From Clavelina lepadiformis (Eukaryota > Chordata > Ascidiacea > Aplousobranchia > Clavelinidae): 64,000 bases of DNA. Of the stretch, positions 1 to 64,000 are shown one piece after another. How positions within the stretch are numbered: position 1 is the stretch's first letter; each line of letters begins with the position of its first letter. Below the pieces are notes generated by a model, which was not told the origin of the DNA, did no database searches, and worked only from the letters and a program-made list of their open reading frames with translations. The translations under genes and the position numbers were made by a program. Where the stretch lies: NCBI RefSeq assembly GCF_947623445.1, contig NC_135248.1, positions 1,674,001 to 1,738,000 of the forward strand, read 5' to 3'.

Positions 1-110
1 TTATGCTACTGTCGATGTTTACCTGGTTGCAAGATCTGCGTTGGTTGTAGCGTCAGCTAGGCCAACAATAAGAAATTTACACATATTGTAACATGCGGTT
101 GCAGATTCAG
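1..110. repeat. Partial copy of a local dispersed repeat
   Basis: The segment around 5-90 (gttgcaagatctgcgttggt and flanks) recurs, diverged, at about 1528-1605 and 2170-2250. It appears to be the end of the same unit that is tandemly repeated at 1340-2260. No coding capacity or terminal repeat is visible, so no class is assigned. Confidence 0.55.
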
Positions 111-124
111 TGAAAATAATTAAC

Positions 125-718
125 AAGAAAAATACAGGTTAAACTGTATACATGACAAACGTTTTTGCTATGTTTCCGTAAGTATTTCAGTTTTGTGCAA
201 AATATCCATATGATTATCATGAAATGATATGTCATGATATTACTTAATTGGTATGCTTTGATTCATGTCTCATAAAGATAACAGTGCCAATGGGTGGTCA
301 ACGTTATTATAATGGGCTATGGCCTCCACTTACCCAGTTTCAGCTGGGATCGTTTCCTGTTCATTTGCTCATGCTCCAACAACGCGGTTCTAAATGCAAG
401 AACTATAAATTTATTCCTATTTCTTGTCTTATAGTTTTAGTGGCTGTGCTAGTTGTTACTGGCAATTTATCACCATTCTTTGGATTTGTCCTTCTCGACC
501 GTAGCCTACGTTAGTACATGTCATACTAAGAGCTAATGAGGCACTAATAACAAAAAATGTTTGACGTCAAACTTTACCAAACTATATCAAAACAAATTCT
601 CACTTTTTTTTATCAACTATACGTTCCACCATCAAGATCACGACCACAATAAACGTGGCGTTCAACGAGCAAACAAAATCAGACAGCAACATTATTTTGA
701 CGTAGGTCGAAGCCTGCA
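125..718. repeat. Segmental duplicate of 3554-4156
   Basis: This block aligns along its length with 3554-4156, including a shared long stretch around 205-240 (= 3635-3670) and the 3' end and last exon of the minus-strand SLC18-like gene. I judge identity to be in the high 80s percent by eye. The match breaks at 718/4156. From 719 the sequence continues instead with something matching 5897-5964 of the same gene, so this copy has an internal deletion of about 1.74 kb relative to the intact locus. Confidence 0.75.
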
Positions 719-786
719 CATGTAAAAATATAGACTACTGCAGAATGGTAAAAATAACCGACCTATTGCAATTATGAAGAGAAATA
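601..786 (-). pseudogene. SLC18-like relic: exon 8 fused to the exon 2 border
   Basis: On the minus strand 601-718 matches the final exon (TM12 and tail) of the intact transporter gene at 4023-6687. Positions 719-786 match the end of exon 2 and the start of intron 2 of that gene (5897-5964). The two pieces are directly abutted in the wrong order for a working gene, with exons 3-7 missing. It is a deletion derivative of a duplicated copy and cannot encode a transporter. Similarity fades beyond about 790. Confidence 0.65.
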
Positions 787-789
787 CTG

Positions 790-1335
790 TTCTTGCTTGT
801 GAACGCCACGTTACATACAAAAGGGTATGTAACATAGACACAACATTAGCATATACGAAAAGGTTTAGCAAAAATCTATTGGCGACATGTCCCACTCACA
901 TCGAAAAATCTCGTTACCTTTATTTATCTGAACATTGTGGACAAAGCACCTTAAGGGCGCTGGGAAATCGGCAGTAATTATGACGTAATTTAATTCCGTG
1001 TTCTACAGTTTTGTCATGAAGCTGAGTTCAGTTAAGTCGTATTACGGCTGCAGGTAACCACGATTTGAAGCCATTCTTTATATCAACTTTTGTTTTGGTA
1101 TTCCCGGTTCATCCATACCCTGTACAAGAAAAGAAGTTTATTGATGAACCTAATACGTAGAATTTCGTCGTCAATTGTTAATTTGTGTTGGATTCCAAGT
1201 TGCGTTTTGGAGTCACAGTTTATAACAACACTTTGTTGGCTGCCTTCTCCGTAAGCAGGTCGAGTTGTAATCCCAGTTGCATTTTTAGAGAGCCTGCAGT
1301 TGTTAATCAAGCTCGATTATTGGTTGAATTGTCGG
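790..1335. other. No gene recognised
   Basis: A short open frame on the minus strand (1083-1310) has no recognisable domain or convincing splice context. The stretch sits between an SLC18-like relic and a tandem repeat and may be degraded gene sequence. Confidence 0.4.
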
Positions 1336-1339
1336 TTGT

Positions 1340-2260
1340 CGCAACCCATTTGTAGGCAATTTAAATTCGATTATAAACTCATCTCTCCTAAATTAATGCT
1401 TCGTTGAAAGCAGTTCCAGGGAAACTCCGTTGGTGAAAGTGAAGTTATCAGCGGTTCTGTGCAAGGGCAGATTTAGTGAAAACACTGTTTTCTGACCGCC
1501 AGTCGTCGGTTACCTTCAAATTAAGGCTGCTGACGATGTTTGCCTGGTTTCAATATCTGCATTGGTTGTAGCGTCAGCTAGGCCAATAAAAAGAGATTTA
1601 CTCACGTTTTTATATGCGGTTGCATGCAGTTTAATTTGTTGTTTGTCGGTATTTTATCTATATCATTGAACGTCATTTTAAGAACGTTTGGCGACGTAAT
1701 AGTTTTGGACGCAACGTCCAGCTGCAAGCCTGGTGCATTTTCAAATCACAAACCTGGCCATGTTGCATTCATGTAATCATCCCTGTTTGCCTGATGAGTG
1801 ATGAGTAAGAAACCAGAAACTGACCGTCCGGTATCTACCGCAAGTGCAAACTGCTATCGATGCCATAGTCAGCCTAAACACTTTCCTTCCCAACAACAGT
1901 CATGTACCGCAGAGAAAATCAAACATAGGAAGTTGCATACATGTAGTTAAATCAACTTTCCACTTAAATTGGTTTCAACTCCGTTGGCTTGTCGGTTGTC
2001 CTTATCCATCTTTGGGCAATTTAAATTAATTCAGTTGTAAACACGTCTCTTAAATTCCTGCTTCGTTGACATCAGCCCCAGGGAAACATCGATTTTAGGT
2101 GCTCTGTGCCAGGGCATGTTCTGTGAAAAGATTGCTTCCTGACCTCCAGTTGTTCCTTTCGTTGAATTTAGGCTACTGTAAAGGTTTACCTGGTTTCAAG
2201 GTCTGCATGGGTGGTAACGTCATCTAGGTCAATAATTGGAAATTTACACTCGATTTTGAA
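1340..2260. repeat. Tandem duplication, period about 645 bp
   Basis: Two diverged direct copies are visible. About 1340-1620 matches about 1985-2260, with shared landmarks such as the gcaatttaaatt segment (about 1355 and 2017), ccagggaaac (about 1418 and 2080) and the cctggtttcaa segment (about 1541 and 2188). The 1810-1980 interval between them resembles about 2800-2960. A third partial copy lies at 1-110. Confidence 0.55.
1850..1890 (-). pseudogene. Possible relic of SLC18-like exon 3
   Basis: About 40 bp match the end of exon 3 of the intact minus-strand transporter (about 5356-5394): gctat-gatgcca-agtcagcc is shared with scattered substitutions. Alignment needs at least one single-base deletion, so the frame is lost. 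The match is short and chance cannot be excluded, but its place beside other relics of the same gene supports it. Confidence 0.3.
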
Positions 2261-3550
2261 GCAATTTATTAACTCTAAATGTTTGGTTGAAGGCAGAGCT
2301 CATTTGTTTGTCTCATTTAGTCAGGAATTGGACTATAACCGGTTGGCATTTTTCGTAGCACAATTTCTGACTAAATGATGATTAATGAACTATACCTTTC
2401 TTTCCGGACAAAACCTTCTTTATCGGTACACGTCGACATAGTGTGGGACTCCCGTCCGGAAATAACATAGTATTTCGTTTCGTTTCACTTTTCTGACTCG
2501 GCTGCAATTAAAAATATATCCTACCAACATATGTCGCATATGGAAATTTTATCAATGTTGTTTTAACACTTTAATCAATGTATTCTACCGCGAAATAAGA
2601 TGTACCAACATGTGGTCATTAATTGACCACTTGCACGAGTCAAAACCAGAAATTGACCATCCTGAAAGTTAGTTAGTATTACAACACATAAGTACAATTG
2701 AAGAAACTGAAATGTAAAACAAGAATTTAAAATTGCAAATTAACAAACTAAAATCTACAGTAAACCAATAAAATTAAGCGGTAAATTTCTGTGGCTGTTT
2801 GCGTACGGCTTTGACAATTGACATTTACAGTCGTTGCTTAGATCTGATATTAGTGCAGTAGTTAGTCGTGTAAAGGTCGGTGATGTACTTCAGAAAAGGT
2901 TAAGCGTAGTAAGTTGCATTCCAGTAGTTATAGTCATTTGCCAATTGAATAGGTCTGATCCAGAAACTGACCATCCTGAAAACGAGTCAGTTACAGTTTG
3001 TAACACCAGGCCTTTTACAGAACGAACTACCAACATTGTTACAATTTGCTCTATTTGTCCTCAACACTGTTCACAAACGCCGTTGAGGGCTTCGCTTACT
3101 GGTGCAAATTGTTTAAACCTGTTTTTCCTTTCCAACTGCAGTTAGCATGATTAATAAGTGGTGGCATTTCTAACCCGGCGTAAGTCAAAGTGGGATGAAG
3201 CAAATGACAAAAGATTTATGGCAACGCTTGTACGCCAGTCATTTGCACATTTTGAATATCTCAGTGCTATCTTTTGCTTCACAAAAATTGCTTTATTTTG
3301 TATATGTGACCATCATAAATAAAGCATTCAATTGAAAAAGGACACGGTTAAACACATAGCTGAAGCAAGGACTCATTGTTTGAAATTATATCTTCAACTT
3401 CTTGTTGCTTCCTGAACAAAAATCCCTCATGTTTTAAACATTGTTGACAGACCTTTCCGCGGCTTTTGAGTTGACTCTGAAAGATAGCGATTAGTATTAG
3501 ATTGTTTGTAGCACAATATAAGCACACGGTTTGTTATTCGCCATAAACTT
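2260..3550. other. No gene; diverged repeats
   Basis: The motif ccagaaa(c/t)tgacc(a/g)tcc occurs at about 1814, 2647 and 2960, each within diverged copies of the same background sequence. The 103-codon open frame at 2834-3145 shows no domain or splice pattern and I do not call it. Confidence 0.4.
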
Positions 3551-4022
3551 AGACAAGAAAAATAAAGCTTTAACTGTATACGCAACAAACTTTTTTGATA
3601 TGTTTCGGTAAGAATTTCAGTTTTGTGCAAAATGTCCATGTGATTATCATGAAATGATATGTCATGATATTGATTGTTATGTTGTGATTCAAATCTCATA
3701 AAGATAACACAGTGCCAATGGGTCGTCAACGTTATTATAATGAGCTATGGCCGCCACATACCCGGTTTCAGCCTGGGATCGTTTCCTGTTCATTTGCTCA
3801 TGGTCAAACAACGTGGTTTTAAAAGCAAGAACTATAAACTTATTCCTATTTCTGGTCTTATGGGTTTAGGGGCCGTGCTAGTTGTTACCAGGAATTTATC
3901 ACCATCATTTGTCGTTCTTGACCGTAACATACGTTAGCACATGTCATACTAAGAGCTAATGACGCACTAGTAACAAAAAATGTTTGACGTCAAACTTTAC
4001 CAAACTACATCAACAAATTTTC

Positions 4023-6687
4023 TCACTTTTTTTTTATCAACTGACGGTATTCGTTTCGTTTCATCATCAAGATCATGACCACTATAAACGTGGCGTACCA
4101 CAAGCAAACACAAGCAGACAGCAACATCAATATGACGTAGGTCGAAGCCTGCACGACTGCACCGGCGGCATAAATACCTGCAACCAAACAACGGTCACTC
4201 ATTACTGCGTAAATAGTAGTCGCATTATGTCATAACTACGGATCGTGACCTGCAGTAAAACCAACACAGATGATAGCGTCCGCCAATCCGTATACGGTTC
4301 CGTAGATTGACATTCCACTAGATTTTACCAGCCTTGCCAAACGTGGATAAATACTACTGGCGACCAACCCACATCCACAGCCAACAACAAGCAAACAGAT
4401 CAGGATGTGGAATAAGCTGAACAAGAAGAAATATCTCTGTACGTTTGAGCTGATATCTTTACCTTTCTGGCAAGTTCCTTGTGATAAAAATCTTCAGAAA
4501 CTTCCAATTTGTAGACAATACACTTAAACCTTGATGAAAGTGTTATTGCCAATAATCCCAAACAAGTGATGGCCATTCCCAGCGCCACAATCGTCAACGG
4601 GTAAAGATAGCGGCTGGAAAGGGGTGAATAATGGACCAAACTTGCTGTCAGCTGGAAGCCAAAAAACGCCGAAAGAAAAACAAGAACCTTACCGGTACCT
4701 GGAAACAGTTCGTTGTAAAAATAAAATCACTTGTGTGACAAACTTTGGCTTAGAGTTTTATACAAACAAACCACTGTAATGTAGACGCCATAGATGGCTG
4801 AGATTTTTTAAGCATAAAAATGCAGAGGCTAATATTGTCAGTTTTACCTGAAATTAATGACCGACAAGTTAACCAGCTTGAAAATCCGCCGAACAATACT
4901 CCTACCACCAATCCAAGTATCAGAAGGGCTTCCAGCACTAGCACGTAGAAGAGTTTCGGGAATTTCCTCACGCCGATTGGTTTCTTATGCTATCACAGAT
5001 TATAAAATTTATTCTCTAACGATCTCACGAAGACAGGTATGCCTAATACAGTCAAAAATATCAGTCAATGTAGTAACCTTTTCAACTTTTTTGGTGTCCA
5101 AAGAACTGTGGTAAAGCTGAAGGTGTCCGAGCGTCGCTGCAATGACGAAAAACGTGGCTTCAATTGTAGTAGAGTCAACTGGGTCCAATAAGCTCCAGAC
5201 TACCAGCCCACCTTCATTGCAACAGCGTAATGTAATACACTCTACTAAGTTGATGTTGTCTGAACGGTGTTAACCAAACAAACTAGTAATAGGCATATAA
5301 TTGTAATGCTCTCATGTTTAACAAATACCTCTGGATCAACCCACCTGATATGGAAGCTGCTATTGATGCCAGAGTCAGCCCAAATATTTTTCCTCGTTCT
5401 TTTTTGTTGTTGAAGGTCTTCGCCAGCATAGTCATCCCGCCTACCGTAACACATGAAGACCCAATGCCATGTATGGTGGCCGATAAAATAAGAACAGGGT
5501 AACTCTGGCCCAGGTCAAATCCTAAAATGAACATTTTTAGTTCAATTGAAACAATATTAAATGATTTTTAGGACGCTTCTTTATAAAAACGTTGCCAATT
5601 CAGACGAGTACAAGTGAATCCACATGAAAGGGACCGATGGTAGAACAAGACACATCTAACAGTGTTAAGTGGATTAGACTTCAGAGAATGTTGTACCTAA
5701 GCTTATACTTTAAAGAACGAGTCACTGACTCGTTCTTATCGGATTAAACTAATCTTTTCCCTTAACTGGACAAAAAGTTGTTTTGCCCCACCCCCCTCCC
5801 AATTGAACAAAAGCGTTGTTGTAGATTTGTTTGAGATAAGCAAAAGCAAGGTATGAGTTTGAAAAAGTGTGAGTTTATCTTATTGAATGAACTTCATATA
5901 TGTAAAAATATAGACTACTGCAGAATGGTAAAAGTAACCGACCTATTGCAGTTACGAAGAGAAATCCGGTTCCAGCATACATGGCAACCTTGTGCCCGAA
6001 TCTGTCAATGATTGGACCTATGGCAACGCTGGAATAAGCTTGAAATATTGATTTAGCGGAATAAATAGCGGTTTTGTTGAGGTTTTCAAAGAAAGTAAAC
6101 TCTTTTTCATCTTCCTTTAAACTTGGTGGCGTGACAACTTGCTGTGCAGACGTCACATTTACAGTTTCCAACCCCAACGTGGCGTTTGTGGACCTGGTAC
6201 CGTTAATGCTTGTTTCAGTCAAGTCTGAGTCACATATTATGGATGATTTCCGAAGGCTCTTTGGAACGACCAGGGCTGTAAAACAAAAAACTTGAAGCTT
6301 TAAAGCAGTAGAAGCATTCCCAGCATAATAATCCAAGCACATGATCTCAAAACCCAATATCAACTAAAAAAATAGCTTACAGTGAGGCGTATTTGAAGAC
6401 ATTTTTGTTTTAAAAACTGCCCAAAAACTTTTAGCTAGCTTGATAAAGTTTGACATGACGCTTTTGCATGTCTTCCAAGTTTTGTATAAAAGACAGTGCA
6501 ATTACTAACAATGTACCGAGATTACAAATGTTTTGGACATAAACACTCATTAAATGCTGAAAAATCCCAGGTATTAAAACAAACACTTACACGTCATCCA
6601 TAGAAGACCGAAATTGGTTGCCATAGTGAGTGTGACGATAACCACAGTAACCACTTTGAACATGAACATTTTTTCATTGGAATGCAT
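4023..6687 (-). CDS. Divergent SLC18-like (VMAT/VAChT-type) transporter, intact
   Basis: Eight exons: complement(4023-4177, 4250-4416, 4530-4698, 4848-4989, 5078-5211, 5345-5521, 5943-6275, 6591-6687), 457 codons plus stop with no interruption. All introns are GT-AG and phases match the 30-63 kb genes; exons 1, 3 and 7 (97, 177, 167 nt) have exactly the same sizes. Recognisable family blocks are GPIIDRFGHK (MFS motif A after TM2), HGIGSSC (TM4) and IYGTVYGLAD (TM10-11). The TM1-2 loop carries NGT, NAT and NVT, consistent with a glycosylated lumenal loop. Lys107 and Gln111 (VMAT K138/Q142) and the TM11 Asp are kept. The TM1 Asp is Asn25 and the TM10 Asp is Lys, so amine handling like that of VMAT is doubtful. 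The protein ends within exon 8 and lacks the ninth exon of the array genes. Donor 2 (GTCGGT) and acceptor 4 are weak. I infer a vesicular or plasma-membrane antiporter with unknown substrate. Confidence 0.82.
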
Positions 6688-6689
6688 TC

Positions 6690-7230
6690 TTTCTTTGCCT
6701 TGCTTTGGGTAAATGATCTACGAGCATTTACAATACAATTGTACAGTATTTACAATAGCTTCGCTAACTTAATGATTCTGAAAAACGAATTTGTAATTGG
6801 TTCAGTTGGGATGCCAGCCTGGCCGTTCACTGCTTTGGTCCTGCTATGTTATACATCGAGAACAAAACGAGGCGCCGCGGACTTTGACGCGGTGCTGTCG
6901 GTTCTGTCTGCCATTGTTAATGGTTGATTACGATCGTACGAAGTGCAGGATATATACAGTACACCACAACACAACCATTGAGATGAGCATATATTCTTCT
7001 TTTTTGATAACAACAACATTAAACAAAACTACATAAAACACAAGTTGCTTATTTGAAATAACACTCATTTATTCTGACGCAAGTACCACATAATGTTAAG
7101 GCGCTTATCTTGACGCTTTTCAGCTTTTGCCTCGCACAGGTACTGAAATATTTCTTTGACATCGCTATAACAACCATAACGGTCAGCACAGCACCGTACC
7201 GCCGCGTTTTCTGCTCGTACTCCGACAGTG
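6690..7230. other. Upstream region of the minus-strand transporter; no gene seen
   Basis: This would contain the promoter of the gene starting at 6687 on the minus strand. A GC-richer patch at about 6860-6920 stands out against AT-rich flanks, but no defined element is recognised. The overlapping open frames at 6682-7036 have no family features. Confidence 0.4.
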
Positions 7231-7238
7231 ACAGACAA

Positions 7239-7283
7239 GCACCGTTTTGGTGCAGACCAGTGTGCGGCTATAGGCTTGCCGCA
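7239..7283. other. Two adjacent perfect stem-loops
   Basis: GCACC-gttt t-GGTGC (7239-7253, 5-bp stem) is followed by TGCGGC-(9 nt)-GCCGCA (7263-7283, 6-bp stem). The surrounding 7100-7290 patch is more GC-rich than its flanks. It could be subterminal structure of a decayed DNA transposon or a small structured RNA. Nothing further identifies it. Confidence 0.35.
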
Positions 7284-7289
7284 TTGAAC

Positions 7290-8070
7290 GGTTTATGTAT
7301 GTATGTAATATTAAGTTGTAACTATAAAATTTACTTTTATATTCTAATTTACTAAACTTCTTTATAAACGACAAAAAAAATAATTAACTACAAAATAACA
7401 TAGGCCTATACTTGTTAATCTTGTAGGTGATTTTATTGCATTCCACGATTACTGTTCAAACTTAATGAAAATTAATGAAATTTTGGTTTACATATATGAT
7501 ACTATTACTTCGTTCAAACAAAAATCCATTGGTATTAAAACATTTGTTACTTGACCAGTCTATAACAAAAGTAGCACCATACTTTCGGCTTCTCACAGTC
7601 AACGATGAAGAATAAATAACACATTGCAACTGACCGCAACACTGTCTGATGCCAGTAACCTATTTTAACTGGTCGTCGGCATATAACCAGTTGCAGTAAA
7701 CAAATTGACAAAGATGCGATTATTTCACGGTAAAAATTCGTGCGTTCGATGCTATTTTCAACAGTTCCTTGTTGACCAATGTTATGACGTAGTAAATTGA
7801 ATCTGACTTCTATTAAACTTTAACATCAATTTTGTTCATATGCTGCGTGACCTGCATGCAGTGAGATAATCCCTTCCAATTGAATAACCCTTCAACTTCA
7901 GTCTGAAAGTGCGACTTAAAAGCTAGTGTACATGCGTTGTTACATGCGAACATGAACAACTTATTCGCCCTTACACTTATTCTGCAGCTGATAAAGTCTG
8001 ACATCGTGTCTCAGCAACCACAATGACCGGTCTGTCTTTCGGCTATGAATAGATTTCACGAAAAAGCAAA
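7290..8070. other. AT-rich stretch, no gene seen
   Basis: Short random open frames only. The palindromic word taggcctata at 7401-7410 also occurs at 12579-12588, and taggcctata recurs at 22957-22966, so it is a locally common word. Confidence 0.4.
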
Positions 8071-8077
8071 CCACGTG

Positions 8078-8323
8078 TCGCTGGCTGCTGTTCTAGTTCT
8101 GTTATTAGGATTAACCTAGATTCAGCGTCTTGAAACGACAGTTCCAATAAGTGACATCTGCCCAGTGCTGCAATAATGAGCCAGAATGCTGTTAGCGTGG
8201 AAATGACTTCAGCTCGTCGAAGGAACTGAAGAACACGCCGCCGGCTGCCGTTCTAATTCCTTTGTTTAATTAAGGTCAACCTCGGTGCAGCGTGACTGAC
8301 CGTTCTAATGGGCAACATATGCC
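8078..8323. repeat. Diverged direct repeat, period about 160 bp
   Basis: About 8078-8163 (cgctggctgctgttctag ... acatctgcc) aligns with about 8238-8323 (cgccggctgccgttctaa ... acatatgcc), with the same order of blocks including a-ggttaacct/a-ggtcaacct and the gttc(c/t)aat(a/g)(a/g)g motif. Two old tandem copies; no coding content. Confidence 0.5.
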
Positions 8324-8329
8324 TCGTAT

Positions 8330-9079
8330 TCTAACAGCTGGTAGTTTAGAAATATTGTCCACGTACATTTGATGGTAGAACATAATCCCCGTGTGAAATA
8401 AATATAAATAATAATCCTCATTACTTCTCTGAATTCTGAAATATTAATTCACTACCTATTCTAAACCTTACAAACGCGCATGTGGTATCACATGATAATA
8501 GGTAACAATAAAAAGTTAGCTTAACATTTTGGAGGTTACCTCCTACAACAGAGTTTTAAACTAGATTAAAGATATTACACTCAATACGAAAACACTGATG
8601 GCAAGACAAAAGAGATTTAACTCGCCCCACACACAAAAACACAAAAACACACAAAAACAAGCCGATTTTACGTAACGAGAGCTAGAGATAAGTGATGTAC
8701 GCTATATTCCCGTATGGTGTAGTTTCAGGCAAGCCTAGTAAACATGAACATTTTCATCGGGTCCCATGCAGTGATTTTCGGTTAATTGCATTTTGATAAT
8801 TACACTGGGCAAAGAAATTAACCCTTTTTCGGAACTCACACGCTTCCTATATTTAGGCACTCTTTTTAATGCTATCTGTTGGATATTGCCAAAAAATCCC
8901 TAACTTTGTTAGTTAATTAGCGCATAACTATGTCGTCAAGTTAACTGTAACTGTTTTTCTTCCAATTTATGCATCCATGAATATCTGCAGAGAAACCTCT
9001 TTGTTTCGGATTTCAACAACCAGCAACTGCAACACTCATCTTATTTATCAGTTACTTCAAGCTGTCGATTTTGTTTCAG
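8330..9079. other. No gene; short AC-rich simple repeat
   Basis: A cacacaaaaacacaaaaac simple repeat lies at about 8630-8662. The first exon of the pseudogene that begins at 9080 is expected here but I could not find it. Confidence 0.4.
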
Positions 9080-10599
9080 ATTGTATTTTTCCAACCGTCC
9101 TTTGGGAGTAGTTAAATCCAGATTTGTTAAACGCAGACAACGTTGGTAATACAATGACAATGGGCAATAGGACGACAAAGAAGGTCACGTTAAAGAAACC
9201 TAGAACTTTGAATCCAACTTGGCTAACAACTGTTTCGCGAAGTGAAGCATACGAGGACAAAGCTTTTATTGTCACGCTAAATGACAAAACTGCCCACATG
9301 TTTCGGGTCAACTTTGCCGCTACAGTCTTACCATTTGGGTTTTTGATCATCGGGGTCCGATGTAACGATCGCTTCTTTGCTGGAACCTTTCTTCTGTCTT
9401 TATCGGCAGTAGGTTAGTTTCGCTGTATTATATGTTGTGCAAGTATCAGGTGATGTGAAACCTTTTTAATCTGTGTCCATACACTTGTTCGTCCTGAAAG
9501 AAAATATATATATTGTAGGATAACAATTAAATGATTGTAATTAAAACAAACAACAGTTAATCGGTTACGATGCCATATTATTGGTGAGAATTGTGAATAG
9601 CTCCAACCTACTGATGCTTCTATTTACTTAAAATTGCTTGGGTTTTAGGTCGTTTGTTTACATATATTTCCTTGTTCACTAAACGTCCTTGAACAAATCT
9701 TTTGAGTCATGGATTTACATTCTTAGTCCCTATTTCACTTTTAACTGGCGAGAAGATTGTGACATTAATTGAACATTTAATTATGAAGATTTTATGCTTT
9801 CTTCATCAATGAGTAATTATTGTAGCAGTAAGTGTCCGTTCACCATTTTCTTTGGCTGGATACTGGAGGGTATGATATAGATTTGTTTAGCAAATATTAA
9901 AACGATCAAATTACGATGAACTTGATTACGTACTTAATACTTATTGAAACAAGTCAGTATGAAATATTTCATATACATACCTTAAATGTATTCATAGAAA
10001 TTGTTTGTACACCTTGGTATCTGTTCATGACGAATGATGCATTCTTTGCTGTATTTAAATTGTTTTGGGGTAAAACCAAATAGAATAGTAAAAAGTCGTA
10101 AGCGTCACAGAACGCTTTATTACTCTTACATAGATTCATTTTTAGGTTTTGGACTGAGCCAATCTTACCATGCCTTACTCGTACCAGTCATCATTCAAGG
10201 CGTAGGCATGTCATGTATATTGACGGGCGGCATGAAGGTGCTAGGCATTTCAAGTCTTCTCTTTACCGACTACAGGACAGGATGCATTATTAAAGTATTG
10301 TTGGGTTCAGCAGTTCTCACCGCTGCAGGTAAGTTGTGATGTCTATGTTCATGGTAAATTATTTCAATCGATTTTCTGAAACAAAATCCATTTTCAGGTC
10401 ATTTGGTTACCTGCGGACTTGTGCTAGAACATAGGTTTTTCCAGGTGCTGGGCTTCATGGCCTACGCTGTCGTTTGTTTATGTCTGACGAAACATCAACC
10501 ACCAGTGACTAATAGAAGCAGGGACCAGGAAAATGATTTCTACGAACAATTCAACCCAGAACCACCCGACCAACCACGATATGTGTTACATGATCCTCG
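9080..10599 (+). pseudogene. SLC18-like pseudogene, exons 2-4
   Basis: Exon 2 (9080-9412) is 333 nt, exactly the length of exon 2 in the minus-strand gene at 4023-6687. It shows FPTVLWE after the acceptor and RFFAGTF near its end, with a GTTAGT donor in the right phase. It carries an in-frame TAG at 9109-9111. Exon 3 (10146-10328, 183 nt) reads GFGLSQSYHALLV and IQGVGMSC, matching TM4. Exon 4 (10398-10599) reads TCGLVLEH and FQVLGFM, with a hydrophilic tail and a shifted end phase. Exons 1 and 5 onward were not found. The TM2 lysine is not preserved. I judge it a decayed copy rather than a working gene, although open exons 3 and 4 suggest fairly recent loss. Confidence 0.65.
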
Positions 10600-11132
10600 G
10601 TAAGTGAAATAATCCTTGGGTTGCCTCATCCTAAGCTTTATCGTGTGTAAGGTTTAATTGAGCGGTAACACCAAGAAAATCGGATATAGTTTTGATAGGT
10701 TTGTTAAAAGAAACTTTTGTAAAAACGCATTTGGTTATGCTAACTGCGATTAGCTCGAGTTAATGAGGCTAATGCTGTTGGCACCAGAGACAAGTATTTA
10801 GTGTGTGTGGGTTGTTCGAAGATTGTTAATCTAGATCCATAAACAAAATCCTTTTTTTAACTTGTATGAGTTACCCGAGGCTGACTGAAACGGCGAACAA
10901 CATATCGTAAGTATAATTTTGACATACATTCAAATTATCTTCTATATTGCAGCGTCTGCCCAGCTGCCTAGGTTGCCTGCCAGCACATAAACCATGTAAA
11001 AAGAATGATCGGCGTTTCTGTTGGACGCCCTAAAAGATGTCATTTCAAGCAATGAAATCTTACTTCGGTGACGTCTTTGTGCTGCATGATTTATTAATGG
11101 ACGAATATTTTACAATTTTCTTGAATTACAAC
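10600..11132. other. No gene seen
   Basis: No exon resembling TM7 or later parts of an SLC18 protein could be found here, which supports truncation of the pseudogene upstream. Confidence 0.4.
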
Positions 11133-11140
11133 AACTATAC

Positions 11141-11535
11141 CAGACGTGGGCAAACTGCGGCTCTCCGGCATGTGTTTTGTGGCTCTTCTAGTCGAATCGT
11201 AAAATTCCAAAAAATGTAAAGGCTACCAAGAGTACCGTTTATGAAAGTTTCTGTGTAGTTTTTCTTTATTTAGGCTAGGATTTCGTTTATGACGTAACAC
11301 TAGACATCGATTCCGACATTGTTTTCAGGTATAGATTTTTATACTCTATGGCAAAGGTTGTCAAAATGCACCTCACCAACATGTTTTTATGGGTCTTTTA
11401 GTTAAAAAGTAATATCCCAAAATGACTACTAATAGTATAATAACCAAATTGACAATCATTACTGATTTTGCGGCTCGCTGGTGTTTATCTTTTTCCGCAA
11501 GTGACTCTTTCATTGAACAAATTTGCCCACCCCTG
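11141..11535. mobile_element. Non-autonomous hAT-type MITE with 8-bp target duplication
   Basis: The left end reads cagacgtgggcaaact and the inverted right end caggggtgggcaaatt, giving imperfect terminal inverted repeats of about 16 bp of the CAGNGGTGGGCAAA type seen in many hAT elements. The flanks are a perfect 8-bp direct repeat, aactatac (11133-11140 and 11536-11543), the target-site length of hAT transposases. The element is 395 bp with no transposase frame. GCGGCTC lies just inside both ends in opposite settings. The clean duplication suggests moderate age. Confidence 0.85.
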
Positions 11536-11543
11536 AACTATAC

Positions 11544-12236
11544 AATCGTTCATGTTTTAACGTTGTCCGTCGCTTTCATAAATATTGCTGAGTCATCATT
11601 AATTTGCTTGATAATGGTTTTGTGATCTGGTAACTGCAGCTGTGGAGACTGACTTTGTCATGAATAACTGACTATGCATGGGAAAACATGCAAATTAATG
11701 AATGAAAACTTTCTACTTCTAGTATGTCGAATGCAATAGAATTTAAACGTCGAGAACGGTGACGTCCATATTAGGCGAAATCCTTTGTTCAACATGAACA
11801 TAGAGGAGTTGGCGTTTAGGTTCTACGAGAAACTTCATAGAGACGCCTTTGTACTGGGTATCTTTTAGCGCACAATTAATTTCAAACTAGAAGCTATTTC
11901 GGTTAAACAAACACACGTTTAATTGCGCATTTTGCCGTTTTGAAAATTACTGTGTATTTTCCTATGCATATTTTATAATTTAATTCATCTTGGGGCCACG
12001 TATAAAGATGTTGCTGAGTATTTTAAACTTTTCTGTGCGCTGAATAGCTTAATGTAATTAATTACCTAGGAACCGGTGCTATTTTGGTCACGGCAATGGT
12101 CACATGAAAATAAACTCATTATTTATACCTGCTTGGCTATAGTTTTACAACAAAATGATTCAATGATTTACAGAAACATACTACATTTTGTATTCGCACA
12201 CAAAAACACAGTCAATTTACAGCAACGTCACAGTAA
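11544..12236. other. AT-rich stretch, no gene seen
   Basis: Nothing supported; it lies between the MITE and the 3' end of the P450 pseudogene. Confidence 0.4.
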
Positions 12237-12540
12237 TCAATAAAATAACTGGTTGATGTCATATTTGTCATGAACGCCGACGTTACTTGGCAGTTCTTTG
12301 GCGTCAGGATCAGGTGAAAATTCAAAATTTTGAACCGTTGATACCAGAAAAAGTAATGAGATATTTCAAGCCAGTTGTTCACTCAAACCTTTTCAGGCAC
12401 CAAAACCAAAGGGAATTATTCGCTTTGACCTCACAAAGTTTCTATTTCCGTCGATGAAGCGTCCGGGATCAAATTTATCCGATTGGTGCCAGTGGTCTGG
12501 GTCGAAATGAATTGCCCAGACTGCACAAATGACGCATCTT
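12237..12540 (-). pseudogene. Cytochrome P450 (CYP2-like) last-exon pseudogene
   Basis: On the minus strand, after a good acceptor (gtttacag, rc of 12541-12548), the frame reads VWAIHFDPDHW, KFDPGRFID and IIPFGFGA, the stretch before and into the heme-binding loop of microsomal P450s, then EQLA and a clan-2-type C-terminus ending TGA at 12237-12239. Two codons in the heme loop region are stops where the family has Arg (FGFGA*K and EQLA*N). The axial Cys position of FGxGxRxCxG reads Gly. The exon therefore cannot make a working enzyme. No K-helix or I-helix exon was recognised upstream. It is a broken host gene piece, and the frame is otherwise well kept over about 100 codons. Confidence 0.8.
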
Positions 12541-13107
12541 CTGTAAACGCTTCAACAAATAATTTTGGCTTTTTTCTGTAGGCCTATACGATTATGCTTG
12601 TATAAATGCTGATGTTTTAAGTTTGTTTTTAATTACAGCGCCGTTACTTGGAAGACGTGCAACCAATGAACGCACAAAACGCGTAACTGCCCGCAGCGTA
12701 CCTTACCGAGGTCGCTTAGTTAGTTGTTTTACATTCTGTGTTTCAGGAATGCTTTTGCAGCTGCTGGTTTAGTTGTAAAGAGCGAAGCATGGTTATGATG
12801 TTCTTACCATTATTACAATTTGTATTGATGTCTAACTTTCAGTTGATTAAAGATTTTTTTAGCTGTTAGTGACTGAACTTTACAGTATTAAGTAATTCAG
12901 AATATGGTTTACTGGTTTTAACCTGGGACTATACACAAAGAAAGTTCTTGCATTAATTGAACTCGAGGATAATTTCTCATTTCATCATCATTTACTTTTG
13001 GTGAGAAGTGGGTTCATTCGTTTTTGTTTTTGGCTGTCATTATTCCATCGGAACATCGTACGTTTAAAGCATCCTGGTGCGCATAAGGTGGTGAGGAAAG
13101 TTTAGCG
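12541..13107. other. No gene seen
   Basis: Earlier P450 exons would be expected here on the minus strand, but no ExxR or oxygen-binding motif could be read. Confidence 0.35.
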
Positions 13108-13205
13108 CAGGGGTGGGCAAACTTTTTGTACTGAGGGCCACATTAGAAAAAATGTTGCAGACGGCGGGCCGCACACTCTCATTACAAAGTAGGAAAGTTT
13201 ACCCG
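13108..13205 (+). mobile_element. Solo hAT-type terminus
   Basis: Begins caggggtgggcaaact, nearly the same terminal sequence as the right end of the MITE at 11141-11535, followed by gagggccac and cgggccgcac, wording typical of hAT ends. No matching inverted end is visible within the next 2 kb, so this is a truncated element or one end of a diverged copy. Confidence 0.5.
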
Positions 13206-13499
13206 GTGTGTAAATAAACGCATATTCATATTAAACACAATTTTTTGCATTTCACACTCAGTTACGTTTAAAGCTACGCAATCTTCATCACAAAGGCCTA
13301 CGGTAGCCGCTACCATATTTGTATTTTATGATCAAACAATGCGTGAGAAGTGTACGGCTAGTTGCTGAAAGCATGTTGCAATATATGCGCGACTGACGTG
13401 TGTGTGTTTACGCACTGAAAGTGAAGAGTGTATTGCTTGAAACAAAAGTAAAGTTGCCTTAAAGATTTGGTAGGTTACAGCTAAACCTTCCCTGAGTCC

Positions 13500-13945
13500 G
13501 CCCAACCGTTGACCATCGTTTCATTTCATGTAATTACCTGTAACCAGTCACTAACCGCCGCAATCGCGCAAAAATGAAACATCGAAGTTGGGCAGACAAG
13601 CATTTGGGGACCCAAGAAGAAATTTCTTACATCTTTTCTATGGAGGAAAAGGCAAAAACAAAACGACAACTCATGACCCTACCTCATCTAGCAAATGTTA
13701 GAAGGGCCAAGCTTGTTCAAACTAATCGATAGTTCGCCTCGGATCTTCCAAATGTCACCTCAGGTACAACTGATGTATACCCGGGGTACCTGAAACAAAT
13801 TTACCATCGCATTTGCTTTGACGCCCTCTACCGACGACAAACAATATAAAAGAAAAGAAAAAAGAAGTAGAAAAACACACAAAAATACAAAACTTACGTT
13901 TATAGAAGCTATTTAGTCCGATAGCAGAATGTCCCTTCGGTACGA
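13500..13945. repeat. Two-part repeat, contiguous copy
   Basis: The first part (about 13500-13720) matches 21725-21945, and the second (about 13733-13945) matches 23243-23480. The first part contains a large imperfect inverted repeat: cgcccaac...atcgtttcatttc near 13509 and the complementary aaatgaaacatcgaagttgggc near 13573. Here the two parts are joined; in the other copy they lie about 1.3 kb apart. Family not recognised. Confidence 0.6.
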
Positions 13946-13949
13946 CAAA

Positions 13950-15400
13950 ATAATTACGTCCATGTTTGTATTTTGAAGTTTATTGCGTCAACTTGGTTGA
14001 TTTTCATTTCATTTCCACAGACATCATAGATTGCAGGTTTAAGCTCAAAATTACTTCTCAGCTTTTTAGGCGGATAATTTTGGAAGGAAGCCAGACTTTA
14101 ATCAACGCGCGCCGCGCCGAATGCCAGGTGACGTCACAAACAAATAAAGAAACTCGTGGTCATTTTATTTTGATGGTGGCTGAGAAGGTCGCAGCTGTGA
14201 GAACTTGTGCGTTGGCTTGGTAAGTTCAACATTTCTAGAGTTGAGTGAAAACTTGTTCTGGTACGTTTGGTGAGTTGAACATTCAGTATTTTCTTGATAG
14301 CGATAAACATGCTTATGATAGTGGTATATTTTGTCCAAACTTGTTAGCTTGTCTGAACTTAATATGATGTAGCACAATTGTATTGTTGGCATTCTGCATG
14401 TTTTATAAAAGTTCGAGTGTTACCACTTTTTCTTTTTCGTTAATTGTGCGAGAGCATGTTCGTTATTGTGCTATGACTAAATGGCTGAAGTTTATGAGAC
14501 TGTCAGTTTGAAGTTTTGGTTTATTGAATACATTTTCGGTTGACGTTTATATCTGTTATTTAAACTGGTTTATAGCTTGCTAGGTTATATAAGTACAAGT
14601 CAGCTTTCAAACTGGTTTTGGCTTGTTATATTTTTGTAAACAATATGACAACATTTTTGATCAAATTTTGTAATCTACTATTATAGGCTTAAGTTTTTGT
14701 TGTAAAATATAATACGTTTTTAACTTGGAAACTTTAGATGCAAAATAGCGTAAACGATATCTTCAATCAAGCCATTATGTTTGTAGGTTCAAGCGGTGAT
14801 TATTATCGGATCAACAAGCCGCCAATGACGTACACTTTCTAGAAAGGTTCTGTCTTCCAGCGGAACAAAGTTTTGATTCTTATGCAGCTAATTCTCATAA
14901 TTAAGGGGCTGTAGCAAACTGTAGAATTGTTTATTACAGTTCACATAATTAAACTTTGTTTTCTGTAGTGGATCAGCTTTGTTCATGTGATTAGTGAAGT
15001 TCTCCAATCATAATGTATTCATGAAATTTCAACTACTTTTGGTGTTAATTTTTGAGCTGTTGCTATTTCAACGAAAACATCGTACATTCATAATTACCTT
15101 TCCATACCTCACGTTAACTAAACTTCAATGTTTTATCATATACTGTTGATAACTAAACCTAACAATATATGTTTTTTAGACTAAATCAAATACCCAGTAA
15201 AATCAAAGCAGCTTCGAAGACTGACTGCGTGACCTATTTCGAGTTCGGCTGAGAGTGAAATAGTCAGTTCCTTTTTTTGCGGTCCATTTAAAAAAATTAA
15301 AGACACGTTTAAGCCGTGTGAATTATATGGTGGGCCTCTAGTGGACACCAAATCACTCAATACTAATAGTGTTTTGAAGTTTTCAAGAATTTTTCCATGT
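13950..15400. other. No supported gene; one first-exon-like segment
   Basis: At 14173-14220 an ATG opens a short frame (MVAEKVAAVRTCALAW) that runs into a consensus GTAAGT donor, preceded by a GC-richer patch with a CRE-like GTGACGTCA at about 14128. This is compatible with a plus-strand first exon, but no downstream exon was found, so it stays a suggestion. The rest is AT-rich. Confidence 0.25.
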
Positions 15401-15409
15401 TTATGAGGT

Positions 15410-16715
15410 TTAGCCACGCTACAAAACGCTGTTCAAATTTTTTTCAAGCTTGCCGTTTGCTGACCTTGATGTCGTACATGTTGTTTTGGTGGAGCTGCTT
15501 CGTATCCTGCTTCACCTTATGGTTGAAACGCAGGAGAGATCGACCAATGGGCCTAGATCTAGAGATGACTTCACTGTGAGAGATGTCCTTTGAAATTCCA
15601 ACATAGGGACGTCGGCAACCTTGCCTTAGCTTTTCGAGCTAGCGTGCTTTCATGTGATAGGGTAGAGAGCTGCAGCCAGTGCGCTCGGTCACACTGCTGT
15701 TCCTGATCTTGGTGCGCCGCGTGACTCCTTAACTGCGTCGCAGACAGCGCCTATTAAGGTGTCAAACACCTAAATCTAAGATCTCTATGAATTTGTTGGA
15801 CATCCTACGTAGGGCTTTAAAAAAATGTTTAGACCAATCAGAAGGCAGCATGGTTGGTGTTGTTTTCTAGCCTGGGAATTACCCTAGCAGTTGGTGTGCT
15901 TTAATATCTCAGCTCGCGAACAAAATTTGGCTAAAACTTAGCATGAAAGTAGCTAAAATTGGGTTTTTAGACCAAAAATTCTAGTGTTTATTTTGGGGCT
16001 CTGTTATTTTTGTTTTTTGATGGCATTTTATGGAATGGCAGTTCAAAGAATACTAAATTGACATGCAAAATTTCAGTGAGCCCCATGGAGGATTTTTCGA
16101 GTAAACAGTCTTTTAGTAAATTCACTGTATAATAAAACAAACAAAGATTTTATGGAATTTTTTGGTGTTCGACCTTAAAGCCTTCAGCTTTCTCTTCTGT
16201 CACGTATATGTTTCTCATTTACTAGGTTGTTTGCTTTCATTACGGTTTTGTGGCAGATGCTGCGCATCAGTGTTGGTGCTGATGACCATTGAGAACCTCC
16301 CGCATTTGTTTGCAAAACTATTCATGAGTGTAAGGCCGCTTGTACACTTAGGCAAAGTTCTCTAAAATGTATCCTTTAGTTGTACACAAACTTTCGTGCC
16401 GTCAGTTAAGGGTCTAATGAGCACGATGGGCCGTACTTGTTCTCGATACTTTTCTGGGTTAGTCGGATAGAGAAAATAAAGTCAATTGATGACCTGTTTC
16501 TATAAATTCGCCTTATGATTCGGGAGAAAAACTGTCTGCTAAGATTTATAAACGGTCAAATTGTACTCTGGCAATAACTTCGCCAACAACGCTCACCAAA
16601 GAGATATCTCTACGGTTGGTACAAGCTTTTCTAGTAGCTGTTGTTGCCACGGCACTTTTCAGCTCCTCGAGAGTTGTCAATTGTTTAAGCTCGTGCATCG
16701 GTGGAAAACATGGTG
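15410..16715 (-). mobile_element. LINE (non-LTR retrotransposon) remnant
   Basis: Minus-strand fragments of an ORF2-like protein. Near 16715-16560 is LEELKSAVATTATRK followed by NRRDISLVSVVGEVIARV, the reverse-transcriptase block that reads NxRGISLLSxxGKVxARxL in CR1/Jockey-like LINEs, with the intervening 'APGPDG' segment deleted. Near 16500-16410, SSIDFIFSIRLTQKSIE follows in a different frame from the upstream block. Near 15550-15410, GRSLLRFNHKVKQDTK resembles the GRPLLRFKDxCKRDxK C-terminal block of such LINEs. Several stops and frameshifts separate the blocks. Family assignment below 'LINE' is not possible by eye. Confidence 0.65.
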
Positions 16716-16749
16716 TTTTGCTTCCGGCATGTTTTTATTTGCTCATTAA

Positions 16750-17330
16750 TTATTATTAATTGCCACTGTTCCGTTTCATCGCAGTAGTTATTTAAAAATT
16801 ATTTTGCAAAAAAACGTCACACCTTTTGCGGATTTCTTCTTGTCGTGCTCAGACATTGGTCTGTTTCTCGATGCTCCTCCACTACTCCATTGTTAAGAGA
16901 TATTAATGTACAGTGGTGATGCTATCGATGTAGCGCTTTTAAAGTTTTCTCTGGTCCAGTTAGTTTGAGACTTTAGGGCTAGGCAGTCAACAACTAGTCC
17001 TTTTTTATCTGGCCCGTACACGGACACATTTTAGGTTGAGGTGAAAAGGCAGTGCTGGCAGCCAAGATAGGTTCAGAAACATGTAGCCTACACGCGTGCT
17101 AATTTTTGCCGACGTATGCAATTAAGGTCGTAGCGTCATCAGTAGAAACGGTGATCGGTGGATCCGTAGGATCGTTGTCTAGTTTACGAAAGGCCCTGTT
17201 AACCCAATCCAATCAGCTAGCGAGTAGGCACCTTTTAGATTAAGGGCGGCTGGACGGGATATGTTTCGTATGGTGGCCATCTAGTGGACGCCTAAACATT
17301 TGGCGCCATAAATAAATTTACTGCACTAGC
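16750..17330. other. No gene seen
   Basis: Possibly more of the LINE 5' part, but no endonuclease motif can be read. Confidence 0.3.
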
Positions 17331-17336
17331 TGGGTA

Positions 17337-17395
17337 ACGAACCCGCTACCTGCATGCTAACAGGCAAATTTTATCCAAAAGAGCTATACACAGGA
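17337..17395 (-). repeat. Degenerate tRNA-like sequence
   Basis: On the minus strand TATAGCTCTTTTGGATAA (box A-like) is followed by CCTG...CAGG and GCGGGTTCGTTAC (T-arm/box B-like). The anticodon arm cannot be formed cleanly. Probably tRNA-derived. Confidence 0.4.
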
Positions 17396-17566
17396 ATTTA
17401 TTTTGGTTAGAATTTCAAATATATATTATTCGAAAACACTCAAAAAATAAAAAAGAACTGTACCCACTGCATCGAACCCTCGTCTCTGCCCATTCTTGCA
17501 GGACCTTCGGTTCTACATCCTGTTACTTGGTTTTTCACCTTCCTGTATTGCATTCTTTTCTACCAT

Positions 17567-17640
17567 AGCTGGGGATCGAACCTGGAACCTCTAGCACCGA
17601 GTGCAGTGTCCAAGCACACGAGCTATCAAGTTGCACACGT
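17567..17640 (-). repeat. tRNA-like family A, copy 1
   Basis: On the minus strand: TAGCTCGTGTGCTTGG (box A-like), then CACTGCACTCGGTGCTAG and GGTTCCAGGTTCGATCC (T-arm). The core is nearly identical to the copies at 18484-18560 (minus) and 25803-25872 (plus), while the flanks have diverged. The acceptor stem does not pair, so it is not an orthodox tRNA gene. GCAC-TCG-GTGC forms a tight hairpin where the anticodon arm would be. Confidence 0.5.
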
Positions 17641-17714
17641 ATATGATGTTGTGTAACAAATATAACTAACGATGATGAATCAGTTGTTAAATTTTGAAAA
17701 GGGAAAGACACAGG

Positions 17715-17785
17715 TCATATGGCTCCACAGAGACCTGAACTCGGTAACTTTTGCTCCGATTTCTGTGATAAACGTCGCAAGCTAC
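17715..17785 (-). repeat. tRNA-like family B, copy 1
   Basis: On the minus strand GTAGCTTGCGACGTTTATCA is followed by ACCGAGTTCAGGTCTC, a tRNA-like box A and T-arm pairing. It is the counterpart of 18640-18710 in the downstream duplicate. Confidence 0.35.
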
Positions 17786-18182
17786 AACGCGTCTGGCCTA
17801 ATCTACATTTGTTAGCACACATACCATCATCACATCAGTTAAAAAAAATTAATTGAAGTTTTTGACGAATCAAAGCCAGAACCTTTGCACCGATATCAAT
17901 GATGGAAGACGACACCATTTCTGTGAAGTATGCCTTGCTCCTGCTCTACGTTTAACCCTTTGTTCGTCAGAATAACATTCATTTCAACTCACGGTCGATT
18001 CAACTCTGGAACTCAACCAACGTAAGATGAAACCAAAGATAATTGAGTCCAAGGTTTCAATCCACACATGTTGGTTGGGTCATCCTGAGTTTAATTGTTC
18101 TAGATCTTCTAGTATCTTCCTCGACTGTACAGGAAATCGAATTCACCTGAAACCGTTCATCAATATCATAGAAAATGATAAG

Positions 18183-18254
18183 TGACTCCGACGTGATTTG
18201 AACACGAAATCTTCTCATCTGGAGTCGGACGCGCTACTGCTTAGCCACGGAGTC
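18183..18254 (-). tRNA. tRNA-Trp(CCA)-like gene, probably degenerate
   Basis: 72 nt on the minus strand. The acceptor stem GACTCCG/CGGAGTC pairs perfectly with discriminator A, the anticodon loop CTCCAGA (anticodon CCA) is intact, and the T-arm CGTG-TTCAAAT-CACG is intact. The anticodon stem TCCGA/TGAGA has two mismatches and the D stem is poor. Sequence and length match eukaryotic tRNA-Trp. The mismatches favour a decaying or tRNA-derived copy over a working gene, but some function cannot be excluded. Confidence 0.6.
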
Positions 18255-18483
18255 ATAATGTTGACAAAACATTGTACCAAGATAAATGATGTAAGGGTAT
18301 ACATGTAATCATTACACACATTATGGCGTGATGTCAGAAAGCTAAGTTTATACGATCATGTTAAATACATATTTTTACTTTGGTGACTCAGTTCCAGTTT
18401 CGAAGGTTATTATCAGTCGGAATTACGTTACACTTGTGACCGTGGACCAGACTGCTTATGTTTTATTCACGCATGAGTGTCTT

Positions 18484-18560
18484 AAGAGCTTAAGGCCGGG
18501 AATCGAACCTGGAACCTCCAGCACCGAGTGCAGTGTCGAGTCACATGAGCTACGAATTGA
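18484..18560 (-). repeat. tRNA-like family A, copy 2
   Basis: Minus strand: GTAGCTCATGTGACTCG, CACTGCACTCGGTGCTGG and GGTTCCAGGTTCGATTCC, followed by CGGCCTTAAGC. The last block equals the start of the minisatellite unit found after copy 3 at 25.9 kb. Confidence 0.5.
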
Positions 18561-18639
18561 TTCATGTAAACGATGTGATGTAACAAATGTGACCAATGTA
18601 CATGCATCAGTTCGAAGAAAAAGGACACAACCATTCCAC

Positions 18640-18710
18640 TGCAGGGGGATCTGAACCCAGAATCCTTCGCACCGAATCCTGCGATTCCTATCACGAGCTA
18701 CAAATCGTCT
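18640..18710 (-). repeat. tRNA-like family B, copy 2
   Basis: Minus strand: TTGTAGCTCGTGATAGGA, TTCGGTGCGAAGGATTC and TGGGTTCAGATCCCC. A tRNA-like box A and T-arm are present. Counterpart of 17715-17785. Confidence 0.4.
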
Positions 18711-18886
18711 AACGAGCGTCCTTAATCAACACTGATATATTCACCAGGTGACAAAATTGAAAATAAATTAAGTTCAAGACTTTAAAAAATCGATTCCAGA
18801 ACATTTGCACTGATGTAAACAACGACTTGTAGGTTGAGTTGTCCAGGAACCGTTCGTCAGTCCAAAAAACTGAGATTAAATATCAA

Positions 18887-18958
18887 GTGCCCGCTTAAGA
18901 TTTGAACACGCCACTTTCTGATTTGTAGTCAGTCGCGCTACCGTTGCGCCATAGAGTC
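18887..18958 (-). pseudogene. tRNA-Trp-derived pseudogene
   Basis: Minus strand GACTCTATGGCGCAACGG then TAGCGCG keeps the tRNA-Trp D-arm better than the copy at 18183. The anticodon loop reads CTACAAA (CCA changed to ACA), and the T-stem 3' side and acceptor 3' strand no longer pair. Confidence 0.55.
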
Positions 18959-19492
18959 GTCATTTTTAAAAGGTAGTACCAGCATACTCGACCACAACGT
19001 ATGTCTTGATGCAAGAAGGCAGAATTTGTACGACCCTGCTATAGATTCATTCTTTTTGTTTTGCCTTATTGCAAACATGTGTGTTTCGGAATAGACGATC
19101 CAAAAAATTCTCCCTACTGCACCAGCCCATAACCCAATTGAACCCGTCCTAGCAGGAGCATCAGTTCCAAAAACGTAGGTGACTTGGGGCAGTTGACCAG
19201 AATTCTCCTCCCTGCATTGCGTTTTATTCACCCATGAGCTGACCGTCTGTAATCTATAATCTATATCATTGGATCAGGGGGGGGGGTATTGGTTTTTGTA
19301 CATCACATTGTGTCTATTACATTTTAATGGTGCATTCATGGTAAAATGAGCCCACAGCTACATTCTTGAAGAATAAAAAAACGCTTACAAGCAATTAGAC
19401 ACTACTGGCATATGCGACCCCTTGATGGGTAGCCTACACGTTAATGATATTAAAACTTTCAAAGGAATTATTCTAGTTATTAAAAGGAAAAA

Positions 19493-19567
19493 TGACTGTC
19501 AAGGAATCGAACTCGTGACCTATTGAACGACGAGGAGGTGTTAAAGGCCTGAGCTACCATCCGGCTT
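19493..19567 (-). repeat. Degenerate tRNA-like sequence
   Basis: Minus strand GATGGTAGCTCAGGCCTTTA (box A-like), then CACGAGTTCGATTCCTTG (T-arm). The acceptor stem is not preserved. It is related in kind to the tRNA-like elements at 17.3-19.0 kb. Confidence 0.4.
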
Positions 19568-19569
19568 CT

Positions 19570-21235
19570 GTCAATGCCGTTAATTTCAGTAGATTGTACA
19601 GATGTAAATGGACAAAAGCATACCCAGTGTGGAAGGGAATCCAACGCGAAACCTACTATTCGAAATCCCATTCGGAAAGATTGTGCTTGCACTACATTTT
19701 AGGGTTGTTGGAATTTGCTTTGACACGGTTGTTTTTTGTTTATATATGTTATTTGACTTATTCTAAGAAACCGATTCTTGAAACACATGTGTCAAGGTTT
19801 TATTCTTCACAATAAATTTCTCACTTTTTAAGCAGCCAAGTTGGAAACTTTACTGATTTTAGAGCGAAATACACAAGTCATAACATTATCAATTAATATA
19901 ACCCACACACAAAACATACAAAATGTACACAGTAAATGTCAAACTGAATACAATGAAACAGAAATAAGCGCAATAGATGCATAATAAATATGATGACAAC
20001 AGAAAACAGTATGACAAACTTAATTGTAACTTATTAATAAGCCGTGCCATTTATAAAGACGCGGGTTCCAATGTTTTATTAATAAAGCTTCCACCACTAA
20101 GCTGTTATACTCCCAAATTGCTAAATATTGTTTATATATTTTCGATAGACATGTTTTTCAATCCCACCATTACTCAAAAAGTGACGCGCAATGTCACTGA
20201 TGAAAGCTCGTTATCAGCCAATCATGGGCGGTTACTACAAATTTATTATTTATTTTTTAGGTTTAAAACGTGCACGAATAATGGTATTATTTTGCGGACG
20301 ATAGCGGGCAAGTTAAGTTGACAAGATGTTTGTTTCAGCAAAAATGCCAAATCACAAGTCATAGTTTCATCAGCATATACCAGCAAATAATCATGGTCGA
20401 AAATCGAACGATTCGCTACGAACTTTGTTGCCACCGCAACAAATCGATTTGTTATTTTATATTGTTACACAATTCTATATTAGAATTTTGCTACATTATA
20501 TTTTATTATATTAAACCAATGATACTGTTTGCGGCCACAAGTTCTGAAACACTTAAACCGTACGATACAGGATTTTATCATATTACATTTTTATCACAGG
20601 AAAGATTTACAATCTGTTTCTAATCAGCAATTGGTTACGATTGCGGTTTTTAGCACGTGACAAGTGTTACTTTGTTATGTATCATGTTGTTTGTTTCATT
20701 TATATTGCATTAACATTGTGTAGCCTATTTCATATATTTTATTAAAAGAATTAGGTTACCATGAGGCTTTGTAATAATAATGTTAATAACTGATTGATTT
20801 AATTCCAACCAATTATTTATATTGTTTTGTGCGGAAATTTTTGGAAATGACCTATTTCCAGTCACCAATCAGCCGTGTGACGAATTCGATTGCGATTTGT
20901 TGACGATTTCAATTTTATTATGTATCATGCAGCTGTATGGTTCATTATTTCTAGAATTTTGTATGGAACATCTGTTTTTTGTATATTTTGTGTATTTTAT
21001 TTTAAGAATTGATCTGTGATCTTTTAACCGCTGTTAACGAGGGTAGTCCACAAGATAGCCAAAACCTGTAACCGTTAAGAGCCGCGGACCATCAGTCAGA
21101 AATTAAGACCATTTAGAATGGAACATGCAAGAATTTGTGACGTAATATGCAGTGTGACGCGCAATGCAGTGACATGATGTGAAAACTAAAAACACAGCAA
21201 CGGTATAAACATTGCATAGATAATATTGAACACTT
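19570..21235. other. AT-rich stretch, no gene seen
   Basis: Several open frames of 60-114 codons occur on both strands but are low-complexity hydrophobic or Ile/Tyr-rich and lack splice or family signatures. A faint direct repeat (about 20640-20760 versus 20870-21010) shares cgattgcg and atgtatcatg. Confidence 0.4.
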
Positions 21236-21237
21236 TT

Positions 21238-21320
21238 ATAGAAAGTCATGTTGTCGTCGTTCCATCAGAGAAGCTTGAGCGTACGTCTTAGGCACAGGAT
21301 CAAAACACGACTTCTTTTGG
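21238..21320 (-). CDS. Possible terminal exon of an unknown gene
   Basis: On the minus strand a strong acceptor (ctatttttttttcag) precedes a frame reading QKKSCFDPVPKT and ending MERRQHDFL then TAA. Such a polypyrimidine tract plus a short hydrophilic C-terminus is what a last exon looks like. No upstream exon, polyadenylation signal or family match is visible, so this may be chance. Confidence 0.2.
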
Positions 21321-21714
21321 CTGAAAAAAAAATAGAACAAAATCTTGATTAAAAGTACAAAGCCATAGAATTAAAGCTGATGTAGGCCTGCTATAACGCC
21401 AACGTTAAAAATTTGCAAAAAAATCTAAACGGTTAATGCTGGTAAAAGCTTAAAATTGACTGCGTTTGGTGATGTTATCAAGAAGTCGACTGCTCTTAGT
21501 TTTTAAAGCCGTTCCACCGCGTCAAGGTGGCAGTCGTCGGAACGGTTCTTTGGGAACGGAAAGAATCCCCCACTTCGCTACCGATGGGTGTAGAGAAGCG
21601 GGATAAAGACCGTTGTTACAAGCCAAATGCCGAATTCTACTTTTGTATATATTATATATTTTATACTGTTTTAGTATAAGATTTGGTACGTTACGATGCG
21701 ACATCCTTCTCTTA

Positions 21715-23490
21715 AAGCCAGGGGGAATCCGCCCAACCGTAGATCGTTGTTTCATTTCATATAATTACCTGTAACCTGTAAATAACCGTCGCAAACGCGC
21801 AAAATGAAACAACGAGGTTGGGCAGACAAGCATTTGGGGACCCAAGAAGAAATCTTTTAAATCTTTTTCTATAGAGGAAAAGGCAAAAACAAAACAACAA
21901 CTCATGACCCTACCTCATCTATGAAATGTTGGAGGGACCTAGCCGGTATCGCGCGGTGTGGTGTGTTGTGAGAATTTTATACAAGGCAATAAGAGAAGGC
22001 ATATGGTCGCGTTAGATGTTGTGGCCTATTGTTGTTGTTTCAATTATATTTGACTAAAAATTTAGTCAACCAGACCGAAGTGCGGTCAACCTAGGATTGT
22101 TTTACTAGGATATTTTACCTAGGATACTTTGTAATACTTTACTTGAAAACCTCAAAAAAAATAGTTGAAACCAACATCGGTAACTCAAACCGGCCATACA
22201 GTATGTGAATCATCTTTAAGATTGTGTTTGTTTTAGGTTGTGTTGCGCGCTAAGGCAACAATCCAACCGCTGCATTAGGTTGGAGTGCCAGAATAAAGGA
22301 AAGTATAGAGTCTTATGCCTAAGATAAAATACAGTATATATAAAAAATAGAAATATAACAGCACTGGAGTCGATGGACACAATGGGAATAACTAAATAGA
22401 ATTGTGTGGTTCCGAAAACAAAAACCCTAAAAGTTTATTCGCAAGATTGAAATAAAAAAGTGCTGGATAACCTAAGCGAGCTACACCCTAGGAGCACTAT
22501 TTTATCTGAGGACCCACAACAAACTCCATAAGCGTCGAATTGTTTGTGTCTGCGGCTTAATGCCCCGTCGGACCTACTTGTTATATTGAGTGCCGCCATC
22601 TAGGGGAGGCGTGAAATGTCGGAGGTCCCTACCCTATTCTACACGGCACTTTGTCCCCCTAGGATTGGGTTATGAGAATGCAGGCTAGTATAGGGGCGCG
22701 AGGGCAAAATGTTCTTAATTTGGACCGGGGACACTGGATCGCTTTGGGCTTGGCGAACCCAGTGCTGCATCGGGTCCTGCACCCTCCCGACGATAAAACA
22801 GTCAACATACAACAATATAAGACAGAAGAACTCAATGATTCAGACTATGAGAGAATAAGACAAGCGATAAAACGATACAAAACAACAATCCCATCAATTT
22901 TAAGAGATAGAGAAAGTCATTATGCCATCGACTCCAGCACCTCCACTATCTTATTGTAGGCCTATATAAGGTAATCCAGGTAAATTTGTTACTGGTTTTA
23001 GACAGTTTTATTGAAACAAAACAAAACAGTTTTATTGAAAAAATGTTTAAAATTATGTTTGCATTTATGGTAAAATGTAAATGTAACAGGTATCAAAATA
23101 AGCAATAGTTAATCTTCTCCATATTATTATTGCTATTATGTTAACACCCACAATTATTAACAAAATTATTGTAACAAAAATAATATCATTGTAAACTGTG
23201 CAACATATAAAGGGCCTAAGCAAACAAGATATTTGAAAATTTACCTCGGATCTTCCAAACTTTACTACTTCAGGTACATTTGGGATATACCCTAACTGAA
23301 AAAAAATTACCATCGCATTTGCATTGACGCCCTCTACCGACGACAAAAATATTAGAAAAAGAGAAGGAAGGAAGGAAGTAGAAACACACAAAAATACAAA
23401 AATACGAAATGTCCCTGTCTTTCATAGAAGTGAATTTAATAAATTCTTATAAAAGTTATATTAGTCTGATAACATAATGTCCCTTTTTGC
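21715..23490. repeat. Two-part repeat, split copy with about 1.3 kb internal segment
   Basis: Part one (about 21725-21945) and part two (about 23243-23480) correspond to the contiguous copy at 13500-13945. Near the break, ggagggacctag (about 21932) and aaagggcctaag (about 23209) both resemble the single gaagggccaagc of the contiguous copy, as a target duplication around an inserted segment would. The intervening 21950-23205 contains a GC-rich patch (22560-22800) and an open frame (22672-22959) ending in a hydrophilic stretch. No transposase or reverse transcriptase was recognised. Confidence 0.5.
22672..22959 (+). CDS. Unassigned open frame inside the split repeat
   Basis: 95 codons. The second half (YKTEELNDSDYERIRQAIKR onward) is charged and helix-like and looks more coding-like than its surroundings; the first half overlaps a GC-rich patch. 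No family is recognised and no splice partner is seen. It may belong to the inserted element. Confidence 0.2.
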   Translation: MRMQASIGARGQNVLNLDRGHWIALGLANPVLHRVLHPPDDKTVNIQQYKTEELNDSDYERIRQAIKRYKTTIPSILRDRESHYAIDSSTSTILL

Positions 23491-25500
23491 TGCACTACAT
23501 GGTTTAACATTTCTAAACCAGGTGCGCAATGTGCGATGGTAATGCCGCCTGAACCGTAACCTACGATGCACTGGCGCGCCGGCAACTTGTCGTCGGAAGC
23601 TTCCTCTCTCTTCCGTGTTTGTCTCATCGCTACTTCTTCTCATCGTCCCTCGTTGGTTACCAGCGCGCTCCTAACGTTATAATGCTCTGCCACTAAATAT
23701 TGCTTTGGTTGGTTGGTTGATTGGTGGTTGGACTTCCATGAGACCTTAAAAGTAACAGAAAGGTCAACCCATGCTTACACAGCCAAACCATCACCCATGA
23801 TTAATAGCTTGACACCAGCAATTCATTAGTTTATTTCAGGAAACTAGTTGCTCAAACGAGACCTACCGATGGCGAGCTATAGCTGGGTCGAGGCCGCACC
23901 GCCAGCTTCTTGATATTGAACAAACGCTATCGAAGTTATTGAAGTGGAATTGAATGTTGAAAGAGTCTGAAACAATATTGTTATTATTAGTTGACGATCG
24001 AGTACACTTGCTAAAACTTTGAAGTAGCTTTTAATCGTAGATATGTGTCTAATAATTTCATTACTGTTTTGAAGTCTTGTACGTCTTGTATATGTATGTC
24101 TTGAAGCTTGTGTAAGATGTCACAATGTTTGGGAATGGTGAAACGTGAAAATGACCTGCCAGAAATTAAAACCAGGAATGAAAATAAACAAATATCAACA
24201 CGATTCTCGGGAAAATCGATATTTAACATGGTGAGAATTAAATACGGGCCCAAGGAAGACATTACATTTCCACTTACTATTGGCGTAACCACTATTAGTT
24301 ACTGGTTGCACGAAAGTAGATGAAAGTGACTAGAAGACTTGGAGGCGATGGGGAGGACACAATCATTATCAAACTTGGGCTCCAATGACATCATAATTGT
24401 ATTGTTGGCAATTATTAAGGCCCTGGAACTTTTATGAAATATAAAAATTCCCAAGTCACCACTTGCGTCATCTCAAAAAGGGAAACTTCTGGCAACGTGA
24501 CCGTAATGTTAAATAAAGCTTAAAATACACCCCCAACACAATTTTACTGAACTGAACAAAACCAAAGCAGATTTCTAAGTTTCTATGCTGCCTACGTATA
24601 CTGTAGTTCTGGTACAAATCTTGACATGTTCAGTTCACAGCAAGAAATGTTCAGATTTGAAGATTTCAGATCAGCTTTGAGGGTACAAATTCTCCTGAAA
24701 CACCAGATGCCAGATATCTCGAGCTCAACTTTTAAACAGAATCCAGAGAAACTGAACATATTTAAACTGAAGGTCACTGCATGGCCAGGACAAAATAAAT
24801 CAATGAACGCCAACAAAAAAAACTCTATAAAAAATCCAAAAAAATCACCAATTTACAGGCTCCAAAAGTACTCTTTAACACAAACTGTACAAACGCCAAA
24901 GCGCAGAAACGCAACAACGAGACCAAAACGCTAATGCGCGCGCAGAGAGCAGTTGCAACAAAGCAGGAACAAAGGTTAACAACAAGAACATAGAAGTGTG
25001 CAACAAAGGTCAAACAAATACCAAACTCAACAACAAGCGCGAGCTGTGTTTCAGCATCAAACAAAATACAACTTCCAGTCCTAACCAAAAATTTATCGTT
25101 ATTAAACAAGTCAGACAAATCGGCCAACAAATATGGGCCTTAAGCCAAGCAGTGACGTTTCAAATCAGCATAGACAAGTTGTTACTTCAAACCAGTCACA
25201 CCAAACTGAACTCCGCTTTATTGTAAATCCATTGTATTGCATCTATTGTATTGTAAATTCTAAAGTACTCTTAACCACCAACCAACCACCTCAACTACAC
25301 GAGGTAAAAGAATGAAATTGTGGAACGAACACGCGCAGTCAAGATTCGAGAAATCTCGCGCAAATTCCTCAGCTGATTAAATAAACGCACGAAACTTGCT
25401 CCAAGGTTGACTCGAAGCAAAAAGGTGCCAGATTCTTGCTAGAAAACTTGCGACAAGCTCTCCTATTGCTTAACAATGCCACAGCCCTACACAATAATAT
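23490..25500. other. No gene seen
   Basis: Open frames of 60-102 codons are Lys/Asn-rich products of A-rich sequence (24600-25130 is strongly A/C-rich) without family features. Confidence 0.4.
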
Positions 25501-25507
25501 AGTACTT

Positions 25508-25565
25508 TAGCGAATAACAACCCAAAGGTTCCCGGTTCAAACCCCGGACCTTGCAAGTCCATTTC
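25508..25565 (+). repeat. tRNA 3'-half-like sequence
   Basis: TCCCGGTTCAAACCCCGGA forms a T-arm with GTTCAAA; a box A-like TAGCGAATAAC precedes it. No complete cloverleaf. Confidence 0.35.
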
Positions 25566-25666
25566 GGCGTATAAACTTGAAGTCCAAGTGTTTTTATAAG
25601 TTTTTTAAAAGAAAACAACATTTGTTTGTTATATATCTTTTTAACTTCATTCGCTCACACCGTTGC

Positions 25667-25733
25667 ATAGCTCGAGCACTGCGGAAAGTCCATTGGTGCA
25701 ATGGGTCTCCGGTTCGAATCCCCTATCTGTTAC
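25667..25733 (+). repeat. tRNA-like sequence
   Basis: ATAGCTCGAGCACTG (box A-like), then CCATT-GGTGC-AATGG (a perfect 5-bp stem but only a 5-nt loop) and TCCGGTTCGAATCCCC (T-arm/box B). The acceptor stem is not evident. Probably tRNA-derived. Confidence 0.4.
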
Positions 25734-25802
25734 TTTTACTTTTTCAAGAACCTCAATCTGATGCTCCTTTAAATCCGTAAAGTTATCGTTGTTTGATGTT
25801 GC

Positions 25803-25872
25803 CGCTTCGTAGCTCGCGTCCTTCGACACTGCACTCGGTGCTAGAGGTTCCAGGTTCGATCCCCGGCCATAA
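25803..25872 (+). repeat. tRNA-like family A, copy 3
   Basis: GTAGCTCGCGTCCTTCG, CACTGCACTCGGTGCTAG and GGTTCCAGGTTCGATCC, then CCGGCCATAAGCC. The core matches copies 1 and 2 almost exactly although they are 7-8 kb away and on the other strand. Its 3' tail begins the minisatellite that follows. Confidence 0.5.
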
Positions 25873-26060
25873 GCCATTCTAGCCCAATTCACGGCCATAA
25901 GCCGCTTAAACTTAATCCACAGCGATAAGCCGCTTTAACTTAATCCAAGGCCCTAAGCCACCTTCAACCAACCCAACCCAATTCAAGGCCATAAGCCACT
26001 CTAAAACAATCCATGGCCTTAAGCCGCTCTTTGTCCTATCCCTCGGCCATGGCCACGCTA
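25863..26060. repeat. Minisatellite, units of about 27-38 bp
   Basis: Seven imperfect units start with cggcc(a/t)taagcc or a variant at about 25863, 25892, 25922, 25949, 25987, 26015 and 26045, each followed by (a/g)ctctaa-c-aatcca. An outlying unit lies at about 26152. The last unit grades into aaaccctttaaaccc repeats and a C-rich run (26056-26130). The unit start equals the 3' tail of the tRNA-like family A. Confidence 0.75.
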
Positions 26061-26295
26061 AACCCTTTAAACCCTTTAAACCCTACCCCTACCCCAACCC
26101 CACCCCTCCCTTCCTAATCCCTTCCCAAACCCCGACCCCATCTGTAAGTTAACGGCCTTAAGCCACCTAACAACGTCTGGAAATCAGGCGCCGGCCGGGG
26201 ACGCGGGTCAAGTGGCAACATCAGTGGAATATGTTTTTTATTTGGTCAATGATTTTGAATGATATATATTTAAAATTTGCAGCAAAATAAAAAGG

Positions 26296-26368
26296 TTAGT
26301 TTAGCTCGGTTGTAAAATCTTTGCCCTCCAGCATGAAGTTTGCGGGTTCGATTACCGGCCGTGCAGCA
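26296..26368 (+). repeat. tRNA-like sequence
   Basis: GTTTAGCTCGGTTGTAAAA (box A-like), CCTCCAGCATGAAG, then TGCGGGTTCGATTACC (T-arm). No good acceptor stem. Confidence 0.4.
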
Positions 26369-26369
26369 G

Positions 26370-26890
26370 ATGCAAAGAAAAACGATCACCACAAACACAC
26401 ATATTTAAAATTTTTAACGATCTTAATAAAGTTATATGTTAAAAATTTCGAACTATATCACCAGGACCAATACACAGGAGCGATCGTCGTCGATAACTAA
26501 AACCTGCGCTTGTACGGAGACGCCACTGAACAATTGACTGGAGCAAGGATCTCTTCGTCAGAAAGAGCTTTCTTTTGAAGCTTTCAGCACATAAACAAAT
26601 CACTTGTTTTAAATGTTGTTTATGGTGATCTTCGAGTTGTTGAGCGCACGCTGAAAGATACAGGAAATGTTAATCAATATGTAACCAAGTGCGTAAACAA
26701 GCTGAAATTACGCTAATTGACTCGAACAATAAAAAAAAGAAAACGCATGTGAAATTCCAAAGTAAATACTATTGTTGAAGTAAACAACTTTCAAATATCC
26801 AAGCTGAAGATAGTTAGGTGCTTAACGCATAGCAAGTTTGAATGACAATTAAACAGATACGTGTTCTTAAAGCTACATAGTCTTAAACTC
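26370..26890. other. No gene seen
   Basis: AT-rich sequence downstream (3') of the minus-strand transporter pseudogene. Confidence 0.4.
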
Positions 26891-26893
26891 TGC

Positions 26894-28730
26894 CTATCCA
26901 ACTACATTAAAATATTTGCTAGCACCATTTTCACAGCAATTGAAAGGTTTCGCTTCATCAAATACCGGACAAGAGACGGCGTATAACGAGCAGAAAAAAA
27001 ACATGATCCACATCAAAATGTCGAAGTTTAAAAAAGACACGATTCCGCTGGCGCTCAAAAGTCCTGCATACAAACATAAGGTTGGAACAGCTGCACAGCC
27101 AACCGCATAGCTTTACGTCAAGGTTATGGAACGTCACCTGCAATAAAATCGCCATCGCGAAAACGCTTCCATATTTCGAGTTGTACTTTGTTTCAACCGA
27201 GTATGACAAAGCTGCATAGGTACTGCCAGCAACCATACCACTTCCATGGCCTATTGCACACATCAAGACAGCCGTGGCGATAAAGCTGAATAACAAAACT
27301 GGAAATAGGCCTTTAAGCATTAAACGCAATTACTTTTATGTTGTCATACCTGGTGGCGATTCGAAGGAATTAAAGCGAGCTGGCCAACTTGAGAATGAGC
27401 TGTACAAGGACCCTAACACAAGACCAGTTATCATAAGGCCTTGTAGTGCAGCCAGAGTGAAGCTGTCGTTAAACAGTATCTCATTCAAAATGTTCAGTGG
27501 GTTTTATCATTACAGGGAACAAACAACCATCGAACTCATCTTTTTTACTCTTTGAACCTTCGAACAGTTGCTGATAAGCTGGAAGAATCCGAGCAAAGCT
27601 ATCACTCCGGCGTAACTGAAAAACGTCGCCCGTCTATTTTGAAAAACGTCCGACAACTTCTGACAACTGTCCCAAATACAATTAAAAAGTGTATTGTCAT
27701 TCGTTATAACTATATGGTTACGCAGTCTGCAAATTAAAATTGGCGACATTATTATCGTCGTATACTTTTTAATGTTTTTTTCCAATTAACCAATTAAAAT
27801 ACTTATCTAATATTTTTAGAATATATGTACCCATTGTGCCAAGTGCTGCCACACTCAAAGTCATTCAAATCGTCTTCGCCATTTCCTTTTTGTCAGTGAA
27901 GGTCCTAGTCAACATGGTCATCCCCCCTCCCACCATAACACATGAAGATCCGATTCCTTAAATAGCAGCCAGTACAACAAAAACGGAAAGAGACCGGCTA
28001 AGGGCGTAACCTAAAAGATAAGAGTGTTTAGTTTAATGAAAGTAAAGTTAACAAGATCTTTTTGCGGCTGTTTTTTGTAAGAAAAGCAAAATGCGATAAC
28101 AAAATTCTTTAACAGACAAATTTATGATTCAAGCTTCAAGTAAAGTAAATTTTTACTTGACCTGAACAAATTGAGCTTATACCAAGAAGCAGGATGGGTC
28201 GATACGAATAGGTCAACCACAGTGCAACAAAACCAACTTATTGCCGCTACAAAAACAATCAGTGTCCCAGCAAACATGGGAACACCGTTTCCGATTCTGT
28301 CAACTAATGGACCAACCAAAAAGCTGCCAAACATTCGGAGTGTCGGTATGGCTGCGAATATGGCGATAATATTCAACTTCTGTGTCGTAAGGAAAGTCTT
28401 CTTCGCTTCCTCAAACATTTGTAAAGTGTTTGCTTGGGAAGTGACGTTCAACCTTAGAGTTGTAGCCTGCGGTACAGGGTTTGTCGACAAATGGATTTTC
28501 CAGAGATAGTTGGGAACAAGACGATTATGGGACCGACTAAAATGCTGGTTTGAAAAAGGAAATGGCGATGATTATGACACTGTGTGTTGCAAGAAAGGTC
28601 TTCTTCGCGTCTAAGTCTTTTGAAGTATTTGCTTGCGAAGTGGTGTTCAAGCTTAGAGTTGTCGCCTGCTCTAGGCCTATAGAGCTTGTGGACAAATGGA
28701 AATTCCAGAGATAGTTTGGAGCAAGCTGAA
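26894..28730 (-). pseudogene. SLC18-like pseudogene with duplicated exon 2 and missing exon 6
   Basis: Minus-strand pieces in order. Exon 2 region 28730-28238 contains two partial exon-2 starts in tandem (PNYLWNFHLST at about 28715, then PNYLWKIHLST at about 28510), followed by FLVGPLVDRIG and GVPMFAGTL. Exon 3 (28010-27831) has in-frame stops at the codons before GIGSSCVMVG and after KEMAKTI. Exon 4 is about 27666-27545. Exon 5 is about 27500-27350 (SFTLAALQGLM, SSFSSW). Exon 7 (27285-27138) is 19 nt short of the usual 167. Exon 8 is 27063-26894 (LLSASGIVSF), ending TAG. Only about 60 bp separate exons 5 and 7, so exon 6 is gone. No exon 1 was found. It resembles the minus-strand gene at 4-6.7 kb more than the array genes. 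The remaining splice sites are good, so decay is not ancient. Confidence 0.75.
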
Positions 28731-28744
28731 CTGTAAGATAGGAA

Positions 28745-30170
28745 ATTGGGCCTTTACAGCCAACACACTAATCAATGTAGACTGTAGTTGTAAATTTTTG
28801 AATCACAATAATTGTTAATAAGCAGATATTTTCTGATACAATGACTCGAAAAGAAACAAATAATTTTCATTTCTGATTTCGTGCTATACATATATATGGT
28901 AGGTCCGGCTTAATTCAATTAAAACGGTAAAAAATTACCCATAAAAATTAAGATTAATATTCTTTCGGATACTTTCCAAGAAGCTAAACTTGAACCGAAA
29001 ATTTGCGAAAGACAGATGTTTTATTTTAGCAATATTTGACATATGATGCACCACAGTCATGCTTTTAGAAAATAAAACTAATGAAAAACATCTCGCTTCA
29101 AAAATGCACTTTGCAAGCGGTTTATAAAAAGTCTTAATGCTGTTTGTAACATTGTTAAATCATAACACTTAGGCATTGCAACAGCGAGTATTGAACACGG
29201 GCTGTATGTCTGCGAGTTCTTACAGAGCTTGAACCACTCCGCTTCACCGCCGACATTTTAATGGTCGAAACTCACTGACAGTCTGGTTCTGAAATTAGCA
29301 CTCACTTAACATCGATTGAAGACTGGAATCAATGAAGAACAACCAGAGCACCAGAAACATAGCTGAGTATCTGCTGCTTCTGATTTGTTCCAAGACATAC
29401 ATTTTGTCACTTCACCTTGCGTCAATGCTACAGTGTCTTAGCTTAATGGTTCTGAAAGTTAAAATATAACCGGTTTAGTTTTATGTTACAGTGAACAAAT
29501 TGAAAAAAGTTAACTTTGTTATTTTTGTGCTTATTTTGTATTTTATGTTTACTTTTATGATTTGATAAAAACTAACAAACTTTTTGTTTAAACCTGAAAC
29601 TAAATTGTCCGCGTCATAATTACATTTCGTTTTACAAAAACGAATTTTTCGTCTGTTTCCTCGTAATCATCAGCTTTTTAATAGAGATTTCTCAACTCGT
29701 AACTAGACTATGCGAGATAAGCGACAACTACACAATATTTGCGAAGCGAGAACGGCAGTAACCCACAGGTAGTAATTAACTGGACGCACAAACGAGCACT
29801 CCGCTGAGTGCCCTTCCAGTTTCCTTCTTAGCCAAGATAAAACCATGTTGGAATAAAGTGTTTGTGTTTCCATATGACTGGTTGCCTGAAAATAGATTTT
29901 TACTCGCCACACGCACAAAAACAAGCGTTCTTCTTCATTTTAAAGTATAGAGTAATTCCGGATGAAATGCGCATGTTTCCGTTGACCTTCCAGTGATAAT
30001 TTCATTCTTAATCAAAGCAAACACAGCTGGGGCTTTGAAACACTAAAGTACCAAACTTTTATTGACGCGTCTTACTATGTTGAATTTGCATTGAACAACA
30101 TAAAAGTTACATATTTCTTAAGTGATTGTGGTTGAAGACTTCCAATCGAAATATGGAAAACTTCCTTCCA
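28745..30170. other. No gene seen
   Basis: AT-rich. The missing exon 1 of the minus-strand pseudogene and exons 1-6 of the plus-strand fragment at 30.2 kb would both be expected here, but neither is recognisable. Confidence 0.35.
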
Positions 30171-30196
30171 GTTAATGGCTGCTTTTATTTTCCAAG

Positions 30197-30721
30197 TTTT
30201 TGCAGCCATCGTCGGACCGTCTTTAACACTCGGCATTGGATGTGGAATCATCGAAGCCAATGTCTTTCCAGTTTTAGCAATTCTAGTTGATACTCGACAT
30301 AAGTCTGATTATGGCAGCGTTTACGAAATAGCCGATATCTCGATATGCTTGGGATTTATCATAGGTATGGCAGCCAAATTGTCTAACGTTATATATTATT
30401 CTTAAAACCATTGCAATTATTCTTTCATCATAGTAATTATAAAAGTATCATTTCAACAGTCAACAGCTGTTAACGTTTCATTTACAGGTCCACTACTGAC
30501 TGGTTCTCTCCTTCAACTGATCAGCTTTTCCTGGGTTTTGTGGATGCTGACCATCGTGTTGTGTCTTTTCGCTCCTTGTCATGTGTTCTTCAAAAACGCT
30601 TCTCAACGCAAATGCGACGAAACAGAAGTATAAGTTACAGTTTTCGGAATAGCATCAAGTGTATTTGATTTCATAGACTTTAAATCATATTTATTTGCAG
30701 GGATTTTGGATGGCTTCATGA
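30197..30721 (+). pseudogene. SLC18-like 3' fragment (exons 7-9)
   Basis: Exon 7 (about 30197-30364) encodes the TM9-TM11 part with ILVDTRHKSDYGSVY and EIADISICLG. It has one extra base near its 5' end relative to the 167-nt family exon. Exon 8 (30488-30627 or to the TAA at 30631-30633) encodes TM12. If the GTATAA donor is used, a short last exon GFWMAS-stop follows an acceptor at 30700. Exons 1-6 are absent. Intron 7 is almost identical to that of gene B (30365-30487 versus 35867-35989), while the exon 8 tail (KNASQRKCDETEV) has diverged. A truncated copy that shares recent sequence exchange with the array. Confidence 0.7.
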
Positions 30722-31110
30722 ATACAAAAACTGTTGAAAATTGAAAGCTATTTTCATGCCAATGGTTTCCGTCAAATGTTCTTTGAACAACACCATTTGT
30801 ACAACTATAGATTCAACTATATAGCAACTTATATATAATTGTAGTACAGTATTCTCTTCACTTGTTGCCAACAATTTGCCAATAAAGACATATTCCTTCT
30901 TGGCCATTGCTCTACAAGCAAATGTTTTACCTTTGTAACCAAAACGTTATCACCATTAATTGCTAATCGCGATAAATTCATTTGAATTGTGAATTTCTTA
31001 ACGAAAACGAACCTTTCACACCGACGTGAAAGATTACAATGGAAGAGAAAATATTATTATTCATCCATATTGACATTATCGTCAACTTGCGCAAAGTTTT
31101 AAAAAAGATG
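30722..31110. other. No gene seen
   Basis: AT-rich interval between the transporter fragment and the LTR-element fossil. Confidence 0.35.
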
Positions 31111-31114
31111 CTCA

Positions 31115-31990
31115 TCAGCAATGACAATTATGATTAATCGTGATTCATCAAGATCACCACAATTGTGTGGCGATCGCGTCCTTTTCACGTCACCATATCC
31201 GCTGGGTAGGCACGGGCCAGTCCTTGTCTCATTTGTTCCCATGAGAACAAGAAGCTCTTTCAAAATATCTGCCTTGACCAGGATGAACATCTTCGCGCGC
31301 ACCGTAGCCGCGTCCAATACAAAGGTTTGATTAAAATCGGGTAACTGACTCGCTTGTTAAAACGTTCTTAAAAATCTCAAACGCGTTCCGGTATTCATCG
31401 GTCCAGAAAAACTTTTTTCCTTACACGGTACGTTTGCGTAGATGTGCTGCAATATGGGCAGAGTCTTCAATGGATTGTTTGAAATAAAAAGGTTAAGCCG
31501 ACAAATTGTCCGACGTGTTTGACTGACCACGGAATTGGCCATTCCGCTACAAAGCGAGTCTTGTCTGAATTGCATTTCATGTCTTGTTGAGACACCAAGT
31601 GACCAAGGAAATGAGCCTCGGTGTTAAACAACCTAAATTTCGTAGGCTTAAGAGTTAACATCCGCTTTAAATCAATTCAAATCTATACAGAATTTTTTGT
31701 TAGTACTGTACAACCATACAGAAATACGTCTTCAAGATAAGCCACATCGCCGCTTCACTCCACGCCATGCAGCACCGTTCGCATGCGGCGCTGAAAACTG
31801 GCAGCAGGGTCACACAACCCCATGACATGACGACACATAATTTCATAGGACCCTGTGTTTTTAACAAAGTAATATGGAAGATTTCTGCAATTAATCTTTC
31901 GAAGCAATGACCAAGTTTTGACAAATCACCAGTTTCCACAAAGAAGGACGTTTGCTGTAACGGAACAAAGACGGCAGGGTAGGTCAAATA
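31115..31990 (-). mobile_element. Ty3-type (gypsy) LTR-retrotransposon pol fossil
   Basis: Minus-strand reading shows short blocks typical of the reverse-transcriptase region of Ty3-type pol, including a LKPTKFRLF-type block followed by FLGHLVS. It is broken by several disruptions and truncated. No long terminal repeats, gag or integrase were recognised nearby. It lies between the 3' fragment and gene B, upstream of the transporter array. Confidence 0.65.
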
Positions 31991-31999
31991 AAATAACTT

Positions 32000-32177
32000 T
32001 TTAACAGGCAGTTTTTAACAGGTGAGCATATGATATAAGGTATTGACAAGATTTTAAGTAGCGCATTTATACATAACTACAGCTAATCTTTAAGCGTTTA
32101 TTTTATTTTCAATTTTTTGTTTTGTAAGCCGCAGCAGCAGCATAGCAGTTCTATTTAGTGCAAAGTAAAATATAACT
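32000..32177 (+). promoter_or_regulatory. 5' flank of gene B (different from the other genes)
   Basis: The 180 bp before the ATG of gene B do not resemble the spacers before genes C-G. There is no CRE octamer and no ctgtatc/gatacag hairpin. The flank contains a gcagcagcagcatagcag run shortly before the ATG. Gene B therefore probably has its own control region. Confidence 0.4.
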
Positions 32178-35100
32178 ATGGGTGTTTTGGAACGATTTCG
32201 AAATTCTAGAACAACATCGGTTGCCATTGTTTTTTCGATGCTGTTGATCGATTATTTGTTGCTATTTGCAATCGGTGAGTGGAAAATAAGTTACGTTGTA
32301 ACTGTTGTCTGTTGTGTTTTAAACAAAAATGTTCCTTACAATAAAAATAAATAGAAATATACAATTAAAAGCTGACAGCATAACGCTAAAATTTGTAATA
32401 ACACAATGTTGTCTTCTTTTTATTAACAGTTCCAGTAATTCCGGCTTTTCTTTGGAAACATCATCAAAAGTCGCTGAATATTTCAGTAGAAATCAGTTGC
32501 AATAAATCTACCAATGATCCAAGCTTGTTTGCATTTAATGTAACTCTGCCACCTAACCATAATAGCGCAACAGAAAAAAGCGAATCGCAAAAACTTTGCA
32601 AGCAAAATATGGAAAAAGCTTATCTCAAAACACAAAGCGTCAAAATTGCCGCCATTATCGCTGCCAAACCTGCCGTGCAAGTGATTGCAAACCTGCTCAT
32701 GGGTCCATTGATTGACAGGATTGGATACAGTGTTCCAATGTTCTTTGGTGTGATAGTGATTTGTACAACGGCTACAAGTAAGTTGGTTGTCTGACATTTT
32801 TAATGAATGCCTAAGCATTGTTGTAAAGTTATGTGGAAGGCAAGTAATTTTCATGACAAGATATGGATTGCTGGTAGCCTAGGTCAATTCATTTCCGAAC
32901 AAATAACCTCTGTTACCCAAGTTAATTCAAATTTATTGGACAATTTGTCTAGAGTTCATACCGTGGCCGACTAAATTGATTGAGTTAGGGTACCATGACG
33001 CTATTTTAACAAAGTTTTAGGAATGGGTATTGTTACAGTAAGTTATTGATTCTAAATTAATAGTTTTCGGGCTTAATGATTTATACATAGCTTTGAGTAA
33101 ATTCACTCTTGGATGTGTACATGCTCCACGCGTAACGTGAAATCCAAGTTAAACAATTTTGCGCAGCAAAAGTGATCAGCTACAAAACCTTACTTAATGT
33201 GTAATTATAAACATTTTTGCACAGCGTTTGGCTTGGGACAGAGCTATGTGGCTTTGCTGGTATCTGCTGCCATACAAGGGATCGGTTCCGCTTGCGCCAT
33301 GGCAGGAGGGATGGCGATGTTAATGAGGAAGTACACTGAAGATGAGGAGAGAGGGAAAGTGATCGGGATATCGTTGGGAGCAATAGGAATTGGAGCAATA
33401 GGTGGGAACCTTGCTTACAATCTAATGTAAAACTGAAATCGTTTTTTCGAACACTGTGTCCATATACAATTCATTCCACTTGAAATAAAGTATTCTGGTA
33501 CTTAACAAGTTAACTCCTTTTAAGCAAGCATGTGCAATTTTTTTATATACAAATAGATTACAATGTGTAAACGGTATACAGTACAAGCACAAAGTTTGAC
33601 GATGAACCGAACTTTGCATGAACCCAAGAAAGGAATTACTATCCGAAGACAAATATTGTGATATTATACCACATCAAACAAAGCCAGATAAATTTTACAC
33701 AAATTGTTCATTTAACACCGTTGCTCATCAACAAAACTAAAATCCTCCTCACGAATTAAAAAAGTTTCGTAGCTTAGGTTTGATCTCATACAAGAGTCTC
33801 TTATAGCTGGTTGGAAAGAGTTTTATCCAATTCTTAACATGGGTCTCTTGTGAAAAATGTTTTTATTGTTATTACAAAATGCACGCGAATAGAGTCGAAT
33901 AAAATGATGTTTAAAATCGTGGATTAGTTTATGTCATATCTATTCTATGCGTCCATTTATTCCAACTACTGTAGTGATTGAAAATGTTTTCTTTTTTCAA
34001 AGCGGGCCCTCCTTATGGGAGTGTTATGAATGCTTTTGCCGGTAAAGCAACAACATTTCTTCTGCTCGGGGGTATCATTGCAGCTATCGGGATATTCCAA
34101 GTCTTCTACAGTCGTCTTAAAATCGAAAGAAAAAGTGAGGTAAGGCAAGTGTTGTGTGTAAACTCGTTCAGTTTGATGTAGAAGCTTTCACTGATCTTTG
34201 GGAATGGGAAGCCATGCGGCAAAATAGTTTCCGTTATTCTGTCCACTGATATTAATACAACAACAACTTATGCAGTACACATTGTGACCTTGTAGCTGTT
34301 AACGAATGGTTTTGCTCGAGCCTCTTTCGACTACGTGTTTGCCGGTTAACCTGTACAGATACACGCACCAAATTAAGATTTTGTTTCATCTATATCGGCA
34401 TAAGTTTTTTCATTGAACTATTTAAAACTTTTCTGAGGCGTCAACAAAATGAAGTAGTAGGATAGGAAAATGACAGTTTTTACGGAATCGTTAACATTTA
34501 AAACATCTTTCATTTGGTTGGTGGTGTACCGTGCCGATATCATTTCTGAATATTTGACTAGAGCGAGAAAGTTACATCATTGTGGAAGTTATTGGCGGAC
34601 CCGTACATTATTTTGGCTGCAACCTCACTGATGCTGGTCAACATCGCTTTCGGAATCTTTAACTCAGGTTTGCCAGCCTGGCTCATACAACGATTCAACT
34701 CACCCAAGTGGATGCTAGGTAAGTGTTTTTTTCATGCAAGGCGTTTGTGAATGTTTGCAGCTGACAATGTTCTTATGCCGGGCCCTATTGAAACTACAGA
34801 GTCATCGTCATGACTTCGGAGAGGCAAAGTCAAATTCTTCTTAAAAAACATTAATGTTTTTACATTTGTCATTCTAGGCGATATCAAACATTATATAAAC
34901 CAAACTGCTGAAAGTTCCATTTAAAGTTATTTAACTCTAAATCATCATCAATCAAAACAAGTTGTTTAACCAACCTAACTCAACTAACACCGCCATTTTT
35001 ACACTAAAACCTTTAACAAAAAACATTAGCTTAAGATTGCGTCATTGCTTGTGGCAGCGATATCGAAATACAATACCCGCACTTTGATAGTTAATGGAAG

Positions 35101-36248
35101 TATCCATTCATCAAATCTTGGCCATTATTCACTAATTGGTGTCATTATTAGACACCAAAGTCTAATATGCTTTTAGTCATGCACCAATGTTTATACATTG
35201 TTGCTTAGACGTGGTCTGTACCTTTATTTATTATACACAAGTGCGTTGTTTTATTCAGGTCTTGCATTTATACCAGTTTGTATTGGCTACGCCGTTACAA
35301 CAAACGTGCTTTCATTTCTTCCAATGAGAAACATGCGCTGGTTGGTTGCATTGGTCGGGACCTACATGTCCGTTGCAGCCTGCTTAAGTTTGCCATTTTC
35401 AACCAGGTTCGCACGTCATAATATTAACTGCAGTGACGTCATGCAACGACACGTGCTTTATTGCATTCAATAGGTTGCCCCACCTAAGAGTTATTTGGTT
35501 TGAAATAATTAAACTCTGCATAAAAGTAACGTAACTAATGAAGAGTCTAGTACGATATCTTTGAAATTGTGGTAAAAGTTACTAATTGTCGAACTAGGCT
35601 AAGACCAACTTTTCAACAAAGTATTACACGTGTTAGTGATGGCAGATTTTCATGCGTTTAATCTAGAATAACTTTAATAACATTCATTACTGTTCCAAGC
35701 TTTGCTGCCACCATCGGACCAACATTAATACTCGGCATTGGATGTGGATTAATTGAAGTCAATATTTATCCAATTTTGGCAATTCTAGTTGACACACGAC
35801 ATAAGTCTGATTATGGTAGCGTTTACGCAATAGCCGATATCTCGATATGCTTGGGATTTATCATAGGTATGGCAGCCAAATTGTCTAACGTTATATATTA
35901 TTCTTAAAACCATTGCAATTATTCTTTCATCATAATAATTATAAAAGTATCATTTCAACAGTCAACAGCTGTTAACGTTTCATTTACAGGTCCACTACTG
36001 ACTGGTTCTCTACTTCAACTGATCAGCTTTTCCTGGGTTTTGTGGATGCTGACCATCGTGTTGTTTCTTTTCGCTCCTTTTCTTGTCTTTTTGAAGAAAC
36101 CGATTCAAGGAAAACCAGACCAAGAGACAGAGGTGAAATATTTGAAAATTTGTTTAAGTTTATCCCATGGCAAAGTGTGTAAATTATTTTATTTGTTTTG
36201 CAGAGTTTACTAGACGGGTCTGTGTCCGCAAAGAATGTGGAAGAATAG
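32178..36248 (+). CDS. SLC18-like transporter, gene B (first of array)
   Basis: Nine exons: 32178-32274, 32430-32777, 33225-33401, 34003-34139, 34562-34718, 35259-35406, 35700-35866, 35990-36132, 36204-36248; 472 codons plus stop, all GT-AG. Family hallmarks: Asp25 in TM1 (LLIDYLLLF), a 60-residue lumenal loop with N-glycosylation sites (NIS, NKS, NVT), Lys112 and Gln116 in TM2 (AAKPAVQ), motif A GPLIDRIG, QGIGSAC in TM4, YTEDEERGKVIG, GPPYGSV in TM5, GLPAWLIQRF after TM7, ILVDTRHKSDYGSVYAIAD in TM10-11. In VMATs these acidic and basic residues couple proton export to amine uptake. The TM4 Arg and TM7 Glu of VMATs are Ala and Asn here. By inference it is a vesicular proton antiporter for a small cation of unknown identity. 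Exon 2 carries the FAFNVTLPP loop type shared only with gene G. Possible AATAAA at 36581. Confidence 0.88.
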
Positions 36249-37439
36249 TTGCAATTGTTTTATCTACGGCTTCATAATTTCAGTTGAAACTAAATGTTTT
36301 GTCTAACTTGAGATTCCTGCGCCCACAGTTGTATTGTAGACTATTGCTGACTGTCATGCCATGTTGTTGAAGCCGACAGTTAGCCAATTAAGTTAGACGT
36401 GTTGCACAACACACATGTTAAACTTGTAAAATGTAGATTCAGTATATGCAACTTTCCTTTTCATAAGTAAATATTTCTTTTCGGGATATTTATTGACATT
36501 AAAGTGACATTGTTAGCATTTTTCTGTTTGTTCTTCATGCCCATTGAGATGGAACAGACAAAAGCAGCGTTTCCAACACTAATAAATCAAATTTAGCCCA
36601 TATCACTTGCAAACAAATTCTGTTATGCATGAATGCAACGACGTCTTAATGACGTCAAAAGTAGGTGACTTGAAAGAGGTTGAGTGCTACTGTAATGTGC
36701 TTTCCTTACTCCGCTGCGCGCCCTCCATAGTTAAAAACATAACAAAACTTAAACTTTATAATCGTACAGCAGGTCACAGTTGAAAACGTGGATTTAAACC
36801 ATACAGGTACCCGGCACCACGCAAATATTTCGGTTGAACTAAACGCTAATTACAATGACCAGAAGATTAAGTTAGTGTTTTCAAAACGCAAAGTTTACGC
36901 GTACATTGAATTGAACTCGCATATTCACGTCATGTTTACTCGTTGACTAATTCGTGATTCGACAACACAAATTCCAATTTGTTTTCAAACCAACAAGCGT
37001 AAAAATACCTTAAATATTTTCTATAGCAAGGAAGACATTATTTGTAACTTAAGATTTCTCCTAACTACAACCACTATTCAATTGTCCTATTTCACAACAA
37101 AAACATTGCTCAAAACACAAACTGGCACATCCTACCAGCATTCGTTAAAGCCCGAGCACTTTACATTGTTATAGAAGTACTTAATGTTGGGAAGAATAAT
37201 GACAAAATTAGGCGTATTTAACAGCATAGCGATGTTCAGATTTTAACAAATCGCTTGTTTCCTCCGGAAAGCGTGTTCTGTATCCTGACAGATACAGCGA
37301 CGTTTCACAGGCCTAAATCCTTGAAGCAGTATTAACGATTCAGTGTAGGAGTTTAGAGAATGACAATTTGTAAAGGGGCGTTACGGTCAAAGTAAGTTTT
37401 CATGGATTTCAGAATTCAAGATTTTGTTTTGCAAAGAAC
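36249..37439 (+). promoter_or_regulatory. Spacer B-C with CRE and hairpin
   Basis: Contains TGACGTCA at 36650-36657 (790 bp before the ATG of gene C), a GC patch gctgcgcgccctcc near 36713, and the hairpin ctgtatc-ctgaca-gatacag at 37278-37297. A tttcag acceptor-like site lies about 26 bp before the ATG. Nearly identical to the spacer at 52779-53969. Confidence 0.5.
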
Positions 37440-40400
37440 ATGGTTGTGAACGATTATAATTTAACAATGAGTGTGTTGGAACGATTTCGAAATTCTAAAA
37501 CAACATCAGTTGCCATTGTTTCATCAATTTTATTGATCGATTATTTGTTGCTATTTGCAATCGGTGAGTAGAACATTTGTTACGTCATGGCTATTTGTTA
37601 TATTTTAAAGACTTCGTTCCTGATACATTATACATGAACAAATCGAAATACATTATATGAAACGCGAATGACACAACGCTTAATAACTTACCATAACGTG
37701 ATTTGTGCTCATTACAATATGTTTTCTCTTTGTCAACAGTCCCAGTAATACCTGTTTTTCTTTGGAAACATCATCAAAAGTCACTGAATCTTTCAGTGGA
37801 AATCAGTTGCAATAAATCTAAGATTGACCAAAGCATTTCTGCAATAACAATAACGCCATTTAATCATAATAACACAATAGAAGATAATGAATCGAAAAAC
37901 CTAAGCAAGCAAAGCATGGAAAATGCTTATCTCAAAACACAAAGCGTCAAAATTGCCGCCATTATTGCTGCCAAACCTGCTGTGCAAGTAATTGCAAACC
38001 TGCTAGTAGGTCCATTGATTGACAGGATCGGATACAGTGTTCCAATGTTCTGTGGTGTGATAGTGATTTGTACAACGGCTACAAGTAAGTTAGTTGTCTG
38101 ACGTTTTCAATGAATGCCTAAGCATTGTTGTAAAGTTATGTGGAATGCTAGAGTAATTTTCATGACAAGGCATGGATTGCTGGTGGGCCCATTCATTTCC
38201 GAACAAATAACCTTTGTGACCCGGGTTGATCTAAACTTATTGGACAATATATCTGGATCCATTAGAGCCGAATGAATTGATTGAGTTGGGGTATCATGAC
38301 GCTATTCTAACAAAGTTTTAGAAATGAGCTTACAGTAAGTTATTGATTCTAAGTTAATAGTTTTCGGGCTTAACGATTTATGCATAGCATTGAGTGAATT
38401 CACTCTTGGATTTGTACATGCTCCATGCGTGAAGTGATCTCCAAGTTAAACAATTATGTGCAGCAAAAGTGATCAGCTACAAAACCTTAATTAAAGTGTA
38501 ATTATAAACTTTTATGCACAGCGTTTGGCATGGGACAAAGCTATGCGGTTTTGCTGGTATCTGCTGCCATACAAGGAATCGGTTCTGCTTGCGCCATGGT
38601 AGGAGGGATGGCCATGTTAATGAGGAAGTATACTGAAGATGAGGAGAGAGGAAAAGTGATCGGGTTATCTCTGGGAGCAATAGGAATTGGAGTAATAGGT
38701 GGGGAACCTTGCTTACAATCTAATGTAAAATAGAAATTGTTTTTTCGAACACAATGTCCATATACAATTCATTCTATTGAAATTCATTCATTGAAATGAA
38801 GTTATTTTTTGGGTTGGATTTTATCAAGTTGTCTTGATTTAAAAATTTATTGTACCTTTTCTAGTACTTTAAATAGATTACAACGTGTAAACGGTATACA
38901 TTACAAGCACAAAGTTTGAGGATGAATGGAACTTTGCATGAACCCAAGAAAAGAATTACAGTCTGAAGACAAATATTGTGATATTATACCATATCAAACA
39001 AAGCCGGAAATATTTTACACAAATTGTTCATTTAAAACCGTTGCAAAATAACAAAACTACAATCCACCTCACGAATTAAAAAAGTTTGTTAACTTTGATT
39101 TGATCTCATGCAAGAGTCTCTTATAGCTTGTTGGAAAGAGTTTTATACAATTTCTTAAAATGGGTCTCTTGTAAAAAATGTGTTTATTGTTATTACAAAA
39201 TGCACGCGAATAGAGTCGAATAAAATGATGTTAAAAATCGTGGATTTGTTTATGTCATATCTATTCTATGCGTCCATTTATTCCAACTACTGTAGTGATT
39301 GAAAATGTTTTCTTTTTTCAAAGCGGGCCCTCCTTATGGGAGTGTTATGAATGCTTTTGCCGGTAAAGCAACAACATTTCTTCTGCTCGGGGGTATAATT
39401 GCAGCTATCGGGATATTCCAAGTCTTCTACAATCGTCTTAAAATCGAAAGAAAAAGTGAGGTAAGGCAAGTGTTGTGTGTAAACTCGTTCAGTTTGATGT
39501 AGAAGCTTTCACTGATCTTTGGGAAGAGGAAGCCATGCGGCAAAATAGTTTCCGTTATTCTGTCCACTGATATTAATACAACAACAACAACCTATGCAGT
39601 ATACATGGTGACCTTGTAGCGTTTAATGAATGATTTTTCTCGAGCCTCTTTCGATTACGTGTTTGCCGGTTAACCTGTACAGATACATGCATCAAATTAA
39701 GATTTTCTTTCATCTATATCGGCAAAAGTTTTTCACTGAACAATTTAAAACTTCTCTGAGACGTCAACAAAATGAAGTAGTAGGATAGGAAAATGACAGT
39801 TTTTACGGAATCGTTAACATTTAAAACATCTTTTATTTTGGTTGGTGGTGTACCGTGCTGATTTAATTCTGAATATTTGACTAGAGCGAGAAAGTTACAT
39901 CATTGAGGAAGTTATTGGCGGACCCGTACATTATTTTGGCTGCAACCTCACTGATGCTGGTCAACATCGGTTTCGGAATCTTTAACTCAGGTTTGCCAGC
40001 CTGGCTCATACAACGATTCAACTCACCAAAGTGGATGCTGGGTAAGTGTTTTTTTCATGCAAGGCGGTTGTGAATGCTTGCTGCTGCAGCTGACAATCTT
40101 CTTGTGCCAGCTCTATTGAAACTACAGAGTCATCGTCATGACTTCGGAGAGGCGAAGTCAAATTGTTCTTAAAAACAATAATGGTTTTACATTTGTCATT
40201 CTAGGCGATGTCAAACATTATATGAACCAAACTGCTGAAACTTCCATTTAAAGTCATTTAACTCTAAATCATGATCAATCAAAACAAGTTGTTTAGCCAA
40301 CCTAACCCAACTAACACCGCCATTTTTACACTAAAACCTTTAACAAAAAACATTAGCTTAAGATTGCGTCATTGCTTGTGACAGCGATATCGAAATACAA

Positions 40401-41577
40401 TACCCGCACTTTGATAGTCAATGGAAGTATCCATTCATCAAATCTTGGCCATTATTTACTGATTGGTGTCATTATTAGACACTAAAGTCCAATATGCCTT
40501 CAGTCCTGCACCAATGTTTATACGTTGTTGCTTAGACGTGGTCTGTACCTTTATTTATTATACACAAGTGTGTTGTTTTATTTAGGTCTTGCATTTATAC
40601 CAGTTTGCATTGGCTACGCCGTTACAACAAACGTGCTTTCATTTATCCCGATGAGAAACATGCGCTGGTTTCTTGCTTTGGTCGGGACCTACATGTCTGT
40701 TGCAGCCTGCTTAAGTTTGCCATTTTCAGCCAGGTTCGCACGTCATATTATTAACTGCATTGACGTCATGCAACGACACGTGCTTTATTGCATTCAATAG
40801 GTTGCCCCACCTAAGAGTTATTGGGTTTGAAATAATCAAACTCTGCATAAAAGTAACGTAACTAATGAAGAGTCTTGTACGATATCTTTGAAATTGTGGT
40901 TAACGTTAATAATCGTCGAGCTAGGTTACGACCAACTTTTCAACAAAGTATTACACGTGTTGGTGATGGTAGATTTTCATGTGTTGAATCTAGAATGACT
41001 TTAATAACATTCATTACTGTTCCAAGCTTTGCTGCCACCATCGGACCGACATTAACTCTCGGCATTGGATGTGGATTAATTGAAGTCAATATTTATCCAA
41101 TTTTGGCAATTCTAGTTGACACACGACATAAGTCTGATTATGGTAGCGTGTACGCAATAGCTGGTATCTCGATATGCTTGGGATATATCATAGGTATGGC
41201 AGCCAAATGACCTAACGTTATATATTTTTCTAACAACCTATATGCAATTATTATTTCATCATAATAATTATAAAAGTATCATTTCAACAGTCAACAGCTG
41301 TTAACGTTTCATTTACAGGTCCACTACTGACTGGTTCTCTCCTTCAACTGATCAGCTTTTCCTGGGTTTTGTGGATGCTGACCATCGTGTTATTTCTTTA
41401 CGCTCCTTTTCTTGTTTTCTTGAAGAAACCGATTCAAGGAAAACCAGAAGAAGAGACAGAGGTGAAATGGTTGAAAATTTGTTTAAGTTTATCCCATGGC
41501 AAAGTGTGTAAATTGTTTCATTTGTTTTGCAGAGTTTACTAAACGGGTCTGTGTCCGCAAAGAATGTGGAAGAATAG
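37440..41577 (+). CDS. SLC18-like transporter, gene C (TM11 Asp replaced by Gly)
   Basis: Exons 37440-37563, 37740-38084, 38522-38698, 39324-39460, 39885-40041, 40586-40733, 41027-41193, 41319-41461, 41533-41577; 480 codons plus stop. The upstream ATG adds MVVNDYNLT; the ATG at 37467 matches the start of gene B, so either could be used. Open and correctly spliced throughout. Lumenal loop is of the ITITPFNHNNT type shared by C-F. TM1 Asp, TM2 Lys and TM10 Asp are present, but exon 7 reads AIAGISIC where all other array genes read AIADISIC. The lost Asp aligns with the TM11 Asp of VMATs, which is needed for transport. Gene C may thus be inactive or changed in mechanism although no stop is present. 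It also differs by SARFARH just beyond exon 6 and a W-to-F change (RWFLALV). Confidence 0.87.
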
Positions 41578-43270
41578 TTGCAATTGTTTTATCTACGGCT
41601 TCATAATTTCAGTTGAAACTAAATGTTTTGTCTAACTTGATATTCCTGCGCCCACAGCTGTACTGTAGACTATTGCTGACTGTCGTGCCATGTCGTTAAA
41701 GCTGACAGTTGGTCGATTAGGTTTTCAAAGCATCGAACTTACCGCTTATTATAGCTTGACAACGTTGAGCCAAAGATTATTATAAACTTGATTACTAAAG
41801 GGCCAATTGGTTAAATGCGTTCGAGTTTGAGATCTTTCTGGCGGAAGTTGCTTTTTTGTTTACTACTGAACGCAACCTTGCTATTGTGGAGTGAAACCTT
41901 TTGAATACGGATGCAATTTTTAACGCGTAAGTTAATTGCAAAAAGAAACTTTGTATTATCTGGACTTTCTTGTTAATATAAGAAACTAAACTTCAAAAAG
42001 TAATATTGAGCACTTATCAAGCAAGGTATAGCCATAGGGCACTACCTTTATAAGCACCAGTATATAAAGCTTTCATAAATGCCAGTAAAATCATGTTTGT
42101 TCTGTTTATTTTTTCTGAACTTACAAAGAACGTGAAGTTCGTAAAAATTCAGGACGTGACTGTTTCTTAAGATTTTATACATACGGATAGGAAATTCACC
42201 ACAAATAATTATATACAACACATGTTAAACTTGTAAAATATAGTTTCAGTAAATGCACTGTCCAATGTTAGGGGCATAAAATACTTTTTCAATGTTTCCT
42301 TTTCATAAGTAAATATTTCTTTTCGGAATATTTATTGACATTGTTAGCATTTTCTGTTTGTTTTTCATGCCCATTGAGATGGAACAGGCAAAAGGAGCGT
42401 TTCCAACACTAATAAATCAAATATAGCCCATAACATTTACACACAAATTCTGTTAAGTATGAATGTAATGACGTCTTAATGACGTCAAAAGTAGGTGACT
42501 TGAAAGAGGTTGAGTGCTACTGTAATGTGCTTTTCTTACTCCGCTGCGCGCCCTCCATAGTTAAAAACATGACAAGACTTAAACTTTATAACCGTACAGC
42601 AGGTCACAGTTGAAAACGTGGATTTAAACCATACAAATACCCGGCACCGTGCAAATATTTCGGTTGAACTAAACGCTAATTACAATGACCAGAAGATTAA
42701 GATAATGTTTTCAAAACGCAAAGTTGACGCGTACATTGAATTGAACTCGCATATTCACGTCATGTTTACTAGTTGACTAATTCGTAATTCGACAGCACAA
42801 ATTCCAATTTGTTTTCAAACCAACAAGCGTAAAAAAATACCTTAAATTATTTCTATAGCAAGGAAGACATTAGTTGTAACTTAAGAATTCTCCTAACTAC
42901 CACCACTTTTCAATTGTGCTATTTCACAACAAGAAATTGCTCAAAACAAAAACTGGCACATCCTACTAGCATTCGTTAAAGACCGAGCACTTTACATTGT
43001 TATGAAAGTACTTAATGTTGGGAAGCATAATGACAAAATTAGGCGTATTTAACAGCATAGCGATGTTCAGATTTTAACAAATCGCTTGTTTCTTCCGGAA
43101 AGCGTGTTCTGTATCCTGACAGATACAGCGACGTTCAACAAACACAATTCCTTGAAGCAGTATTAACGATTCAGTGTAGGAGTTTAGATAATGACAGTTT
43201 GTAAAGGGGCGTTACGGTCAAAGTAAGTTTTCATGGATTTCAGAATTCAAGATTTTGTTTTGCAAAGAAC
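41578..43270 (+). promoter_or_regulatory. Spacer C-D with CRE, hairpin and about 500 bp extra
   Basis: TGACGTCA at 42480-42487 (791 bp before the ATG of gene D) and hairpin at 43109-43128. Compared with the other spacers, about 41715-42220 is additional sequence with no terminal repeats or coding content. It is either an insertion or ancestral DNA deleted from the other copies. Confidence 0.5.
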
Positions 43271-46200
43271 ATGGTAGTGAACGAGTATAATTTAACAATG
43301 AGTGTGTTGGAACGATTTCGAAATTCTAAAACAACATCAGTTGCCATTGTTTCATCAATTTTATTGATCGATTATTTGTTGCTATTTGCAATCGGTGAGA
43401 AGAACATTTGTTACGTCATGGCTATTTGTTATATTTTAAAGACTTCGTTCCTTATACATTATACATGAACAAATCGAAATACATTATATGAAACGCGAAT
43501 GACACAACGCTTAATAACTTACCATAACGTGATTTGTGCTTATTACAGCATGTTTTCTCTTTGTAAACAGTTCCAGTAATCCCGGCTTTTCTTTGGAAAC
43601 ATCATCAAAAGTCACTGAATCTTTCAGCAGAAATCAATTGTAACAAATCTAAGATTGACCAAAGCATTTCTGCAATAACAATAACGCCATTTAATCATAA
43701 TAACACAATAGAAGATAATGGATCGAAAAACCTAAGCAAGCAAAGCAGCCAAAATATGGAAAACGCTTATCTCAAAACACAAAGCGTCAAAATTGCCGCC
43801 ATTATCGCTGCCAAACCTGCTGTGCAAGTAATTGCAAACCTGCTAGTAGGTCCATTGATTGACAGGATCGGATACAGTGTTCCAATGTTTTGTGGTGTGA
43901 TAGTGATTTGTACAACGGCTACAAGTAAGTTAGTTGTCTGACGTTTTCAATGAATGCCTAAGCATTGTTGTAAAGTTATGTGGAATGCTATAGTAATTTT
44001 CATGACAAGGCATGGACTGCTGGTGGGCCCATTCATTTCCGAACAAATAACCTTTGTGACCCGGGTTGATCTAAACTTATTGGACAATATATCTGGATCC
44101 ATTAGAGCCGAATGAATTGATTGAGTTGGGGTATCATGACGCTATTCTAACAAAGTTTTAAAAATGAGCTTACAGTAAGTTATTGATTCTAAGTTAATAG
44201 TTTTCGGGCTTAACGATTTATGCACAGCATTGAGTGAATTCACTCTTGGATTTGTACATGCTCCATGCGTAAAGTGATCTCCAAGTTAAACAATTTTGTG
44301 CAGCAAAAGTGATCAGCTACAAAAACCTTACTTAATGTGTAATTATAAACTTTTATGCACAGCTTTTGGCTTGGGGCAGAGCTATGCGGTTTTGCTGGTA
44401 TCTGCTGCCATACAAGGGATCGGTTCTGCTTTCGCCATGGCAGGAGGGATAGCCATGTTAATGAGGAAGTATACTGAAGATGAGGAGAGAGGAAAAGTGA
44501 TCGGGTTATCTCTGGGAGCAATAGGAATTGGATCAATAGGTGGGAAATCTTGCTTACAATCTAATGTAAAACTGAAATCGTTTTTTCGAACACAATGTCC
44601 ATGTACAACTCATTCCACTTGAAATGAACTTTTTGTTGGGTTGGATTTTATAAAGTTGTCTTGATTTAAAAATTGCTTGTACCTTTTCTAGTACTCAACA
44701 AGTTTTTAACTCCTTTTAAGCAAGCATGTGCAATTTTTTTATTTACAAATAGATTACAATATGTAAACGGTATACAGTACAAGCACAAAGTTTTACGATG
44801 AACCGAACTTTGCATGAACCCAAGAAAAGAATTACACTCTGAAGACAAATATTGTGATATTATACCAAATCAAACAAAGCTGGAAATATTTTACACAAAT
44901 TGTTCATTTAAAACCATTGCAAAATAACAAAACTAAAATCCACCTCACGAATTAAAAAAGTTTCGTAACTTTGATTTGATCTCATACAAGAGTCTCTTAT
45001 AGCTTGTTGGAATGAGTTTTATACAATTTCCTAAAATAGGTCTCTTGTAACAAATGTGTTTATTGGTATTACAAATTGCACGCGAATAGAGTCGAATAAA
45101 ATGATGTTAAAAATCGTGGATTAGTTTATGCAATATCTATTCTATGCGGCCAATTATTCCAACTACTGTAGTGATTGAAAACGTTTTCTTTTTTCAAAGC
45201 GGGCCCTCCTTATGGGAGTGTTATGAATGCTTTTGCCGGTAAAGCAACAACATTTCTTCTGCTCGGGGGTATCATTGCAGCTATCGGGATATTCCAAGTC
45301 TTCTACAGTCGTCTTAAAATCGAAAGAAAAAGTGAGGTAAGGCAAGTGTTGTGTGTAAACTCGTTCAGTTTGATGTAGAAGCTTTCACTGATCTTTGGGA
45401 ATGGGAAGCCATGCGGCAAAATAGTTTCCGTTATTCTGTCCACTGATATTAATACAACAACAACTTATGCAGTACACATTGTGACCTTGTAGCTGTTAAC
45501 GAATGGTTTTGCTCGAGCCTCTTTCGACTACGTGTTTGCCGGTTAACCTGTACAGATTCACGCACCAAATTAAGATTTTGTTTCATCTATATCGGCATAA
45601 GTTTTTTCATTGAACTATTTAAAACTTTTCTGAGGCGTCAACAAAATGAAGTAGTAGGATAGGAAAATGACAGTTTTTAAGGAATCGTTAACATTTAAAA
45701 CATCTTTCATTTGGTTGGTGGTGTACCGTGCCGATATCATTTCTGAATATTTGACTAGAGCGAGAAAGTTACATCATTGTGGAAGTTATTGGCGGACCCG
45801 TACATTATCTTGGCTGCAACCTCACTGATGCTGGTCAACATCGGTTTCGGAATCTTCAACTCAGGTTTGCCAGCCTGGCTCATACAACGATTCAACTCAC
45901 CAAAGTGGATGCTCAGTAAGTGTTTTTTTCATGCAAGGCTGTTGTGAATGCTTGCTGCTTCAGCCGATAATCTTCTTATGCCGGGCTCTATTAAAACAAC
46001 AGAGTCATCGTCATGACTTCGGAAAGGCAAAGTCAAATTCTTCTTAAAAAACATTAATGTTTTTACATTTGTCATTCTAGGCGATATCAAACATTATATG
46101 AACCAAACTGCTGAAACTTCCGTTTAAAGTCATTTAACTCTAAATCATGATCAATCAAAACAAGTTGTTTAACCAACCTAACCCAACTAACACCGCCATT

Positions 46201-47451
46201 TTTACACTAAAACTTTTAACAAAAAACATTAGCTTAAGATTGCGTCATTGCTTGTGACAGCGATATCGAAATACAATTCCCGCACTTTGATAGTCAATGG
46301 AAGTATCCATTCATCAAATATTGGTCATTATTTACTAATTGGTGTCATTATTAGACACTAAAGTCCAATATGCCTTCAGTCCTGCACCAAGATTTATGTG
46401 TTGTTGCTTAGACGTGGTCTGTACCTTTATTTATTATACACAAGTGCGTTGTTTTATTCAGGTCTTGCATTTATACCAGTTTGCATTGGCTACGCCGTTA
46501 CAACAAACGTGCTTTCATTTATTCCAATGAGAAACATGCGCTGGTTGGTTGCATTGGTCGGGACCTACATGTCGGTTGCAGCCTGCTTAAGTTTGCCATT
46601 TTCAACCAGGTTCGCACGTCATATTATTAACTGCATTGACGTCATGCAACGACACGTGCTTTATTGCACTCAATAGGTTGCCCCACCTAAGAGTTATTTG
46701 GTTTGAAATAATCAAACTCTGCATAAAAGTAACGTAAATAATGAAGAGTCTTGTACGATATCTTTGACATTGTATTAAAGGTTACTAATGGTCGAACTGG
46801 GCTAAGACCAACTTTTCAGCAAAGTTTTACACGTGTTAGTGATGGTAGATTTTCATGTGTTCAATCTAGAATAACTTTAATAACATTCATTACTGTTCCA
46901 AGCTTTGCTGCCACCATCGGACCAACATTAATACTCGGCATTGGATGTGGATTAATTGAAGTCAATATTTATCCAATTTTGGCAATTCTAGTTGACACAC
47001 GACATAAGTCTGATTATGGCAGCGTTTACGCAATAGCCGATATCTCGATATGCTTGGGATTTATCATAGGTATGGCAGCCAAATTGTCTAACGTTATATA
47101 TTATTCTTAAAACCATTGCAATTATTCTTTCATCATAATAATTATAAAAGTATCATTTCAACAGTCAACAGTTGTTAACGTTTCATTTACAGGTCCACTG
47201 CTGACTGGTTCTCTCCTTCAATTGATCAGCTTTTCCTGGGTTTTGTGGATGCTGACCATCGTGTTATTTCTTTACGCTCCTTTTCTTGTCTTTTTGAAGA
47301 AACCGATTCAAGGAAAACCTGACCAAGAGACAGAGGTGAAATGGTTGAAAATTTGTTAAAGTTTATCTAATGGCAAAGTGTGTAAAATATTTTATTTGTT
47401 TTGCAGAGTTTACTAAACGGGTCTGTGTCCGCAAAGAATGTGGAAGAATAG
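43271..47451 (+). CDS. SLC18-like transporter, gene D
   Basis: Exons 43271-43394, 43571-43924, 44363-44539, 45200-45336, 45759-45915, 46462-46609, 46903-47069, 47193-47335, 47407-47451; 483 codons plus stop. Its own features: three extra residues (SSQ) in the lumenal loop just before TM2, making exon 2 354 nt; a Ser at the exon 5/6 junction (donor CTCA-GTAAGT instead of CTGG or CTAG); and SIG rather than VIG at the end of exon 3. All four charged VMAT-type residues are retained. The intron between exons 4 and 5 resembles that of gene B rather than those of its neighbours C and E, which suggests exchange between copies. Confidence 0.88.
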
Positions 47452-48643
47452 TTGCAATTGTTTTATCTACGGCTTCATAATTTCAGTTGAAACTAAATGT
47501 TTTGTCTAACTTGGGATTCCTGCGCCCACAGTTGTATTGTAGACTATTGCTGACTGTCATGCCATGTTGTTGAAGCTGACAGTTGGCCAATTAAGTTAGA
47601 CGTGTTGCACAACACACATGTTAAACTTGTAAAATGTAGATTCAGTATATGCAACTTTCCTTTTCATAAGTAAATATTTCTTTTCGGGATATTTATTGAC
47701 ATTAAAGTGACATTGTTAGCATTTTTCTGTTTGTTCTTCATGCCCATTGAGGTGGAACAGACAAAAGCAGCGTTTCCAACATTAATAAATCAAATTTAGC
47801 CCATATCACTTGCAAACAAATTCTGTTATGCATGAATACAACGACGTCTTAATGACGTCAAAAGCAGGTGACTTGAAAGAGGTTGAGTGCTACTGTAATG
47901 TGCTTTCCTTACTCCGCTGCGCGCCCTCCATAGTTACAAACATGAAAAGACTTAAACTTTATAACCGTACAGCAGGTCACAGTTGAAAAAAGTAGATTTA
48001 AATCATACAGATACCCGGCACCACGCAAATAATTCGGTTGAACTAAACGCTAATTACAATGACCAGAAGATTAAGATAGTGTTTTCAAAACGCAAAGTTG
48101 ACGCGTACATTGAATTGAACTCGCATATTCACGTCATGTTTACTCGTTGACTAATTCGTGATTCGACAACACAAATTCCAATTTGTTTTCAAACCGACAA
48201 GCGTAAAAATACCTTAAATATTTTCTATAGCAAGGAAGACATTATTTGTAACTTAAGATTTCTCCTAACTACAACCACTATGCAATTGTTTTATTTCACA
48301 ACAAAAACAATGCTCAAAACACAAACTGGCACATCCTACCAGCATTCGTTAAAGCCCGAGCACTTTACATTGTTATAGAAGTACTTAATGTTGGGAAGAA
48401 TAATGACAAAATTAGGCGTATTTAACAGCATAGCGATGTTCAGATTTTAACAAATCGCTTGTTTCCTCCGGAAAGCGTGTTCTGTATCCTGACAGATACA
48501 GCGACGTTTCACAGGCCTAAATCCTTGAAGCAGTATTAACGATTCAGTGTAGGAGTTTAGAGAATGACAATTTGTAAAGGGGCGTTACGGTCAAAGTAAG
48601 TTTTCATGGATTTCAGAATTCAAGATTTTGTTTTGCAAAGAAC
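47452..48643 (+). promoter_or_regulatory. Spacer D-E with CRE and hairpin
   Basis: TGACGTCA at 47853-47860 (791 bp before the ATG of gene E); hairpin ctgtatc/gatacag at 48482-48501; same GC patch and tttcag site as the other spacers. Confidence 0.5.
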
Positions 48644-51600
48644 ATGGTTGTGAACGATTATAATTTAACAATGAGTGTGTTGGAACGATTTCGAAATTCT
48701 AAAACAACATCAGTTGCCATTGTTTCATCAATTTTATTGATCGATTATTTGTTGCTATTTGCAATCGGTGAGTAGAACATTTTTTACGTCATGGCTATTT
48801 GTTATATTTTAAAGACTTCGTTCCTGATACATTATACATGAACAAATCGAAATACATTATATGAAACGCGAATGAGACAACGCTTAATAACTTACCATAA
48901 CGTGATTTGTGCTCATTACAATATGTTTTCTCTTTGTCAACAGTCCCAGTAATACCTGTTTTTCTTTGGAAACATCATCAAAAGTCACTGAATCTTTCAG
49001 TGGAAATCAATTGTAACAAATCTAAGATTGACCAAAGAATTTCTGCAATAACAATAACGCCATTTAATCATAATAACACAATAGAAGATAATGAATCGAA
49101 AAACCTAAGCAAGCAAAGCATGGAAAATGCTTATCTCAAAACACAAAGCGTCAAAATTGCCGCCATTATTGCTGCCAAACCTGCTGTGCAAGTAATTGCA
49201 AACCTGCTAGTAGGTCCATTGATTGACAGGATCGGATACAGTGTTCCAATGTTCTGTGGTGTGATAGTGATTTGTACAACGGCTACAAGTAAGTTAGTTG
49301 TCTGACGTTTTCAATGAATGCCTAAGCATTGTTGTAAAGTTATGTGAAAGGCAAGTAAGTTTCATGACAAGGCATGGATTGCTGGTGGGCCAATTCATTT
49401 CCGAACAAATAACCTCTGTGACCCGGGTTGATCTAAACTTATTGGAAAATATATCTTGATCCATTAGAGCCGACTAAATTGATTGAGTTAGGGTACCATG
49501 ACGCTATTCTAACAAAGTTTTAGAAATGAGCTTGCAGTAAGTTATTGATTATAAGTTAATAGTTTTCGGGCTTAATGATTTATGCACAGCATTGAGTGAA
49601 TTCACTCTTGGATGTGTACATGCTCCACGCGTAAAGTGATCTCCAAGTTAAACAATTCTGTGCAGCAAAAGTGATCAGCTACAAAACCTTACTTAAAGTG
49701 TAATTATAAACTTTTTTGCACAGCGTTTGGCTTGGGACAAAGCTATGCGGTTTTGCTGGTATCTGCTGCCATACAAGGGATCGGTTCTGCTTGCGCCATG
49801 GTAGGAGGGATGGCCATGTTAATGAGGAAGTATACTGAAGATGAGGAGAGAGGAAAAGTGATCGGGCTATCTCTGGGAGCAATAGGAATTGGAGTAATAG
49901 GTGGGGAACCTTGCTTACAATCTAATGTAAAACTGAAATCGTTTTTCTAACACAATGTCCATATACAATTCATTCTGTTGAAATTCATTCATTGAAATGA
50001 AGTTATTTTTTGGGTTGGATTTTATCAAGTTGTCTTGATTTAAAAATTTATTGTACCTTGTCTAGTACTCTAAATAAATTACAACGTGTAAACGGTATAC
50101 ATTACAAGCACAAAGTTTGAGGATGAATGGAACTTTGCATGAACCCAAGAAAAGAATTACAGTCTGAAGACAAATATTGTGATATTATACCATACCAAAC
50201 AAAGCCGGAAATATTTTACACAAATTGTTCATTTAAAACCGTTGCAAAATAACAAAACTAAAATCCACCTCACGAATTAAAAAAGGTTGTTAACTTTGAT
50301 TTGATCTCATACAAGAGTCTCCTATAGCTTGTTGGAATGAGTTTTATACAATTTCTTAAAATGGGTCTCTTGTAAAAAATGTGTTTATTGGTATTACAAA
50401 ATGCACGCGAATAGAGTCGAATAAAATGATGTTTAAAATCGAGGATTTGTTTATGTCATATCTATTCTATGCGTCCATTTATTCCAACTACTGTAAATAA
50501 CTGTAGTGATTGAAAATGTTTTCTTTTTTCAAAGCGGGCCCTCCTTATGGGAGTGTTATGAATGCTTTTGCCGGTAAAGCAACAACATTTCTTCTGCTCG
50601 GGGGTATCATTGCAGCTATCGGGATATTCCAAGTCTTCTACAGTCGTCTTAAAATCGAAAGAAAAAGTGAGGTAAGGCAAGTGTTGTGTGTAAACTCGTT
50701 CAGTTTGATGTAGAAGCTTTCACTGATCTTTGGGAAGAGGAAGCCATGCGGCAAAATAGTTTCCGTTATTCTGTCAACTGATATTAATACAACAACAACC
50801 TATACAGTATACATTGTGACCTTGTAGCGTTTAATGAATGATTTTTCTCGAGCCTCTTTCGACTACGTGTTTGCCGGTTAACCTGTACAGATACACGCAC
50901 CAAATTAAGATTTTGTTTCATCTATATCGGCAAAAGTTTTTCACTGAACAATTTAAAATTTTTCTGAGACGTCAACAAAATGAAGTAGTAGGATAGGAAA
51001 ATGACAGTTTTTAAGGAATCGTTAACATTTAAAACATCTTTTATTTTGGTTGGTGGTGTACCGTGCTGATTTAATTCTGAATATTTGACTAGAGCGAGAA
51101 AGTTACATCATTGTGGAAGTTATTGGCGGACCCGTACATTATCTTGGCTGCAACCTCACTGATGCTGGTCAACATCGCTTTCGGAATCTTTAACTCAGGT
51201 TTGCCAGCCTGGCTCATACAACGATTCAACTCACCCAAGTGGATGCTAGGTAAGTGTTTTTTTCATGCAAGGCGTTTGTGAATGTTTGCAGCTGACAATG
51301 TTCTTATGCCGGGCCCTATTGAAACTACAGAGTCATCGTCATGACTTCGGAGAGGCAAAGTCAAATTCTTCTTAAAAACAATAATGGTTTTACATTTGCC
51401 ATTCTAGGCGATGTCAAACATTATATGAACCAAACTGCTGAAAGTTCCATTTAAAGTTATTTAACTCTAAATCATCATCAATCAAAACAAGTTGTTTAAC
51501 CAACCTAACTCAACTAACACCGCCATTTTTACACTAAAACCTTTAACAAAAAACATTAGCTTAAGATTGCGTCATTGCTTGTGGCAGCGATATCGAAATA

Positions 51601-52778
51601 CAATACCTGCACTTTGATAGTTAATGGAAGTATCCATTCATCAAATCTTGGCCATTATTCACTAATTGGTGTCATTATTAGACACCAAAGTCTAATATGC
51701 TTTTAGTCATGCACCAATGTTTATACGTTGTTGCTTAGACGTGGTCTGTACCTTTATTTATTATACACAAGTGCGTTGTTTTATTCAGGTCTTGCATTTA
51801 TACCAGTTTGTATTGGCTACGCCGTTACAACAAACGTGCTTTCATTTATTCCAATGAGAAACATGCGCTGGTTGGTTGCATTGGTCGGGACCTACATGTC
51901 CGTTGCAGCCTGCTTAAGTTTGCCATTTTCAACCAGGTTCGCACGTCATAATATTAACTGCAGTGACGTCATGCAACGACACGTGCTTTATTGCATTCAA
52001 TAGGTTGCCCCACCTAAGAGTTATTTGGTTTGAAATAATTAAACTCTGCATAAAAGTAACGTAACTAATGAAGAGTCTAGTACGATATCTTTGAAATTGT
52101 GGTAAAAGTTACTAATTGTCGAACTAGGCTAAGACCAACTTTTCAACAAAGTATTACACGTGTTAGTGATGGCAGATTTTCATGCGTTTAATCTAGAATA
52201 ACTTTAATAACATTCATTACTGTTCCAAGCTTTGCTGCCACCATCGGACCAACATTAATACTCGGCATTGGATGTGGATTAATTGAAGTCAATATTTATC
52301 CAATTTTGGCAATTCTAGTTGACACACGACATAAGTCTGATTATGGTAGCGTTTACGCAATAGCCGATATCTCGATATGCTTGGGATTTATCATAGGTAT
52401 GGCAGCCAAATTGTCTAACGTTATATATTATTCTTAAAACCATTGCAATTATTCTTTCATCATAATAATTATAAAAGTATCATTTCAACAGTCAACAGCT
52501 GTTAACGTTTCATTTACAGGTCCACTACTGACTGGTTCTCTACTTCAACTGATCAGCTTTTCCTGGGTTTTGTGGATGCTGACCATCGTGTTGTTTCTTT
52601 TCGCTCCTTTTCTTGTCTTTTTGAAGAAACCGATTCAAGGAAAACCAGACCAAGAGACAGAGGTGAAATGGTTGAAAATTTGTTTAAGTTTATCCCATGG
52701 CAAAGTGTGTAAATTATTTTATTTGTTTTGCAGAGTTTACTAGACGGGTCTGTGTCCGCAAAGAATGTGGAAGAATAG
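48644..52778 (+). CDS. SLC18-like transporter, gene E
   Basis: Exons 48644-48767, 48944-49288, 49724-49900, 50535-50671, 51093-51249, 51789-51936, 52230-52396, 52520-52662, 52734-52778; 480 codons plus stop. Complete, with Asp in TM1, Lys-x3-Gln in TM2, and Asp in TM10 and TM11. From exon 5 to the end it is almost identical to gene B, down to the VNIAFGIFNSG wording and the FARHNINCSDV read-through at intron 6, whereas its first four exons resemble C/F. It is therefore a mosaic whose right half belongs to a recently duplicated block. The 12 bp ctgtaaataact just before exon 4 is a small private duplication. Confidence 0.88.
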
Positions 52779-53969
52779 TTGCAATTGTTTTATCTACGGC
52801 TTCATAATTTCAGTTGAAACTAAATGTTTTGTCTAACTTGAGATTCCTGCGCCCACAGTTGTATTGTAGACTATTGCTGACTGTCATGCCATGTTGTTGA
52901 AGCCGACAGTTAGCCAATTAAGTTAGACGTGTTGCACAACACACATGTTAAACTTGTAAAATGTAGATTCAGTATATGCAACTTTCCTTTTCATAAGTAA
53001 ATATTTCTTTTCGGGATATTTATTGACATTAAAGTGACATTGTTAGCATTTTTCTGTTTGTTCTTCATGCCCATTGAGATGGAACAGACAAAAGCAGCGT
53101 TTCCAACACTAATAAATCAAATTTAGCCCATATCACTTGCAAACAAATTCTGTTATGCATGAATGCAACGACGTCTTAATGACGTCAAAAGTAGGTGACT
53201 TGAAAGAGGTTGAGTGCTACTGTAATGTGCTTTCCTTACTCCGCTGCGCGCCCTCCATAGTTAAAAACATAACAAAACTTAAACTTTATAATCGTACAGC
53301 AGGTCACAGTTGAAAACGTGGATTTAAACCATACAGGTACCCGGCACCACGCAAATATTTCGGTTGAACTAAACGCTAATTACAATGACCAGAAGATTAA
53401 GTTAGTGTTTTCAAAACGCAAAGTTTACGCGTACATTGAATTGAACTCGCATATTCACGTCATGTTTACTCGTTGACTAATTCGTGATTCGACAACACAA
53501 ATTCCAATTTGTTTTCAAACCAACAAGCGTAAAAATACCTTAAATATTTTCTATAGCAAGGAAGACATTATTTGTAACTTAAGATTTCTCCTAACTACAA
53601 CCACTATTCAATTGTCCTATTTCACAACAAAAACATTGCTCAAAACACAAACTGGCACATCCTACCAGCATTCGTTAAAGCCCGAGCACTTTACATTGTT
53701 ATAGAAGTACTTAATGTTGGGAAGAATAATGACAAAATTAGGCGTATTTAACAGCATAGCGATGTTCAGATTTTAACAAATCGCTTGTTTCCTCCGGAAA
53801 GCGTGTTCTGTATCCTGACAGATACAGCGACGTTTCACAGGCCTAAATCCTTGAAGCAGTATTAACGATTCAGTGTAGGAGTTTAGAGAATGACAATTTG
53901 TAAAGGGGCGTTACGGTCAAAGTAAGTTTTCATGGATTTCAGAATTCAAGATTTTGTTTTGCAAAGAAC
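52779..53969 (+). promoter_or_regulatory. Spacer E-F with CRE and hairpin
   Basis: TGACGTCA at 53180-53187 and hairpin at 53808-53827. I see essentially no differences from the spacer at 36249-37439, displaced by 16,530 bp. Confidence 0.5.
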
Positions 53970-56900
53970 ATGGTTGTGAACGATTATAATTTAACAATGA
54001 GTGTGTTGGAACGATTTCGAAATTCTAAAACAACATCAGTTGCCATTGTTTCATCAATTTTATTGATCGATTATTTGTTGCTATTTGCAATCGGTGAGTA
54101 GAACATTTGTTACGTCATGGCTATTTGTTATATTTTAAAGACTTCGTTCCTGATACATTATACATGAACAAATCGAAATACATTATATGAAACGCGAATG
54201 ACACAACGCTTAATAACTTACCATAACGTGATTTGTGCTCATTACAATATGTTTTCTCTTTGTCAACAGTCCCAGTAATACCTGTTTTTCTTTGGAAACA
54301 TCATCAAAAGTCACTGAATCTTTCAGTGGAAATCAGTTGCAATAAATCTAAGATTGACCAAAGCATTTCTGCAATAACAATAACGCCATTTAATCATAAT
54401 AACACAATAGAAGATAATGAATCGAAAAACCTAAGCAAGCAAAGCATGGAAAATGCTTATCTCAAAACACAAAGCGTCAAAATTGCCGCCATTATTGCTG
54501 CCAAACCTGCTGTGCAAGTAATTGCAAACCTGCTAGTAGGTCCATTGATTGACAGGATCGGATACAGTGTTCCAATGTTCTGTGGTGTGATAGTGATTTG
54601 TACAACGGCTACAAGTAAGTTAGTTGTCTGACGTTTTCAATGAATGCCTAAGCATTGTTGTAAAGTTATGTGGAATGCTAGAGTAATTTTCATGACAAGG
54701 CATGGATTGCTGGTGGGCCCATTCATTTCCGAACAAATAACCTTTGTGACCCGGGTTGATCTAAACTTATTGGACAATATATCTGGATCCATTAGAGCCG
54801 AATGAATTGATTGAGTTGGGGTATCATGACGCTATTCTAACAAAGTTTTAGAAATGAGCTTACAGTAAGTTATTGATTCTAAGTTAATAGTTTTCGGGCT
54901 TAACGATTTATGCATAGCATTGAGTGAATTCACTCTTGGATTTGTACATGCTCCATGCGTGAAGTGATCTCCAAGTTAAACAATTATGTGCAGCAAAAGT
55001 GATCAGCTACAAAACCTTAATTAAAGTGTAATTATAAACTTTTTTGCACAGCGTTTGGCATGGGACAAAGCTATGCGGTTTTGCTGGTATCTGCTGCCAT
55101 ACAAGGAATCGGTTCTGCTTGCGCCATGGTAGGAGGGATGGCCATGTTAATGAGGAAGTATACTGAAGATGAGGAGAGAGGAAAAGTGATCGGGTTATCT
55201 CTGGGAGCAATAGGAATTGGAGTAATAGGTGGGGAACCTTGCTTACAATCTAATGTAAAATAGAAATTGTTTTTTCGAACACAATGTCCATATACAATTC
55301 ATTCTATTGAAATTCATTCATTGAAATGAAGTTATTTTTTGGGTTGGATTTTATCAAGTTGTCTTGATTTAAAAATTTATTGTACCTTTTCTAGTACTTT
55401 AAATAGATTACAACGTGTAAACGGTATACATTACAAGCACAAAGTTTGAGGATGAATGGAACTTTGCATGAACCCAAGAAAAGAATTACAGTCTGAAGAC
55501 AAATATTGTGATATTATACCATATCAAACAAAGCCGGAAATATTTTACACAAATTGTTCATTTAAAACCGTTGCAAAATAACAAAACTACAATCCACCTC
55601 ACGAATTAAAAAAGTTTGTTAACTTTGATTTGATCTCATGCAAGAGTCTCTTATAGCTTGTTGGAATGAGTTTTATACAATTTCTTAAAATGGGTCTCTT
55701 GTAAAAAATGTGTTTATTGTTATTACAAAATGCACGCGAATAGAGTCGAATAAAATGATGTTAAAAATCGTGGATTTGTTTATGTCATATCTATTCTATG
55801 CGTCCATTTATTCCAACTACTGTAGTGATTGAAAATGTTTTCTTTTTTCAAAGCGGGCCCTCCTTATGGGAGTGTTATGAATGCTTTTGCCGGTAAAGCA
55901 ACAACATTTCTTCTGCTCGGGGGTATAATTGCAGCTATCGGGATATTCCAAGTCTTCTACAATCGTCTTAAAATCGAAAGAAAAAGTGAGGTAAGGCAAG
56001 TGTTGTGTGTAAACTCGTTCAGTTTGATGTAGAAGCTTTCACTGATCTTTGGGAAGAGGAAGCCATGCGGCAAAATAGTTTCCGTTATTCTGTCCACTGA
56101 TATTAATACAACAACAACAACCTATGCAGTATACATGGTGACCTTGTAGCGTTTAATGAATGATTTTTCTCGAGCCTCTTTCGATTACGTGTTTGCCGGT
56201 TAACCTGTACAGATACATGCATCAAATTAAGATTTTCTTTCATCTATATCGGCAAAAGTTTTTCACTGAACAATTTAAAACTTCTCTGAGGCGTCAACAA
56301 AATGAAGTAGTAGGATAGGAAAATGACAGTTTTTACGGAATCGTTAACATTTAAAACATCTTTTATTTTGGTTGGTGGTGTACCGTGCTGATTTAATTCT
56401 GAATATTTGACTAGAGCGAGAAAGTTACATCATTGAGGAAGTTATTGGCGGACCCGTACATTATTTTGGCTGCAACCTCACTGATGCTGGTCAACATCGG
56501 TTTCGGAATCTTTAACTCAGGTTTGCCAGCCTGGCTCATACAACGATTCAACTCACCAAAGTGGATGCTGGGTAAGTGTTTTTTTCATGCAAGGCGGTTG
56601 TGAATGCTTGCTGCTGCAGCTGACAATCTTCTTGTGCCAGCTCTATTGAAACTACAGAGTCATCGTCATGACTTCGGAGAGGCAAAGTCAAATTGTTCTT
56701 AAAAACAATAATGGTTTTACATTTGTCATTCTAGGCGATGTCAAACATTATATGAACCAAACTGCTGAAAGTTCCATTTAAAGTCATTTAACTCTAAATC
56801 ATCATCAATCAAAACAAGTTGTTTAACCAACCTAACCCAACTAACACCGCCATTTTTACACTAAAACCTTTAACAAAAAACATTAGCTTAAGATTGCGTC

Positions 56901-58105
56901 ATTGCTTGTGGCAGCGATATCGAAATACAATACCCGCACTTTGATAGTCAATGGAAGTATCCATTCATCAAATCTTGGCCATTATTTACTGATTGGTGTC
57001 ATTATTAGACACCAAAGTCCAATATGCCTTCAGTCCTGCACCAATGTTTATACGTTGTTGCTTAGACGTGGTCTGTACCTTTATTTGTTATACACAAGTG
57101 TGTTGTTTTATTCAGGTCTTGCATTTATACCAGTTTGCATTGGCTACGCCGTTACAACAAACGTGCTTTCATTTATTCCAATGAGAAACATGCGCTGGCT
57201 GGTTGCATTGGTTGGGACCTACATGTCAGTTGCAGCCTGCTTAAGTTTGCCATTTTCAACCAGGTTCGCACGTCATATTATTAACTGCAGTGACGTCATC
57301 GAATGACACGTGCTTTATTGCATTCAATAGGTTGCCCCACCTAAGAGTTATTGGGTTTGAAATAATCAAACTCTGCATAAAAGTAACGTAACTAATGAAG
57401 AGTCTTGTACGATATCTTTGAAATTGTGGTTAACGTTAATAATCGTCGAACTAGGCTACGACCAACTTTTCAACAAAGTATTACACGTGTTAGTGATGGT
57501 AGATTTTCATGCGTTCAATCTAGAATAACTTTAATAACATTCATTACTGTTCCAAGCTTTGCTGCCACCATCGGACCAACATTAATACTCGGCATTGGAT
57601 ATGGATTAATTGAAGTTAATATTTATCCAATTTTGGCAATTCTAGTTGACACTCGACATAAGTCTGATTATGGTAGCGTCTATGCGATAGCCGATATCTC
57701 GATATGCTTGGGATTTATCATAGGTATGGCAGCGAAATTGTCTAACGTTTTATATTATTCTTAAAACCATTGCAATTATTCTTTCATCATAATAATTATA
57801 AAAGTATCATTTCAACAGTCAACAGCTGTTAACGTTTCATTTACAGGTCCACTACTGACTGGTTCTCTCCTTCAACTGATCAGCTTTTCCTGGGTTTTGT
57901 GGATGCTGACCATCGTGTTATTTCTTTTCGCTCCTTTTCTTGTCTTTTTGAAGAAACCGATTCAAGGAAAACCTGACCAAGAGACAGAGGTGAAATATTT
58001 GAAAATTTGTTAAAGTTTATCCCATGGCAAAGTGTGTAAATTAATTTATTTGTTTTGCAGAGTTTACTAAACGGGTCTGTGTCCGCAAAGAATGTGGAAG
58101 AATAG
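53970..58105 (+). CDS. SLC18-like transporter, gene F
   Basis: Exons 53970-54093, 54270-54614, 55052-55228, 55854-55990, 56415-56571, 57116-57263, 57557-57723, 57847-57989, 58061-58105; 480 codons plus stop. Exons 1-5 are nearly base-for-base those of gene C (shared GMGQSYAV, YNRLKIERKSE and SLRKLLADPY variants), then the two diverge through exons 6-9. Unlike C it keeps the TM11 Asp (AIADISIC). A GIGYGL variant replaces GIGCGL in TM9. Predicted role as for gene B. Retention of every key residue makes it a likely functional member. Confidence 0.88.
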
Positions 58106-59298
58106 TTGCAATTGTTTTATCTACGGCTTCATAATTTCAGTTGAAACTAAATGTTTTGTCTAACTTGAGATTCTTGCGCCCACAGTTGTATTGTAGACTA
58201 TTGCTGACTGTCGTGCCATGTTGTTGAAGCTGACAGTTGGCCAATTAAGTTAGACGTGTTGCACAACACACATGTTAAACTTGTAAAATGTAGATTCAGT
58301 ATATGCAACTTTCCTTTTCATAAGTAAATATTTTCTTTCGGGATATTTATTGACATTAAAGTGACATTGTTAGCAGTTTTCTGTTTGTTTTTCATGCCCA
58401 TTGAGATGGAACAGGCAAAAGCAGCGTTTCCAACACTAATAAATCAAATATAGCCCATATCACTTGCAAACAAATTCTGTTATGCATGAATACAACGACG
58501 TCTTAATGACGTCAAAAGTAGGTGACTTGAAAGAGGTTGAGTGCTACTGTAATGTGCTTTCCTTACTCCGCTGCGCGCCCTCCATAGTTACAAACATGAA
58601 AAGACTTAAACTTTATAACCGTACAGCAGGCCACAGTTGAAAAAAGTAGATTTAAACCATACAGATACCCGGCACCACGCAAATAATTCGGTTGAACTAA
58701 ACGCTAATTACAATGACCAGAAGATTAAGATAATGTTTTAAAAAAGCAAAGTTGACGCGTACATTGAATTGAACTCGCATATTCACGTCATGTTTACTCG
58801 TTGACTAATTCGTGATTCGACAACACAAATTCCAATTTGTTTTCAAACCGACAAGCGTAAAAAATACCTTAAATATTTTCTATAGTAAGGAAGACATTAG
58901 TTGTAACTTACGAATTCTCCTAACTACAACCACTATTCAATTGTCCTATTTCACAACAAAAACATTGCTCAAAACACAAACTGGCACATCCTACCAGCAT
59001 TCGTTAAAGCCCGAGCACTTTACATTGTTATGAAAGTACTTAATGTTGGGAAGAATAATGACAAAATTAGGCGTATTTAACAGCATAGCGATGTTCAGAT
59101 TTTAACAAATCGCTTGTTTCCTCCGGAAAGCGTGTTCTGTATCCTGACAGATACAGCGACGTTTCACAGGCCTAAATCCTTGAAGCAGTATTAACGATTC
59201 AGTGTAGGAGTTTAGAGAATGACAATTTGTAAAGGGGCGTTACGGTCAAAGTAGGTTTTCAGGGATTTCAGAATTCAAGATTTTGTTTTGCAAAGAAC
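58106..59298 (+). promoter_or_regulatory. Spacer F-G with CRE and hairpin
   Basis: TGACGTCA at 58507-58514 (792 bp before the ATG of gene G); hairpin at 59137-59156. This is the last spacer of this type; nothing similar follows gene G. Confidence 0.5.
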
Positions 59299-62200
59299 AT
59301 GGTAGTGAACGAGTATAATTTAACAATGAGTGTGTTGGAACGATTTCGAAATTCTAGAACAACATCGGTCGTCATTGTTTTTTCAATTTTATTAATCGAT
59401 TGTTTGTTGCTATTTGCAATCGGTGAGTAGAACATTTGTTACGTCATGGCTATTTGTTTTATTTTAAAGACTTCGTTCCTTATACATTATACATGAACAA
59501 ATCGAAATACATTATATGAAACGCGAATGACACAACTCTTAATAACTTACCATAACGTGATTTGTGCTCATTACAATATGTTTTCTCTTTGTCAACAGTT
59601 CCAGTAATACCTGTTTTTCTTTGGAAACATCATCAAAAGTCACTGAATCTTTCAGTGGAAATCAGTTGCAATAAATCTACCAATGATCCAAGCTTGTTTG
59701 CGTTTAATGTAACTCTGCCGCCTAACGATGATAGCGCGACAGAAAAAAGTGAATCGCAAAAACTTTGCAAGCAAAATATGGAAAATGCTTTTCTCAAAAC
59801 ACAAAGCATCAAAATTGCCGCCATTATTGCTGCCAAACCTGCCGTGCAAGTGACTACCAACCTTATAACAGGTCCATTGATTGACAGGATCGGATACAGT
59901 GTTCCAATGTTCTTTGGCGTGATAGTGATTTGTACAACGGCTATAAGTAAGTTAGTTGTTTGATACATTTATTGTACATATTATCATTCAATTTCATGCA
60001 AGGCATATACGAATTACATTCCAAGATGTGAAGTTTTTATTGGTCAAATCATTCCGCTCCACCCAACCTTTATAACCTATGTTAAATAGAATTATTAGCT
60101 TTGGGCTTATGGAGAAGACAAACGCTGTACCGAGCTTCTCGCAATGCTTACGGTGTCTACAAATGTTCTTGATGATGGTACAGCAAAAGGCTGTTAAACT
60201 AATAAATCCAGACATCTAGTCCGGATGACCGAAAAAAAAACATTTAATCAGACGACAAATCGGAACATAAATACTGTATATTTTATCTTATCCAGATAAA
60301 GATTTTACGATAAACCTAACTCCAATAAAGTTATAAATGTTTTCGCATAGCCTTTGGCCTGGGGCAGAGCTATACAGTGTTGCTGGTATCTATCGCCATA
60401 CAAGGGATCGGCGCCGCTTGTGCAATGGCAGGAGGAATGACGATGTTGGTGAGGAAATATGCTGAAGATGAGGAGAGAGGAAAAGTGATCGGGATAGCTT
60501 TGGGAGCGATTGGAATTGGAATAATAGGTGAGAACTGCTGGTGAAGATAGAGCATAGACACAAAACTAAACTGCTGTAGGCAGAATTGACCAATCAACGC
60601 CATTCAAGTGATTGTTACGAAATTATGTTCTCGTTCGGGCTTTCTAAGTTTTTCTTGACTGAAAGTAGGTTTTAAGCATTCTTATGATTGGGAATTTTTT
60701 TAAGCGGGCCCGCCTTATGGGAGTGTTATGAATGCTTTTGCCGGTAAACCAACAACATTTCTTCTGCTTGCGGGTATCATTGCAGTTGTTGAAGTATTCC
60801 AAGTCTTCTACAGTCGTCTTAAAATCGAAAGAAATAGTCACGTATGGCAAGTCTTTAGGCTTAGTTTTGTTTGATATGGACGCTCTCCTTCAAGCAAAGG
60901 AAGCTCTGTGCTATAAAGTGGTTTCCGTTTTTCTGTCAACTTACATTAATAAAACAACAATTTATAATGATTGATTTGGCTTGGGTCTCTTTTGACTAGT
61001 TGTTTGTAATTCAAAGAAGAATTTTTTCCATCGCGATTTGGCAAGCTTCTTTTCGTACAAACATTTCAAAATATCTTTATGATAGGCATACGTCATTTGA
61101 ATAATGTGACACGATACGAAAAATCACTTTCTACTTTTTAATTTTTATTCTCCATGATACTAAAATCGTCTTTTCGATGCTGGTATACGGTACCTAATGT
61201 TTGAACATTTTACAAAGGACGAGGAGGCAACCTCGATATGGACGTTATTGGTGGACCCGTACATTATCTTGGCGGCATCCCCGCTAATGTTGGTTAGCAT
61301 CAGTTTTGGAATCTTCAACACAGGTTTGCCAGCCTGGCTCATACAACGATTCAACTCACCAAAGTGGATGCTTGGTAAGTGTCTTACACACAGGACGTCT
61401 GTACTTGTATGAAGCCTAATGATTATAGCTTTAAAATTATTGCAAATCGAGAATTTCGTTATATGACGTGACATCAAGTTTTGCATCTGACGTTTTACTG
61501 CAAGTAGGTTCGCAATTATACATCTGTATTGTTCTGTAGATGAAATTAGTGCCTGATATTGTGTAGACCAGAACACACTAAAGTATACGTATAGGCTTAC
61601 AAGATTATGACATATTTCTTTCGTTATATGATAACTCAAGTTAATAGACAGCACCGGGCCACTACATGTTATTGATAGGCATCTAAGACCACTACCTCTG
61701 TGTTATGTTTAGAGGTCGTTGAGTAAACATAACTCATCTTCATGTGCTTTTCAGGTCTCGTATTTGTACCAACCTGCATAGGCTACATTGTTACAACAAA
61801 CGTCTTTTCATTTATTCCGATAAGAAACATGCGCTGGCTGGTTGCATTGGTCGGGGCCTATATTTCCGTTGCAGCCTGCTTAAGTTTGCCATTTTCAACC
61901 AGGTTCGCACGTCATATTATTAACTGCTTTTTTGTTACTGACGTTGTGCTATGAACCGCTGCCACCACATGCACTTTAAGTTGGCAGTTGCACTATAATA
62001 GCTTTAATGCCGATTACAATCTTGATATATTATTATAATAAATAATTATTTACTTATTATTCTTTGAAGCTTTGCTGCCACAATTGGACCGACATTAACA
62101 CTCGGCATTGGATGTGGGTTAATTGAAGTCAATATTTATCCAATTATGGCAATTCTAGTTGACACTCGACATAAGTCTGCTTATGGCAGCGTCTATGCGA

Positions 62201-62955
62201 TAGCCGATATCTCAATATGCTTGGGATATATCATAGGTATGGCCATCACTTCATATGATAAGAAGTCCAAAACCAGTTTACCTTAAATCGAAACATATTT
62301 GTCTCTAAAAGTGGCGTACTCTGGATTGCGTTGATGGAGGGTGGCTTTGAAAAAGCTGGTTCTAAAACTTCTGCGCTTAACTTTCGCTTATTCTGGAAAC
62401 ACTTAAGGTTGTGTCCGAAAAATTTAATTTTTTTTTGGATTCGAAAAAGGAAACTTTCCGCTTATAGCTAATTGTCCGCTAAGGCAGGTGTGCACTTATT
62501 TAATTATTCTCAAGTGTATTTTTATGCTAACACTTGTAACTTTAGATTTATCCAACCGCCATCAAAAATGCAGTAAGCTGGATAAATTTTCATCGATACT
62601 TATAGGAATTTCGCCAATTCTTAGGCTTATGGCTAATTAGATTAAACCAGTCAACACAAAACATATTTCAATCAAGTAGGTTGCTGATGTTCTTTACAGG
62701 TCCACTACTGACCGGTGCCCTCCTTCAAGTGATCAGCTTTTCCTGGGTTTTGTGGATACTAACCATCGTGTTTTTTCTTTTTGCTCCATGTCTTGTCTTC
62801 TTGAAGAAACCGATTGAACGAAGATCAAACGAAGAAACAGAGGTAAAATGTTTGGGGATTTATAACGAATCATCCGATTTGAAAGTCTTTAAAATTTATT
62901 TTATTTGCAGAGTTTACTGAACAGTTCTGTGTCCGCAAAGAATGAAAAGGATTGA
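59299..62955 (+). CDS. SLC18-like transporter, gene G (last, most diverged of array)
   Basis: Exons 59299-59422, 59599-59946, 60351-60527, 60705-60841, 61218-61374, 61755-61902, 62070-62236, 62700-62842, 62911-62955; 481 codons plus stop. Promoter, exon 1 and intron 1 match genes C-F, but introns 2-8 are unrelated or much shorter and the exons are more diverged. TM1 Asp (LLIDCLLLF), TM2 Lys, and both TM10/TM11 Asp are present. A Ser replaces the TM7 Asn of the other genes (LVSISFGIF). TM6 carries an unusual Glu (AVVEVFQVF). The exon 4 donor is CAC-GTATGG. The C-terminus ends NEKD. Exon 2 has the FAFNVTLPP loop shared with gene B. A possible AATAAA polyadenylation signal is at 63211-63216. Confidence 0.87.
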
Positions 62956-63210
62956 TGATTTTTCTTACACCAGCGGTTTCTCATACGTCTTAAAAACAAA
63001 ATGCTTTGTGTACTTTAACTTTGATTTTCTAAGCCACGTTTGTGCTTACGTCATGTCCTGCTTGGAGTAATGAAATGTTGTCAGAGCTATTTAACTTACT
63101 GTAGTTATCTAAATGAGTAATTAGCTCACAATTACCTTCTCGATAACGGTCGTTAGCATTTCATACCACTCTGGACACAAGGAACATTTATCAAGAGTGT
63201 TTGCAAGCTC

Positions 63211-63216
63211 AATAAA
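63211..63216 (+). terminator. Possible polyadenylation signal of gene G
   Basis: AATAAA about 255 bp after the stop codon of gene G and immediately before the TTAA repeat. Position only; no other evidence. Confidence 0.35.
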
Positions 63217-63218
63217 GT

Positions 63219-63262
63219 TAATTAGGCTAGTTAATTAATTAATTAATTAGTTAGTTAATATT
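63219..63262. repeat. TTAA/TTAG simple repeat
   Basis: A run of ttaatt/ttag units, ending near 63258. Low-complexity sequence marking the start of the AT-rich tail. Confidence 0.7.
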
Positions 63263-64000
63263 TTAAACGAAGGTAAAAAGGACACACTGCCGTTACTTAT
63301 ATTGAAAAACTATATATGTCCGCATTAAACATAAATAACTAGTTAATAAATAAATAATAACTTAATAACAATACTAATGATAACTTTCTTCGTCATTATC
63401 ATGACTAATGATCTATGAAAGCCAACAGGCTTGTCAAAATTCAGATCCGAAAATTTTTATTAAATAACTTAAGTGCAAAACAGGACTGGGTCGAATTCAA
63501 GTTGTTTGAAGCAAAAATCTTTTATAAAATCTAAAACAAGATAAAGCCTTAATATGTTCAGAAATATAGAAAAAAATAATTATATAAAAACTTTAGTAAA
63601 TAGAAAGAAAATATTTTTCTTCACTTAAATCACATTCAAAATACTTACTAGTTATTACATCGCAGGTTCCTGTATATTAAACAAACTTTTATACAAACGT
63701 GCTTCAAAAACCGCTACGTCACTCTTGATCACACAACAACAAAAAAACGAAGCATATTTATGGTTTGATGTCGCGACCTGCACAGTTCGGAAACTCTCGA
63801 TTAGAAAACACGAAGGTAACCAAGGCTATCAATTACACGCTGTAGCCATGCCATAGTTATTCACTTTATTAATGATCACGACATTATAGGCTACTATAAC
63901 AGGACCTGATGTCATTTGTACTTCCGAACTCAACATGGCATTTTTTGACTAAAAGCTCGTCCTTGTAAAAGCTTTCCTAAACAAACGTAGCAACTAAAAG
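63263..64000. other. AT-rich tail, no gene seen
   Basis: Low-complexity A/T-rich DNA downstream of the array. No further transporter exon or spacer sequence is visible before the end of the window. Confidence 0.45.

What the first reader, a model, noticed from the sequence alone, without database searches (positions are those of the whole stretch)
30197..62955. Six intact head-to-tail SLC18-like transporters plus a 3' remnant in 33 kb
Vertebrates carry single dispersed VMAT/VAChT genes. Here six open, correctly spliced genes repeat with a ~5.3 kb period (starts at 32178, 37440, 43271, 48644, 53970, 59299), with further relatives on both strands at 4-10 and 27 kb. This is a lineage-specific expansion of a neurotransmitter-type vesicular transporter family and suggests a dosage demand or new substrates.
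Basis: partly seen in the sequence, partly recalled or inferred. Interest (0 to 1): 0.7.

Follow-up and report, generated by a model that had tools for sequence, protein, structure and literature searches.

The report
Amplified VMAT-like transporters in sea squirt
A sea squirt chromosome carries six intact head-to-tail copies of a gene descended from the transporter that loads amine messengers into vesicles, part of a family of more than thirty copies whose binding pocket has changed, so they probably package something other than the usual neurotransmitters.

Summary
Six nine-exon genes lie head to tail at 32178-62955, all with GT-AG introns, no internal stop and 472-483 aa. A remnant with two 3' exons lies at about 30190-30633. 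Copy c2 is SLC18A-type: VMAT2 306 bits, VAChT 189, SLC18B1 30. One VMAT and one VAChT orthologue lie elsewhere. By exon 3, the genome holds at least 34 further paralogous loci, 28 on one 370-kb stretch. The 24 put in a tree form one clade beside Clavelina VMAT. All 25 modelled lack VMAT2 residues R189 and E312, which both orthologues keep. The six show dN/dS 0.12-0.35; the 11 close pairs measurable among other cluster members show 0.63-0.98. A one-period, 99.8%-identical segment shared by c1/c2 and c4/c5 suggests recent unequal exchange. Best reading: a birth-and-death VMAT expansion whose constrained core probably loads organic cations other than classical monoamines into acidic vesicles. Substrate, expression and location are untested.

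The parts
30190..30633 (+). 3' remnant of a seventh copy: relatives of exons 7 and 8 only
   Evidence: blastn 81-92% to the 3' ends of the other copies; exon projection finds exons 7 and 8 only; tblastn
32178..36248 (+). c1, VMAT-like gene, 9 exons, 472 aa; lacks the first ATG of the other copies and starts at the second
37440..41577 (+). c2, VMAT-like gene, 9 exons, 480 aa; the only copy of the six with G at the D426 position
   Evidence: 11 of 12 junctions from exon 2 to exon 8 found again with VMAT2 as query
43271..47451 (+). c3, VMAT-like gene, 9 exons, 483 aa
48644..52778 (+). c4, VMAT-like gene, 9 exons, 480 aa
53970..58105 (+). c5, VMAT-like gene, 9 exons, 480 aa
59299..62955 (+). c6, most divergent of the six (80-85% aa identity to the rest), 9 exons, 481 aa
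34897..40273 (.). one-period segment (3' half of c1 to 5' half of c2) that recurs at +16530 (about 51427-56803, c4 to c5) with 10 differences in 5375 bases
4092..6696 (-). divergent relative N: 8 exons in the model, no stop or frameshift, but near-neutral dN/dS against its close kin (0.85-0.98)
10142..10309 (+). fragment: relative of exon 3 only
27342..29405 (-). broken relative P: two in-frame stops; the model ends before the 3' exons, to which weak matches lie at 26978-27650
   Evidence: exon-3 hit with two stops

Best explanation
The array is the constrained core of a large family of duplicated genes descended from the vesicular monoamine transporter (SLC18A1/A2 type) in the ascidian Clavelina lepadiformis. 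Shown: six intact spliced genes, SLC18A sequence membership, one paralogue clade next to the animal's own VMAT, at least 34 paralogous loci, shared absence of VMAT2 positions R189 and E312 in every paralogue modelled, dN/dS well under 1 for the six, and a recent one-period exchange between units. Inferred: the proteins are 12-helix major-facilitator antiporters that still use a proton gradient (the counterparts of D33, K138 and D426 are kept and D399 is E; c2 alone lacks D426). They sit in acidic vesicles (an acidic dileucine-type motif ETESLL is in the C-tail of all six). With the E312/R189 side of the pocket gone, they load organic cations other than serotonin or catecholamines. The array is maintained by unequal crossing-over and gene conversion, which yields intact chimeric genes, while many other members of the cluster decay.
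For: Gene models and splice sites, 11 of 12 inner junctions of c2 found again with VMAT2 alone. PDB search with c2: VMAT2 306 bits, VAChT 189, SLC18B1 30. Tree of 28 rows: all 24 paralogues in it form one clade (100/100) joined to Clavelina VMAT (100/99), rooted on VAChT; a 15-row tree agrees (99/98), and the alternative grouping is rejected with p-AU 0.005. Exon lengths 177, 148 and 167 are shared with Clavelina VMAT, while the VAChT match is one exon. R189 absent in 25 of 25 and E312 in 25 of 25 modelled paralogues, both kept in 4 of 4 VMAT/VAChT sequences; D399 is E in 7, D in 1, S/T/A in 16, not covered in 1. dN/dS 0.12-0.35 in 15 of 15 pairs of the six, against 0.63-0.98 in the 11 pairs with dS under 0.3 among nine other cluster members measured. 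A segment of 5375 bases with 10 differences at a one-period offset. ETESLL in 6 of 6 C-tails. E312A/D/R, N305A, Y341A/F and D399A drastically impair VMAT2 uptake of FFN246 (PMC10770148, passages); R189A nearly abolishes DTBZ binding (PMC10959523, passages).
Against: No expression, localisation or transport data. Absence of R189 and E312 could also mean loss of transport, not a new substrate. D399 kept as E, and N305, Y341 and W318 mostly kept, would also suit some amine transport. Clavelina VMAT is itself a long branch, so its joining to the paralogues could be partly long-branch attraction (warned), and no outgroup beyond VAChT was used. c2 has G at D426. Simple hydropathy finds 11, not 12, segments in c2, c4 and c6. 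I could not test whether other tunicates have this clade.
Confidence: 0.6

Rival explanations
1. Dosage: the six copies are ordinary monoamine loaders, amplified to make more vesicular monoamine transport.
For: Six similar intact copies with dN/dS well under 1 and VMAT as closest solved relative.
Against: A separate VMAT orthologue that keeps R189, E312 and D399 exists at C5:1838645-1842059. The array lacks E312 and R189 in 6 of 6 copies, and mutating E312 drastically impairs VMAT2 uptake.
Confidence: 0.13
2. Birth-and-death drift: the cluster is duplication-prone, and most copies, perhaps these six too, have little or no function.
For: 9 of 15 other modelled C9-cluster members carry a stop or frameshift in the model, and the 11 measurable close pairs have dN/dS 0.63-0.98.
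Against: All six array genes are open with intact splice sites, and 15 of 15 pairs have dN/dS 0.12-0.35.
Confidence: 0.12
3. The six act elsewhere: exporters or lysosomal organic-cation transporters for detoxification, not loaders of secretory vesicles.
For: VMAT belongs to a drug-efflux-like MFS group: sub-threshold hits to TIGR00880 and bacterial multidrug families and weak hits to NorA. An acidic dileucine-type signal also fits lysosomes (recalled).
Against: Overall similarity is to VMAT over most of the length; nothing tested separates the organelles.
Confidence: 0.12
4. Assembly artefact: some units are false duplications left by the assembler.
For: One 5.4-kb segment is repeated with 10 differences.
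Against: Units c1-c5 differ by 3-13% including introns, c6 by about 29%. No N in the region. If the identification is right, the assembly is from 117-fold HiFi reads with QV 67.4 and curated removal of haplotypic duplications (PMC10884593, passages).
Confidence: 0.05

Closest known systems
SLC18A2/SLC18A1 (VMAT2/VMAT1), vesicular monoamine transporters
   Same: About 37% identity to VMAT2 over about 443 aligned residues; the VDxRHxSxYGSVYAIA stretch is shared by c2 and VMAT2; D33, K138, N305, Y341 and W318 each kept in at least 5 of 6 copies; exon lengths 177, 148 and 167 shared with the Clavelina VMAT
   Different: R189 to A/I, E312 to N, D399 to E, N34 to Y/C, N388 to T in the six; at least 34 paralogous loci
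SLC18A3 (VAChT)
   Same: Same family and many shared invariant positions
   Different: Lower score (189 against 306 bits); the Clavelina VAChT match is a single exon at C9:10.20 Mb and groups with the PDB VAChT
SLC18B1
   Same: Same superfamily; weak similarity (30 bits)
   Different: About a tenth of the VMAT2 score; not put into the trees
Bacterial drug:H+ antiporters (NorA, TIGR00880)
   Same: MFS proteins with weak similarity
   Different: Below curated cut-offs; no prokaryotic relative confirmed

Membership tests
SLC18A (VMAT/VAChT) family | Sequence similarity to SLC18A above all other solved MFS proteins | tested here: met
   phmmer of c2 against PDB: the 16 best of 24 distinct sequences are all VMAT or VAChT; the other 8 are SLC18B1 (1) and NorA (7). 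Only c2 was searched whole.
SLC18A (VMAT/VAChT) family | Phylogenetic place among SLC18A genes | tested here: met
   Trees of 28 and 15 rows; rooted on VAChT, no SLC18B1 outgroup, long-branch warnings
SLC18A (VMAT/VAChT) family | 12-helix MFS protein | tested here: inconclusive
Functional VMAT (monoamine loader) | Substrate-site acidic residue E312 | tested here: not met
   N in 6 of 6 array copies; absent in 25 of 25 modelled paralogues
Functional VMAT (monoamine loader) | R189 in the central cavity | tested here: not met
   A in five and I in one of the six; absent in 25 of 25
Functional VMAT (monoamine loader) | D33, K138, D399, D426 polar network | tested here: inconclusive
   D33 and K138 in 6 of 6; D426 in 5 of 6; D399 is E in 6 of 6
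Functional VMAT (monoamine loader) | Proton-driven uptake of monoamines into vesicles | not testable with these tools
   needs uptake assays
Vesicle-sorted SLC18 protein | Acidic dileucine-type signal in the C-tail | tested here: met
   ETESLL in 6 of 6 array copies; that such a motif sorts to vesicles is recalled, not shown. The C6 paralogue is not counted: its model probably runs past a splice donor at that point.

The most novel reading that the evidence does not exclude
A chordate has converted its monoamine-vesicle loader into a diversified set of vesicular transporters for its own nitrogenous defence chemicals (Clavelina lepadiformis contains lepadin, lepadiformine and villatamine alkaloids, PMC10884593 passage). 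The tandem array would be a transport locus for chemical defence, evolving like detoxification or immune gene clusters.
Probability: 0.12. Interest if true: 0.8.

Novelty: new variant of a known kind. Interest (0 to 1): 0.52.

Why it matters
As far as I recall, animals manage with one to a few VMAT genes, and the VMAT pocket is a drug target studied residue by residue. A tunicate with more than 30 VMAT-derived loci, every modelled one lacking two key pocket residues while a constrained subset survives, offers natural variants for learning which residues set substrate choice and proton coupling. It also raises the question of what a sea squirt packs into vesicles on such a scale. I saw no report of this expansion in the listings of five searches of the held PMC library, whose lists were capped at 12 to 15 papers each; this does not show that none exists.

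Tried and rejected
Considered and dropped: (1) SLC18B1 or another MFS family, excluded by scores. (2) The array as VAChT-like, excluded by scores and trees. (3) The six as pseudogenes, disfavoured by open frames, splice sites and dN/dS. The single TAA reported for c3 lies at 43564, in intron 1, seven bases before exon 2.

Led nowhere: prokaryotic relatives as an outgroup (39 pattern matches, none confirmed); Pfam on ten other ORFs of the window (0 of 10 with a hit at E 0.1); papers on where Clavelina keeps its alkaloids (listing only). My first hand models were one base off at exons 1 and 2 and at exon 2, corrected. In one search I reverse-complemented minus-strand loci wrongly; redid them with 0 conflicts. 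The notebook entry after says 26 modelled paralogues; the right number is 25.

Limits: 25 of 34 paralogous loci were modelled. Not modelled: eight loci (C9 near 1.374, 1.509, 1.514, 1.527, 1.532, 1.537 and 13.728 Mb, C3 near 23.629 Mb; only the one near 1.532 Mb was held, as L056) and the exon-3 fragment at window 10142. Two pieces without exon 3 (window 30190 remnant, C9:1672362) are outside the 34. P was left out of the tree. The spliced aligner is my own and can place false frameshifts or weak exons at gene ends, so stop and frameshift counts are approximate; two C7 models carry one frame mark near the start, and one of them had none with another query. In one search only the nine frameshift-free members (A, B, D, H, J, K, N, P, R) could be measured, with stop codons skipped; C, E, F, G, I and L were not, and the 11 close pairs come from two groups (A/J and B/D/H/K/N). 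Counts are lower bounds, as those outputs say. That the PDB VMAT2 and VAChT chains are the human proteins is recalled.
Full report
OBSERVATION. I rebuilt each gene from sequence. Exons of copy 2 were set by hand and projected to the others. The six genes start at 32178, 37440, 43271, 48644, 53970 and 59299 and end at 36248, 41577, 47451, 52778, 58105 and 62955. Each has 9 exons, 8 of 8 GT-AG introns, no internal stop, and 472-483 aa. A spliced aligner that I wrote, given VMAT2 only, returned 11 of 12 junctions of c2 between the donor of exon 2 and the acceptor of exon 8; the acceptor of exon 5 came out 6 bases downstream, and exons 1 and 9 were not found with that query. Whole-unit identities are 87-97% among c1-c5 and about 71% to c6. 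The remnant at about 30190-30633 has relatives of exons 7 and 8 only.

ORGANISM. The window is C9:1674001-1738000 of a 209,060,895-base assembly in 95 contigs. Contigs C1 to C9 measure 28.784, 26.530, 25.735, 25.071, 24.617, 20.772, 20.449, 19.510 and 15.726 Mb. The Clavelina lepadiformis paper lists 28.79, 26.54, 25.74, 25.07, 24.62, 20.77, 20.45, 19.51 and 15.73 Mb, 210.1 Mb in 102 scaffolds (PMC10884593, passages seen). Nine of nine agree within 0.011 Mb, so the animal is very probably this ascidian (lineage). The total and scaffold number differ slightly, and I did not check any marker gene.

FAMILY. Against solved structures, c2 scores 306 bits with VMAT2, 189 with VAChT, 30 with SLC18B1 and about 22 with NorA. 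Pfam gives MFS_1 only. The genome keeps an intron-containing VMAT at C5:1838645-1842059 (VMAT2 407 bits, VAChT 258) and a VAChT whose match is one exon at C9:10204627-10206009 (VAChT 526 bits, VMAT2 335). With three exon-3 queries I found 36 places in all: these two, 28 on C9 between 1.373 and 1.740 Mb, one each at C9:13.728, C3:23.629 and C6:15.282 Mb, and three at C7:1.123-1.133 Mb (union; lower bounds). Thus 34 paralogous loci. One has two stops in exon 3 and one is a fragment; both are in the window.

TREE. In a 28-row tree (24 paralogues, PDB VMAT2 and VAChT, the two Clavelina orthologues), the paralogues form one clade (100/100) joined to Clavelina VMAT (100/99), rooted on VAChT. A 15-row tree without the divergent members agrees (99/98), and holding PDB VMAT2 and Clavelina VMAT together without the paralogues is rejected at p-AU 0.005. 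Both outputs warn of long branches, among them Clavelina VMAT. Exon lengths 177, 148 and 167 of the array recur in Clavelina VMAT, while the VAChT match has no introns.

POCKET. R189 and E312 of VMAT2 are kept in the two PDB and the two Clavelina orthologues and are absent in 25 of 25 modelled paralogues. In the six, E312 is N, R189 is A or I, D399 is E, N34 is Y or C and N388 is T; D33 and K138 are kept in all and D426 in five, with G in c2. In VMAT2, E312A/D/R, N305A, Y341A/F and D399A drastically impaired FFN246 uptake (PMC10770148, passages). E312Q greatly reduced and R189A nearly abolished DTBZ binding (PMC10959523, passages). I infer that the array does not carry classical monoamines in the VMAT2 manner. 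The effect of D399E was not looked up, and loss of transport is not excluded by sequence alone.

SELECTION AND TURNOVER. Pairwise NG86 dN/dS among the six is 0.12-0.35 in 15 of 15 pairs, with dS 0.05-0.32. Of the other 15 modelled C9-cluster members, 9 carry a stop or frameshift in the model. Nine members without frameshift could be measured, and their 11 pairs with dS under 0.3, from two groups only, give 0.63-0.98. The window array is therefore the constrained part of a cluster that is at least partly decaying; the estimates are crude and the pairs are not independent. The next gene downstream (C9:1738280-1741782, R) has no stop or frameshift in its model. The segment 34897-40273 recurs at +16530 with 10 differences in 5375 bases, while other unit pairs compared have exact runs of at most 473 bases, against 2373 here. 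It spans the 3' half of c1 to the 5' half of c2 and matches c4 to c5. Its length is about one period, so it looks like a recent unequal exchange or conversion that left intact chimeric genes. c1 and c6 also share a luminal-loop type unlike c2-c5.

MECHANISM. Most likely an H+-coupled MFS antiporter in acidic vesicles. The kept D33/K138/E399/D426 network and the ETESLL motif of the C-tail (6 of 6) suit this; both steps are inferred. The substrate is probably an organic cation other than serotonin or catecholamines. Clavelina alkaloids are an attractive but untested candidate (genome paper passage; listing). No expression data were available.

NOVELTY. [quoted passage not shown] the 12 passages that I saw mention no tunicate expansion. 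Five searches of the held PMC library showed no such report in their capped listings. I rate it a new variant of a known kind.

Noticed in passing
C9:1562-1668 kb (L018, L019, L023-L026, L028, L029): A repeated two-gene block: divergent relatives B+C, D+E, H+I and K+L recur as pairs about 4-5 kb apart, so a segmental duplication of a gene pair runs upstream of the window.
   Followed up: partly
C7:1120872-1134587 (L042, L055, L060): Three further paralogues, two on the minus and one on the plus strand, with S or T at the D399 position.
   Followed up: partly
window 18183-18254 (-): A single tRNA match (34 bits, gathering 29); could be a gene or a tRNA-derived repeat.
   Followed up: no
window 123-719 and 3553-4154: An 85%-identical direct repeat of about 600 bases near the left end of the window.
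   Followed up: no
window 10000-27000: No Pfam domain in the seven ORFs from this stretch that were sent to Pfam; other ORFs there were not tested.
   Followed up: partly
window 37440-41577 (c2): Only c2 has G at the VMAT2 D426 position among the 24 modelled paralogues that cover it; a possible recent change in an otherwise conserved proton-network residue.
   Followed up: no
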